NCBI RefSeq assembly: GCF_964355755.1
Contig: NC_092677.1
Span: 26,444,101 to 26,508,100, forward strand
DNA length: 64,000 nucleotides
From: Antedon mediterranea
Lineage: Eukaryota; Echinodermata; Crinoidea; Comatulida; Antedonidae
Reading direction: 5' to 3'
The notes below the pieces were generated by a model, which ran no database searches, was not told the DNA's origin, and saw only the letters and a list, made by a program, of their open reading frames with translations. The position numbers and the translations under genes were made by a program. Each line of letters opens with the position of its first letter. Positions within the stretch are counted from its first letter, which is position 1. Positions 1-64,000 of the stretch are shown piece after piece.

Positions 1-1140
1 ACTGTAAATGATTGTTCAGGTAAATCTATCGGGTAGTAACTAAAGTGCGAGGCCGGCAACGAGGCCGGCGAGGTAAGTCAAAGCGGGACGTCGTCTCACA
101 TACTTAGTTCAAACCAATGTTTGCTAATATACTTTTTTTTGGTATTTATTAAGTTTTTAAAGGTATTTGAACAACCACTTAATAACATACTATATTGATA
201 TTGCAAATGTTGATATAATATATAAAATAAATTTAAAAAGACAGTAAGGCAAGTTATAAAAACGTGTAAAATTGTAAAAATTAAAAAATCAAGTTTAAGT
301 TAAAATTAAGTTTTGCAACAGACGTTCATATGTTACTTGTTTTTTTGTTGTTGGAGGGCCTTGTTTTACTTTTTCTGCTCTATAAGCTAACTAATTTTGC
401 ATTGTACCCCTAGCTATTTTGGAGGCGTGTTTTTATAGATGTATAGGTATTATATCACTTTCGGTTACCACGTGAAAACTATTTCCAGGGCTTTCGTCAC
501 ATCATGAATATTCATGTGTGGATTCAGGCGCTCTATAGTTTTTGCCTTAACCTAATACAAAAAAATAATTCCCCGGTATATACACTGATGAAACAGTGAT
601 TGCGGTTTTTGTTGTTTCATTTTGATCTATTGTATTGTAATATTGTATTTGTATAGTATTAAAATAATTCAAATTGAAATAAAAATTACTTTTGCACCAC
701 GACCTAGTTGAATAATTAACGAAAAAGGCTGCACACCTTGTGTTTATGCCCGTATCGGCCTGCCGCAAGATTTTAGCCGAAGTCAGTTTTATGATCGAAA
801 TAATTCTCCCAATTACCATAAAGAACGTATCATCCCTAAATCGTCTACTGACCTAACGACACAATTTCCTTTTTTTTTGGTCCATTGTTGATTTTTGCGG
901 TTTTCATGGGTGATAGGTTCGTTAGACTTAAGTACCCTTTAAAGAATGCATTGCGTTCATCTGTTTTAATAAAATCGAGTTCAGAAATTATAATGTTTAT
1001 GTGCGACAAAAAAAACTAGACCATTTACTTTAATTAGTAGGCCTCTATCTATTGCCATGATGCTAGTAATACATATGGCGTGGCGCGAGTGCAATTATTA
1101 ACGCATTTTTTAATTGCTGGTCAGTTATTAACTCTACTTC
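1..1140. other. Non-coding stretch
   Basis: AT-rich sequence with no open frame of convincing length or composition. The 90-codon minus-strand frame at 547-819 has no recognisable motif and no splice context, so it is not annotated. Confidence 0.5.
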
Positions 1141-1842
1141 ATGAAATGGAATGACGTATCATCTTTACCATAGAGAGACAGTTTAGTGTTTTCTCTCTAG
1201 AGCACTTATACAAGCCTGGATAAGTCGTCTGAGGGCGGCCTGCTCAGTTGTTTGACTGGCGCCCTTATTACCGAGTAGCCAAAGCACGATTCGACACAAA
1301 GTGCGTTTATTAATTATTTAATTTTCATCAACTTCAAATTGTAGTTGAATTAGGCCTAAATTAACAAAACAATTGCATGTGTAAATGTCATAATTGTTTA
1401 GAAATAATAGAATTAGTTTTTTTAGTAATAATTATAGACCTTTTATGTCAACCAATGTTATGACAGTATGGAAAGGGCCGTTGATATGGGTTTATCATAG
1501 AAATGTGCGCTTAAGTGAATGCTAACTAACTAATTTAACTAATTTAATTAAAATAATTAGAATTAAAATAACTTACAACAATCTCCCCTTGTTCTTTATC
1601 ATTCAAAACTGCAGCAATAGTTGTTTTAATCGTCCCGCATTTTATCTTGATTCTTTCGTCATACTCTCCATATAATATCAACTGTGCATGCAGTACGCAT
1701 TGCTTCTGGTCTTACATTCTTGCTGAACTTTGACCAACTTTCCAGAAGTTCTTTCCAAGATAAACAATCCAGACGCTGATAGTTTGTTTAAAAGTGATGG
1801 TATACGGCGTTCGCAAGCTGGATCAGAGAGTATATCAGTTAC
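1141..1842 (-). pseudogene. Broken copy of the CaaX repeat-protein family (exons 3 and 4)
   Basis: Exon 4 relic at 1338-1141 and exon 3 relic at 1842-1578 align with the intact gene at 36436-39083. Visible damage: the acceptor AG before exon 4 has become AA; an insertion just after the VDE codons of exon 4 brings in a stop; exon 4 is cut before the part that encodes the end of the third module and the CaaX box; exon 3 has lost bases near its start and carries a 4-base CATG insertion that shifts its frame. Exons 1 and 2 are not seen upstream. Family membership is clear from nearly base-for-base stretches; loss of function is inferred from the lesions. Confidence 0.8.
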
Positions 1843-4704
1843 CTGTAATGAATAGTACAAAGCATGAATACATCATGTAGGCCTAACCTGGTAATATTCA
1901 AAATTAAAACAATGGGAACTTTGACGTGTCCTTTGAAGGCGCTTCCATATCGCATGGATGATTTCACTATGTTATGACATTTTATATATAAAAGTAATGA
2001 CGATAATCTCTTTCCTTTTAATGAACTAGGAAGTCCCAAAGGAAGCTATTGGCAGCCAGAAGACTGAATTGGAAGTAACAGAAATTGGACATTCTTTAAA
2101 ATGTTCATTGTTCGCCCCTTCCTTCTGTCGAAAAACCTAAACAGATATTTCATTTTGATAGATAGCCCTCTATCGGCAGATGTGCTGTATACAGTTATGT
2201 GATTACAACCTAAATAACAGGTCATGATTATAACAAAGATACTACACTATTTGATACCAGTAATTGTTTAGTTTAAAAGACGATCGTTTCGGTGCAGAGC
2301 CTCTTTTTCCGACATTTTATCAATTCGAAATAACGTTAATTTGAGATAGACCTGTCCGATAAAGTAATCATCCATTTAAAAAATGATTTCCATGTTTTTT
2401 TCTTTTAGTTTTCCACAGATTTAACTATAACTATCATCGAAGCAAATTGATTCCAACAGAAGGGAGAATGTAGGCCACCGAAAATCTGTTATTATTATAT
2501 ATCTATATATCTGAAAGGCAAACACAAAAGTGGGATGTCACGAAAGCTAAGACCCTCTAAGACATAAGATTACAAATTATAAGATATACGACAGCTTAAA
2601 ACGAATAATTTTAGTAGGTTGCATTTATTAATGCTTTTTACCATAAATATAATCAATATTTATCACAAACAGAAATATAACTCACAATATTTTCGCTCGT
2701 TTCGTATGTATAAGCCTATACTTTTGTTTCACAAAACTAGCCTTGCCTTGTATTTTGACTTCAAATTAATTTAACTACCTTTTAAATACCACACCTTAGA
2801 ATTAGGCCTCATAAGTACTTTTATGAAGGAGAATCATATAAAAACAAATAAATCCCTTAAATTGGTGATTTTACAGACGTGTTTCTTGCACACGCGAATT
2901 TCGTGTTCAATATTTTCGTTTCTATAGAGCGCCAAAAGAACAACAATAATAGAGGCTCAAAACTCGGTGTGGAATGCGTCTACTTTTTTAATGCGTTTAA
3001 TTTTAATATATTTTGTCAATTTGTCAATAAAAATGCTGTAATATATTACTGCTGATACTGTTCTGATTTCAAATAATATCAATCGATCTTAAAATCAACA
3101 TCACTACCTACCATAGGCCTAGTCATAATGGCGTCCTAACTAAGGGAGATATGATGAATTTTATTTTTACAGTAATATTTCATGATTTATGTAGGATTTA
3201 TAACTATATTGTTATATCTTTCTAAAATTGTGTAGGCCGTACGTTTATTTGTTTTCTTTCATTCTTAGCGTACACAATCGCACATTGCCGATGCCACCTG
3301 TATTTTTACAATGTGGATAATTTTCAGCGAATTATTCCTTTAAGGTGATCATTACTATAATCTTATGCTACGTTTTTTATTCTAGACATTCTTTAGCTCC
3401 TTTTCTACACAATTCCACGTTGTAACTGACGTAATTATTCTTCATTATTCTACAAATTCGCGAATGATTACCAGCTTATCGTCGGTACAGAATCGTAATT
3501 ATCATCTATTTTTTGACGCCTATCATAATTTGTTTACTTTGGGTTTCCTAATTTGTAATCAAAAAGTATGTAATGCATTTTAATTTCACAGTTACATAAA
3601 TAAATAAATGAAAAATTGTTTTAATTTTACTTTGTAGTGCTTAAATCAGTTTACATGAGGAATACTGAACCTATAAGTCCCATTGTATCATCGTATTCGG
3701 GATTGTCAACGTTGGACCACCCGACGAGTCTGCTTATTTCCAGTTTATTGATCAGTATAGTAACGTACTTGTTATAACACGTTACATGTCTTAACATTTT
3801 GTCCTATACCTTATTTTAAGTAAACATTAATTTGTATTAATGAAAGTCCTACAGTTAAATAAGTGTATATAAGCCCATGGAGTAATCGATGATTCTTCCG
3901 TTAATTCAAATTACATGTAGGCCTACATGAAAAGTGTCGAATGTTCAGTATTATTAAATTAGAGTGAAATGTAATTTAATTTCACTGGCATTATTAGTTT
4001 TGTGTATACGCATTGTATTTCAGTAATAAACGGCTAGGAAACATTTTTTGTACTGTATGGTAATCATTGATTGGAATAATATAATTATTTGAATATCTAC
4101 GCATGTACCACCATTTTCAACACTCTTTTCAATATATTCTAGCAATTATAGTACTTAAGCTATTTATTTTTGGTAAAATGCATTTTACTGACAGCATAAC
4201 ATTACATAGTTATAATAAGCATTTAGCGTACCAGACGTATGTTATGTTATTTTTTATTTTAATTTGTTTTTTTTCAATTGATTTAAAACATAGAAAATAA
4301 GATTTCAATTGCAACTCTTGCATATTTTACATACGTTTGACAGGTTTTGTGGGTTGAGTTTGTTAATCAGCAGGTCTCCACGTGTACTAGGCTACTGCTA
4401 GTTTAGTATATAAACAAAACTAAAAGGATAAATCAAGAGACAATTTTATAAAATTGATTATATTGTTGATTGCAATTAAATGAATGATTTCTTGGTAAAT
4501 TTCTAGCATCTAGCATTTCGATTTGTAGTAGCGCGTGACTGTGTGGGGGCGCCGTGTGACTAGAATGGTCGATTGCTACAGACAGTCCGAAATGCGATAA
4601 CACTGGAGTCCGCCCTCTACCGCCACCAAAACCGTGTGTTTTTGTCGGTTGCGAACTACCTTTCTTTTAGTTACCTGTTATGTACTTGTTTGATCTTTCT
4701 TTGA
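1843..4704. other. Non-coding stretch
   Basis: About 2.9 kb of AT-rich sequence. The short frames at 1839-2039, 4103-4300 and 4753-4947 show no domain, motif or splice context. No tandem repeat or element end was recognised apart from scattered AGGCCTA motifs. Confidence 0.45.
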
Positions 4705-5498
4705 AGTTTTGCAATTTCGCTGTGGAAATGCAATTATAGAGCCACCAATATTTTGCAAGGTTTTGGCATAAATCAGGTGAAAATAGAATTTAGTTGTACC
4801 ATGAACATTCATTATTTGATTGAATATCACTTTGATCATAAAACAATGCCACGTGATACAATCATATCAGAGAAGAGTGAAATTGACCGTAAAAAGTACA
4901 TTTCTTTCTATTCACCGCTACCATTGATTGTCATGGAGAATCTATAAGGGGTTTTTACTAATCTGAATCGACATTGTACCAGACAAAATTGACTTCTCTG
5001 ATTGTACTGTCATTAAAAACTAATTCAATAATAGGCCTTTTTTACAACTGCAGTTTTCGTCCAATATGACAATAATGAACGATATTTATGAGAGAATTCA
5101 TCTGGAGGACGCGGGCATGTAGGTTTCTGAACAAAATTATTCAGTCTAAAGTTGATGTTCCCCTTTATGGGGTACTGTAAATAAGGGACTTTTTACCACC
5201 TTTAATAAACTGACAGATTATTACGTGCTAATACAGCTATTACCCAAAACGAGGGAAACCAGTAAACACATACTAGCTAACCTGTCACCCCGTACGTGAG
5301 CATATATCGAATACTGTTGACTAATGAGATATAATTTACAAAAGGTAGACGTGACCAAGGTGTCTTGGGGAAAAATTATCTAAAAATTGATATTATTAAT
5401 TGTTATTTTCTACTAGATGTCATTCACTATGGCATGCAATTAGTATAAAACACGAATCAATAATAACAGCCGTGAGAAATTGGGTATTGCGACACTTA

Positions 5499-5535
5499 TA
5501 ATCTTACACATTAAATAATGTGTAAGATTATTAAG
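5499..5535. repeat. Perfect hairpin ATAATCTTACACATT
   Basis: ATAATCTTACACATT is followed after a few bases by AATGTGTAAGATTAT, a 15-bp stem with a tiny loop. Imperfect versions recur at 6531, 8679, 9750, 13651, 14820 and 16403, always at the same place inside the large repeat. Confidence 0.7.
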
Positions 5536-5849
5536 ACATTCTATAATTAGTAAGTCAATGTTTCGGTCATGTAATTATTTGTTTTTTGATATTTTATAAT
5601 TTACATGCCTATATCTCGTGACAAAAAATTCTTAAATTATGACAACAGTGATCTGTAGGCGTAAAAAGGCAATGACCGTGTAATTAAAAATATCTCATCA
5701 ATTTCTAGAAACAGATACCGTAGAGATCGTGGACGTGAAAAAGAACGTTAAACAAAATGACGATGGACAAAATAGACCAAAATATAGAAATTTAGATTGA
5801 AGAAAGAAAAATACCGTGGCACTTGGTCAGCAATGACTTGGTCAGCAAT

Positions 5850-6330
5850 GCTAAATGTCTATAAAGCTTTGATTTTACCAGTTATTACATATTCCAAGTG
5901 AAAATTGTAATATTGGTAGACTTGAGAATATTCAGAAAAAGGCTACAGGTCTGTATTTATTTTATATCAAAAAGAAAGGAATTGGATATATATTAAAGAC
6001 CTTACATATTTTACGTATAGAAAATATCTTTATAGACTAAACCAAGTGAAAGGTGTGGAGGACGATTGTAACTGGAAGGCAAAAACCAACACTTTTCTAA
6101 ACTCCTCTTTTGTAATTTTTCCTAGTCTATGGGAAAATGTTCCACAGGATATTAAAAAATGCACTTCGGTTACCAACTTTAAAGCTCAAATTATTGATCA
6201 CCTGATTTCATTATACTAACTTTGACAATTATTATGACTTTTTAGTTTTAATTTTCATTACAATTTTTTTGTATATTTACTTAATGTATTGTGTTTAAGT
6301 CATTTTAATTAATCTGTTAAATTCGTTTTT
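5850..6330 (+). mobile_element. LINE 3'-end fragment (copy 1)
   Basis: An interrupted frame carries the C-terminal end of a non-LTR retrotransposon reverse transcriptase, with a YKALILPVITYS-like stretch, then FPSLWENVPQDIKKC and a final FKAQIIDHL before a stop near 6218. This matches the usual 'LWNSLPxxIKxxxSxxxFK' end of CR1/L2-type ORF2 proteins. Stops and frameshifts upstream make it inactive. The same fragment recurs near 9083 and 13003, so it was probably carried along with the surrounding repeat. Confidence 0.6.
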
Positions 6331-7019
6331 AAATAATTGCTGTGTTGACGTTGGAGCAAACAGTAAATTCTGTTCAGGCCTGCTGTATGCCTATTAAATA
6401 TTATATCAATATAATATTGAGTGACATGCCCTGCTGTATTTTTAAAGTTTGTTAGGTAATATGGTTGTCAAAGTGACCTCTAAATTCTGTCAGATTATAT
6501 GTGATGTGGGCATAAAAGGCAATGATCGTGCACATAATCTTACGCATTCAATACTGCCTAAGATTATATTAAGTACCACAAGATATTTTCCTTTGAAACC
6601 AAACGATCACTATTTATTTCTAGATTATTAGGTAAATATTTTTTGAAATTTTATTATCTATAGGCCTTTCTCGTGACAAACATCTTAAATTATGACAACA
6701 GTGATCTGTGGGTGAAAGGTAATGACCGTGGACGATCACTATCTATTATTACTAGAAATATATAGGGATCGGTGGACATAAAAATATAAACCGTGCACTA
6801 CAATTCCACGGGTAAATTTTTTCTATTTGACATGTTGAAAGAAGAAATCAAGAGTTAGGCCTATAATAAAAAGTGTTTAAAGTTAATCACAATAACGATG
6901 AAAAAAACAGACCTTAAAGAAATTATTGGAGAAAGTGTAAGATCATTCAAGTATCCGGTTTACCAGTTTTACCTCCACCAACCTCTATGTATTTCTAGAA
7001 ATATTAAGTCAATTTGCTA

Positions 7020-7024
7020 AGGTG
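7020..7024. other. Unoccupied target site AGGTG of the foldback element
   Basis: The sequence TGCTAAGGTGTTCTTTCTC is continuous here. In the sister copy the same sequence is split by the 886-bp element at 10561-11446, with AGGTG on both sides. This is therefore the paralogous pre-insertion site and defines a 5-bp target duplication. Confidence 0.75.
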
Positions 7025-7887
7025 TTCTTTCTCATTTTGTACTTTTCTTACGCTAAAATGAAAATTAATTTGTCCAATTAATGTCGAGGTTCTACTAATA
7101 AAGGTTATAACAATGATAACTACATATTCATAAATAATGCAAATAAAAATAAAATCGGCTACATAGGCCTAAAAAATGTTAATAAAACCATCATTAATTA
7201 GCAGTCTGAACTACTGCCTCATCAATGAGGTCCATATTAGTTACCATTATGGATGATTTAAATTATTCAATTTATATCCTCGTGTTTTGTATGTATGTTT
7301 TACATTACATCGCTGGAATTTTATATAATAATCTTTATTGTCTTTCTTTCTTGTTTGTTCTTTTTCACATACATAAAATCAAAACTAAAGACAAAAGACC
7401 AAAAAAAAAAAGCTTTCGCTTATCGAGTTTTGGTCTTTTAAAATAAGTAAAACCTAAACTAGAACGTATATCATTTCTGAGAAAGAAAAATCTGAAGAAA
7501 ATTAATTACATAAATGAAAATTAATAACTCACTGGCATTATCAATATGAATATGAAATAAGTAATAGAAGAGTATTATACACATTTTTTGTTTGTTTTTT
7601 AAATAGAAAAAACTAGAAACCTACTCGTCGTAAGCATAGCAACTTTGCTTTGCATGGGAGTCAATTATGCTTTTTTCAAAATGGTGAGTGTGATACTTTA
7701 GAAACTTTGCTGTGCAGTTTGAATGTTGTTATCAAATTAAAATAGTTGTACGGCACGGGATATAGGAGAACATCAAAACAATAATAGTTTGTCACATACC
7801 ATGATTTTTAAAGTAGGAAGACGACTGTACCATTTCGATGAAAAGTTCTGTAGTAGGCCAAACAGTAACTAACAGTAGCTACACAAA

Positions 7888-10555
7888 TGAAGTTTTGCAA
7901 TTTCGCGGTGGAAATGCAATTATAGAGCCACCAATATTTTGCATGGTTTTGGCATAAATCAGGTGAAAATAGAATTTATTTCTACCATGAACATTCATTA
8001 CTTGATTGAATATCACTTAGATCATAAAACAATGCCACGTGATACAATCATATCAGGAAAGAGTGAAATTGACCGTAAAAAGTAAATTTCTTTCTATTCA
8101 CCGCTACCATTGATTGAATCTATAAGGAGTTTTTACTAATCTGAATCGACATTGTACCAGACAAAATTGACTTCTCTGATTGTACTGTCATTAAAAACTA
8201 AATCAACAATAGGCCTTTTTTCAAAATTGTATGAATTTAAGTTTTACAACTGCAGTTTTCGTCCAATATGACAATAATGAACGATATTTATGAGAGAATT
8301 CATCTGGAGGACGCGGGCATGTAGGTTTCTGAACAAAATTATTAAGTCTAAATTTGATGTTGCCCTTTTATGGGGTACTGTAAATAAGGGACTTGATACC
8401 GTCTTTAATAAACTGACAGATTATTACGTGCTATACAGTTATTACCCAAAACGAGGTAAACCAGTAAACACATACCGGTACTAGCTAACCTGTCACCTTG
8501 TACGTGTGCATATCGAGTACTGTTGACTAATGAGATATAATTTACAAAAGGTAGACGTGACCAAGTCTTGGGGAAAAATTATCTAAAAATTGCTATTATT
8601 AATTGTTATTATCTACTAGATGTCATTCACTATGACATGCAATTGATGACAGCCGTGAGAAATTGGGTATTGCGACACTTATAATCTTACACATTAAACA
8701 ATGTGCAAGATTATTAAGACATTTGCTTTTTAAGCCAACCGACCACTGTTTATTTCTATCTATTCTATAATTAGTAGGTCAATGTTTCGGTCATGTAATT
8801 ATTAGTTTTTTGATATTGTATAATTTATATGCCTATATCTCGTGACAAAAATCTCAAATTATGACAGTGATCTGTAGGCGTAAAAAGGCAATGACCGTGT
8901 ACTTAAAAATATCTCATCAATTTCTAGAAACAGATACCGTAGAGATCGTGGACGTGAAAAAGAACGTTAAACAAAATGACGATGGACAAAATAGACCAAA
9001 ATATAGAAATTTAGATTGAAGAAAGAAAAATACCGTGGCACTTGGTCAGCAATGACTTGGTCAGCAATGCTAAATGTCTATAAAGCTTTGATTTCACCAG
9101 TTATTACATATTCCAAATGAAAATTGTAATATTGGTAGACTTTAGAATATTCAGAAAAAGGCTACAGGATTTGTATTTATTTTATATAAAAAAGAAAGGA
9201 ATTGAATATATATTAAAGAACTTACATATTTTAAGTATAGAAAATATCTTTATAGACTAAACCAAGTGAAAGGTGTGGAGGAAGATTGTAACTGGAAAGC
9301 AAAAACCAACACTTTTCTAAACTCCTCTTTTGTAATTTTTCCTAGTCTATGGGAAAATTTTCCACAGGATATTAAAAAATGCACTTCGGTTACCAACTTT
9401 AAACCTCAAATTATTGATCACCTGATTTCATTATACTAACTTTGACAATTATTATGACTTTTTAGTTTTAATTTTCATTACAATTTTTTTGTATATTTAC
9501 TTAATGTATTGTGTTTAAGTCATTTTAATTAATCTGTTAAATTTGTTTTTAAATAATTGTTGTGTTAACGTTGGAGCAAACCGTAAATTCTGTTCAGACC
9601 TATGCCTATTAAAATATTATATCAATACAATATTGAGTAAGAGGCCCTGCTGTATTTTCAAAGTTTATGAGGTAATATGGTTGTCAAAGTGACCTCTAAA
9701 TTCTGTCAGATTATATGTGATCGGTGGGCATAAAGGCAATGATCGTGCACATAATCTTACGCATTAAATACTGCCTAAGATTATATTAAGTACCACAAGA
9801 TATTTGCCTTTGAAACCAACCGATCACTATTTATTTCTAGATTATTAGGTAAATGTTTCGGTTATAATGCAATTATCAGTTTTTTGATATTTTATTATCT
9901 ATAGGCCTTTCTCGTGACAAAAAATCTCAAATTATGACAACAGTGATCTGTGGATGAAAGGTAATGACCGTGGACGATCACTATCTGTTATTACTAGAAA
10001 TATAGAGGGATCGGTGGACGTAAAAATTTAAACCGTGCACTACAATTCCGCTGGTAAATGTTATCTTTTTGACATGTTGAAAGAAGAAATCAAGAGTTAG
10101 GCGTATAAAAAGTTTCGGAGTTAATCACAATAACGATGGGAAAATTATTATTATTGGAGAAAGTGTAAGATTATTCAAGTGTCCGGTTTACCATTTTTAC
10201 CTCCACCAACCTCTGTGTATTTCTAGATATATTAAGTCAATTTGTCAGTCATTATTGAGTAATAAACTTTAAAACTATCATGCTCTCAGCGTATATGTGT
10301 AATTCAATGATTTAGATTGTTCATGTATTCCTTCTATTTTATTTGAAAATGATTCAAATATCCAGTCAATAGACAACGAGATAAAACCAACTTGTGAAAA
10401 ACAGTAATAATGTTTATACCGATATGTTTGATATTAGGCTATTATTTTTTTAAATCATGCAAATAAAAATTAACACGTACAATTTACGGTGGTACCGTAC
10501 TAAAACAATACAAAGGCTGAACAAATGTTATTGAGTTTAGTGCAATTAGATGCTA
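7888..10555. repeat. Palindrome-rich dispersed repeat, copy 2 (left part)
   Basis: Direct repeat of copy 1, with the same order of landmarks and many small indels. It resumes at 11447-12140 on the far side of the foldback element. The open frame at 8290-8484 is not kept in copy 1, so it is not annotated as a gene. Confidence 0.65.
9083..9560 (+). mobile_element. LINE 3'-end fragment (copy 2)
   Basis: Duplicate of the fragment at 5850-6330, again ending in the SLWEN-x-PQDIKKC region and a T-rich 3' trailer. It has the same internal stops, so it was non-functional before or during the duplication. Confidence 0.55.
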
Positions 10556-10560
10556 AGGTG

Positions 10561-11446
10561 TGTGGAGCCGTGAAATGTGCAAAAAGTCACATTTGTGCAA
10601 ACAGCCACATTTTTGTAAACATTTTACCTTTAAATGTGCAAACAACCACATTTTGTGCAAACATTTCACCTTCAAATGTGCAAATCTGTAAAAATTCATT
10701 ACCCGCAAATGTGCAAACATCTCGCCGTTAAATGTAAAAACGATCAGTTTTGACGTTAAATGTGCAAAAGGTAATCTACAAATGTGCAAAGCATTTCTTC
10801 AACCAAACTCCTATTCCATTTTATATTTTTGGTTCGTAAGTCAACTCGGCCTCAAGTCAACTCGGCCTCACGTCAACTCGGCCAAAAACTAACTAACTAA
10901 CATTCACATTCATTCTAATATTCATCCCTATAACATGCGTACTTCGTTTTTATTATTTTTCTTCTGTTCATTAGACTTATTTTGTCCTATTCATTTGCAC
11001 TTTTTGCGTTTCATACTTTAAGGTGGCCTAGTTGACGTGAGGCCGAGTTGACTTGTGGGCGAGTTGACTTGGGGTCGACTTGAATTTGACTGAGACGGGT
11101 TAAAGCCTTTGATCATAATAAAATACAACAGTATAACTAGTTATTATGATATTGAGCATTTTAAATTTATTAGACTCTTTTTCCTATTGTTATTTCTACT
11201 CTGAAAGACCTACGAACCAAAAATATAAAATGTAATAGGAATTTGACTGAATAAATGATTTGCACATTTGTAGAATACCTTTTGCACATTTAACGTCAAA
11301 ACTGACCGTTTTTACATTTAACGGCGTGATGTTTGCACATTTGCGGTTAATGAATGTTTACAGATTTGCACATTTGAAGGTAAAATGTTTGCACAAATGT
11401 GGTTGTTTGCACAAATGTGACTTTTTGCACATTTCACGGCTCCACA
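10561..11446. mobile_element. Foldback-type inverted-repeat element, 886 bp
   Basis: The termini are TGTGGAGCCGTGAAATGTGC on the left and its reverse complement on the right. Each arm is about 300 bp and is packed with variants of AAATGTGCAAA (left) or TTTGCACATTT (right). A second inverted pair inside the arms repeats AGTCAACTCGGCC and GGCCGAGTTGACT. The element is flanked by AGGTG on both sides, and the intact target survives at 7020. No transposase frame is present, so it must be mobilised in trans. The 5-bp duplication does not by itself fix the superfamily. The open frames at 10525-10789 and 11260-11508 are artefacts of the repeats. Confidence 0.85.
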
Positions 11447-12140
11447 AGGTGTTCTTTCTCATTTTGTACTTTTCTTACGCTGAAATGAAAACTAATTTGT
11501 CCAGTTAAAGTCGTGGTTCTACTAATAAAGGTTATAACAATGATAACTACACATTCATAAATAACGCAAATAAAAATGAAATCGGCTACGTAGGCCTAAA
11601 AATGTTAATAAAACCATCATTAATTAGCAGTCTGAACTACTGCCTCATGAGGTCTATATTATAGTTACCACCATGGATGATTTAGATTATTCATATTTTA
11701 TAATAATGTATAATATGATAATTATATAGCCTGTTGCTGAAATTGCATTACTCGTCGTAAGCATAAACACATTGTTATACTTATTGCATTCGAGTCAATG
11801 ATGGGCCTTTTTTCAAAATTGTATAAAGTAAAGATGTTTTACAACTGCAGTTTTCATCAAATATGACAATGCTATATGAACGAGATATGACAGGATTAAT
11901 CGGCGCGGGGAAATTTGTTGTTGCCATTGCTATTTCTGTGGTGCTTTTATACCGTCTTTAATGAGTGTGAAACTTTGCTGTACAATCCACAGTATAAATG
12001 TCATTTGCAAATTAAAATAAATTGACCGCGTAGATAGTTATACAAATAGTTTGTCACATACCATTGTTACAGTAGCAGACAATGTGCTTGTTCTAGTGTG
12101 AAAAGTACCGTAGTAGGCATAAACAGTCCTACACAAGCTA
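11447..12140. repeat. Palindrome-rich dispersed repeat, copy 2 (right part)
   Basis: Continues the repeat after the foldback insertion. 11447-11700 matches 7020-7260, and later blocks match 7600-7690 and 8200-8290, so the region is a mosaic of the unit. A 100-codon plus-strand frame at 12141-12443 is interrupted in the homologous sequence at 15780-16020 and is not supported as a gene. Confidence 0.5.
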
Positions 12141-12445
12141 ATGGTAGCTACGTTACTGGAACTGTTCAAAAACACAGCCTTTGCTCTCAGCGACGTGTTA
12201 TCTTATTTCACTCAACAATTATGCAAGGCACGATACATGTGCACCTGTGCTTTTGCAATGTGTAATCCATCAATTCTAGCAATTCACCATATTTGGAAGG
12301 GAAGCTGTTGTAAACGTAACGTCACAGAAAATAAATTTCAAAGGCAAAACACGAATAAAGAGTTAGGAAAATATCAGAATAAATTTAACATGAAACATCT
12401 CCCAGACATTTTCGTGAATTTTTGTTTTCTTTTTTCCCCTTAAAT

Positions 12446-12583
12446 CGTGGTTCCCACTAGGACGAACCAAGGACGTAAGCGCGCCGCAAGTAAATTAACC
12501 AATCACAATGCGAAGGATCATTATTCATCGCGTCGTGATCGGGTCAAATTACTTGCGTCCTTGCGTTGCGAGAACCAAGCTTA
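12446..12583. mobile_element. Short inverted-repeat element (MITE-like)
   Basis: The left end TGGTTCCCACTAGGACG and the right end CTTGCGTTGCGAGAACCA are imperfect inverted repeats, and the next inward blocks (AAGGACGTAAG and CTTGCGTCCTTG) pair as well. A related half-element lies at 14065-14135. No coding capacity. Confidence 0.55.
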
Positions 12584-12859
12584 AAATAAAATCATATCGC
12601 TCCGGTATTGATTTTTTACTGCTGCGCATGCTGACGCTACGCGCGGTCTTCCGAGAACATAATACTTAATACATGATTAACGAAGGTATTTTAGTTTAAA
12701 AACGCTATATTATAAGAATAATAATGGCTTTTTATATAGCCCCCTAATATGGTAAATGAATGATATTATTATTGAACTTATTAAATTGAAATTTGTTTCT
12801 TGTTTTTTGTTTTCTATACTTACGGCTACAGAATTTGAAAATTATTGTTAATATTGAGA

Positions 12860-12990
12860 TTATGTATCGAATTGTGGAATTTTCTCTTCGAGTAAACGTG
12901 CTATAAAGTTTACTTTCAAACAAATAAGAAAAATATACATTATGTAAGTAATAAGAAAAGCAAACTTCTTGCTTTTGTTTCAATTCAAGC
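12860..12990 (-). pseudogene. Eroded scrap of CaaX-family exon 4
   Basis: On the minus strand, ACTCGAAG, then GAAAATTCCACA, then a CATAATCTC end follow the order seen in the last exon of the intact gene at 19884-22490. Only the last ~40 codons are traceable and the frame is lost. Similar scraps lie at 16180 and 18893. Confidence 0.5.
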
Positions 12991-13002
12991 TTTAATTTTT
13001 CC

Positions 13003-13905
13003 AATTATTACATATTCCAAATGAAAATTGTAATATTGGTAGACTTGAGAATATTCGTAAAAAGGCTACTCGATTCATTTTATACAGAAAAGAAAGAAAT
13101 TGGATATGGATGAAAGACGTGTTAACGTCTTCTAAATCTTCTATATTAAAAATATTAAAAAATATAGAAGATATGTGACAATCAAGTGAAAGGTGTGAAG
13201 GACGATTAATTCATTGGAAGGCAAAGACCAACACTTTTCTAAACTCCTCTTTTGTAATTTTTCCTAGTCTATGGGAAAATGTTCCACAAGATATTAAAAA
13301 ATGCACCTCGGTCACCAACTTTTAAGCTCATATTACTGATCACCTGATTTCATCATACTAACTTTGACAATTATTATGCCTTTTTAATTAAATTTTCATT
13401 TTAATTTTTTTGTATATTTACTTAATGTATTGTGTTTAAGTCATAATTAACCTGCTAACTTTGTTTTTAAATAATTACTGTGGACGTTGGAGCAAACAGT
13501 AAATTCTGTTCAGGCCTATTAAATATTATATCAATATAATATTGAGTAACAGGCCCTGCTGTATTTTTAAAGTTTGTTAGGTGGTCAAAGTGACCTCTAA
13601 ATTCTGTCAGATTATATGTGATCGGTGGGCATAAAAGGCAATGATCGTGCACATAATCTTACGCATTAAACACTGCCTAAGATTATATTAAGTACCACAT
13701 ATTTGCCTTTGAAACCAAACGATCACTATCTATTTCTAGATTATTAGGTAAATGTTTCGGTTATAATGCAATTATTAGTTTTTTGATATTTTATTATCTA
13801 TAGGCCTTTCTCGTGACAAAACATCTGAAATTATGACAACAGTGATCTGTGGGTGAAAGGTAATGACCGTGGACGATCACTATCTGTTATTACTAGAATA
13901 AATAA
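13003..13905. repeat. Palindrome-rich dispersed repeat, copy 3 (partial), with LINE 3' end
   Basis: Begins with the ATTACATATTCCAAATG block of the LINE 3' fragment, includes the PSLWENVPQDIKKC-coding stretch (13260-13310), and continues with the ATAATCTTACGCATT hairpin and the TGACCGTGGACGATCAC block. Order and spacing match 5890-6780. Confidence 0.55.
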
Positions 13906-13914
13906 TTATACAAA

Positions 13915-13965
13915 TTAGGCCTCCTCTACTAGACCTAGGCCTAGCTAGTAGGCCTAGGCCGCCTC
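13915..13965. repeat. Cluster of AGGCCT/CTAG palindromes
   Basis: Within about 50 bp the sequence cycles through TTAGGCCTCC, ACTAGACCTAGGCC, TAGCTAGTAGGCC and TAGGCCGCC. This is the densest local concentration of the genome-wide AGGCCTA motif in the window. Confidence 0.5.
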
Positions 13966-14159
13966 GAAGTCTGAAGAAAAAGCAAATTAGTATTTTCACT
14001 ATTACTATTACTCGCGAAATAAACTACAAACGTACAAGTACGCCAACAAAATCACCTATAAAGCTTGGTTCCCACTAGAACGTAACGCAAGGACGTGAAT
14101 TGGTCAATTCATTTGCGTTGCGTTACGTCGCTTTATGGACAACACAATGGATGGCGCAC

Positions 14160-14325
14160 TACTCCAATAAAATCTCCTATTGTGGACAAAAAGTCACCTA
14201 TTTTGGACAGTCAATTATGAAAGTTACCTATTATGGACAAACAACAACGCCCTCTAGTCCCTATTATGGACAGAAAGTAACCTATTAGGGACAGAAAAGT
14301 AACCTATTATGGACAGATTTCACCA
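14160..14325. repeat. Minisatellite with unit ACCTATTATGGACAGAAAGT
   Basis: Seven or so degenerate copies of a roughly 20-bp unit (CCTATTATGGACA, plus AAAGTA) with irregular spacers. It explains the open frame at 14100-14288, which is not a gene. Confidence 0.65.
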
Positions 14326-14559
14326 ACCCTATTGAACAATTACACTTCACTTGATTAATATGGCATATTGTCTTTTTGATTGTTAATGTTGGATATTTTA
14401 TTTAAATTTATTAGAGGAAAATCATCATACAAATAAATAAAAAATGATAACATAAATTACTGACATTATTACAAATAAATTTATTTATTATTATATTATC
14501 GCGTAACACAAAACGATTGTAAATTTAGTATATTTAAACAATCACATACATTTTACTGA

Positions 14560-15800
14560 TCAATAATATCACCTGTGTGCAATACAGCTTACCCAAAACA
14601 GTATAACCAGTATAAACATGTGTATATAGGTACTAGCCTAACCAGTCACCCGTGGTCTATCGAATACTGTTGACTAATGAAATACATAAAAACCAGACGT
14701 GGCCAAGGCGTCTTAAAGTGTTATTGGTCAATAGAAAATTATCTAAAAATTGTTATTACTAATTGTAATTATCATTTGCGTTGACAAATATAATTTAGAA
14801 ATTGGGGTATTTGTGACACTTATAATCTTACACATTAAACACAGTGCAAGATTATATTAAGTAGAACAAGACAAACCAACTGATGACTATCTATTTCAAG
14901 AATTAATAGGTCAATTTTTCGGTAATAATACAAGTATTTTTGGGGTTTTGCCTTTCTCGTGACAAAAGTGATTTGTGGGCGTAATAGGGCAATGACCATG
15001 GAACACTATCTATTTCTAGAAATAGATAAAGATCGGTGGAAAAACAGATAAACCGGACACATCTGTTGGTCAACCTTATCTGTTTGACTTAAAAAACAAA
15101 TCAAGAGTATTATATAAACAGTTTGAAAGTTAAACACATTGAAGATGGACAAAATAGACAAATACCATGGCACTTGAATTGTAAAGTGTAAGATTATTCA
15201 AGTGTCCTGTTTACCCCTTTTCGTCCAACAATCTCTATCTATTCTAGAATAGAGTAATACAATTTAAAACTATCATGCTTTCAGCGTATGTGTAATTCAA
15301 TGATTTAGACTGTTCATGTAATTTAATAAAACCATTATTAATTAGCAGTCTGAACTACTGCCTCATCAATGAGGTCTAATATAGTTACCAGGATGATTTA
15401 AATTATTTAATTTATATCCTCGTGTATTTTGTATACTATTAGGCCTACATCCTCTTTCTGGAATTTGCACTACTCGTCGCAAGCATAGCCACTTTGATTA
15501 CTATTGCATGACAACCAATTATGCTTTTGCTTACTTGATAAATGTCGTTAGCAAATTAAAATAATTGTACGGCACGGGATATAGGAGGACATCACATACC
15601 ACCATGGTTTTTAGTCGCGTGGACGCGACTCTATAGTTCACTATGTCGGTCGGTCGGTCTGTCGGTCTGGTATCACTATGCGTTTTAGCACGCGACTTAT
15701 GGCTGTTGGCCTTGTTAAAGTAGGCAGACAACTGTACCATTTCTATGAACAGTTCTGTAGTAAACCTAAACAGTACTACACAAGTTACTTGTAGCTACGT
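14560..15800. repeat. Palindrome-rich dispersed repeat, copy 4
   Basis: Carries the TCGAATACTGTTGACTAATGA block, the ATAATCTTACACATT hairpin, a full CTATTTCTAGAAATAGAT palindrome near 15009, the GTCTGAACTACTGCCTCAT block and the TACTCGTCGCAAGCATA end, all in the same order as copies 1 and 2. Confidence 0.55.
15610..15714. mobile_element. ~105-bp insertion containing (GGTC)n
   Basis: Copy 1 reads ATGATTTTTAAAGTAGG (near 7803). Here the same site is split by about 105 bp beginning AGTCGCGTGGACGCGACT, passing through a GGTCGGTCGGTC run and a CGCGACTTATGGC stretch. The internal AGTCGCG...CGCGACT pairing suggests a small non-autonomous element. Boundaries are good to a few bases. Confidence 0.5.
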
Positions 15801-16179
15801 TACTGTACACTGCACCGGGACGTGAATGGAACTGTTCAAAAACACATTATATATAATCCTTGGTCTGTGACGTGTCGTCTTATTCACTCAAAATATGTAA
15901 GGCACAATGCATGTGTGCACCTGTGCTTTTAAAGTGTGTACACCAGCAAACTACGTAATTCACCATTATTATTTGGAAGCTATTGTTAACCTAACATAAA
16001 ATAAAGTTATAACATTCCGATGTTAATGTCTGACGCGGTCTTCCGGGATGGAAACAAAACGTCGATAATATAGGCCCCTAATATTGGTGAAATGAATGAT
16101 ATTGTTATTGAATAATATTAGGCCTAACGTAAAATTTGTTTCTTGTTTTTTGTTACATCGAAATGTATTGTCAGGAGAT

Positions 16180-16265
16180 TATGTATCGAATGTGTTTTCC
16201 ATTCTACTGTGGAATTTCCCCTTCAATCTTTTTATGGTTATCTTTACTTTCAAATGAAATATCAT
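16180..16265 (-). pseudogene. Eroded scrap of CaaX-family exon 4
   Basis: The minus strand shows AAGTAAAGATAAC, then TTGAAGGGGAAATTCCACA, then a CATAATCTCCTGA end, matching the last ~35 codons of the intact exon at 19884-20201 with the frame lost. Confidence 0.5.
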
Positions 16266-16319
16266 ATAAATATAATATTAAGTAACTTGTATATAAGTAA
16301 GTTTATTATGCAATGATGA

Positions 16320-16720
16320 TGGCGGTCATGACCCAATATTTCTAGACATTATAGATAGTAATCGGTGGGAGTCGGTAATGATCGTGCAGTTAATAATCTT
16401 ACACATTAAACAGTGTGAAAGATTATGGAGTAGCAAAGACATTGTTTGTCTTCAAGCCAAAAACCGATTACTATCAAGTTCTTTCTATTCTATAATCATT
16501 AGGTCAATATTTCGGTAATAATGCAATTATTAGTTTTTTGATATTTTATTATCTATAGGCCTTTCTCGTGACCCAAAACATCTGAACAGTGATATGTGGT
16601 AAAAAGGTAATGACCGGACACTAGAAATCTGGTGGTCAAATTTGTCAGTCATATTGAGTAATAAACTTTAAAACTATCATGCTTTCAGCGTATGTGTAAT
16701 TCAATGATTTAGACTGTTCA
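16320..16720. repeat. Palindrome-rich dispersed repeat, copy 5 (partial)
   Basis: Contains the ATAATCTTACACATT / GTGTGAAAGATTAT hairpin, the CTATAGGCCTTTCTCGTGAC block and the TATCATGCTTTCAGCGTATG block of the larger unit. Confidence 0.5.
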
Positions 16721-16941
16721 TGTATTTCTTTTGATTTATTTGAAAAGGATTCTAATATCCAGTCAATCGGCCATAAGAATATAAAAACCAACTTATGAAA
16801 AACATTAATAAACGTTTGTACCAATATGTTAGATCTTTTTTCTTTATTATGCAAATTAATTGTTATTAAAACAATTTTATTAGACAATCCAATTGATATT
16901 TTTCCAACCAGTACCGCTGATACTGATACTACTTTCTTCAT
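16645..16941 (-). CDS. Uncharacterised 98-codon frame
   Basis: The frame begins MKKVVSVSAVLVGKISIG, has a hydrophobic stretch (KLVFIFLWPIDWILESF) and continues NKSKEIHEQSKSLNYTYAES. The stretch IDWIxESFSNKxxxIHEQSK is also open in the repeat copy near 10300-10390, which could mean past coding function or simple repeat similarity. No homologue recognised. Low confidence that it is expressed. Confidence 0.2.
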   Translation of the reverse strand: MKKVVSVSAVLVGKISIGLSNKIVLITINLHNKEKRSNILVQTFINVFHKLVFIFLWPIDWILESFSNKSKEIHEQSKSLNYTYAESMIVLKFITQYD

Positions 16942-17639
16942 GCTACAAAAAACATTTCGAAATTTGTTTAATATTGTGGTTGATACTTATAGGCCTAAAA
17001 GCAATATTAATAACTAAGAATATGCCTAGCAATATTAAATATATACATTAGTACTAGTAAATTAAAGATAGTGTGTAAAATAATAGGTAACAAATTGAAC
17101 TCACGATTATTATTCACAAACACAATATTACTGGTTGTATGAATTATAATTTCGATATGTCCACCGTTGCAAGTATTTATATGTTTAATCGTAAATACAT
17201 GGTTTGAAAAGTAATAATAATAGTTCAGGTGTGAATTCAATAACGTTGAAAAATAAATGGCGATGTTGTTTTATAGTTTTAATCCCCTACCGACACACAT
17301 CGATCAAATCATAAAAGCTGTGTTTATTTCTATAACATTTATTAATGCGGCAAGTAGTGATTGTAACAGAGTTCTTATATTATAGAATAAACACTGTGTG
17401 TTGTTTACTTATTCTTCCTTGGTTCTTCACTGTTTATTATATAGTTTATCATGTATGTATCCATTTTTGTCGACAGGACCACAATGTAAAACAAGTAGGC
17501 CTATATTTCTACTTGATTGTGTATAATCCTGTATAAATATGTTGTTAAATAAATAAATAAATAAATAAAAAAATAAAAGGGTAGTATTATATTGCCACTT
17601 TCCAAATTATTTACTGTGTAGGAGACACTTGTCCGATAG

Positions 17640-17981
17640 TTTCCAGAATTCATCTCGATTCCACAATCTAAAATCTTTTCTTTAAAAAAAGTTGTTAATC
17701 ACTTCGTTCAAAGAAATACCCTGGTCTGTGGTAGTAAACTTTCCTACGTAATAATTAGGTGCAAGGTTATTCAATTCACACGTTATTTGCATTCTATACG
17801 GCCACCGATTACGAACGGTATCTATTTCTGGATTTTGTTCGTCAATATTGCGTAATAATCGTTAAAGCTCTTAGTTGACCCCCACAAATTTAAATGATAT
17901 TTCTTTTCAACATAGTCTTTGCCCTTTTCGGTCAACAATACAAACATACAAGTCCAAAACAGCTTTAACGATAGGCTAATC
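17640..17981 (-). pseudogene. Frameshifted coding-like exon, unknown family
   Basis: After a possible acceptor (TGTTCTAG, ending at 17982), the minus strand reads about 48 codons in one frame (including VLLTEKGKDYVEKKYHLNLW), then shifts frame to continue IDEQNPEIDTVRNRWPYRMQ and VGKFTTTDQGISLNEVINNF. A further shift gives RLWNRDEFWKLSDKCLLHSK and a stop near 17610. Composition looks like real protein across the shifts. The last stretch faintly resembles the R-G-W-R-L-W motif of the plus-strand family at 22825-24012, but this may be chance. Confidence 0.4.
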
Positions 17982-18542
17982 TAGAACATTTTAATGCAAA
18001 AAGTATGTACATGTGACTTTCCGTTAACGAGTTAATGAATGTTTAAGTAAATTGGCCTCTGAAAATAATATGGTCGCCTTGCTATGTTTATTTGATTACT
18101 CTTTTCTCATTATTCATCCGTCAAAAGAAGATGTCTTCCATATCTTGAAAAAGGCGTATTCCAGTGGAACTATCCGCGACTCCGGGATGTTGAGTTCCTG
18201 GCCTTCCTATGTGCTTTGCATCTCATTAATTACTAATGTTCAAAGAAATGTGATAACAGAGCAACATATACATTTCATGCGAATGTGCTGAAAACACCAG
18301 ACAGAAGTCTGAGCACTGTGTTTAAATTAAAATGTGTAGTTAAATTATGGTCATATGTAAATTTGTTACGCTTTTGTTTTCTTCAGTGCTGAATAACTGG
18401 CACACTTCAAAGTAAACAATATTACTTTATTGATATTTTACATATTTGACATTAAGATGAAATTTAGGGAACATACAAATAATGTATTTTAAATGTACCA
18501 AAGAACGTCTGAACCTCTATCATTTTATATCAAAGTATTTAG

Positions 18543-18692
18543 GTGGGGCGGATCCAGGGGTAGCGATTGCTTTGCGCTACCATTTTTGAAAGCCAAATTT
18601 AGATACGACAAAAAAATTAACACGCCTCCGTACAATGCTCCCCCCCCCCCCTCCTACCCTACTTAAAATCAAAGATACACCCCTGACCCCAC
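18543..18692. mobile_element. Small inverted-repeat element
   Basis: The left end GTGGGGCGGATCCAGGGGTA pairs imperfectly with the right end TACACCCCTGACCCCAC. A run of C residues (18641-18652) lies inside. About 150 bp, no coding capacity. Confidence 0.45.
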
Positions 18693-18892
18693 ACTTTAAA
18701 AATCGTCTCCGCGCCGCTGGTAATTATAAGCAAACCTACAAATATCAACATTAATTGTATATGTTTTTTTATCATTGTATATGAATAATATGATGGTTTG
18801 GACTCCAGTTTTTTTAATCATTGTATCAGAACTTAGCATACGTACAGGCAATAACAATTTCCAATAATGATGTTTTTTTTTTAATCTGGACT

Positions 18893-18975
18893 CCTTTTTA
18901 GGTATGTGAAATTCACCCTTCGAGTCAAGATATCCTGTAACTTCTTGGGTTATCTTTGTTTCCAGCTAAACTATA
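18893..18975 (-). pseudogene. Eroded scrap of CaaX-family exon 4
   Basis: The minus strand reads AGCTGGAAACAAAGATAAC, then GGATATCTTGACTCGAAGGG, then TGAATTTCACATACC. This follows the AGNKDKQKQVIGYVDSKGEFHI coding region of the intact gene 1 kb to the right, with a frame-breaking deletion. Confidence 0.6.
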
Positions 18976-19883
18976 GAATTGAGTAATTATAAAAGGTTGT
19001 TACACGTTTAGGCCTAATTACGGACAATTAAAGTGATCAATGTAGGCCTAATGCAAGATTTTTCAATTGCCGCAGCTGGTGTTTTTACGCCCAAAATGAT
19101 TTATATTTCTAGAAATTAGTAGTCCGTCATTGCGTAATAAACTTTAAAACCTTACCTTTCATCTTACGCTTTTACGATTTAATTCATGCATAGTTTAAAA
19201 ATTGAAAACGTGAATAATATTAATAAAATAAGCGTTCGTGTACTGATGTGTTATAAATAAAAAGTAACATAATCATAATCATACGATCGAAAGATTAATG
19301 GTTATTTATAATTTCAATGTAATTGTTTCCATTTTGTACATTTTTTACGATACAAAATTAATTATATTAATATTAATTTGTTAAGCAAACTAAATTATGG
19401 GACGTGGAAAACCATGCTACGTAGCCCTATGAAATGTTAATTAAACCGTCTTTATAATAACCGATGCCATTTAATGTACACTTACAATAATTAATACAAA
19501 GTCAACAACATTTAACGAATTAACTTCTGGAATTAATCACATGATCATTTTACCCTCTCGTTGAAACTTGATTCTTCGTGAGCATGAAGCCATTGTTATA
19601 CTTTAGTGTACTGTATTTTTAAAACAAAAAATGCGTATTTCAAAAGCATTTTAAAATCAAAATAAGAATTGAATGAAATAGTTGACTCGTTTCGAAAACA
19701 TTTACAGACATAAACGAATGGTTAGTATTTAAGTTTAGGCCTAACAGTGGTGTATCCGAAGGAAAAAAAAAGAAAAAAAATTGGCTTTATGGCCTCTACT
19801 GGTAACAGAATGATATTCCGTTATCATGAAATGTCTTTATTTTTTGTTTCATTCAATCTAACCTATTTTGGAAATAAGTGTTT
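18976..19883. other. Non-coding stretch
   Basis: Contains a diverged piece of the large repeat near 19130 (GTCATTGCGTAATAAACTTTAAAAC) and otherwise AT-rich sequence without frames or motifs. It is the 3' flank of the gene that ends at 19884. Confidence 0.4.
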
Positions 19884-20892
19884 TCAAGAGATTATGCATT
19901 GACTAGAGGAATAATTCTTTTCTTGTATGTGGAATTCTCCCTTCGAGTCAACATAACCTATAACTTGTTTTTGTTTATCTTTATTCCCAGCTGAAATGTG
20001 AAACGAAGAATCACCCTGACCGTAAAGAGACATTTTAACGTCAGTGTAACTTGTTACTTTATCAGCCTCCAACTTGGTCATGAACGCTTGTAGTAGTCTC
20101 CGTAGTCCAGCCTGTTCTTTTGTTTGTTCAGCTCCTTCATTTCCACAGAGTTTTAGAATGATATTTGCCAGTGCACGTTTGTTTATCTCGTCGACCCGAA
20201 ACTTAAAGATAAAAACTAGTTGTTATAAATCATGTTAATATTGCTGTTACGGTATAGGCCACCTCAAAATCTACTAAGAAAAAAAATGTTATGATGTGAT
20301 ATCTACGACCTTCGCTTTCTATGACTATAACTGTGTACGGAATATTTTCAGTTTCACTAGATACTATTTTACATCAAAAAGGAGATAATTATTTAATAAT
20401 AAAAATTTACTTTGCATTGCATATTCCGACAATTTGCACAAATAATGTATAATAATGTTCCTTTAATCAAATTAAAACTATTAAAATATAAGAAACCAAG
20501 GTTATTTTATTATAACATTACACTGAGTAGGACTAATGTTTATTAAGACCTACCATAACTTCTTCGTGTTTTTTTTCGTTCTGGTGAACCATTATAGTGG
20601 ACTTGACACGATTCGTTTTGAATGTAACTTGTTCCCCATTCAAACCACAGAATATTAGTTTCAAGTTAGAAAAACCTTTTTTTCGAAAAGAACTTGTAAA
20701 CTTTGTCCAGTATGATAGAAGATTTGTCCAATCTTCAGAAGGATTATCACGTAAGTCAGCGGACAAGAATTCGTCAAAAACACCAGACATAAATCTGTGG
20801 CTTTCTTCGTCGGCAAGACACGAACAATTTGGAATGTCTATCTTCAACTATAAAAATGCAATATAGCTACTTTAGAGAACAAACAATACATT

Positions 20893-20960
<68 letters not shown>

Positions 20961-22490
20961 ACGGTACTTCACAAAGACTAATATTTATTATTTGTGTTTA
21001 TTTACAGATAAGCATTAATGAAAACATATAGGCCTACGGTAATAATGATAAATGTTTGCTAAAGACCGTAGATTAACATTTAGACTTAAACACAATACTC
21101 TAACCAATAAATGTATTTAATTAATTAAACTTAAGTTAATATAAATGTTATTACATTGACATTTATTCTTCTTTTACTTGGTATCTTCATCTTCAACGTG
21201 TACTCGGCAACTGTCGCTTTGCACACATTGGTATTCGATGTAATCGTACCGACGCTGTCTCCAGTTTTTGCTCGAAGAAAATCTGCGCACTTGTTTGCAA
21301 ATTGATTCAATTCTTTGTTCGTTCGATGGTTTATTTGATCATTTGCAAATTTCTTAAGTTTACTGGCACTGAATTCACTTTCTTTGGGTTCCTATGAAAA
21401 ATAGTGAAGGGGTAATGGCGTATTTATTTTACTAATTGCGAACAATGCCAAATTAAGAAAGGTAAAAAGGTAAAGGTCCCGTATTTATTCAAGTCTGAAC
21501 ATAGGGTAACGAGCTGTTAGGAGCTCATTTTACTAAGCCTATGTATATTATGTGGTATCATTAACAGCTAATTAGACTGGGAGTTGTCGGGAATTGATCC
21601 CAGGTCTCTCTGTATGACAGTCAAGTGTCCTAACCACTAATAAAATAGACCTAAAAAGCAAAAACCCAAGCTGAAAATATAATGTGGGGATTAATCTAAT
21701 CATGTGATAATTAAATACTGCCCTCTATAGGTGTTACTACCCCCTATAATTGTAACAGTCTTTTTCAAATGATTTGCTTTCTTTTGGATTCATGAACCGG
21801 TCAAGGAAGCAGATAATTTTGTCTCTTACTTAATTAAAGATCTGATTAAAAGGACCATACTGATCTCTATTGTTATGCTAAAAACAAATGAAAACCAAAT
21901 ACACCACCGGATCGTGGTAAAGGTGATAAAAGGCGTGTCTTTCCTTTTGTGTTGTCGTCCACATCCTTACATATATTTAAAGATGTAGGCCTATTGTCCC
22001 CCCTTTTTTGCTGAATATGAAATTTTAATGTCGCATAATAGTTATCCACTTTGATTATTGATAAAAAAATGATTTACAGTACTTGAAAAACTGTAATTTA
22101 AAGCAAGCCAACCAATGGTGCCAGCCAATGGGTTTTTGGTTGAAATCAACCATTTATTTTGTCATTTTGTAGGCATAATTAGTGAAAACATTTTTTTTTG
22201 TTTCCACCACACAAACATAGGCCTACACATTGAAATAAATAACATAATATACAACCTAATAATATTAGGATGTAAAAAAAGTATATAAAACGTCTACAGT
22301 TTAGGATAGTATGCATATTCAAGATAATAAAATCTCTAATTTAAAAAAATCTCATTTCTACCAATATTGTACATGTCAGTAAATTACGACGATGTTCAAT
22401 CATAATTATAAATTAAAAGTGGAAATAAAACAATTTTTTTTTTACCTTATTGTCAGCAAATGATTTGGTATTGTGCATTTTCTGAGGCAT
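19884..22490 (-). CDS. CaaX-terminated three-module protein, copy B (intact)
   Basis: Unrecognised family. Four coding exons, all joined in phase 0: 22490-22446 (starts MPQKMHNTKSF), 21391-21155, 20847-20554 and 20201-19884; predicted length 297 residues. The donor of exon 2 (AAT|GTAATA) is weak and was chosen because it gives the same length as the paralogue at 36436-39083. Exons 2-4 encode three similar modules: helical stretches, then a basic strand-rich end such as NLKLIFCGLNGEQVTFK and VKMSLYGQGDSSFHI. The C-terminus is CIIS, a CaaX box of the type usually farnesylated, so membrane attachment is expected. No signal peptide or enzyme motif is visible. It lies head-to-head with the plus-strand gene at 22825, with 281 bp from its ATG to that gene's first donor. 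B differs strongly from copies C, D and F in exons 2-3 but shares the VDEINKRxL start of exon 4. Confidence 0.72.
20896..20957. repeat. (TA)n microsatellite in intron 2 of copy B
   Basis: About 31 uninterrupted TA dinucleotides between exons 2 and 3 of the gene, about 50 bp upstream of the exon 3 acceptor. Confidence 0.95.
21470..21645 (-). mobile_element. tRNA-derived SINE
   Basis: On the minus strand the head reads TTAGTGGTTAGGACACTTGA (A-box like), and 34 bp later GGGATCAATTCCCGAC (B-box like, with the T-stem inverted repeat). The body then runs for about 110 bp and ends in CCTTTACCTTTTTACC. The spacing fits an RNA polymerase III promoter from a tRNA. It sits in intron 1 of the minus-strand gene. 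It is not a functional tRNA because the acceptor stem does not pair. Confidence 0.6.
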
Positions 22491-22771
22491 TGTCGTAGAG
22501 AACTAGGCTCACCTGAACTAAAAGAAGAATTGAGTGAAGCCTACTGTGTGCCAATAAATTTATGATAGATTATATCCTCCAGAAAGTAAATATTCAATAT
22601 TTGTAATGACATGACCAGCGAGTGAGATTACACTGAAAACAGATAATCGGACATAATATATTAATATGATCGAGTTCACGTCATTTCACACAAGACTGAC
22701 AACTCGGCAGACAACATCTCTGCTGCTAAACATTGTTCTTTTGAGCTGAATCACCAAAAACAATTAAAAGT
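22491..22771. promoter_or_regulatory. Shared divergent promoter region of pair 1
   Basis: 281 bp between the ATG of the minus-strand CaaX gene (22490) and the donor that ends the plus-strand gene's putative 5' untranslated exon (GT at 22772-22773). It must hold both transcription starts if the models are right. No TATA box at a convincing position was identified. Basis is gene layout only. Confidence 0.45.
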
Positions 22772-22824
22772 GTAAGTAATTTTTTAATTTGTTTATTACA
22801 GGCTATACAATTAATTTGGTCACA

Positions 22825-24012
22825 ATGATGGACGGCTCTAAAGTAAAATGTACATGATTTTGCAAATCTAAGCTGTGTCTATGAGGAGAGGCGACAGTGA
22901 CGGACTCGTTTGAGTCTATGTCGTTCCTCAAAGTGCTTTCCCGATTGCGTAGTAGAGAATGCAACAGTACCGTATAACGCGAACTGGGTCTACAGTTAAA
23001 ATTTAAGTAGATCGATTTTTTACCATAATCAATATTTACTGTAAAATGTTGAACTAATCCGAATTAGTTCCGCCCCTAATTTCTTTACGAATAATTTAGC
23101 AGCCAGGTAAAATCTGAACTAGATGATACCCTGTCACAATCTGAGGTTCGGTGTCCCTGCATATAAGTTTTAAGTTTGATATTTATTATTGTCTATATTT
23201 TGTTTAGAAGAAACCTGTATAATCGGTTACTGTCCAGCACTATCATCAAACATGAAAACGGTAGGGTATTACGGACAATTTCTATTGTCAATTCTGTCAA
23301 AAAGAATCTAGTTGTTATTCCCAGTGGCATCCACTGCAACATGAAGGAGTGAGATATTCTGATTCAAATCCTGACATGTCATATAAGCCTAAAAAGAATT
23401 TCCAGTTACAAAAATGGATTCGCGCTGAATCATAAAATAAACTCTGAATCATAAAATAAACTCTAAAATCTAAACCCTAACCCTAAAATCTGAAATAAAA
23501 CTCTAAAAAATAAAATGTATAAAAATACATTTTCTTCACAGCTAATTTTACTTCCGTGCTTTTAACAGCTAATTTAGAAAAACATCTTGATTGATTACAT
23601 AATAATTACAATAATAATAGACTTACGTCCTTATTTTATTTTAAAGATAAAGAAAAATTGTGGGGATGAGATTACAGTTGGAGACATTCATAAATTACAA
23701 ATAAAAGATCAAAGATATAGTGATATGGCTATAGATCTGATAATGGTCAAAGGCAAATGGATGTCTAATGCAGAAATTGCTATAGCTTCAGAGCCATCAT
23801 ACTTATTATATACAGGCCAACGTAGTAATAAATTTGGGGTTTATAGACGCGAAGAAGAGAATTACAAATGGACTACAAGGAGAAGGGGTTGGCGGTTATG
23901 GCTGGACGACAAAATATGGAAACCGGCGAAAGATTTTGCCGTTAAAAGAGCGCTACCAGCTGTGGCGGGATTTATTGGCCTCAGTCTTTTGAATGCTATT
24001 GAAGACTTGTGA
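22825..24012 (+). CDS. RGWRLW-family small protein, copy B (intact)
   Basis: Unrecognised family. A probable 5' untranslated exon ends at 22771 (donor GTAAGT). The first coding exon is 22802-22842 and encodes only MMDGSK from the ATG at 22825. The second is 23647-24012 (acceptor TTTTAAAG), joined in phase 0, giving 127 residues. Visible features: CGDEITVGDIHKLQ at residues 10-23; LYTGQRSNKFGVY in the middle, RRRGWRLWLDDKIWKPAKDF about 35 residues from the end, then a basic KR and a hydrophobic ALPAVAGFIGLSLL tail. The tail could dip into a membrane. The tiny first exon and phase-0 intron are repeated in the paralogue at 40265. It is divergent from the CaaX gene on its left and convergent with the CaaX pseudogene on its right. 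Role unknown. Confidence 0.7.
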
Positions 24013-25385
24013 TTTATTTTTGTATTATAGAATGTGTAATTAGAATTAACCATGAATACAAATATATGATTTATGTACCAAAAGAATAGGACATATGCCT
24101 ATATAATAATAAATTGGAGAGGCATAGAAATCTTTCTCTCTCTTTCTCAATGTTTTAAACGTGCTTTTAGTTATTTTTTTCTTAGTTAATTTTTATAATA
24201 ATTTACAAACTGAGCTCCGGGAATGCAAAATTGAAAATACATTTAAACTTAAATTGAAAAGATAGGCCTATTAAACTTTTAGCCTTCGATATATTTGTTT
24301 TAAACGATGATTGTTATTGTCAATTGTTGCAATGTATTTAATTATTAAACTAGTTTTAACATGAAGCGAGATAAGTAGAAATAAGTGGAAACTTAATGGA
24401 ATACCTGAAGTGAAAAGTCATCATTAACTCATATATGGGAGATATTAAATATATAAACAGATAAGAATGAGATAGTGCTTGTGATATTATAGTCATATTG
24501 TACAATATTTTTACTGCTAAAAAGTTAGAAACAAAAGGGTGCTTTCACATAGGGCGTATGATTACAAATGAATAAATATTGAATTAATAAATTATGAAAT
24601 CAAACAGGAGCTGTTGTGTCGTTCAATTATCTGGAACTTTGAATTTGAATCAACGAATCCTATGACGTGATTTGCATCAGGTGATTTACCCGCCACCACA
24701 TGGAATGACGTATCATCTTTACCACAGAGAGAAAGTTTAGTGTTTTCCCAACAAATGTTATTTCGTTTCTCCAGTGCAGTTATACACGCCTGAATGAGTC
24801 GTCTGAGGGCGGCTTATTCAGTTGTTTGACTGACGCCCTCATTACCGAGTAACCAAAGCATGATTCGACCCAAAGTACGTTTATTAATTGCATCAACTTC
24901 AAACTACAGAAAGAAAAAAAGGTTTGTAATATTCGATATGTAAATGTCATGATTATAACAGAATTGTTTAGAATTCAGAATTAAAATAATCAGTTTAAAA
25001 ATAATTATAGACTATTTCAACCAATATTGTCATGTGAAACGCCGCGTTTATCAAATGTTTAACTTACAACAATCTCCCCTTGTAGTTTAGCATTCAAAAC
25101 TGCAGCAATAGTTGTTTTAATCGTACCGCATTTTATCTTGATTCTTTCTTCATACTCTCCATATAATCTCAACTGTGCAGTACGCATTGCTTCTGGTCTT
25201 ACATTCTTGCTGAACTTTGACAAACTTTCCAGAAGTTCTTTCCAAGTTAAAAATCCAGACGCTGATAATTTGTTCAATAGTGACGATATACCTCGTTCGC
25301 AAGCTGGATCAGAGAGTCTATTTACTTCCACAGTTACCTGTTGAATGAATAGTAGGCTACATCAAAGCATGAATATATCATGTAC

Positions 25386-25475
25386 AGGTAGGCCTATAAC
25401 CCGGTAATATCGTAGGCCTAACCCGGTAATATCGTAGGCCTAACCCGGTAATACCGTAGGCCTAACTCGGTACTC
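25386..25475. repeat. Minisatellite with unit CGTAGGCCTAACCCGGTAATAT
   Basis: Three to four copies of a ~22-bp unit built around TAGGCCTA, in intron 2 of the disabled copy just upstream (minus strand) of exon 3. The corresponding place in the paralogue at about 37600 has only one degenerate unit. Confidence 0.75.
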
Positions 25476-26020
25476 AATTCCAAATTAAAACAATGGGAAC
25501 GTAGGCCACGACGGGTCCTTCGAAGGCACTCCAATATCCCATGGATGATTTGACTAATTTAAGTAATTTTTATTATTATACCTTAGGCCTATAATCATTT
25601 TTCCACTGACCAAGGTATAACCAATGCAGGACCTCTAGTTGGTCAAGAGAAAGGGAGATCGCACAGGCGTACAAATAACTTATTTGTATCGAATTAACTA
25701 CAGCAAAAATAATATATATACGTATAGTAGAGTGAGCCACATTAACTAGTTTAAATCAAACATGACATAAAATATGACTTTCCATTTAATTAACCATTCT
25801 TGAGTAGTCCCATAGTGGCAATTGAGATATGCTTAACAGAGAATGCGAGTATCTAGACCTACTAGTGACGTAACGAGAAGTCACGCATGAGTACCCAGTG
25901 CGTTTATCCTTGCTCGATAATTACACGCAGTGTTTTATGCGCGCCGTCTCTTGCGTTACAAAAATTGAACTCGAATAAAAAGGAAGACGTCATCACAAAA
26001 TGAATTCCACCTCAAAATCT

Positions 26021-26144
26021 AAAGCTCTGTCTACACTATCAAACTAGTTTGACAACAAAAGTGTGATGTGCCCAAATATGGTAGTGATATGCCCAAACAT
26101 GGTAGTGATATGCCCAAACATGGTAGTGATATGACATCATCATG
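26021..26144. mobile_element. Palindromic MITE, left half, split by a LINE
   Basis: Starts AAGCTCTGTCTACACTATCA and carries three tandem ATGGTAGTGATATGCCCAAA units. The right half (ATGGGCACATAATGTTTGAT ... TAGAC) is found at 30481-30518 beyond the LINE. The full-length relative in the same intron of the sister gene is at 38224-38386. Confidence 0.8.
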
Positions 26145-26313
26145 GATAATAATGAGGGCGCTATGTAAATGAAGACGTATAGTTACTGAGCTCCGTCAAA
26201 GCTAAATCTTATCGAACTCCCAAAAGTAAGTTAAAGGATGAAATAAACTGAACGTAAGTTTTAAACAGCTTCTACAATCAAATAAAAGTAAAATAAGAAG
26301 TCGATTGTAAAAA

Positions 26314-27124
26314 ATGAGTGCTACTAGAGCGAAATCTAAACAAATATCTGAAACTACTGAGGCAACGCCTATGCCACGTCAGCTTAAAGTTCCCGCGACT
26401 ACCGACTTGAAGACTGACATCTTCTGAAATTAAGGCCCTGCGGAAAGATCTAAAAGAGATGTTTGTTGATATTAATAAAAAAAATCGAAGATGGAATATC
26501 GTCGATCAAATCCAATCAACAAGTACTAATTGAAAGAATAACAAAAGTGGAAGAAACACAACGTATTATGGACCAGTCATTGGAATATTACACAACATCC
26601 ACTACGGAAACTCAAGCGAGTGGAAGTAGATTAAATACACGTATTGACAACATTGAAACAGAACTGAAGGAGAAAAATAAGCAAATTAGTAACCTAGAAG
26701 GGGATATTCATAGAATGGAAAGATATTCAAGAGGATTTAATTTACGATTTGGAGGAATAAATGAAGAAGACAACGAAAATACACTAGATAAATTAAATAC
26801 ACTTATAAGCGATAAACTACACTTGAAGGATATTAACATTGAAAACGCCCATAGAACCGGTAAGCAGACCAGAGGAGACCAAAAACCTAGGCAAATAATT
26901 GCTAAATTTATCTATAGGCCAGAACGAAACGAGGTTCTTAAGAAGGTAAATTCACTGAAAAATATAGATTTTTATGCAATGGAGGACCTTACAGCAGCAG
27001 ATGCCAAGAAGAAACGTGAGTACCGAGACATAATGTTGAAAGCATACAATGAAGGAAGACATCCTGTATTTAGAAATGGATCATTATATATAGATGGGAG
27101 ACTATACCGTGAACCTACAAAGTG
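26314..27124 (+). pseudogene. LINE ORF1 protein (frameshifted)
   Basis: Starts MSATRAKSKQISETTEATPM. A frameshift near 26420 and an A-run slip near 26480 break the frame; from 26463 it is open to the stop at 27122-27124. A coiled coil (RITKVEETQRIMDQSLEY and following) precedes an RRM-like region with ERYSRGFNLRFGGI and later RQIIAKFIYRPER. This is the L1-ORF1p-like nucleic-acid-binding protein found in many invertebrate LINEs, which would coat element RNA if intact. Confidence 0.75.
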
Positions 27125-27463
27125 ACCAGACCACACTCTGTTAGTAAGAAACACACTTATTTAACATGAGATGGTATTTATGTAATTTGGACAAAATACT
27201 ATCCATGTCTTGTTATTATACACAGCCCCACATTGCTGCTGTGAACTGTTGCATACAGTGCATTCATATAAGTTGGGGTTGTTTATAAAATTGTATATTT
27301 TGTATTACTACATTCATTAATAAGGGGTCACGGTAAAATAAAATACTTTATGACGGGTAGCTAATGTACAGATATAGCAAATAAGGTTATATTTATTATC
27401 AAATATTTCTTTTGTCATTAGGCCCTATAATTAACTGATATTTATTTATATTAACGAAATTAT

Positions 27464-29023
27464 ATGTTTTCAATTCTAAATATTGATAATTTTAATTACG
27501 AAGACGAAAATACAACCGCATTTAACTATAAGGAAAACTATTACTTTAGTATTGATACATTTAAATCCACGTTCAGTCAAACGTCAACTAATAGTTTTTC
27601 TATGTTTGCATTAAATTGTAGAAGTATTGTTAACAAATTTGAAGAATTTAAAAATTATGTATCCTCTCTCGATTTTGAATTTAATGTAATAGGACTTACT
27701 GAAACTTGGCTTTCAAGCAAACATCACCTTGGTTTATATACACTTCCAAACTATACACCTATCTTTAAAAACAGAGAAACCCAGACAGGGGGATGTGTAG
27801 CATTGTACATACACTCAAATATATCATATCAAATAAGAAATGACTTGTCTGCTATGATAAACGAGAGAGAGTGCATTATAATTGAATTAAAAAATAATGA
27901 TAAATCAATTATATGTGGAATAATCTACAGGCCCCCTAAAGCCCATATTCCAACATTTAATAATCAACTTAGTGAATTAGTGCACATGATAAACAATGAA
28001 AATAAAAAGGCATACCTAATGGGTGACTTTAACCTAGATCTACAAAAATATAACTGTGACAATAATGTTCAAACTCACGTAGACAACATGCTAACAGAAT
28101 CTTTCATTCCACTAGTCAATAAACCCAATCGAATCATAAAAGATACCGCAACAGTAATTGACAATATTTATACAAATTATCAGGAATTCCAAAATATTAA
28201 CACAGGGATATTAGTTAACGACATATCTGACCACTTTGCAGTTTTCTGCATGGATGATTCAGAAAATTATTCATTACCACGATCAGAAAAATTTATAATA
28301 AAAAGAAGCTATACTGATCAACAAAAACGGCAATTTAGACTTGAATTACAGGGCTATGATTGGCAATATGTAACTAACATTGAATATGAAAATGAATCAT
28401 ATAAACGTTTCTCAGATTCTTTAAAAACAATGATAGATAAGCATTTCCCACTAAAAAGAGTTAGGTTAAAAGTAGATACAATTAAATCCCCGTGGATAAC
28501 ATATGGAATTCAAAAATCTCTTTGTACCAAAAATAAATTATACATCAAATATAAACAGAAACCAACAGATATAAATAAATCTAAATATAAGAAATACAAA
28601 AATAAGTTAACATCAATAATAAGAGAAAGAAAAACTACTTATTACAAAAATGAATTTGAAAAGCACAAGAGTAATATAAAGAAAACATGGGGTGTCATAA
28701 ACTCATTATTAGGTAGGAAGAAACATCAAGACATGCCTCACAAAATGAAAATCAACTCCCATCAACTTAATGACCCAACATCCATAGCCAATGCGTTTAA
28801 CACATACTTTATAAATATAGGTGACCAAATGACAGGTGATGATAACCGTAATAGTAACACCGAATATAAAATACAACATGACATTTTGAATTCAATGTTT
28901 TTTAGAGCTGTATCCGAGTTCGATATCATTAAATACATTAATGACTTAAATGTAAATAAGTCAAGTGGTTGTGATGACATTGGTACCTTTTATATAAAAA
29001 ATAACTCGGATATACTGGCTATA
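27464..29023 (+). CDS. LINE ORF2, endonuclease part
   Basis: 520 codons. APE-type endonuclease motifs in order: ALNCRSIVNKFEEF, GLTETWL, GIIYRPP, GDFNLDL and SDHFAVFC. These supply the Asn, Glu, Asp and His residues expected of the target-nicking nuclease. A linker follows that contains KKTWGVINSLLGRK and SSGCDDIGTFYIKNNSDIL. The frame stops at 29023 because a ~160-bp insertion separates it from the reverse transcriptase. Confidence 0.8.
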
Positions 29024-29183
29024 TAAATATAGTTTATTTTATATCATTGTTGTTACTTTGGGAGTACGGAACCTGAACTCTTGTTATAGTGATTAGGTTC
29101 ACTTTTAGGTTCCTGCCTACTCCCTTAGTTTCTGTGTTTTGTTTGTTTGTAACTGGTTTTTGGCAATAAATAATAATAATAAT
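29023..29183. mobile_element. ~160-bp insertion inside LINE ORF2
   Basis: Protein homology stops at NNSDILAI and resumes at KPLSHIINVSLQSG, so the DNA between is foreign. It contains an inverted pair (GGGAGTACGGAACCTGAAC and GTTC-TTAGGTTCCTGCC-TACTCCC) and ends GGCAATAAATAATAATAATA. The hairpin and the TAA-repeat tail suggest a SINE-like retroposon in plus orientation. Confidence 0.55.
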
Positions 29184-30216
29184 AAACCGTTATCTCATAT
29201 AATCAATGTATCCCTTCAATCGGGTGTATTTCCTTGTCAACTAAAAATTGCTAAAACAATTCCTGTGTATAAAAAAGGAGCAAGGGAGAACATAGAAAAT
29301 TATAGACCGATATCGATATTACCATGTATATCTAAGGTATTTGAAAGGGTCGTATATGACCAAACAATCGCTTTTTTGTGTAAATATGAAATGTTACATG
29401 AATCTCAATATGGATTCAGGGCAGGTCATTCAACTAACCACGCCCTCCTACAAGTCCTTGATAAAATAACAACAGCCGTTGACAACAAGCAGTTTATGAT
29501 TGGCGTATTTTTGGATTTATCCAAGGCGTCCGATTCGATAGATCATGAATTATTGCTCACAAAATTGCCCCATTATGGAATAAGAGGCGTGGTTCTTGAT
29601 TGGTACCGTAGCTACCTTAGAGAAAGACAACAATTCGTACAAATTGGGAAGTGTCAGTCTGTAACCAAAATAATAAAACAAGGCGTTCCACAAGGGTCAA
29701 TCCTTGGACCCCTGCTGTTTTTGATATTCATAAATGACATGTTTTCTGTAAGTAACGTCGTTGATTTAATAATGTTTGCAGATGATACGAATATGTTTTT
29801 ACAACACAATGATATCGTCACTGCCTTTACAATAATGACAAATGAACTAAATAAAATTGAGAAATGGTGTAAAACTAATAGATTAAATATTAATACAACC
29901 AAGACTACGTATATGTTATTTAGTGGAAAGAATACCAACATTGACACATCCCAATTTGTACTTTCAATAAATAGAGTTTCAATAGATAGAGTACCATATA
30001 CTAAATTTCTCGGTGTCATCATTGATGAGAAACTGAACTTTAGACACCATACAAATGCAGTTTCTTGTATGGAATCAACTTATAAGAAATATAAGAGAGA
30101 GTGAAAATATATCAATATTTAAAAAACTATTACTAAATAAATGCATTAATAGTTATAAAGAAACAATATATCTTTGCGAAAACAACATTTGTAAAATATG
30201 TCTAACATTAACTTAA
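29184..30216 (+). pseudogene. LINE ORF2, reverse transcriptase part
   Basis: Reverse transcriptase motifs in order: IPVYKKG, RPISILP, QYGFRAGHST, LDLSKASDSIDH (a first catalytic Asp region, with Ser where Phe is usual in SKAFD), GVPQGSILGPLLFLIFINDM and FADDT. The frame follows the usual family up to the FRHHTNAVS region, then jumps near 30068 to VWNQLIRNIRESENISIFKK in another frame. About 130-150 codons of the thumb/C-terminal region are therefore deleted. The true C-terminal stop is at 30214-30216. Confidence 0.8.
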
Positions 30217-30480
30217 TTAATTACATTTTCGTATATATTCTGAGACTGTGAGGTATACATATATATTATATTATAGTACGTTGTATTTTCGTTCATTTAT
30301 TTACTACATGAAAACATTTTTGTAATATATTTGTAAATTTATATTTTAAGTTAGGGTGCCACAGATTAAAAGCTTTGCTTGCTTGTGGTTACCCTGTTTT
30401 TCACACTTTATTGTACTTAATTTTTTATTTATATTTTTATGAATGTTGTGTGAAAAATAAAAGAATCAATCAATCAATCA

Positions 30481-30518
30481 ATATGGGCACATAATGTTTG
30501 ATAGTATAGACAAGGGTT
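30481..30518. mobile_element. Palindromic MITE, right half
   Basis: Right end of the element split by the LINE (see 26021-26144). It has ATGGGCACATAATGTTTGAT followed by AGTATAGAC; the middle part (ATCACATTTTTTGTC in full copies) is missing. Confidence 0.7.
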
Positions 30519-30922
30519 AAGCTTAACTTACGGTTGTTTCAACGCCTCCGTCTTTTGTCTCTCTTAGCTTCAGTTTACATTCGTTAGATACAGCTTTGAT
30601 CACAAACAGCTGGGTGGGGAGGGTAACATTATAGGCCTATAATCATGGAAACGAGAATTGTAACGAAAATATTTTTCAAACTGTATGGCATCTCTACATA
30701 TAGAGAAAAATATACAGAAAATTCTGGTCTAGAAAAGTTGGATGGCAATTTGTCCCCTTTCGGGTGGTGATATCCCCCCTCCTGCCACCGGACTAATAAC
30801 CCATCTAAAATATATCGCACGTGATTTAGGCCTAGATTAATTTCCTTATTTTTGAGAGAAGTTGCAAGGCGCTGAATTCTGTTTCCAAACAGTACAGTTT
30901 TGTTCCTCCCACTGATGCCAGT

Positions 30923-31146
30923 GGCAGTCTTCTCTAGCATCCAAATATATGCTGGGTTCGACTGTTTTTAACCCCTCCTCCCACCCGGCCCCAGAGAGCA
31001 GAGTGGTTTCAGTCACTGTCAGTCGCATCCAAGAGGCAGTCTTCTCTAGCGTCCAAATATATACTGGGTCCGACTGTTTTTAACCCCCCTCCCACCCGGC
31101 CCCAGAGAGCAGAGTGCAGGTTTCAGTCACATGGTTTTAAAATACT
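30923..31146. repeat. 112-bp tandem duplication
   Basis: Two adjacent copies beginning GGCAGTCTTCTCTAGC (30923 and 31035), each with CCAAATATATRCTGGGT and CACCCGGCCCCAGAGAGCAG. It occupies the place where exons 1-2 of the disabled CaaX copy would be expected. The open frames over it are repeat artefacts. Confidence 0.75.
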
Positions 31147-31164
31147 ATCCTGCCCTCAACGTTT

Positions 31165-31486
31165 AAATTTAGTTAGACTGTACGCCAATTTGTCCTTACG
31201 CCAATTTTTGTCCTTACGCTAATTTTTGTCCTTTCGGCAATTTAACCATACGGCAATTTGTTCATACGGCAATGTGTGCGTTTGTTGTCCGTACGGCAAT
31301 ATTTGTTTTTCACACGATGAATTATGTCTTTAACGCCATTTGTTTGGCTTACGGGAGCGAAATTGTTCGTACAGCAACGTTTGTCTATTTTGGCCCTAAT
31401 GGCCGCCCATATTTGTTTGGCTTACGGGAGCGGAATTGTTCGTACAGCAAGGTTTGTCTATTTTGGCCTTAATGGCCGCCCATACG
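31165..31486. repeat. Compound minisatellite at a gene breakpoint
   Basis: First, degenerate 18-bp units (TTACGCCAATTTTTGTCC, drifting to ATACGGCAATTTGTTC); then about two copies of a 72-bp unit containing GGCTTACGGGAGCG and TTGGCCYTAATGGCCGCCCA (31346 and 31418). It abuts the truncated plus-strand gene fragment that begins at 31487. Confidence 0.7.
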
Positions 31487-31648
31487 GTAGAGCTAATAAA
31501 TTTGGGATTTATAAACGCGGAGGCGTGTACACATAATAGTACAAGGAGTAGAGGTTGGCGGTTATGGCTGATGGACAACGTATGGAAACCGGCGAAAGAG
31601 TTTTTCTTTAAAAGAGCGATACCCGCTGTGGGTATGAGACACGAATAA
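31487..31648 (+). pseudogene. RGWRLW-family copy D, 3' fragment
   Basis: Encodes ANKFGIYKR, then after a frame break RSRGWRLWLMDNVWKPAKEF and KRAIPAVG before a stop. It aligns with 23825-23970 of the intact gene. The N-terminal half is replaced by the minisatellite at 31165-31486. Sequence downstream (31649-32179) continues to match the flank of the intact gene (24013-24591). Confidence 0.85.
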
Positions 31649-32179
31649 AAAAAAACTTTAAATACTAATATTTGATTTATAATGTACCAAAAGAACAGGA
31701 CATAATATATAGTGAATTCGACAGGCATGGAAATCTTTCTCTGTTTATGTTTTAAAAGTGTTTTTAGTTATATTTTTTCTATTTTTATAATAATTTAAAC
31801 TGAGCTCCGGGAATGCAAAATTGAAAATACATTGAAAAGATATATTTTAAACTTTTAGCCTTCGATATATTTGTTTTAAACGATGATTGTTATTGTTAAT
31901 TGCTGCAATGTATTTAATTATTAAACTAGTTTTAACATGAAGCGAGATAAGAAGAAATAAGTGGAAACTATTCCTCACATAGAATACCAGAGGTGAAAAG
32001 TCATCATTAACTCATATATGGGAGATATTAAGTATATAAACAGATAAGAATGAGATAGTGCTTGTGATATTATAGTCATATTGTACAATATTTTTAATTT
32101 ACTGCTAAAAAGTTAGAAACAAAAAGGTGCTTTCACACAGGGCGTATGATTACAAATGAATAAATATTGAATTAATAAA
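31649..32179. repeat. Duplicated intergenic segment
   Basis: Matches 24013-24591 over its length, including GAGCTCCGGGAATGCAAAATT and CATGAAGCGAGATAAG. It links the 3' end of the plus-strand gene to the 3' end of the minus-strand gene in both places, so the duplicated unit spans the tail-to-tail junction. Confidence 0.85.
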
Positions 32180-33177
32180 TTATGAAATCAAACAGGAGCT
32201 GTTGTGTCGTTCAATTATCTGGAACTCTGAATTTGAATCAACGAATCCTATGACGTGATTTGCATCAGGTGATTTACCCGCCACCACATGGAATGACGTA
32301 TCATCTTTACCGTAGACCGAAAGTTTAGTGTTTTCCCAACAAATATTATTTCGTTTCTCCAGTGCACTTATACACGCCTGAATGAGTCGTCTGAGGGCGG
32401 CTTGTTCAGTTGTTTGACTGACGCCCTCATTACCGAGTAACCAAAGCATGATTCGACCCAAAGTACTTTTATTAATTTCATCAACTTCAAACTGTAATAA
32501 GAAAAGGTTTTAAATATTTGATATGTAGGCCTAAATGTAAATACACGTTTAGAAGAAAAAGAATCATTTAAAAAAAAGACTTAGTATTTAATGTAACATG
32601 CATTGCGCCGCAATGAGTTTATCAAAATAACGTGCGCTTTAAGTGTTAATATTACATAGCCTATGTAAATACGTGAACGTGATTGGTTGAAACTGCATTA
32701 CATGACTACCGCTGCGAGGATCGTAATATAATATATCCTCGAGTACGATGATATTGACTGGGTAATTTTCGCGTAATTATCGTGTCCCTGTCATTTAACA
32801 TATAAAATCCAGCCAATTCTTGAGTACGATGATATTGACTGTGTAATTTTCGTGTGGCATGCAACACTCGCGGTTGGCGGTATATAAACAAAAGTCAACT
32901 ACTGAGACTTGAACTCGCGAAGATTTTTCCACACCATTACAAGACAACGTTTTACAAGCCGCGCTACGCAACTTGCTTTGATGAAATTAATCAACTAATT
33001 TAAAAACTCTGTATAATGTTAACTTACTACAATCTCCCCTTGTTCTTTATCATTTAAAACTGCAGCAATAGTTGTTTTAATCGTCCTGCATTTTATCTTG
33101 ATTCTTTCGTCATACTCTCCATATAATATCAACTGTGCAGTACGCATTGCTTCTGGTCTTACATTATTGCTGAACTT
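32180..33177 (-). pseudogene. CaaX-family copy D, truncated
   Basis: Exon 4 (32491-32180) is fully open with the CLIS end. Exon 3 keeps its donor but only its 3' part (33177-33028, KFSNNVRPEAMRTAQLILYG onward); at 33177/33178 it is joined abruptly to the first exon piece of the plus-strand gene. Exons 1 and 2 are absent. The 3' half (KSPDANHVIGF) matches copy C, while the intron between exons 3 and 4 matches copy F almost base for base, so this is a recombinant. Confidence 0.85.
32680..32960 (-). mobile_element. tRNA-related SINE-like sequence in the copy D intron
   Basis: The minus strand has GCGTAGCGCGGCTTGTAAAA (A-box like) and GCGAGTTCAAGTCTCAGTAG (B-box like) about 50 bp apart, then a body with two ATCGTACTC-ended tandem stretches. 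The same insertion lies at 36930-37230 in copy F, so it predates the duplication. Confidence 0.45.
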
Positions 33178-35011
33178 GGTTGGTGTGCTGTCGCCACGGT
33201 CCAGCGAGATCACCTTGAGAGGTATGAGGCTGTCGTCAAGACCCAGCAGGAGATCAGAACGTAGAGAAATACAAAGACTCCGCCAATGCGTATAAAGAGG
33301 TTTGTAAATATTTGTTCCCAAATAATTAATTTATCTACGGTTATTCTTATTTATCTGAACGCTTTATAAAGACGTGTTCAGATACTTTTTATAAAGCGTT
33401 ATGTTTGTTTATAGTTTTTTTAACATTGTGTATTTTCGTACAAACAATAACATTTACCGTATATCTTTCGTTCTTCAATCTGTCTACCAGACGTCCAAAA
33501 AAGCCATGGAGGTCCTTAAAGAAAACACCAAAGCCGAACGTAAAGAACATGCCAGAAAAACGCGTGAGGCTGAAGCCAACGCAAAGGCAGAACGTGAAGT
33601 AAAAGCCAAGAGACTTAGAGCAGAACGTGAAGAACATGCCAGAAGAATGCATGAGGCTGAAGCCAAAGCCCAGGCCGCACGTGAAGAATATGCCAGACGA
33701 ATACGCGAGGCAGAAGCCGCAGCAGCTGCTGCTGCTGCTGCTGCCCAGGGCAGAACGTGAAGAGCGTGCCAGACAAAAACGCGAGGCCGAAGCCGCAGCT
33801 GCTGCCAGGGCAGAACGTAAAGAGCGTGCCAGACGAAAACGCGAGGCCGAAGCCGCAGCTGCTGCCAGGGCAGAGCGTGAAGCATTTGCCAGAATACGCG
33901 AGGACGCTGCCAGGGAAGCTGCTGCTGCTGCTGCTGCCACGGCAGAACGTGAAGAGCGTGCCAGACAAAAACGCGAGGCCGAAGCCGCAGCTGCTGCCAG
34001 TGCAGAACGTAAAGAGCGTGCCAGACGAGAACGCGAGGCCGAAGCCGCAGCTGCTGCCAGGGCAGAACGTGAAGCATTTGCCAGAATACGCGAGGACGCT
34101 GCCAGGGAAGCTGCTGCTGCTGCTGCTGCCACGGCAGAACGTGAAGAGCGTGCCAGACAAAAACGCGAGGCCGAAGCCGCAGCTGCTGTCAGTGCAGAAC
34201 GTAAAGAGCGTGCGTGCCAGACGAGAACGCGAGGCCGAAGCCGCAGCTGCTGCCAGGGCAGAACGTGAAGCATTTGCCAGAATACGCGAGGCCCGTGCCA
34301 GGGGAGCTGCTGCCAGGGCAGCACATGAAGCTAGAGCTGAAGCCGAACGAAGGGTTTGTACAAAATGTATTTCCCTTAATTATATCTGTCAGAATGTTTA
34401 AATTCCACTTAGTTGAGCAAAAATATATTTTAAGTGTACGTACTCTGAACCCTTATGTAAACTTTTATAACTATTTTATAATTTCTTTTACTAATAATAC
34501 AATTATTGATCATTATAAGTCCAGTGTCATTAAAAACAGTTCGCTATGACTACCATGATTATATTATTGTAGTTTAATTTTAAAATACCTTGTATATTGA
34601 TTGATTTTTCACAATGTCATGAAACTTTAATTTAATAATAATAATTTTTTTTTTATTTTAACACAGAGAAGAGTGTCAAAACACATTAATTGTTATAGAA
34701 AGATTACGATTGGGCACGCTAATGATCTACAGATAGATGATGATTTGAAGGATGCTACAAAGCAACTGATTAGCCAATTACCGGATCATGCTCTTAAAGA
34801 TGCATTAATTGATATAAGGGCAACATCAACCAGCCCAGCAAGCTCACTCTATGCAGGGGGAAAAACTAATAAATTTGTCATTTATAAAAGTGGCGGAGAC
34901 ATTGATTTTGAGACGAGGGCAAAAAGTTGGCGGCTTTGGTTCCACACCGGATTAGTCTGGGTAAGAAATCTCTTCAGAAGTGACGAAAATCAAGAAGCTA
35001 TTTGCTATTAA
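33178..35011 (+). pseudogene. RGWRLW-family copy E fused to a repeated charged helix, frameshifted
   Basis: Three exon segments: 33178-33299 (coiled-coil-like HLERYEAVVKTQQEIR, a frame break, then EKYKDSANAYKE; donor GTTTGT), 33491-34353, and 34667-35011, joined in phase 0. The middle exon starts TSKKAMEVLKENTKAERKEH and is almost wholly Ala, Glu, Arg and Lys, predicting a long single helix or coiled coil. Its frame shifts at an extra C near 33745 and at a 4-base CGTG duplication near 34210. The last exon (RRVSKHINCYRKITIGHAND ...) has LYAGGKTNKFVIYK and RAKSWRLWF, clearly the same domain as the genes at 22825 and 40265, but ends ENQEAICY without the hydrophobic tail. Alternatively, the indels are sequence errors in a repeat and the gene is active. 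Confidence 0.6.
33750..34325 (+). repeat. 192-bp coding tandem repeat (64 residues), three copies
   Basis: GCAGAACGTGAAGAGCGTGC recurs at 33750, 33942 and 34134, exactly 192 bp apart. Each unit encodes AEREERARQKREAEAAAAAR, AERKERARR.., and AEREAFARIREDAAREAAAA. The unit is a multiple of three, so it extends an open helix. The composition also leaves antisense frames open, giving long spurious frames on the minus strand. Confidence 0.85.
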
Positions 35012-36435
35012 ACGGCCTTTACCTCAATGCCAAAATAATACATAGGTCATAGATTGTTATTGATAGATATTGTTTAAAATAATTAGCATTAATTTAGTAC
35101 TACGTAAAATGGATTAATTTTCTAAATTATTCAAGTGCAAAAATTATAACCTACACAAAACATAATTTGGTAAAAATGTTAACAGAATTAACAAATAAAT
35201 ATGATACATAATACATTGTATAGTTTTTGCAAGTAAAATAATATTAATAGCAATAACATTAACATAACATATTAAACCTTATTAATTTTAAACTTATATT
35301 AGTAGTATAACATGTTAAGGTCATTATTGTTCTGATTTTGCTTTACTATTATTATTAGATTATACTCAGTTAAAGAGCTTTCATATTATGCGTTGATTTC
35401 CCTTTCCAATTATTTTTTGGTTAATGTATACGTAATTATATTTTCTATATTTTCGAAATAAAAGATTGAATGAATTCCTGGTTTGAATGAATATTCCTGG
35501 TTTTGAATGAACTTTATTTCGATTGAAATTGTGTAGATTGATCTTTTGACTGAAGTATGACGTTTATTACCACAGAATACTATCGATAAGCCTGATCTGT
35601 GCAGAAACCACGGGGTGTTGATTTTCTCATTAAATGCCATAGGGCTGGCAAAAAAAAATCCATCTATTAGACAAGAAACTAGCTGTAAGAATTTAGGCAC
35701 GAACCATATCTATACTCTTTAAAATGATCTAAACCCCTCGTATAAAATAAATTGTTATTTCATAAAATATGAATAGGCCTACTGATTGTGTTGATGCAGG
35801 CCATAAAGTTTTCGTTTAACTAGAACCATCGTACTAACAAAATTCTTTTCTTTATTGTTACACTCTGTATGATGTTTCTTCTTTTGGTAAAAAACATTTG
35901 AAATTTCAAACTTTTATTTTGATATCATTGGCATCTTTAAACGGAAAATAATTGTTACAATTAGCAATATAATGTGCGATATAAAGTTCATAGCCAGCAC
36001 CCTTTGTCTCACAAGGGCTGCAAATATTTGATCAGTGCTCAAAGTCCGCATAAGTTGGGGACGCCAAATGCCTCTCTGTACATGCGGGACCCAGGGGTCA
36101 AAACCGTATTTTGAGAGAGTTTTAAGCGACTTAAGAGCAGAGCCATATATATAAATATGGCTCTGCTTAGGAGAGGTTAAATTAGTTTTTTATGGTACAT
36201 TTTACAGGGATATTTATTGAAAATGTACCCGTTTTGCTGTTTCATTTGAAAACCATTCTTTTATTTGAATTTTTAAAGAAAATTGGATAAATTATGTCAC
36301 AAATTGTTCCATTTTCAGAACTACCTATATGACATAGGGCATAGACAATTTAGGTTGTAATGTATGCCTATGTATTGTTCTCTTTCTGGCTGCAGACCAA
36401 TCCGTAGTTTTGTACGTTCATAATGTGCAAAATTA
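35012..36435. other. Intergenic stretch between convergent genes
   Basis: AT-rich. A 96-codon minus-strand frame at 35410-35700 has no recognisable feature. A 13-bp perfect hairpin (AGCAGAGCCATAT / ATATGGCTCTGCT) lies at 36137-36168. Confidence 0.45.
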
Positions 36436-39083
36436 TTACGAAATTAAACAGGAGCTGTTGTGCCGCTCAATTATCTGGAATTCTGAATTTGAATCAACGA
36501 ATCCTATGACGTGCTTACGATCACGTGATTTACCCGCCACCACATGGAATGACGTATCATCTTTACCATAGAGAGAAAGTTTAGTGTTTTCCCAACAAAT
36601 GTTATTTCGTTTCTCCAGTGCACTTATACACGCCTGAATGAGTCGTCTGAGGGCGGCTTGTTCAGTTGTTTGACTGACGCCCTCATTACCGAGTAACCAA
36701 AGCATGATTCGACCCAAAGTACGTTTATTAATTTCATCAACTTCAAACTGTAATAAGAAAAGGTTTTAAATATTTGATATGTAAATGTAAATACACGTTT
36801 AGAAGAAAAAGAATCATTTAAAAAAAAAGACTTAGCATTTAATGTAACATGCATTGCGCCGCAATGAGTTTATCAAAATAACGTGCGCTTTAAGTGTTAA
36901 TATTACATAGCCTATGTAAATACGTGAACGCGATTGGTTGAAACTGCATTACATGACTACCGCTGCGAGGATCGTAAATCATTATATCCTCGAGTACGAT
37001 GATATTGCCTGGGTAATTTTCGCGTAATTATCGTGTCCCTGTCATTTAACATATAAAATCCAGCAAATTCTTGAGTAGGCCTACGATGATATTGACTGTG
37101 TAATTTTCGTGTGGCATGCAACACTCGCGGTTGGCGGTATATAAACAAAAGTCATCTACTGAGACTTGAACTCGCGAAGATTTTTCCACACCATTTACAA
37201 GACAACGTTTTACAAGCCGCGCTACGCAACTTGCTTTGATGAAATTAATCAACTAATTTAAAAACTCTGTATAATGTTAACTTACTACAATCTCCCCTTG
37301 TTCTTTATCATTTAAAACTGCAGCAATAGTTGTTTTAATCGTCCTGCATTTTATCTTGATTCTCTCGTCATACTCTCCATATAATATCAACTGTGCAGTA
37401 CGCATTGCTTCTGGTCTTACATTATTGCTGAACTTTGACCAACTTTCCAGAAGTTCTTTCCCAGTTAAAAATCCAGACGCTGACAGTTTGTTCAAAAGTG
37501 ACGATATGCGTCGTTCGCAAGCTGGATCAGAGAGTCTATTTACTTCCACAGTTACCTGTTGAATCATGAATAATACAAATCAAAATATATAATGTAGGCC
37601 TTCCCGATAATATTCCAAGTTAAAACAATGGGAATTTAGGCCACGACGGGTCAGTTGAAGGCACTCCCATATCGGATGGCTGATTTTAAGTAATTTGTAT
37701 TATTAAAAATCATTACAATCATTTTTCCACTTACCCAAGGTATAAACAAGGCCGGACCACTATAGTCGCCCAAAAGAAGAGAGATCGTACAGACGTACAA
37801 ATAACTTATTGTTTATCGAATGCAAAAATAAACCATGCGCCGTATAGTAGCCACATTAATTAGTTTAAATCGAACTATCGATTTATCGAATAAAATATAA
37901 TGACTTTCCTTTTAATAATTAACCATTCTTGAATAGTCCCATGGTGGCAATAGAGATATGCTTAACATACTTTTCAGAGGATGCGAGGCCTACTAGTGAA
38001 GTAACGAGAAGTCATGCATGAGTACCCAGCGCGTTTATCCTTGCTCGATAATTACACGCAGTGTTTTATGCGCGCCGTCTCTTGCGTTACACTGATAATA
38101 TACACATTCCCAATTTGGTATTGAAATATAAATTATTATTTTAAACTGAATTATACAGTTATCTTGAAATGAGCTCGCATAAAAAAGAAGTCATCACCAG
38201 AAAATGAATTCCACCTCAAAATCTAAAGACCTGTCTACACTATCAAACTAGTTTGACAACAAAAGTGTGATGTGCCTAAATATGGTAGTGATATGTCCCG
38301 ATATGGTAGTGATATGACATCATAATGTCCATATATGGGCACATCACATTTTTTGTCACATAATGTTTGATAGTGTAGACAATGCTTACGGTTGTTTTAA
38401 CGCCTCCGTCTTTTGTCTCTCTTAGCTTCAGTTTACATTCATTCGATACAGCTTTGATCACAAACAGTTCAACTTTGTTGTACGATTCCAATGTTCCTTT
38501 ACCAATGCCATTGTCTGTCTCCTCGCATATCCAATCTGCGCATGCGTGCGCGTATTTTCGTTGCTTCAATCTGGTATCTTTGAAACACGAATCACGTCTT
38601 AACTTTTGAAATAGCTTTTCAATTGATGATTCGAGTAACAATCTGGTTAAAACATCAGTGACTTTATCAGAAATCTGGAGATCAAATAAAATGTATGGAA
38701 TTATTTTAAAGGCCTATACTAGGATGTCGCCAAAAGGTTTTTGAAGTTGGGTTGGAACCGTTTAACACATCTCAATAGCTATATCTACAATATCAAACTT
38801 AATGAACATGTGATGTGCCTAAGTTTGATAGAGTTTAGACATAGAGCTTAATGAAAATCTTTTGCCTACGTATACAATTCTCCTTCAAAACATGCCCTTT
38901 TTAAAAACTAAAGTTTACAGAGAGAAAATCTATACCAATATATTTTGGCTAACTGGGTTTAATTAGTGTTTTTTTGCCTACCTGTGACTCGTTCGTTGGT
39001 TGTTGGGCGTGGTCGTTGTAATTTGGCGTAGAACCTGTAAGCCACCGTAAACCATGTAAAGCCGACGGTATCCACCCCGACAT
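36436..39083 (-). CDS. CaaX-terminated three-module protein, copy F (intact)
   Basis: Best model of the family: exons 39083-38982, 38674-38390, 37555-37286 and 36747-36436, all phase 0 with good GT/AG sites, giving 322 residues. Residues 1-34 (MSGWIPSALHGLRWLTGS...) form a short amphipathic leader. Modules occupy about 35-129, 130-219 and 220-322, one per exon. Each has helices followed by a strand-rich end: VELFVIKAVSNECKLKLRE, AQLILYGEYDERIKIKC, TKLSLYGKDDTSFHVV. The C-terminus is CLIS (Cys319), a predicted prenylation box. No catalytic motif is visible. It is head-to-head with the plus-strand gene at 40265 and tail-to-tail with copy E. A MITE sits in intron 2 and a SINE-like repeat in intron 3. 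Function unknown; membrane-tethered adaptor or effector is an inference. Confidence 0.78.
36930..37230 (-). mobile_element. tRNA-related SINE-like sequence in the copy F intron
   Basis: Sister of 32680-32960, nearly identical. A-box-like and B-box-like segments lie at 37200-37230 and about 37155-37180 on the minus strand. Confidence 0.45.
38224..38386. mobile_element. Palindromic MITE in intron 2 of copy F
   Basis: Complete copy: CTGTCTACACTATCAAACTA at the left, a centre with ATATGGTAGTGATATGACAT and TCCATATATGGGCAC, and AATGTTTGATAGTGTAGACA at the right. Its right end lies only a few bases from the exon 2 donor (38389). Confidence 0.85.
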
Positions 39084-39921
39084 AATTGTTATGTGCTGAA
39101 CTAATTATGCCACTTTACAATCTAGAACAAAATAACAAATATCAAATTTTAAATTAATTAATTACATAAAACTATTACACAGTTTAATATAAAAATGACT
39201 ATGATAAATAGGCCTACGGTATCGTTATTGAGGAAGTACGCCTATAAACACGCAACGCCGCAATGACAATACTTAAATAGTAGGGTAGTGTATCTTAAAT
39301 ATTTCTTACATTACATTCCTATTTTGAACTATTTCAGTTTCATCTAAAATGAAGATGAAAACCAAAGCTTTGTTCCTTATAAGTTTAAAAATTATAATCA
39401 ACATGTTAAAATATATTTTACCTTTCTTATGACGATTTTAGCCCAAAACAATCGCTCGTTTGATGTACGAATCTTTCCAAAATGTATTATTCCTGTGAAT
39501 AATTCAGCGTAAATATTTCTTATCATTCGAAGAAGCTAGTGTTGCGATGAGCAAGAATACCGAAGGCGTTAACGAATTCCCGTGGTTCAAAAACTCATTT
39601 GCCAATGCGCAACCAATCGTTCACGATGCGTCGTTAAACGCGATGAATCGAACACCCGATGAAAGAATTTCAAATTACTTAGGATAAATTGGCAACGAAT
39701 TATCTTGAGATGAGGCTCATTGGGAATTAAATGACTCTTCTTAACACTTTCAAAAATTCATCAATCATCATTCTTTAATTCTCATGACGTTTTATAGTCT
39801 TGAACAATATTGAATCAATAATACAATTACCATTTCACTAATAAGGTTGAAATGAACCAATTATTTGAATCTTTCGTTTGAACGTTGAAAACATTCATAC
39901 TTTTGCAGTCTTTCCGAAAAG
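39084..39921. promoter_or_regulatory. Shared divergent promoter region of pair 4
   Basis: Lies between the ATG of the minus-strand CaaX gene (39083) and the donor of the plus-strand gene's untranslated exon (CGAAAAG|GTAAGT at 39921/39922). It contains GAAACTGAAA on the minus strand at 39341-39332, matching the core of an interferon-stimulated response element, but a 10-mer like this is expected by chance in 64 kb. Confidence 0.4.
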
Positions 39922-40264
39922 GTAAGTACTAACAAAATATTAACATTGTTAATTATTTTAAATAATTGTAAAATGATGGTATTTTGAATGTTTCATCACC
40001 GTAATCTCTGGAAAGTCTTCAAATAGTTAAAATGTTTATAACTGTTTAATTATAAGTTTAGTTTGGTATTTTAAACTCCATGCATTATAGTAGGTACTGT
40101 TGATAAAATACATAAAGGCAGTGTAGTGTCAGATAGTTAGAATGTACTTTGTCATTAACACTAAACACACTAATAGTTCGATGATTAAATGAATGCATGT
40201 GCGCTGCTAAACATCTGTTTTGTTGTTTTTTTTATATTGCAGTAAATGCGAGGCAGATCAAAGT

Positions 40265-40922
40265 ATGGCTGAGGTAAATATATCGAAAAAACAATATCAA
40301 CATTTAATAAAGTTTAGTAGGGTACACCGCATATCGGTGAATGTTTCCCGATACAAAAAAAGCTGCATCGAAACGTTTTACAGGCGATGTGTATATAGTT
40401 GTAGTAAACGTTATTACATTAAATTCTGTTTTCAGATGAATAAAAACAAATCCAAATGAATTTTATTTTGTTTTCTAGCCTAATCAACCGATCGACGCCG
40501 CTGTGACGGTAATAGATTGCGGAGAAGAGGTGACGTTTGGAGACGTTCACCGTCTCCGAGCTACAATCGGAAACGAAAACGACGACAGCAATAAACTATT
40601 AGACGTGGCGTTTAATTTCGTAGCCAAAGAACCAAAATGGATTTTCAAAGACGCTGAAATTGCATTTTCGATGCCGAATCACTGCTACATCATGCATTCT
40701 GGGAAAAGAACCAATCAGTATGTTATCCTGATCGGAGAATCTGGACAAGCCGAGGTAAGACTTCGGGAACGAGGCTGGAAATTATTTATGCGGGATCAAG
40801 CTGTAGCTATCTGGAACTGGGCTTGGGAGAATCAAGGCACCATCATAGGCCTGGCTCAACTTATATCTATCCTTGTTGGCCGAAGAGAGGCAATTGAATT
40901 CAGAGAAAATACATCCAGTTAA
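40265..40922 (+). CDS. RGWRLW-family small protein, copy G (intact)
   Basis: An untranslated exon ends at 39921. The coding exon 40243-40273 supplies only MAE from the ATG at 40265 (GAG|GTAAAT). The main exon is 40479-40922 (acceptor TTTTCTAG). They join in phase 0 to give 150 residues. Motifs: CGEEVTFGDVHRLR near residue 15, WIFKDAEIAFSMPNHCYIMH, SGKRTNQYVILIGESG, RERGWKLFMRD, then a Trp-rich segment and a hydrophobic GTIIGLAQLISILVG stretch before a polar tail. It diverges from the B copy (K for R and F for W in the core motif) but keeps the same two-exon start, so it is a true paralogue. Base composition is less AT-rich than its surroundings, as expected for coding sequence. Function unknown. 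Confidence 0.72.
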
Positions 40923-43343
40923 ATGCGGTAGACTACACTTTTTTAAACTGATTGTTGGTTAAAACTTGCAATAATAACGACCGGTTTATTTCTTGTCCTG
41001 TAACAAAAAAAAAATATGTTAATCATCAGTGACATCACGAAAATTAAGGCGGACGCGCGCGTACACAAAACGGATTTAATTACTATCAGCTTTTGAACGC
41101 GCGCGCCAACAAAGAGGTTTAGCATCAGCGTTTGTACGCGCACATACTTTTGTGTACTTCTTCACATATCACTGACGAATTGCGTCAAGTCAAATATTAT
41201 ATTGTACATTATTTTGTTATATACCATTTACGTGAAACTTAGTATATTAAATCGTTGTTTTTAATTTTGTAACGAAAATTATAAAAACTGACAGTAGAAA
41301 TTAACAGTTATCCAGTAGACTTTACTTTTATACAGAGTACTGTATAAAATTATTTGTTTAATCAAATTGAGGATCAGAGATCCCTCAGTGTAATTTACAG
41401 ATGGACTGCATACTGCATGCTCAACGTGAAAATAAAAAATCAGATAGTTTAAACAAGTATTGTTTTATTAAATTATACTCGACACAAGACTTAAATATTG
41501 TTTGTTCTCTAATGTTTTATCATACACCTTGTCGTCATGCAATTGTATACTATACATACATTTTAAGTATAAAACGTCAAAATTGGTTATTAAATTTTAG
41601 AATGATTGCACTCTATACACTTCCATGTTTAAAATATATTTCTTATACATTTATAAACTGGAAGAAACTAGTTTGTTCATATCAATACCACATTCGGTAA
41701 ATTCTAGTGGCATTTGTTCGAGACCTAAGTTTGCGCGTAATTTTCCGTAGCAGATTCATGAGTTTGTATTAGAGTCGGGCGCAGGATATATTTTGTTCGA
41801 TTAATTAACACCCCAACCTAACATTTGAAATACTTGCCGGCGAAGATCGTGCCGCTTATTTTTGCCGCGCGGTGTATCATACATTATATTTCTCTGTTTA
41901 TGACAAAGCCTCTCTGGCAGCCTTATGAATAGTTTCACATTATATTATGAGTTGTAATACGTGAACAAAAAACAGAAGTGAAGCAATTTAATTCGGAAAT
42001 GAAAGTTCTTAAAAACTTTGTTACCGTACATAAATTGGCATACGATTACGACCGCTTTCAAAATTCAATTATTCATAAATATTGTTGCTATTAATATATG
42101 AACTTTTTATGCCCGTTAGTCTCACAGAAGGTCGAAAACCAACCCTTTAGAGGAAAAAAATTAGAATAAAATATAAAGCGCGCTCTAAAAATCCTGAGTA
42201 AGTACTTAACATAATAAATTCTACTACTGGTACAAACATTCAAAAAAATATACATGTGTAAATAGTATGTAAATATATGCAAATTATACTATAATATGCT
42301 AATAATATGCATACTATTGTATTCAGTTAATCTAACATTTGGTCCATAAATTTCTATTACAAATTTTATGGTCTCTTTAATACATTACTGTAAACTAAAG
42401 GCGAGATAAACACATTTATATTTATATATAATATAATTAGTTTTACTAAATAAATAATTTGTTATAGTGTATATTTGTGAAAATATATATACGTCAATAG
42501 ATCGGTTTAATTACGATGCGTTTAGTTACTATAAGAATAATTACTATTAATTATTATTATATTAAAGTGAACTGGGTTACTATTAAGATACTGTGGCTCG
42601 TATTCATCAATCGCACTTAAGTACTAAGTATTTCACTTAATTCAATAAATATTTATGTATTTTCCTTAAATTATATTCATTAACATAGGATTTTTTTTTT
42701 TAATTTTAAGGGTGTTTCCCTTAGCCGAAGTGTGATTGGTGAATACGGTTACTAGGTTACTATTAGAGTACTGGGTTACTAGGTTACTATATTACTGGGT
42801 TAAGTTTAGAGTACTGGGTTACTAGGTTACTATTAGAGAACTGGGTAACTACTGTAGGTTACTATTAGAGTTGAGTACTGAGTTGCTATTACTAAAATGC
42901 AGGCACTTGAAAATAGTAGCCCACCCAGATATTGGTGATTGAGTTGGTCCGCATTTAATCACAGCCTAATATTATAAGCTTGACTGTACTTAAATAAAGA
43001 CAATAAATACACTATTTTATTACACGAATTGTTTTAAGTTCATTAAAATAAAAACAGGTCAAAAAAGTTAATTTTATTAAAAATAATATTTTGAGTTTAT
43101 TAATGTCAATAAACAGTATAATTGAATAACTATTCGAAGTAGGGTGTGTAAGGGAGCTGATTGGTCAGTTGTTTGCCCTCCTACTTTGACGTCATTGTAC
43201 TTTATGCTAATCTGCAAGTATTCCCAAAACAATACAACAGCAATTATCCTTTCCAACTAAACAAATTAGGAGGAAAAAATAAATTTAGTTCATCAACGAA
43301 AACCAGATATGTTTCAAAATCCGATTTTACACATTTATTTTAA
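40923..43343. other. Intergenic stretch, no gene seen
   Basis: AT-rich. The 99-codon plus-strand frame at 41401-41700 has no motif or splice context. A small minisatellite is at 42735-42880. This stretch separates the paired-gene array from the conserved RhoGAP gene. Confidence 0.45.
42735..42880. repeat. Minisatellite of TTACTAGGTTACTATTAGAG type
   Basis: Irregular repeats of GGTTACTA, TTAGAGTACTGGG and ACTGGGTTACT about 15-27 bp apart. Confidence 0.65.
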
Positions 43344-43462
43344 GCTCTGTCTACACTATCAAACTAGTGTGCCCAAATATGGTAGTGATATGACATCACG
43401 ATCATATATGGGCACACGATAATTTTGGTCACATAAAGTTTGATAGTGCAGACAGAGCTTTA
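43344..43462. mobile_element. Palindromic MITE, short copy
   Basis: Flanked by TA on both sides (TA|AGCTCTGTCTACACTATC ... GATAGTGCAGACAGAGCTT|TA). The centre is shortened. The TA flanks support a Tc1/mariner-like origin for the whole family. It lies just downstream of the RhoGAP gene's stop codon. Confidence 0.85.
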
Positions 43463-43548
43463 CTCTGTAATGATCAATTCAAATTTGTAAGTTTGCAAAT
43501 TAATAAGTATGATATATCTTTGTGGACTAAATAATTATGATTTTTGTT

Positions 43549-45443
43549 TTAATAATGATCACTTATATCATCTTCAACAATGGCTAAAGGCGGGAGGTTA
43601 GTTGAATTAATTGAATAATCATACTCATCATCTACATTATCATACTGTGAAATCAAAGTAGACCGGCTTGCTTTAAATTCATCAGAAAACGTTGCTAAAT
43701 TTGGAGAATCTCGCCATTGTATGACGGGGAAGTTCATATATATGTTTTCTTGCGCAGAAGAACTGCTACTTGTTCTAATATTGGCACCCTCTTGTGTGCT
43801 TTCTAATTTAGATTTCATTTCAGATAAAAACACGTTTTCTTCGGTAGGAGACGATACAGGAGATGAATATAAACTCATTTTTGCGGCAACGGAACTCATT
43901 TTAGCAGAGTTCATTTCATACGCTGCTAACGTTGGACTTTTCTTTTTGAACGATCCCAATTTGATCGGTTTCCTCTCGCTAAAATTTGAAAATAATTTGG
44001 GCGATGAATTATCACTGGTTGAATTGTTACAGCTTATGTTTAGTGAGCTTATGCCCGGTGATACCGAGCCGTCCATACATCCGTTTGAGTTCCTGTAACT
44101 AAACACGTTCTCTGACGTTTCCGGCGTTGGGGGCGGTGTAAATGGCATGATTGTGGCAGTTTGCGGTCCGGGAAATTCAGATTTTGCAAATTCTGTTTGA
44201 ACATCATCTACTTCAGTTTTTCCTGAATTAATCATTTCAAGTCGTTCTTGTAAATTTAAACCTAAAGACACTTCACTTGGTTTACTTTTCTGTCGTACAA
44301 CAACAGTATGTGGTCCTTCGTTAGAAGCATTATGCTCCATGGTTCGTTCCGAAGACAACACCGGTTTACCCTGTATGCTAACATTTTCATACTCATTACT
44401 AATTTCTTGTAAAACATCAAAATCCGGAGACAAGGCTTGCGAATTGTATTTTTCGCGTAAGTTGTCATATTCCGATAACACAGTATCTAAACTATACCGA
44501 TTTTTTCGCGGTGAAGATAGAAATCCTTCAAAAGCGTCCGTTTGTTGCGGTACTAAAGGCGATAATTTACGGGGCCTCAAAACAACGCCCTGATGTGTTA
44601 CTAAACTCTCAGGTTTATCAACATGCCTCCTGGTGTCTACCGGTGACAATGTCGGCCTTTTCTTTACAACAATATCATTTGCTTCGTTAGATATTTTTAA
44701 ATCATGACCAGAGTTTCTTTCTCCTGATTTCCTTTCTTTTTCACATTTTTTTGGCGAGACAGCATGTTTAAGTTTTTGTAAAACAGACGGTCGCCGTTGT
44801 TCTAAGCCAGTTTCTGCAAATTCATCATTCTCAATATTTACATTTGTTTTTTGGTCGCTTGTGGGGTGTGAAGATAAAGATACTCTAGGCGCTGGTACAG
44901 GCCTTTGAGCCGGCTTAGGTGGAGGCACTGGTTTACTTCTTAACCTAGCCTCTGAAGAGTCTGAAGTTGCTTCTTTTAAGCAACTATCAACTGACCTTGG
45001 TGGTCTTTGAGGGGAGTGAATCTCCCCCGGTAAAGATTTTTGAAAATCAACTTTGCGATCATAAGACTGATCGAGTATTGGATCAGTATGAGCTCTTGTC
45101 CTTACTGTTGGCTGCATCGCCATGTCTCTTGGCGTAGCAAGAGGGGTTAACGGTGATCCTTTGTTTGATGTATCTGGTGTTTTTATTCCTTCATCAATCC
45201 ACATGGGACTTGACATCCTACTGTCTACATCGTGCCAATGCATGGCCTCTTCTTCAACCTCAATGCTGTCATCAGGACTCTGTCCAGTTGCGGACAAGAA
45301 ATCATTCGTTGCCGCTGCAATGGCAGCTGTCGTTACTGTGCTGTCATCTTCAAAGTAAGAGTCATTAGAACAAGAACGCCTTAACCCAGAATCTTCAACA
45401 CATGAGATTGATGACCTCCGACGACGAGGCAATTTATCTGATT
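43549..45443 (-). CDS. ARHGAP32: RhoGAP gene, terminal exon (disordered tail)
   Basis: 631 codons. It opens PRRRRSSISCVEDS, a basic/phosphoserine-like patch. Proline-rich SH3-ligand candidates include RSKPVPPPKPAQRPVPAPR and IMPFTPPPTPETSE. Tyrosine motifs EYDNLREKY, YENVSI, QYDNVDDEYDY and ENIYMNF may be SH2/PTB sites once phosphorylated. SP/TP pairs are frequent (SPLTPLATPRD). Vertebrate ARHGAP32 also has a long last exon of this kind that binds Src-family kinases and scaffold proteins. The codon across the junction with the previous exon (46183) is Glu. Confidence 0.9.
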
Positions 45444-48400
45444 CTGAAATAAATGAAAGTTTTGTACAGTATCTTTCATAAACTAAAACTACAAAAATTA
45501 ACAGGACATGAACAGCTTTTTTGGAGTACCATCTTTGATCAAGATGAGACATATCAAGATGAAAAAATGATATCAAGATAACAAGTGATATCAAGATGCA
45601 AAATGATAGATGAAAAGTGATATCAAGGTGAAAAATTATATCAAGATAAAAAGTGATATAAAGATAAAAAGTGATCTGAAGATGGAAAAAATAAAGATAA
45701 AAAATGGTACAAGGTGAAAAGTGATATCAAGATGAAAAGTTAAATAAAGATAACAAATTATATCAAGATGAAAAATGATATCAAATGAAATAAAGAAGAC
45801 TAATGAAATAGACAACAAGTAATAAAGATAAAAAGTGATATCAAGATAAAAAGTGATAAAGGTAAAAAGTGATATCAAGATGAAAAATGATATGGTTTTA
45901 CACAAAGGTGATAAGACTAAAAGTTACTAAAATTGTGCAGGAAAGAATGTTACAAATTGGTTATGCTAATTAGTAGAGTGGTATAACAGAGGATTGACAT
46001 TTAAATACAGGTGCATGTGTGATGTTGGTTAAACTGTACAACATAATACTGTTACTTCTGTTTACCTTAATTTATTCGTAAGTTACAGGACACCTGCGTA
46101 AACCAACTCAGGATAGGAATAAATAGGAATGTATGAAACTGACTAATAATTATGCAACTACGACTAAAACTGTGCAAAATACCTGGGTGGCGGTCAAAGG
46201 TCATTTTAATAGCATTACCCTCGGTGGTCGTCAGGCTCTCAACACTACGCACTGATCGCAGACTGCCTTGTTTTCCTTTAATCACGTATGACGTCCTTTC
46301 TGGCGAATTCTCTCGCTGTGGTTTTTGTTTACCGTCTTTTTGCTTGAAACTAAAGAAATCTCGCCACGTTCCCGATTTCTTGAACTTGCTTGAAGGTCGT
46401 CGACCCCTATATAGAGGCAAGTAGTGTTTTAAATTTTAGTTTCAGTAAAGAATTTAACATTTAGTATCGCTCTATAGTTTTTGTAAGAAATTGGAAATAA
46501 TTTTATCTCGCATTTGTTGGATGAAACTTTGAATAACGACTTTATTATATTTGGCGAAAAAATGTTTTTAAATTAATTGAAACAGTTTACAAGAAAAATA
46601 AAACAATCTAAAACAAATTCATTTTAAATTGCTTTAAATTTAATAACACATCCAAACCTTTTTAAGATTACCGTACATACTAAATATATTTACACAACTA
46701 CAAAACGTTTAATACAGTAAACAAATTGACAAAAATAAAATAAGACAAAAACATTACACAACATATTTACAACATATAAATGATTGAACACCTTTGTGAC
46801 AATTAATAAATGGAGAAGATGAGTTTAAGTATTTAAGTGGACGGTGATGAATTTGGTGATTTGGTGATTGTATATTTTTTTCCATCATTGTGTTATGTAA
46901 ATCACAGGTTTGATTGTTGTTATACATACAAATAAAGTGTCATTAAGGATTAGTGAAGTTCTCCCAAAACAATTTTAAAAGTGAAAGAGTTACTAGTCAA
47001 TCTGATTTGAACCTACCATAAATGTATCTATATTTCTGCATTTATCGTTGGACGGTTTAGAGTTTTCTCTTTCCGTAAAAAAAACCCCTGAAATCTTATC
47101 TTTTAAATATAATTATACTTGCGCCTATACAATACATTACTTTTATATATTAAACATTTTTCTATGTAAATATCAAAATAAAGTAAGTTCATTTTTTGTT
47201 ATTAACAAGTTAGCTCTTTAAATGGTAGAGTACCTCACCTCAATCAAAATAATATGAAAAAAAAATGTAATAAATTATTAGTTAAATATTTATCAAGGCT
47301 TTTAGCAGTGAGAAATGTAATCACTGCCAGTCTCCAACCTAAGATCTACAAGTCAGGTTAACTAATCTAACTATTCCAAAAGTAAGCCCACTGGGCTTGA
47401 TCATTTGCTGCATAAAGACTAAAGCCCACTGAACTTCTCACATAGTAATAATAATATTTTGTTGGTTTGTAATCTTACGGAACATCAATGACAGTATGGT
47501 ACTCTTGTAGTGCAGCCGGGCCACCTCCGACCTCTATGTATTTCTTTTCTTTATCAGGTTCAATGTTTTGAGTACGTGCTTGGGCTTCTTCTAGTGATAA
47601 CAGTTTGGTTGGAAGACTCATTATGACAGACTTGGGCCTTTGCATGTGTTCCTTTGCTACAGCAAGACCTAAAATAGATCAATTAATAGTCATGAGTCAC
47701 AGTGCAATAGTATGATAGACTTAGGCCTTTGCATGTGTTCTTTTGCTACAGCAAGACCTAAAATAGATCAATTAATAGTCATGAGTCACAGTGCAATAGT
47801 ATAAAAAAACGTAGGACTTTGCATGTGTTCCTTTGCTACAGCAAGACCTAAAATAGATCAATTAATAGTCATGAGTCACAGTGCAATAGTATAAAAAAAC
47901 GTAGGACTTTGCATGTGTTCCTTTGCTACAGCAAGACCTAGAATAGATTAAAGTAACACAGGTCACAGTAACCAAATTCTAAATGACATGTTTCATCATG
48001 AGCATGATTCATTTTTTTTTTATTTCATTATTTTTAAATTAATTTATTTATTTATTATTTATATCTTTATATTATTAATTTTTATTATTAATTTGTCAAG
48101 GCAATTCGGCCACAAGAGGTTCATCTTTTTAGGATCTTGCCTTCGTCGTTACCTTTTCAATAATCTCAATCTGTATTAACTTTTGTCTTTTGGACGTAAA
48201 TAAATGTCTTTTGAATTGGATTGAATAAATTTTAAAAATTATCCACTTTCCCAAAACATTTCATTTAATACAAAGTTATGCTTTACAAGAAAGAGAAAAA
48301 TTCAACTTAAAATTATTTAAAAATAAATAAAGTATGTTTACCTGGAACATCTGGGAAAAGTTTATTGTTAAAGATAAGATCCATGTTACGGATTAAGTAT

Positions 48401-51400
48401 TCTACGACTACAGCTTGAACACGGATTTCCATAAATGCTGCTGCTCCAGACTCAATCTCTTTTGACCTTGAAGAAATTTAAACAAATTTTTTTCAAAATA
48501 TGTGAAAAATGGAATGGATTTATGAATGATAAAAGAATTGAAAGGCACTTGGATATGATTGAATGTGTGGAGAAACATACAAAAAAGATAGACAAATGAA
48601 TTTATGAGTGATGGATGGACAAATAGATGTATGAATGGATAGATGGATGAATGAATGAATGAATGGATAGGCCTACGAATAGATGGATAAAAAGATATAT
48701 AAGAAGATAAAAATAGACTATTGTTAGGTTCTTTGTATAGACATTCTCTACAAGATACAACATACCTAAGTAAGTTAGGAGCCCAGACTATTGCTAGGTT
48801 CTTCGTGTTCATGCCTGTCTTTTCTTCCATCTCGGCCATCTTGGATAGATGCTTAATGAGATATTCTAAAGTACGATAATGCGGTGGTGGGAGCTGCTGG
48901 ACGGTGCCATGAATATGCATTAGGCGATTCTCCTCATCAGCTACTGCAACCTATCAAATATGCAAATACCATTTGTTATTTTATGAATATTCATTAAAAA
49001 TTCTCGTCAACTACTGTGACTTATAATTATGCAAATAGAGTTTGTTATTTTATTAATATTCATTGAATTCTCTTCATCAACTACTGTGAATCATAATTAT
49101 GCAAATAACATTTGTTATTTTATGAATATTCATTAAATTCTCTTTATCAACTACTGTGAATCATAATTAAGCAAATAACATTTGTTATTTTATGAATATT
49201 CATTAAATTCTCTTTATCAACTACTGCGAATCATAATTAAGAAAATACCATTTGTTATTTTATGAATATTCATTGAATTCTCTTCATCAACTACTGTGAC
49301 TTATAATTATGCAAATACCATTTGTTATTTTATGAATATTCATTGAATTCTCTTCATCAACTACTGTGAATCATAATTATGCAAGCAACATTTGTTATTT
49401 TATTAATATTCATTAAATTCTCTTCATCAACTACTGTGACTTATATAATTATGCAAATAGCATTTTTTATTTATGAATATTCATTAGATGGTTTTTACTG
49501 CAATTTGACACTTACTTTGGTACTGTAAATAACATTCAAGTAAGAAACCACTAAATCTATGCAAATTAGTATTTTGATTAAAAAAACATTTTTCCTTGCA
49601 AACTACATCCTATACAAAGTCAATTTGACCTTTAAAGCTTAACTCAATTACATATATTGCCAATTTCAAATTACAAAAACTATCTGTTTCATATTAAACT
49701 ACCAAAAAAAAAGGTAAAAAAAAAAACTTGTTAAAGACTGGTAATTTGAATGTGATAAAACTCACCGCAAAGCGATCGTAAAGTTGATAAGTTAGTAATG
49801 GGTTTGGCAATTCCCTGAAGTACAATTTGCAAACAGCTGTAACGCAGTGTATGTCTTTTTTAAACTCGTCTAGCTCCGGCGATTTCTCGCTATCGAACTC
49901 ATCCCGTAAACGATGGATGTTTGATGCAACTCCTGATAGACGATAGATGCCATCTACAACACCATATTCTTCAATGAACTTTGTACATGCTTTCACTAAA
50001 TCTGGAACTAAGATTTTAAAAAACATCGTATGAAATTATAGCAAAGATTTATTTAAACCTGAATTTTTACAGAATCTAGTGCACAAAACTTTTGCTATAT
50101 CAGAATTAGAACTAAACATAAAGAATACTTGATTTACCATCTTGAGATGTGTTTAAAAGATGTTCGCCTAAATCACAGCCAAACACTCGTTCCCGTAGAA
50201 TACCACGCTGCTTTAAACCGCCTTTTGTTGGTCGTTGAACCAAAAAAGAGCGCAGGAATGTGATTAGTTTTCCATGCCGTCGCAATACTAGAAAAGAAAA
50301 CACATTTTTTCAATTTTGTATAAAGAAGAAAAGTGTATAGCACCCTCTATTTTGAAGGTATATTTTAGTTTATCATAGACTTCTATAATGGTTTTCCCAT
50401 TTTTCTCTACATAATAACTCATTTAAAAAAATTTATATTTATAAATAAAATTAACAATGATGATACTGATTTTGTGACTATGATGCCAATGATCATGATG
50501 ATAACCTACTTATATCAATAGTTATGTTATTAATAAAACTTTCAATACGAAATACATTCAAATGCATTCAAAGCTATATATCGTAGGATCAACATACAGG
50601 AGTTGATGATATCACATTCTCATAAATTAGATGTCACAGAAGTGAAACCATTAAGTCATTTCCATAACATGTTATGAAAGCCACAAATAGATCAGGTCAA
50701 ACATGACATACACATAAAAACATGACATCATACACATAAGAACATGAAATCATGACATCATAAACATAAAAACATGACATCATACATATAAAAACATAAA
50801 TTTTCTACCGTGTATATTACTATATAAATGATTTCATAATGGCACAATACACATGGGGTACTATTAATATGACCAAAATGGTACTTGAAAGGTTTTAAAC
50901 TACATTTTGACAACTGCCCTGGTATTGGTATCTTTCCTAGAGAAACATAAACAACTGATATTATACAGTAAAACATGACATCATACACATAAAAACATGA
51001 CATCTTACACATAAAACATGACATCTTACACATAAAACATGACATCTTACATATAAAAACATGACATTATACAATAAAACATGACATCTTACACATAAAA
51101 ACATGACATCTTACACATAAAACATGACATCATACACATAAAACATGATATCGTACACATACAACATGACATCATACACATAAAATATGACATCTTACAC
51201 ATAAAAACATGACATCTTACACATACAACATGACATCATACACATGTAAAACATGACATCATACACATGTAAAACATGACATTTTACACATTTTAGTCGT
51301 ACACATAAAACATGACATCATACACACAAAAACATCAGACACATTGTAGTCTTACACATCATGATGCACAGTGCAAAATACACACAAAATAGTGATGCAT

Positions 51401-54400
51401 TTGTTATTGTCTACCTTGCCTTCCTGTAAGAAGCATAGATGAAGAAAAACAGAAAGAAATACAATATTCACAAAGCAGCAATGACAACTCTACTATGAGT
51501 AAAATAAATACCATACTGACCACATCAATCAATTTGAATATAGTAGTATAACAAATTTAAATTCTTTTTTTTTTTATATGAACCAATTTTATTCATGCTT
51601 ACACGTGCACAGCTCATGAAATCATGTTAAACTCTATACTGTGAATTTTAGTTAAATTGGTCAATTTGGTATTTAAAGCTTTGTCTACACTATCAAACTT
51701 GTTTGACAAAAAAAGTGTCATGTGCCTAAATATGGCAGTGATATGCCCAAATATGGTAGTGATATGACATCATTATATCCATATATGGGCACATCACATT
51801 TTTGTTGTCACATAAAGTTTGATAGTGTAGACAGACCTTTATAGAATATTTATTTGCAGCAGAATTTCACTCACAAAAATACAGACATTGATTAGTATGT
51901 TTGAGAAAGAAATTGAAAAAGATGATTTAAATGTTTACATTTTAGAATTGACATGAAAAGTTTAGAGATGAGCTCTGTACTCACCGTAAGGTATTAATCT
52001 ATTGAAATAGCATATTAAATAACTTAACAAAGAGCAGAAAAGATTGCCACTAATAAGCACAGAAATATAGCTTAATTAATGCAAAGGAAGCAAGAAAATC
52101 AGACATGAAAACATAAGGAAACTATTAATTAATTCCATATTGTTATTATTATTAGATTTGAAGTTTGGTTGTGCAAGTAATCATATCTACAGTACAGTGC
52201 ATATCACACAAATAATGTGGCAATTACCGTATATCCTCGGGTATAATCCCACTTCGGGTCCAATCCCACCCCCTTCTTTATGTTTGCATTCACAAACAGG
52301 CATATCCCTGTGTATAGTCCCAGTATTGATTTTTGGTCTGGATGTAAGCCTCTCTCTTTAACCAGGCTTTCCTCGGGTACAGTCCCACCCCAATAGTTAG
52401 CCAAATTTCATGTTCTAGGGGGTTGGGATTATACCAGAGGATATACAATAATTGAATTAAATCACATTCAACTAAATGCACATATCCCATTGAATCTTTA
52501 AACCTCAATGTGGCGGTGTCAAGTGCAACAGACTGGACTTAAGATCAGATTTAAGACCAGACTTAAGAGAAGACTTAAGTGTTTTTTTTCAATTGTATAC
52601 CTGGCTTTGGTGTCTTTGGAATCTTGGATGCAACAGCTTGAGGTACAATATCTCCTATTAACTCCACACATTGACTGGGAAAAAAGCCTACTTCAAAACC
52701 ACGTTTGCCATGCCACCAGAGGGAGTCTTCTGCTGGAGGCATGTCAATTACAGATACAATGTCTCCAACCTAAAGCACATAATGATAAAATAAAAAGTTA
52801 CTATCTGAATGTTACATTATTGATGATGATAGCGATATTGATGATGAGGATGATGATGATGATAGCAATATTGATGATGATAGCGATATTGATGATGATA
52901 GCGATATTGATGATAGCAATATTGATGATAGCAATATTGATGATAGCGATATTGATGATAGCGATATTGATGATAGCGATATTGATGATAGCGATATTGA
53001 TGATAGCGATATTGATGATGATATCAATATTGATGATGATATCAATATTGATGATGATATCGATAATGATATCGATATTGATGATGATATCGATATTGAT
53101 GATGATAGCAATATTGACGATAGAGATATTGATGATAGAGATATTGATGATGATGATGATAGAGATATTGATGATAGAGATATTGATGATGATAGCGATA
53201 TTGATGATTATAGAGATATTGATGATGATAGCTATATTGATGATGATATCGATATTGATGATGATATCGATATTGATGATCATGGCCATATTGATGATGA
53301 TAGCCATATTGATGATGATGATAGCGATATTGATGATGATGATGATGATGATAGCGATATTGATGATGATAGCAATATTGATAATGCTGAAATGATGAAG
53401 ACAATAATCATTGATGATTATATTGATAACATCAATATTACCACCACTAACCTGTAATGTAATCTCATCTGGTGCTTGAGCTACGTATCGCTGAATGACA
53501 TGAGCAGCTGCCACGGCAGGAATATTGATGGCAGAATCATCACCAACGACTAATCTGTTGCCATGGTTATCAATCTGAAAACAAAATATAATTTACACAT
53601 TAGTATTACATAGCTTGATTTATGTTTTAGCCCTGGAGTGGTATCATACATTCATAGCTAATTTGTAGTCTGGTATGTATCACATACATTAGATCATAGC
53701 CCGAATACATAGTAGTAGCCCAGAAGGCAATGTCTAGTCAACAATTCCAATCATCATCTGTTGTTTCTGCTTGTCTAGTTACATTTTAAACGCACACACT
53801 ACAGGCAAGGGAAAAATGTAAACACTTGGTCTAATTAGCAAAACAAGTTAAATGGTAACTTTAAAGGCTTGGAAATGTATATCTTGATATTATGAGGCTT
53901 AATGTATCTGAAAAGAAGGTTTTAAAAAAGAGCAAAATAAGTTAAATGCAAGACCATTAATATTCTTCTTAACCATAAAAGTAGTTATCAAATAATATAT
54001 GCAGATATAAAGCTCTGTCTACACTATTAAACTTTATGTGAAAAAAGAATGTGATATGCCCATATATGGACATGATGTTGTCATATCTCTGACAAAATTA
54101 AGTATATCACTACCATATTTGGGCACATCATACTTTTTTGTCAAACTAGTTTGATAGTGTAGATAGAGCTGTAGAGATGAAAGTATCCCAATATCTAATA
54201 GCATTTACTTGGTATGCTCTGAAATGAGAAGCATTTTGATAGCCAGCTTTTGCCTTATAATATCTGCCGTAATTTTTAAACACACAACATCAAATGCATA
54301 TTTTTTATGAGCAAACATTATTAATTTCATTTTATTTTAACAGATTCTCCCCACAAAAAACCATTTGTTATTTTAATTACAAATACTAGTATTTTGCTAG

Positions 54401-57400
54401 TACAGGTAAAGAAGAATGAATTTAATAAAAATTGGTGTGTGACATCATTATCATCACCACATTGGCCTGTGACATCATTATCATCACCACATTGGCCTGT
54501 GACATCATTATCATCACCACATTGACATGTGACCTCATTATCATCACCACATTGGCCTGTGAGATCATTATCATCACCACATTGGCCTGTGACATCATTA
54601 TCACCAAGACATTAGCCTGTGACATCATTGTCATCACCACATTAGCCTGTGACATCATTATCATCACCACATTGGCCTGTGACATCATTATCATCACCAC
54701 ATTGGCCTGTGACATCATTATCATTACCACATTGGCCTGTGACATCATTATCATCACCACATGAGCCTGTGAAATCATTATCGCCAATTACCGACATGAT
54801 GGCTGTATTATTAAAACTGTTTAAATCAAAATATTTTAACAAAATGTGACCCATACAAATTTTTTAGTGTGAAATGTATAAACGGTGTACACAAACAATG
54901 ATCACATTTTGCATGGTGCAAAATTAATTAGGCCTAATGTATATATTTGCTATTTACCACATGGATACATTGAATTATGACTAAGGCATGTTTCAGGTGT
55001 ACAGTCCACACATCACAATCAGAGGATTTTGGTATTCTACTCTGTAAACTGTACTCTATACCCACTTTAGGATTTACCAAGACGTTCTTATGTCTCCTAA
55101 CTTGGTAACAAGTAGGTATACTTGAAAAACCTGCACTACACAGCCATAAAAATAACAAGAATATCCATGTGGTACAATGACTTTAACGTTTATTTATTAT
55201 TTCTTTGCTTGGATGCATTAGGGAGAATTTCAAAAATATTCTACTGCAGTTACTGCAGTAACTATGCTTTTTACTGAAATATACCATATGATTTAGTTTA
55301 TTTCAATGAAGAAGTTTATGAGGCAGTCACTGTGTAAGATTACTCAAAAACAAAGCTTCATAAATAATTTGCATCTAAAGCCCTCCCTCTGGAGAGCACG
55401 GGCTATTGTCGGTTTATACAGGTAAGCTAGGCACGATATAGACTAAATATTAAAGATAGTTACTGCAGTAACTAATTTTTTTACTGCAATATAATGTATG
55501 ATTTTAGTTGATTTAGAAGTTTATGACGTGGTCACTGTGTATGATTACCGGAAAAAAAGCTTGATAGATAATAATAAAATAATCTAAATATTAGACATTC
55601 GTTACTGCAGTAATTGCAGTAGAATATGTGATGTTCCCTTAATGTTATACACAACAAATGTTATTAAGCATTCACAACCATTCTTTGAATGAAGTAGACC
55701 CTACAGTAAGACACACAAATCCAGTGTTATTATATTTTTTTTAATGTTTGTGTAAAAAAAAAAGACAAAATGTGACGAAACATCTACTACAAGTGATATG
55801 AATACCAATGCTATGATAATTTGAAATACTGAGCATGCTTACAACGAAACAACGGTCTCCTTTGTGGCCCATCTAAAAATAGAAATTTACATACAAAAAC
55901 AATGATTCCAATAACACACATAACATTGTGGTGATAAACAAATACTAATTCTAATGAGTGTAATATTAATTATTTTCTGACTGACAGTAGCATGGATTCT
56001 TTCACCACTAAACATACATTTTGCCAGTGGTATTATTCCCTAAAATCTAATACATTAAGCTCGGTCTACACTATCAAATATGGTAGTGATATTCCCAAAT
56101 ATGGTAGTGATATGACATCATAATGTTCATATATGGGGCACATCACATTCTTTCACATAAAGTTTGATAGTGTAGACAAGACATCACAATATCACCAGTG
56201 AATTATTTTGTATAATTACTCCAAATTTAAGGGGTTTACACACATATCAGTACAGGTAATGTGACCTTGATTAATTATTTGATGTAACTCACCTCCATCC
56301 AATTTAATACTGGTCCACAGTTTATCCGATCTCCTGCTATTTCCGAAAATCTGTTAAGATAATGTGCTAACATTGCTTTTACTGCCTGTAAAACAAAGAT
56401 ATCATTTCATGTCATTTTTGTAGTATTATAGAAAGAAACGCATTGAAATGGGTATCATGTACGGTATTGGTGTCGCACTACACAGAATGTGTGACGTAGT
56501 ACGGAATGTTTGACCATACATATACCATATATATATATACATATATGCTAATTTAGTTGATTGCTAACAACACGATTCCTAACGATACAACATCACTACT
56601 CCTGTGATTTCAAGTACTATGCGAGTATGAAAACGGGAAATCAATCAAGTGTAACAACTTGTTTAAACAATTTCTGCAGTGTAGAAAAGTTATTACTGTA
56701 GTAATGATTGATGTAGTCATGATTTATTTTAATACGGCGTATGTTGCGTGCACGACACATACGTTGCGTTCTACACTTCCCGTAGAGTCAAAATAAAAAA
56801 AGAACAAGTATGTTGTGCAACTCTGAACTACGCTACTATGTTTACATGCTCCTGCAAAAACTCCCTAGTAAAATTTTCTTACATCTCTGTTTTCCGATAG
56901 TGCCTTTGCCTTCGGCAGCTCTGCCAACTGACTAAACCTTCTGTCGTAGATACATCTGTGAATCTGTTTATCTAGAACACGGAAGTCTTCGTAACATCTT
57001 TTAATCAGCCATGTTTTGTTTGTGGAACCGACTTGTACGGTGTACGGTACATCTAGGTGCGTAGCGCCCCCGTTCTGCTGCACAGCCGACGTCTCATCGT
57101 AGCTAGCATTGTCATCAAGAATAGTGAGCTACAAATAAATAAAAATATATGAAATAAGAATAAGAAATTAGTAACTATTATCATCTGATCATCTCTGATT
57201 TTCTCTTCAACTCATGTCTTTTTAAAATTTGATTGTGTTTATGTTACTGTTAAGGAAGTAAAGGTTTTGTTTTTTAATTGCATGTCCTCAATCTTAATAA
57301 AGAGACAGAAATAACACCAAAAGCAGACACCCATCAATCCTGTAGCCGTTGTTCGTTTTCCACAAAAAAGGAAAAAAATCGACATGAGCAATTAGTATAG

Positions 57401-60400
57401 GCTTATATACAATCACATCTATTGCTAGAATAGTTTGAAAAGGGCTTCATGTAACAGGGGGTTCGTTCGTACCCTTGAAACCTCCCCCTGGCTACAGACA
57501 TGCTTGTACTGGACCAAAAAGGCCTAGAAAGTCTAGACAGTATTGTAATTTAAATATATTGATATTAGTAATAGGGGACAAAAAAATGCTTTATCATCAA
57601 ATTAATTCAAAGTTGCTAGATTTCATTATAATGTCAATATTATATATATCTAAGTTTATATTAATTCCATGCCAGCAGAAACATCATAATTGACAATATG
57701 TACATGAAGCCAATTAGTTGGAAACTTATTAACATAAATTGTGTCTGATGTATTTCCAGTTAATTAAGCTCTACTGAATAATATCAGATTTTATCTAGAT
57801 ACAGTATATCCAATCACTATATTTCTGTCAAATAATAAATTGAAACAACAGAAAACAATGTGATATAAGCATAGCAATAGAAGAACCAATGAATGAAATG
57901 CAATAGTATGAAATGCAATAGTATGAAATGCAATAGTATGAAATGCAATAGTATGAAATGCAATAGTATGAAATGCAATAGTATGAAATGCAATAGTATG
58001 AAATGCAATAGTATGTGGTGGAGGCAGCTAAACTGTGCTATTGAAAAGTTAAAAAAGATAGTTCTGACATTACATGTGGTATTTACCAGGGACGTTGGCA
58101 AAATTAAGGGGTGGTACCACCAAATAAAGGAGTGAGAAAAATGTTAAGAGTAGACAAAACATACTCTGGACAAGCCTGTAAAAGGGTTCGTATGGTTCAA
58201 AAAACCTTCCTTTTTTCTTGAAGTGCTATACATGACCATCAGTGACCATCAGTGAAAGAAAATGAGCAGTAAATAGGCCTAACGCATGACAATGTTGTGA
58301 AATTCCCTCCTATCCAGCAAGCAAATTATTTTCATCTACTACTACTGAAGGTAGGCCTAATTCTATCTTTTCTTCAGTTGCTACTAGGCTTGCATTTGCC
58401 CTTACTTTATGGAAAAAAGAACCTCCTGTAAAATCCTGACTAGAGGCTTGCTGGATGCTTCAGTTACAGTACAACACAATAGGAATCTAATTGAAAGTGT
58501 CAAACTGCTATACATACTGCACCAACCATTACCAGAATACTTACAGTTATTGTTGTAACTTCCACATTGTCATAATGGAAATGAGCACAGTCGTTTAATT
58601 TTGGAAATCTACTGCTCCCATCATGATACCTGAAACAAAAAAAAAACATTTATTTATTTATATCCATTTGTGTCTGTGTATTATTTGGTTCAGCAAAACA
58701 GTATTAATTTTCCAGTTTATTATATTCGGAACCAGATGAATTAAATCTAATTGAAATGATAGAGGTTCTAATGTGTATACCCTCTTAGGTAGCTCTACCA
58801 CAAAAGCAATCCATTATCTGTTTGTCAGAGGCTTAAGTATGAACCCTGTTGTTTGCATCTCATTAAGATATGAAAACAGCTATTATTAAAGATAATTAGT
58901 ATGTTGTCAGGAACCCTATCTATATCAGATCTATGGCCTCAATGAACATTTTTGGGCTAGTAAGCGAACTACTGTAGCTGTGTATACAAAATGACTGTGC
59001 ACTCAAACATAACCTCCAAACTGTATTGGTTTAAAACAGGAAATAATTTCAGCAAACCAGGTATGTTACATTACAAGGTAATCATACATAAAGTATTGTT
59101 TATCTGTGGATGTTAACAAACATTAACAAGGACAGCCAAGGTGGTGGTAATGCTGTAAAACAATGGAATACCAAGTAATTCTGCCCCATCCTTGAGTATA
59201 TTAGCCTACCCAAATATAGTGATACAAAAGTAACCGATAGTACTTAATTCAAGTGGTCCTTATGTATTTGCCTACCCCTAAACATCTACAGTACCCCCTA
59301 AACATCCACAGTACCCCCTAAACATCCACAGTACACCCTAAACATCCACAGTACACCCTAAACATCCACAGTACACCCTAAACATCCACAGTACACCCTA
59401 AACATCCACAGTACACCCTAAACATCCACAGTACCCCTTAAACATCTACAGTACCCCTTAAACATCTACAGTACCCCTTAAACATCTACAGTACCCCTTA
59501 AACATCTACAGTACCCCTTAAACATCTACAGTACCCCTTAAACATCTACAGTACCCCCTAAACATCTATAGTACCCCCTAAACCTCTATAGTACACCCTA
59601 AACATCCACAGTACCTCTTAAACATCCACAATACACCCTAAACTTCCACAGTACCTCTTAAACATCCACAATACACCCTAAACATCAACAGTACCCCCTA
59701 AACATCCACAGTTCGTTCGTTCGTTCGTTTTTATTTCACAATGCATCAAACTTAATATTTTTACATAATAAGTATTAAATAAAAAAATGCAAAGCCTGGA
59801 AAAGACCAAATAAGCTCAATATAGAGCTTTAAGCCTGGTTTCACCAGTACAAAATACACTAATAATTGTATCAATTACAATAGACAATAATTAAATATTA
59901 ATTAAAGTAGTAGAAATAATATTATATATATATATATATATATATTTATTTTTATTTTTTTATACACAATTACGCTACAGGACAATACAAACACAACAAG
60001 AGGACAAACGTAAAGGGTATAGTATATGTACTATCATATATACTTGCAGGAGGTGAGACAAAAAAAAAAGTTTGATGAAAAAGTTTTATTAATACGATCT
60101 GTATTGTGATAAAAGGAATTGTTTATATTTGGATTTGAATGTATTTAAGTTATTAGTATTTAGTAAGGATTGACTTAAATTATTCCATACTAGAGGACCA
60201 TGGTATTTGATAGAATTACATTTACAGTATCCCCTAAACATCTATAGTACCCCTAAACATCTACAGTACCCCTTAAACATACATTACCCCCTAATGTAGG
60301 TGTACAGTACCCTCTAAACATCTACTCAAAACATTTTACAAACCAATTTGACTATATTTATAACATTATGTATTAAGTTTGCCCTGTGTAGTAGGTTACA

Positions 60401-63288
60401 AATTGCGGCCATATTTCATTATCAATCAATGTTTGAAGGGGTTTTCCCCTTCAAACTGCTAAATAAATCCAAGACATGATATAGCATTTATTTGTTTTAA
60501 AATAGAAAACTAGGATCACTTCTTTTCACGTGGCTGTACATTAGCTGATGACACATTTCTGTATCTAATCACAGGACTACTGTATGTTTCATTTTCATCA
60601 CATACTTAAAAAGTACCTTATAATGGTTGAAAAATCATTAGTTATTTTTTGAAACTGGAAATTTTGGAGTTATTGAACATACAGTACGTCTATAACAAAC
60701 AAATGTACTTCTATTCTATCGGAATAAATTTAAAATCTTTTTTCAAGATAGGCCTATATACTGTAAGCTCTAGATAACCAAGACTGTTCCCAAATAGTAT
60801 TTGGATGTAGTGAGGGATGTTGATTGTCCCCAGAACCACCAGCATCCTAGTGTGTACACAACTGTTTCCTACTCTGCTCTGTACTATCCTAGAGAGTTTT
60901 CACAGTACATATTATATATTTAAGTTTAGAAATTATAGTAGAATCCCTATTCAGGAGAAACCCCTACATGAAGGGACATTTTCCCATGAAACCGAGAAGC
61001 AATATGTTACCCTTCAGAGGATACACCTTTTATGCTACAGTGTGTCTACACTATCAAATTAGTTTCGACAAAAAAATGGTGATGTGCCCAAATATGGTAG
61101 TGATATGACATCATCATGTAGTCCATATATAGACACATCACATTTTTTTTGCACATAAATAAAGTTTGATAGTGTAGACAGAGCCTTAGTAGAGGGACTG
61201 TTTGATGGGTTCCACACTCGGTTCCACAGAGATTATATTATATAGAGATGTTACTGTATGTATTATAATACATGTAGAGAGAGATATAAAGTAGAGATGT
61301 TTACTGTATATTATTAATACTGTACATATCCATGGATATAAAGCAAGTTAAAAAGTCTATCCTTTGCTACCTGGTTATATAAAGTATTTCCTCATTGACA
61401 TTCACAATGACAGTTACAAAAATTACACAGCTATCGAAATGAATGATAGTTTAGTAGATACCTATAAATCTATATGTAACAATGCATATCATTGGATTTC
61501 AAAACAACAGCTGCTACAGAAACTCTAACCGGAAAGAATGTAAAATCTAGTCTATATATGATCCTGCTGTATAGTAATACTGTAGTTCCACCTTCAGTTA
61601 TCAATCTAAAATTTAATTGTAAATCTATACTGTTATGTATCTGTACTCACTGTACTAGGCTACCTGTAAAGTTGTTAGTCTTACTGTAATAATAGCTATC
61701 TTTAATAATAATTATAAATCTAAAATTTAACTGTAAATCTATACTGTTATGTATCTGTACTCACTGTACTAGGCTACCTGTAAAGTTGTTAGTCTTACTG
61801 TAATAATAGCTATCTTTAATAATAATTATAAATCTAAAATTTAACTGTAAATCTATACTGTTATGTTACTATACTCACTGTACTAGGCTACCTGTAAAGT
61901 TGTTTATACTGTAATAATAGTTATCTTTATCTAAAATTTAATTGTAAATCTACTGTTACCTACAATACTGTATGACATACAGTGTCACGTATACAGTATG
62001 AAAAATAAACTAGCATTGTGAATTATATGGCAGTAAACTCTGATCTTAACAAAAATTATGTCGATATTTACAAATTATATTCCAGTATGAAATGAACATT
62101 TTTTTTCCTTTATCCATTTAAAAATCCGGTGAAATATCAACATTCCAATTATGTACACGTCTGTAAAATATTCTTATATTCTTTGTACACTATATTCAAT
62201 GGAATATGTAATTTTTGTAATACTACAGTATTTAGTTTAAAATTCTGGTAAAGGATTTATTTTTAAAAGGAAAAAACAACCAATGTACAGTACAGTCTAC
62301 AAATAAAAATATCCCAGAATCCTATATACAGTTACTCAATACTAATATACTGTACTAAAAATAACGTTAACATTTCAAAAGAAAGAATTGCTATACAAAG
62401 GTAAAAAAATACATACAAAGTATCGATATCCACACAGGAAGAAAAACACAGATCATAAGTAAGTTCCAATTCACATTCAGAATCTTCCGATTCAGAGCTA
62501 GAAGATGGGCTAGGCAGGACAGGCCCACCAGCCACTAAATGAACCTCTTCCATCTTTTTAATGCATACCACTTCCTTACGGATCTCAGCTTGTGAGCTGG
62601 GTATCCCAACAAAAGCTACCACTTCCTCTCGTAGCAGCAAATAGTAAGGTCAAATAGATGATGGGATGTTTGTAAATTAGTAATTTACGGTACAGATGTG
62701 TTTATGACATAGCATTTGTCTATTATAATAGTAAGTACTGTACTGTCTTGCTACTGCCATTGCTTACACATGATTTTATATTTGTTTTATGGCATCATCA
62801 GAACATATGGTGTACACAGACTGACAACCATATTGAATTTTGAAAAAAATAACAAATAAAATTTCTGATCTAAATTACAGCACTATCAAAATATGACAAC
62901 AATTGTAAAATTCGACTTAATCTAATTTGTTAATAGTTTCTTATTATTAGATACAATTTTTTTTTAGTTTAAGACAACTAGCAACTGACTGAAGCTCTGT
63001 ATAGTGTTACACCTAGCGACAAAATTTAGTAAAACAAGCAATAGTTACCCACATAAAATCATTTCAGATAAAAGTACTCTATATGACTGAGCTAAAAATC
63101 CTACACGGCTTATATCCAGTGCCAAAAAGGTAGTCATAATCAACACACTTCATCGCCAGGTACATCAGTACCGTAAGTACTTACCCTGTCATTTTCTTAA
63201 GTCTGAAGCTAGCCTGCGTTTTTTTATTCCGTGTTAATCCGGTACCACCACCACCATCATTGTCTAGTTCCAGATGGGTTAAGGGAAC
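43549..63288 (-). CDS. ARHGAP32: Rho GTPase-activating protein of the ARHGAP32/33 type (5' end off the window)
   Basis: Thirteen core exons join in compatible phases: 63288-63185, 58629-58545, 57128-56883, 56385-56293, 53574-53452, 52769-52601, 50287-50138, 50007-49766, 48950-48766, 48466-48342, 47668-47479, 46406-46183 and 45443-43549. They total 3831 nt, 1276 residues plus stop. Domain order in window numbering: PX about 40-176, SH3 about 210-265, RhoGAP about 280-470, conserved tail blocks 500-650, then a long disordered Pro/Ser region. This PX-SH3-RhoGAP order is specific to ARHGAP32 (PX-RICS/p250GAP) and ARHGAP33 (TCGAP). Family members stimulate GTP hydrolysis by Cdc42, Rac and Rho at membranes, with roles in neurons. 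Invertebrates usually have one gene for the pair, so the 32/33 choice is arbitrary. Exon 1 here has an acceptor, so more exons lie to the right of 64000. Confidence 0.93.
45540..45905. repeat. Minisatellite, unit ~17-18 bp (AAGATGAAAAGTGATATC)
   Basis: About 18 degenerate copies just upstream (minus strand) of the terminal exon acceptor at 45443. The 89-codon minus-strand frame over it is an artefact. Confidence 0.85.
46406..47668 (-). CDS. ARHGAP32: RhoGAP gene, exons after the GAP domain
   Basis: Span of exon 47668-47479 and the start of exon 46406-46183, joined in phase 2. The first encodes MQRPKSVIMSLPTKLLSLEE, AQARTQ and YIEVGGGPAALQEYHTVI; the second encodes KSGTWRDFFSFKQ and SLRSVRSVESLTT. 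The LLSLEEAQARTQ, IEVGGGPAALQ, W-R-x-F-F and RS-x-ESL blocks are hallmarks of the ARHGAP32/33 group and are absent from other RhoGAPs, which fixes the subfamily. Confidence 0.9.
47642..47955. repeat. 90-bp tandem repeat carrying a splice acceptor
   Basis: GCATGTGTTC starts at 47642, 47731, 47821 and 47911. On the minus strand each unit keeps TATTTTAG (or TATTCTAG) followed by GTCTTGCTGTAGC, which is the real acceptor and first 30 bases of the exon at 47668. Three extra acceptor copies therefore lie upstream of the real one. Reading on from them meets a stop within about 20 codons. Confidence 0.9.
48342..50287 (-). CDS. ARHGAP32: RhoGAP gene, RhoGAP domain exons
   Basis: Exons 50287-50138, 50007-49766, 48950-48766 and 48466-48342. 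They encode HGKLITFLRSFL, KQRGILRERVFGCDLGEHLL (domain start), VVDGIYRLSGVASNI with the arginine finger (Arg346 in window numbering), VCKLYFRELPNPLLTYQLY (Rho-binding face), and NLAIVWAPNLLRSKE with the conserved Asn. All residues expected for GAP activity are present. Junctions are in phases 1, 0 and 2 in order. Confidence 0.92.
48960..49485. repeat. 70-bp minisatellite derived from an exon boundary
   Basis: About seven copies (GCAAATA at 48962, 49031, 49101, 49171 and onward). Read on the minus strand, the unit TATTTGCATAATTATAAG, then TCACAGTAGTTGATGA, then GAGAATTC, then AATATTCAT aligns with the true acceptor and start of the exon at 48950 (TATTTGCATATTTGATAG, GTTGCAGTAGCTGATGA, GAGAATCG, CATATTCAT). 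Confidence 0.85.
50690..51360. repeat. Minisatellite, unit AAAACATGACATCATACACAT
   Basis: An interrupted array of ~20-bp units (ACATGACATCWTACACATAA) in the intron between the SH3 and RhoGAP exons, split by about 180 bp of unique sequence (50790-50970). Frames over it are artefacts. Confidence 0.9.
51415..51423 (-). CDS. ARHGAP32: Candidate 9-nt microexon of the RhoGAP gene
   Basis: The nine bases GAAGGCAAG are preceded on the minus strand by a strong pyrimidine tract and acceptor (TTCTTCATCTATGCTTCTTACAG) read in pieces: CTGTTTTTCTTCATC, then TATGCTTCTTACAG; and followed by the donor GTAGAC. Both neighbouring exons are phase 1, so inclusion adds Gly-Arg-Gln between KIPKTPKP and VLRRHGKLIT without breaking the frame. 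Skipping also gives a perfect join. Such tiny optional exons are common in neuronal genes. Not confirmed without transcripts. Confidence 0.45.
51677..51842. mobile_element. Palindromic MITE in a RhoGAP intron
   Basis: AAGCTTTGTCTACACTATCA at the left and GATAGTGTAGACAGACCTTT at the right, with the internal ATGGTAGTGATATGACATCA and CCATATATGGGCACATCACA blocks. Flanked by TTTA and TATA. Confidence 0.85.
52601..53574 (-). CDS. ARHGAP32: RhoGAP gene, SH3 exons
   Basis: Exon 53574-53452 encodes IDNHGNRLVVGDDSAINIPA and ends in RYVAQAPDEITLQ. Exon 52769-52601 encodes VGDIVSVIDMPPAEDSLWWH, GKRGFEVGFFPSQCVELI and IPKTPKP. ALYDY is replaced by RYVAQAPDE as in ARHGAP32/33, while the WW, G-x-x-G-x-F-P and VEL positions of an SH3 fold are kept. 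The first exon runs straight into the (GAT)n array that fills the intron. Confidence 0.92.
52815..53395. repeat. (GAT)-rich minisatellite, unit GATATTGATGATGATAGC
   Basis: About 580 bp of GATATTGATGATAGC and GATATTGATGATGATATC units fill almost the entire intron between the two SH3-region exons. Long open frames on both strands (MMIAIL-type, and the minus-strand frame extending from the exon) are repeat artefacts. Confidence 0.95.
54011..54171. mobile_element. Palindromic MITE, inverted orientation
   Basis: AAGCTCTGTCTACACTATTA on the left; GTTTGATAGTGTAGATAGAGCT on the right, seen in halves (GTTTGATAGTGTAGATAG). The internal block order is reversed relative to the other copies. Confidence 0.85.
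54436..54790. repeat. 30-bp minisatellite (TGTGACATCATTATCATCAC...)
   Basis: Twelve near-identical units, each TGTGACATCATTATCATCAC plus CACATTGGCC, without spacers. Open frames on both strands follow from a unit length divisible by three. Confidence 0.95.
55843..55872 (-). CDS. ARHGAP32: Candidate 30-nt cassette exon of the RhoGAP gene
   Basis: Encodes MGHKGDRCFV between a good acceptor (TTTCTATTTTTAG) and donor (GTAAGC). Neighbouring exons meet in phase 0 (GPVLNWME then IDNHGNRL), which is also the uninterrupted order known in vertebrate ARHGAP32/33, so this exon is likely optional or lineage-specific. Could be a chance AG/GT pair. Confidence 0.4.
56059..56184. mobile_element. Palindromic MITE, short copy in a RhoGAP intron
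   Basis: AAGCTCGGTCTACACTATCA at the left and AGTTTGATAGTGTAGACAAG at the right, with a shortened left arm lacking AAACTAGTTTGAC. Confidence 0.8.
56293..58629 (-). CDS. ARHGAP32: RhoGAP gene, PX domain exons
   Basis: Exons 58629-58545, 57128-56883 and 56385-56293, phase 0 between them. They encode RFPKLNDCAHFHYDNVEV, VPYTVQVGSTNKTWLIKRCY then EDFRVLDKQIHRCIYDRRFS then QLAELPKA, and AVKAMLAHYLNRFSEIAGDR. The KRxYEDFRVLD and YDRRFSQL blocks mark the ARHGAP32/33 PX domain, which binds phosphoinositides and is present only in the long (PX-RICS) isoform of vertebrate ARHGAP32. Confidence 0.92.
57894..58016. repeat. 15-bp minisatellite GAAATGCAATAGTAT
   Basis: Eight to nine perfect copies in an intron. 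Frames repeating MKCNS or ILLHF come from this array. Confidence 0.95.
59277..60330. repeat. 20-bp minisatellite (CCCTAAACATCYACAGTACC), split by a LINE fragment
   Basis: About 22 copies at 59277-59712, then foreign DNA to about 60230, then four or five more copies to 60330. Sub-blocks of identical variants (ACACCCTAAACATCC and ACCCCTTAAACATCT) show recent local expansions. Confidence 0.9.
59711..60232 (-). mobile_element. LINE 3' end inserted into the minisatellite
   Basis: The minus strand encodes IKYHGPLVWNNLSQSLLNTN then NLNTFKSKYKQFLLSQ and a stop, the typical C-terminus of a CR1/L2-like reverse transcriptase protein. A trailer of about 350 bp follows, ending in a tail of GAAC/CGAA repeats (59711-59735). 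Truncated at its 5' end at about 60232 with minisatellite units on both sides. Confidence 0.75.
61038..61188. mobile_element. Palindromic MITE in a RhoGAP intron
   Basis: GTGTCTACACTATCAAATTA at the left; AAGTTTGATAGTGTAGACAG at the right; the middle has ATGGTAGTGATATGACATCA and CATATATAGACACATCAC. Confidence 0.85.
61605..61945. repeat. 114-bp tandem repeat
   Basis: TCTAAAATTTAA starts at 61605, 61719 and 61833, with a fourth, shorter unit near 61929. Each unit includes ACTGTTATGTATCTGTACTC and AGGCTACCTGTAAAGTTGTT. Confidence 0.9.
62417..62596 (-). CDS. ARHGAP32: Candidate 180-nt exon of the RhoGAP gene
   Basis: A phase-2/phase-2 segment between TTGGGATACCCAG and GTATGT that would insert 60 residues: SQAEIRKEVVCIKKMEEVHL, then an acidic serine stretch SPSSSSESEDSECELELTYD. 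It fits the frame of its neighbours exactly (63185 and 58629), so it can be a cassette exon. A start at the ATG of MEEVHLVAGG (an alternative first exon) is another reading. Pyrimidine tract is moderate. Confidence 0.35.
63185..63288 (-). CDS. ARHGAP32: RhoGAP gene, most upstream exon in the window
   Basis: Acceptor TTTTTAATAG, donor GG|GTAAGT, open for 34 codons plus 2 bases: VPLTHLELDNDGGGGTGLTR then RNKKTQASFRLKKMTG. The split Gly codon joins the exon at 58629 in frame. It precedes the RFPKLNDCAHFHY block, as expected for the region before PX. The acceptor shows that the start codon lies further right. Confidence 0.7.
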
Positions 63289-63750
63289 CTATTAAAAAAA
63301 AAAATAACAGATTTTTTGAAAAATGATAAAGTGATAAAAAGATATTTTAAATTTAAGATTCATTCCTGGTATATGAAAGCATAATTTAGATTTAATGACT
63401 AATAAAAATGTTCTGATACACTTAACTTGAGTGTTTGTCTTAATTTGATAAGTATAAACTTATAAAGTTATAGTCTATTTGGCAATTCTGAAGAACAATA
63501 TATTTCACAGTACTTACTAAAACAACAAGTCATAAGGTATGCTAGGGTCTCACATGGGTACAGTAAAGTTCAAATACCAAGGAAACAAAAGGGAAAATAA
63601 TTTCATGTTGACATATCTACGCATGACAAAACATTGGTTAAAAAAAACAACCAACATTGCATGATTTAAACTTTATTTTTTATCAAACTAGAGTTCTATC
63701 TAGTTAGCCAGTATAAGAAAAATGATATCGTATATTAAACCAACCATTAA

Positions 63751-63906
63751 GCTCTGTCTACACTATCAAATTAGTTTGACAAAAATGATGTACCCAAATA
63801 TGGTAGAGATATGCCCAAACATGATAGTGATATGACATCATCATGTCCATATATGGGCACATCACATTTTTTGTCACATAGTAAAGTTTGATGGTGGTGT
63901 AGACTT
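63751..63906. mobile_element. Palindromic MITE near the right edge
   Basis: AAGCTCTGTCTACACTATCA at the left; AAGTTTGATGGTGGTGTAGA at the right with a small GGT duplication in the right end; internal ATGGTAGAGATATGCCCAAA and CATATATGGGCACATCACA. Confidence 0.85.
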
Positions 63907-64000
63907 TATAGAAATAAGAAGATGTAACATATTTCAAAAACTTACTTTTAACAGCCAATTTATTTTACAATAATCAATTTTTGTGTTTATAAATTCACAA

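What the first reader, a model, noticed from the sequence alone, without database searches (positions are those of the whole stretch)
19884..40922. Four head-to-head pairs of two unrecognised gene families
Seen: a minus-strand family (three-module, CaaX end) and a plus-strand family (R-G-W-R-L-W domain) alternate as -,+,-,+,-,+,-,+ across 21 kb. The divergent pairs are 19884-22490 with 22825-24012; 24592-30608 with 31487-31648; 32180-33177 with 33178-35011; and 36436-39083 with 40265-40922. Two pairs look intact and two are damaged. Known: long-lived divergent pairs that duplicate as a unit often encode partners (paired immune receptors, toxin-antidote couples). Inference: the two products act together, perhaps in defence or genetic conflict, given the fast turnover. 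This is the best candidate for an undescribed system here.
Basis: partly seen in the sequence, partly recalled or inferred. Interest (0 to 1): 0.9.

Follow-up and report, generated by a model that had tools for sequence, protein, structure and literature searches.

The report
Feather-star cluster of two unknown families
In the feather star Antedon mediterranea two unrecognised gene families sit interleaved on opposite strands in a gene cluster that reaches well beyond the window, one family held steady and the other changing faster, which makes the cluster a good but untested candidate for an immune or conflict system.

Summary
The window is Antedon mediterranea (crinoid). The alternating minus/plus genes are real; the fourth pair matches two database proteins (322 and 150 aa). 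Neither family has a convincing match in Pfam, the PDB or fold searches. Family A (minus) had relatives only in crinoids; family B (plus) was found only in Antedon.

The finding is the right end of a 157-kb cluster with 7 A genes holding all three modules (all minus) and 27 plus-strand B domains or remnants, in genes of 1 to 5 domains. One more A(-)/B(+) pair lies on another contig, in the same divergent order.

That divergent pairs duplicate as a unit holds outside the window (two segmental copies, and the second locus), not inside it. There A2, A3 and A4 are 93-95% identical but their B neighbours do not match, the copied block joins B and A tail-to-tail, and pair 3 is a rearrangement junction.

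A is constrained (dN/dS 0.41-0.58) and ends in CaaX. Close multi-domain B paralogs show no net constraint (1.31); deep B comparisons often do. Best guess: an intracellular immune or conflict locus. Function is inferred, not shown.

The parts
36436..39083 (-). A4, intact three-module gene: exons 38982-39083, 38390-38674, 37286-37555, 36436-36747; 322 aa; ends CLIS (CaaX)
   Evidence: identical to P0002 [Antedon mediterranea]; GT/AG splice sites
40265..40922 (+). B4, intact single-domain B gene: exons 40265-40273 and 40479-40922; 150 aa; Trp-rich hydrophobic tail
   Evidence: P0001, 100% identity; splice donor and acceptor seen
19884..22490 (-). A1, apparently intact three-module gene: exons 22446-22490, 21155-21391, 20551-20847 (or 20554-20847), 19884-20201; ends CIIS
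   Evidence: one open frame on splicing; profile hits to modules 1-3; not among the 5 proteins found with A4
22825..24012 (+). B1, single-domain B gene; domain exon 23647-24012; first exon 22825-22842 tentative
   Evidence: profile hit 3.8e-57; model open
24592..30636 (-). A2, pseudogene: module 3 at 24595-24903 with in-frame stop, module 2 at 25068-25337, module 1 remnant 30488-30636
26454..30104 (+). LINE-like element (coiled-coil, endonuclease- and reverse-transcriptase-like frames) inside A2
   Evidence: ORFs, read by eye; flanks colinear with A4
31487..31648 (+). B2, remnant of the 3' half of a B gene, closest to B1 (82% DNA identity over 141 bp)
32180..33177 (-). A3, truncated copy of A4 (module 3 and half of module 2), 96% identical, match ends at 33177
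33178..35011 (+). B3: B domain exon 34661-35008 downstream of Ala/Arg/Glu-rich repeats in broken frame (about 33600-34400); the stretch begins at the A3 breakpoint
   Evidence: profile hit 7e-52; repeat array; frames
1137..1854 (-). A0, degenerate A remnant, no B neighbour in the window
18885..18950 (-). short A module-3 remnant
   Evidence: (E 7e-5)
23826..24942 (.). convergent block (end of B1, spacer, end of A2) duplicated at 31494-32527 (end of B2, spacer, end of A3)
   Evidence: 82% over 141 bp and 90% over 903 bp

Best explanation
A crinoid-specific, fast-turning-over gene cluster built from two exon-modular families that travel together. SHOWN: A is a three-module protein, one module per exon with phase-0 joints, whose C-terminus is CaaX-like in 10 of 10 ends on C8 (8 CIIS/CLIS, 2 CTIF) and in 3 of 3 Anneissia proteins; it is under purifying selection. 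B genes carry one to five exons, each an about 80-residue domain with a phase-0 start, closed by a Trp-rich tail; close multi-domain paralogs change amino acids at least as fast as silent sites while most frames stay open. The cluster grew by segmental duplication of mixed A/B blocks, with LINE-like insertions and truncations. INFERRED: A is prenylated and sits on the cytosolic face of a membrane as the constant partner; B is the variable partner that recognises something foreign or selfish through its repeated domains and acts through its tail, at or in a membrane. The pair would be a lineage-specific intracellular immune or conflict module. Binding of A and B, prenylation and an immune role are not shown.
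For: Linkage of A and B at two of two loci, both with A(-) left of B(+). Strand segregation: every A hit minus; B plus apart from one remnant. Two recent copies of whole A-spacer-B units. A dN/dS 0.41-0.58 in the 15 comparisons among A10, A6, A7, A8, A9 and A1 (Fisher p at most 0.0025 in all but the two near-identical pairs), against 1.31 for B5a/B5c over 420 codons; raw replacement:silent counts of B5a/B5c differ from three A comparisons, chosen by me out of 21, at p 0.0025, 0.0002 and 0.00009. In B, replacement excess lies in columns not conserved in the deep B set (1.57, p 0.024) and not in conserved columns (0.96). CaaX ends. Tryptophan 8.8% in 10 B tails against 1.2% in B bodies. Phase-0 acceptor at 19 of 19 exons of four multi-domain genes and phase-0 donor at 14 of 15 internal ones. 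A gene with a death-effector domain lies inside the cluster (Pfam DED E 5e-4, below its cut-off; PDB best match c-FLIP, E 0.0011) and RING-NHL genes adjoin it.
Against: No single B comparison exceeds dN/dS 1 significantly (best p 0.067) and some are below it (B5a/B4x domain 1 0.58); among 21 comparisons of single or last B domains the values run 0.25-1.16 (one undefined), 8 of them below 1 at p 0.01 or less, 6 of these involving B4, so B is constrained in the long run. The pooled pairs are not independent. A and B histories of the head-to-head pairs do not agree once recent copies are dropped. A10 has no B within about 22 kb. The C9 A copy lacks the CaaX end. Only 4 of 10 B tails are clearly hydrophobic (mean 0.48 or more on the Eisenberg scale). 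B was not found in Anneissia, which has A, though the search's length limit could hide multi-domain B. No expression or interaction data.
Confidence: 0.4

Rival explanations
1. An ordinary lineage-specific tandem cluster of two families that happen to be neighbours. Alternating strands follow from repeated duplication of any block that holds one A and one B; close B copies are simply redundant and under relaxed constraint. There is no partnership.
For: Tail-to-tail pairing correlates as well as head-to-head; the block copied in the window is convergent; many copies are broken; no B dN/dS is significantly above 1 and deep B comparisons are often below 1.
Against: The only dispersed A and the only dispersed B found in 354 Mb lie within 15 kb of each other on C9, with open module frames; multi-domain B genes keep phase-0 splice sites; among close B copies the replacement rate is lower in conserved columns (dN 0.103) than elsewhere (0.172).
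Confidence: 0.4
2. Each head-to-head A-B pair is an obligate two-component unit sharing a bidirectional promoter, such as a toxin-antidote or a paired sensor/executor.
For: Two whole head-to-head units copied at 93-98%; divergent neighbour for 6 of 7 three-module A genes; C9 pair also divergent.
Against: Distances from A module 1 to the B domain run from 1.6 to 7.4 kb on C8 and 10.9 kb on C9, mostly long for one promoter, though first exons are largely unknown (A1-B1 starts, if right, are 334 bp apart); no similarity between the spacers of the window pairs; partners mismatched in the window; A10 has no partner nearby.
Confidence: 0.12
3. The two families are diverged copies of one module family: B is a single A-type module (helix followed by four strands) that acquired a tail, so the cluster holds one superfamily on two strands.
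For: Predicted order of elements is alike (A modules H-H-E-E-E-E; B H-E-E-E-E); the hhalign path of A module 3 against B runs colinear over 58 columns (P 0.018); both have one module per exon with phase-0 joints.
Against: Not significant: 6 of 60 column shuffles reach the hhalign score and 36 of 120 in a simpler test on fewer sequences; B model has pLDDT 40.
Confidence: 0.25

Closest known systems
Anneissia japonica uncharacterized proteins LOC117111683, LOC117113139, LOC117111706 (P0003-P0005)
   Same: Homologs of A over all three modules, 39-49% identical to A4, CaaX-type end kept
   Different: Undescribed themselves; genomic context and any B partner could not be seen
Plant paired NLR immune receptors in head-to-head orientation (PMC9528088; only the search listing with the start of its abstract was seen)
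   Same: Working analogy: two divergent, fast-evolving intracellular partners, one constant and one variable (recalled)
   Different: No NB-ARC, LRR or other NLR domain in A or B
DED/TRADD-N expansions of marine invertebrates (PMC8195603; passages read)
   Same: Lineage-specific, diversifying intracellular families in echinoderms and other marine animals; a DED gene with weak TRADD-like_N similarity sits in this cluster
   Different: A and B themselves match neither DED nor TRADD-like_N in Pfam
Guanylate-binding proteins (recalled; papers only listed)
   Same: CaaX-bearing multi-module immune effectors in gene clusters (recalled)
   Different: No GTPase family among the Pfam hits of A

Membership tests
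CaaX-prenylated proteins | C-terminal Cys-aliphatic-aliphatic-X at the very end | tested here: met
   C8 A ends: 8 of 10 CIIS or CLIS, 2 of 10 CTIF; 3 of 3 Anneissia proteins CIIS or CIIL; 0 of 1 on C9
CaaX-prenylated proteins | enzymatic prenylation and membrane attachment | not testable with these tools
   needs biochemistry
NLR-type paired immune receptors | NB-ARC/NACHT and LRR domains | tested here: not met
   none among the Pfam hits (E up to 1) of 5 A and 19 B members
Head-to-head co-duplicating gene pair | divergent neighbour order | tested here: met
   6 of 7 three-module A genes on C8 and the C9 pair
Head-to-head co-duplicating gene pair | partners share one duplication history | tested here: inconclusive
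   two recent unit copies and Mantel r 0.61 over 7 pairs, but mismatch in the window and r 0.09 over the 5 pairs without A8 and A9
Head-to-head co-duplicating gene pair | co-expression | not testable with these tools
   no transcript data
TRADD-N / DED superfamilies | sequence match of A or B to DED or TRADD-like_N models | tested here: inconclusive
   neither among the Pfam hits of A or B; that does not exclude a shared fold
Toxin-antidote pair | one product harmful, the other neutralises it | not testable with these tools
   needs expression tests

The most novel reading that the evidence does not exclude
A previously undescribed two-component intracellular defence system of crinoids: a constant, prenyl-anchored three-module platform (A) and a diversifying repeat-domain partner with a membrane-active tail (B), kept as a linked unit and expanded beside death-domain and RING-NHL genes.
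Probability: 0.2. Interest if true: 0.85.

Novelty: new variant of a known kind. Interest (0 to 1): 0.55.

Why it matters
Crinoids are the sister group of all other living echinoderms (recalled), and none of the titles and abstract starts listed by the searches describes these genes; (the three Anneissia locus names) found no paper. Two protein families without recognised domains, found at only two loci, together at both, with different selection regimes, give a small and testable system. If A and B bind and respond to infection, this is a new kind of paired intracellular defence; if not, it is a clean case of how mixed tandem clusters mimic paired systems.

Tried and rejected

A-B homology: hhalign P 0.65 on few sequences, 0.018 on deeper alignments, but 6 of 60 shuffles reach the score, so it is not claimed. 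Modules 2 and 3 of A do look like repeats of each other (0 of 60; 1 and 3 of 120); module 1 was not significant with either.

Weak library hits, each in one member only, discarded: Pfam TssR_M E 0.0025 in 1 of 19 B; PADLOC Csx1/Csm6 E 0.008 in 1 of 5 A, others E 0.026-0.04 in B; NCBIfam, A only, E 0.019. PHROGs was not run.

Shared divergent promoter: spacers of window pairs 1, 2 and 4 show no match to one another at E 1 or less.

dN/dS: a first run compared equal-length exons without aligning them and gave false high values; replaced. In one search the B4 exon start was typed one base late, so that model did not match; 40479 is right.

Left out of the Mantel test: the A2/B2 and A3/B2 pairs (B2 too short), A10 (no B), and pairs with A remnants at 26354502 and 26357909. 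B5b is left out of the column test.
Full report
WHAT THE WINDOW IS. The 322-aa A4 and 150-aa B4 proteins are identical to two entries named 'uncharacterized protein [Antedon mediterranea]', so the window is from this feather star. It lies at G000:C8:26444101-26508100 of a 354-Mb, 18-contig genome. The protein database gives 28,587,047 bases for the contig of these proteins, the genome held here 28,582,174, so two assembly versions are likely.

THE OBSERVATION. Eight genes or remnants alternate -,+ from 19.9 to 40.9 kb. A1 and A4 are open over four exons with phase-0 joints. B4 is intact and B1 is open. A2 carries a stop and a LINE-like insertion; A3 is A4's 3' half, its match ending at 33177; B2 is a remnant; B3 has a good B exon (34661-35008) behind repeats in broken frame. 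Two further A remnants at 1.1-1.9 kb and 18.9 kb had been missed.

THE WHOLE CLUSTER. I fetched C8:26250000-26568100 (with the window) and searched six frames with profiles of A modules 1-3 and of B. All hits at E 0.01 or less lie between 26327855 and 26484890. Seven A genes have all three modules and all are minus: 26327855 (A10, which is P0006; its first exon is a 100% match), 26363611 (A6), 26381144 (A7), 26387226 (A8), 26430541 (A9), 26463987 (A1), 26480539 (A4). First exons of A6 to A9 are not settled. A remnants are minus too. One search lists 26 plus-strand B exons; with the B2 remnant that makes 27. The one minus-strand B is a broken remnant at 26439210. Left of the window B genes have several domains: five at 26371712-26377591 (B5a), 26395983-26401903 (B5b) and 26416604-26418761 (B5c), four at 26426911-26428313 (B4x, whose second exon runs into a stop). 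All 19 of these exons have a phase-0 AG at the domain start, and 14 of the 15 internal ones have a phase-0 donor. Their first exons were not determined, so the multi-domain genes are models.

GENOME-WIDE. B4 finds 25 matches, 25 on C8 in the cluster. A4 finds 20, of which 19 in the cluster and 1 on C9. P0006 finds 28, of which 25 on C8 and 3 on C9, the three modules of one A gene at 8805180-8809201, minus. A B5a domain finds 28, of which 27 on C8 and 1 on C9 at 8820072, plus. So the one dispersed A and the one dispersed B lie within 15 kb of each other, again divergent. The C9 B frame is open for 185 aa with a different linker and a strongly hydrophobic tail. The C9 A frame ends without CaaX. 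The tool calls its counts lower bounds.

HOW THE PAIRS EVOLVED. Segmental copies 26362611-26377993 and 26386223-26402299 (98%) contain A6-spacer-B5a and A8-spacer-B5b; 26380670-26386766 and 26430080-26436119 (93-96%) contain A7-spacer-B and A9-spacer-B, one of the two B copies having lost its tail. These are head-to-head units copied whole. In the window it is different: A2, A3 and A4 module 3 are 93-95% identical, yet B3 and B4 share 26% and B2 is close to B1; the copied block (23826-24942 against 31494-32527) joins the ends of B and A. Over seven head-to-head pairs A and B distances correlate (r 0.61, p 0.007; r 0.77, p 0.014 without A3/B3), but not after dropping the recent copies A8 and A9 (r 0.09, p 0.41, five pairs, little power). 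Six tail-to-tail pairs give r 0.74, p 0.026, and r 0.63, p 0.018 without A8. Head-to-head order is therefore common but has no special claim from these data; what is robust is that A and B blocks travel together.

SELECTION. Nei-Gojobori estimates with kappa 2. A paralogs: 0.41-0.58 in 15 comparisons among A10, A6, A7, A8, A9 and A1, and 0.24-0.48 in 6 against A4, where silent sites approach saturation. B5a against B5c: 1.31 over 420 codons (143.7 replacement, 37.3 silent), single domains 1.07 to 2.39. Against B4x: B5c domains 1-3 together 1.57; B5a domains 0.58, 1.96, 1.89; fourth-domain comparisons 0.95 to 1.92. None differs significantly from 1. Domains within one gene: 0.71 to 1.74, none significant. 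B5a/B5b differ too little to tell. Twenty-one comparisons of single or last domains: 0.25-1.16 and one undefined; 8 are below 1 at p 0.01 or less. Split by columns conserved in five deep B sequences, eight pooled close pairs give 1.57 elsewhere (p 0.024) and 0.96 in conserved columns; the pairs are not independent. So B is less constrained than A among close copies, constrained over the long run, and diversifying selection is possible but not proven.

PROTEIN FEATURES. A: N-terminal exon variable; modules 1-3; CaaX-type end in 10 of 10 C8 ends and in 3 of 3 Anneissia proteins. P0003 pairs with A4 (49%), P0004 and P0005 with A1 and P0006 (48%), other combinations between those two groups 29-39%. 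So A split into two subfamilies before the Antedon and Anneissia lineages did (inference). B: consensus IDCGSEITLGDVQSL...ATKRLICxTPxWVLKDAEIxI...YSLYAGxKxNxFxVYRxEDGSIKT, with Cys, Thr, Ala, Ile and Gly invariant in 19, then tails with 8.8% Trp; 4 of 10 tails are clearly hydrophobic, others amphipathic or weak. No signal-peptide or membrane predictor was available.

NEIGHBOURHOOD. A plus-strand gene at 26409764-26411968 inside the cluster has a death effector domain (Pfam E 5e-4, below its curated cut-off; PDB best c-FLIP, E 0.0011) and a weak TRADD-like_N match (E 0.054-0.15). Left of the cluster are minus-strand RING/NHL-type frames at 26310171-26326033; of two scanned both match RING and one NHL. 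Right of it is a PX-RhoGAP gene. Such neighbours fit, but do not show, an immune locus.

LITERATURE. Searches for the species and genome (20 of 44 papers listed), for Anneissia and lineage-specific genes (12 of 16 listed), for crinoid immune expansions (4 of 4), for echinoderm head-to-head/CaaX clusters (9 of 9) and for the three Anneissia locus names (none found) list no title or abstract start that describes these families; the papers were not read for it. From PMC8195603 I read passages; of the others only listings.

VERDICT. On checking, I softened the statement on B constraint; the odds were already set with those values in hand and are unchanged.

Noticed in passing
G000:C8:26409764-26411968 (L014:9765 to L015:1969), plus: Gene with a death effector domain (tandem by eye) and two downstream modules, one with weak TRADD-like_N similarity, embedded in the A/B cluster between two five-domain B genes.
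   Followed up: partly
G000:C8:26310171-26326033 (L025, L026), minus: RING/NHL (TRIM-like) frames in tandem left of the cluster; several by eye, two scanned in Pfam.
   Followed up: partly
window 43549-57128, minus: PX and RhoGAP exons of an ARHGAP32/33-like gene (name by eye), the right neighbour of the cluster.
   Followed up: partly
G000:C9:8805180-8820614 (L035, L036): Second A/B locus; its A ends in a Trp-containing tail instead of CaaX, its B has a repetitive linker (repeated CQTTN) and a long hydrophobic tail. Only 5.2 kb of it were read.
   Followed up: partly
window 33600-34400: Ala/Arg/Glu-rich repeat array (60- and 192-bp units) of a coiled-coil-like gene in broken frame, next to the B3 domain and a rearrangement breakpoint.
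   Followed up: partly
window 4700-16800: Mosaic of direct and inverted duplications, about 74-95% identical, without clear genes.
   Followed up: no
window 59275-59712, 54431-54782, 48927-49486: Minisatellites with 20-, 30- and 70-bp units.
   Followed up: no
P0003 N-terminus and B tails: GWMQWIYNLVIKP of an Anneissia A protein resembles the RGWRLWLDDKIWKP tail of B1 and B2 (tblastn E 0.6-1.7, not significant).
   Followed up: no
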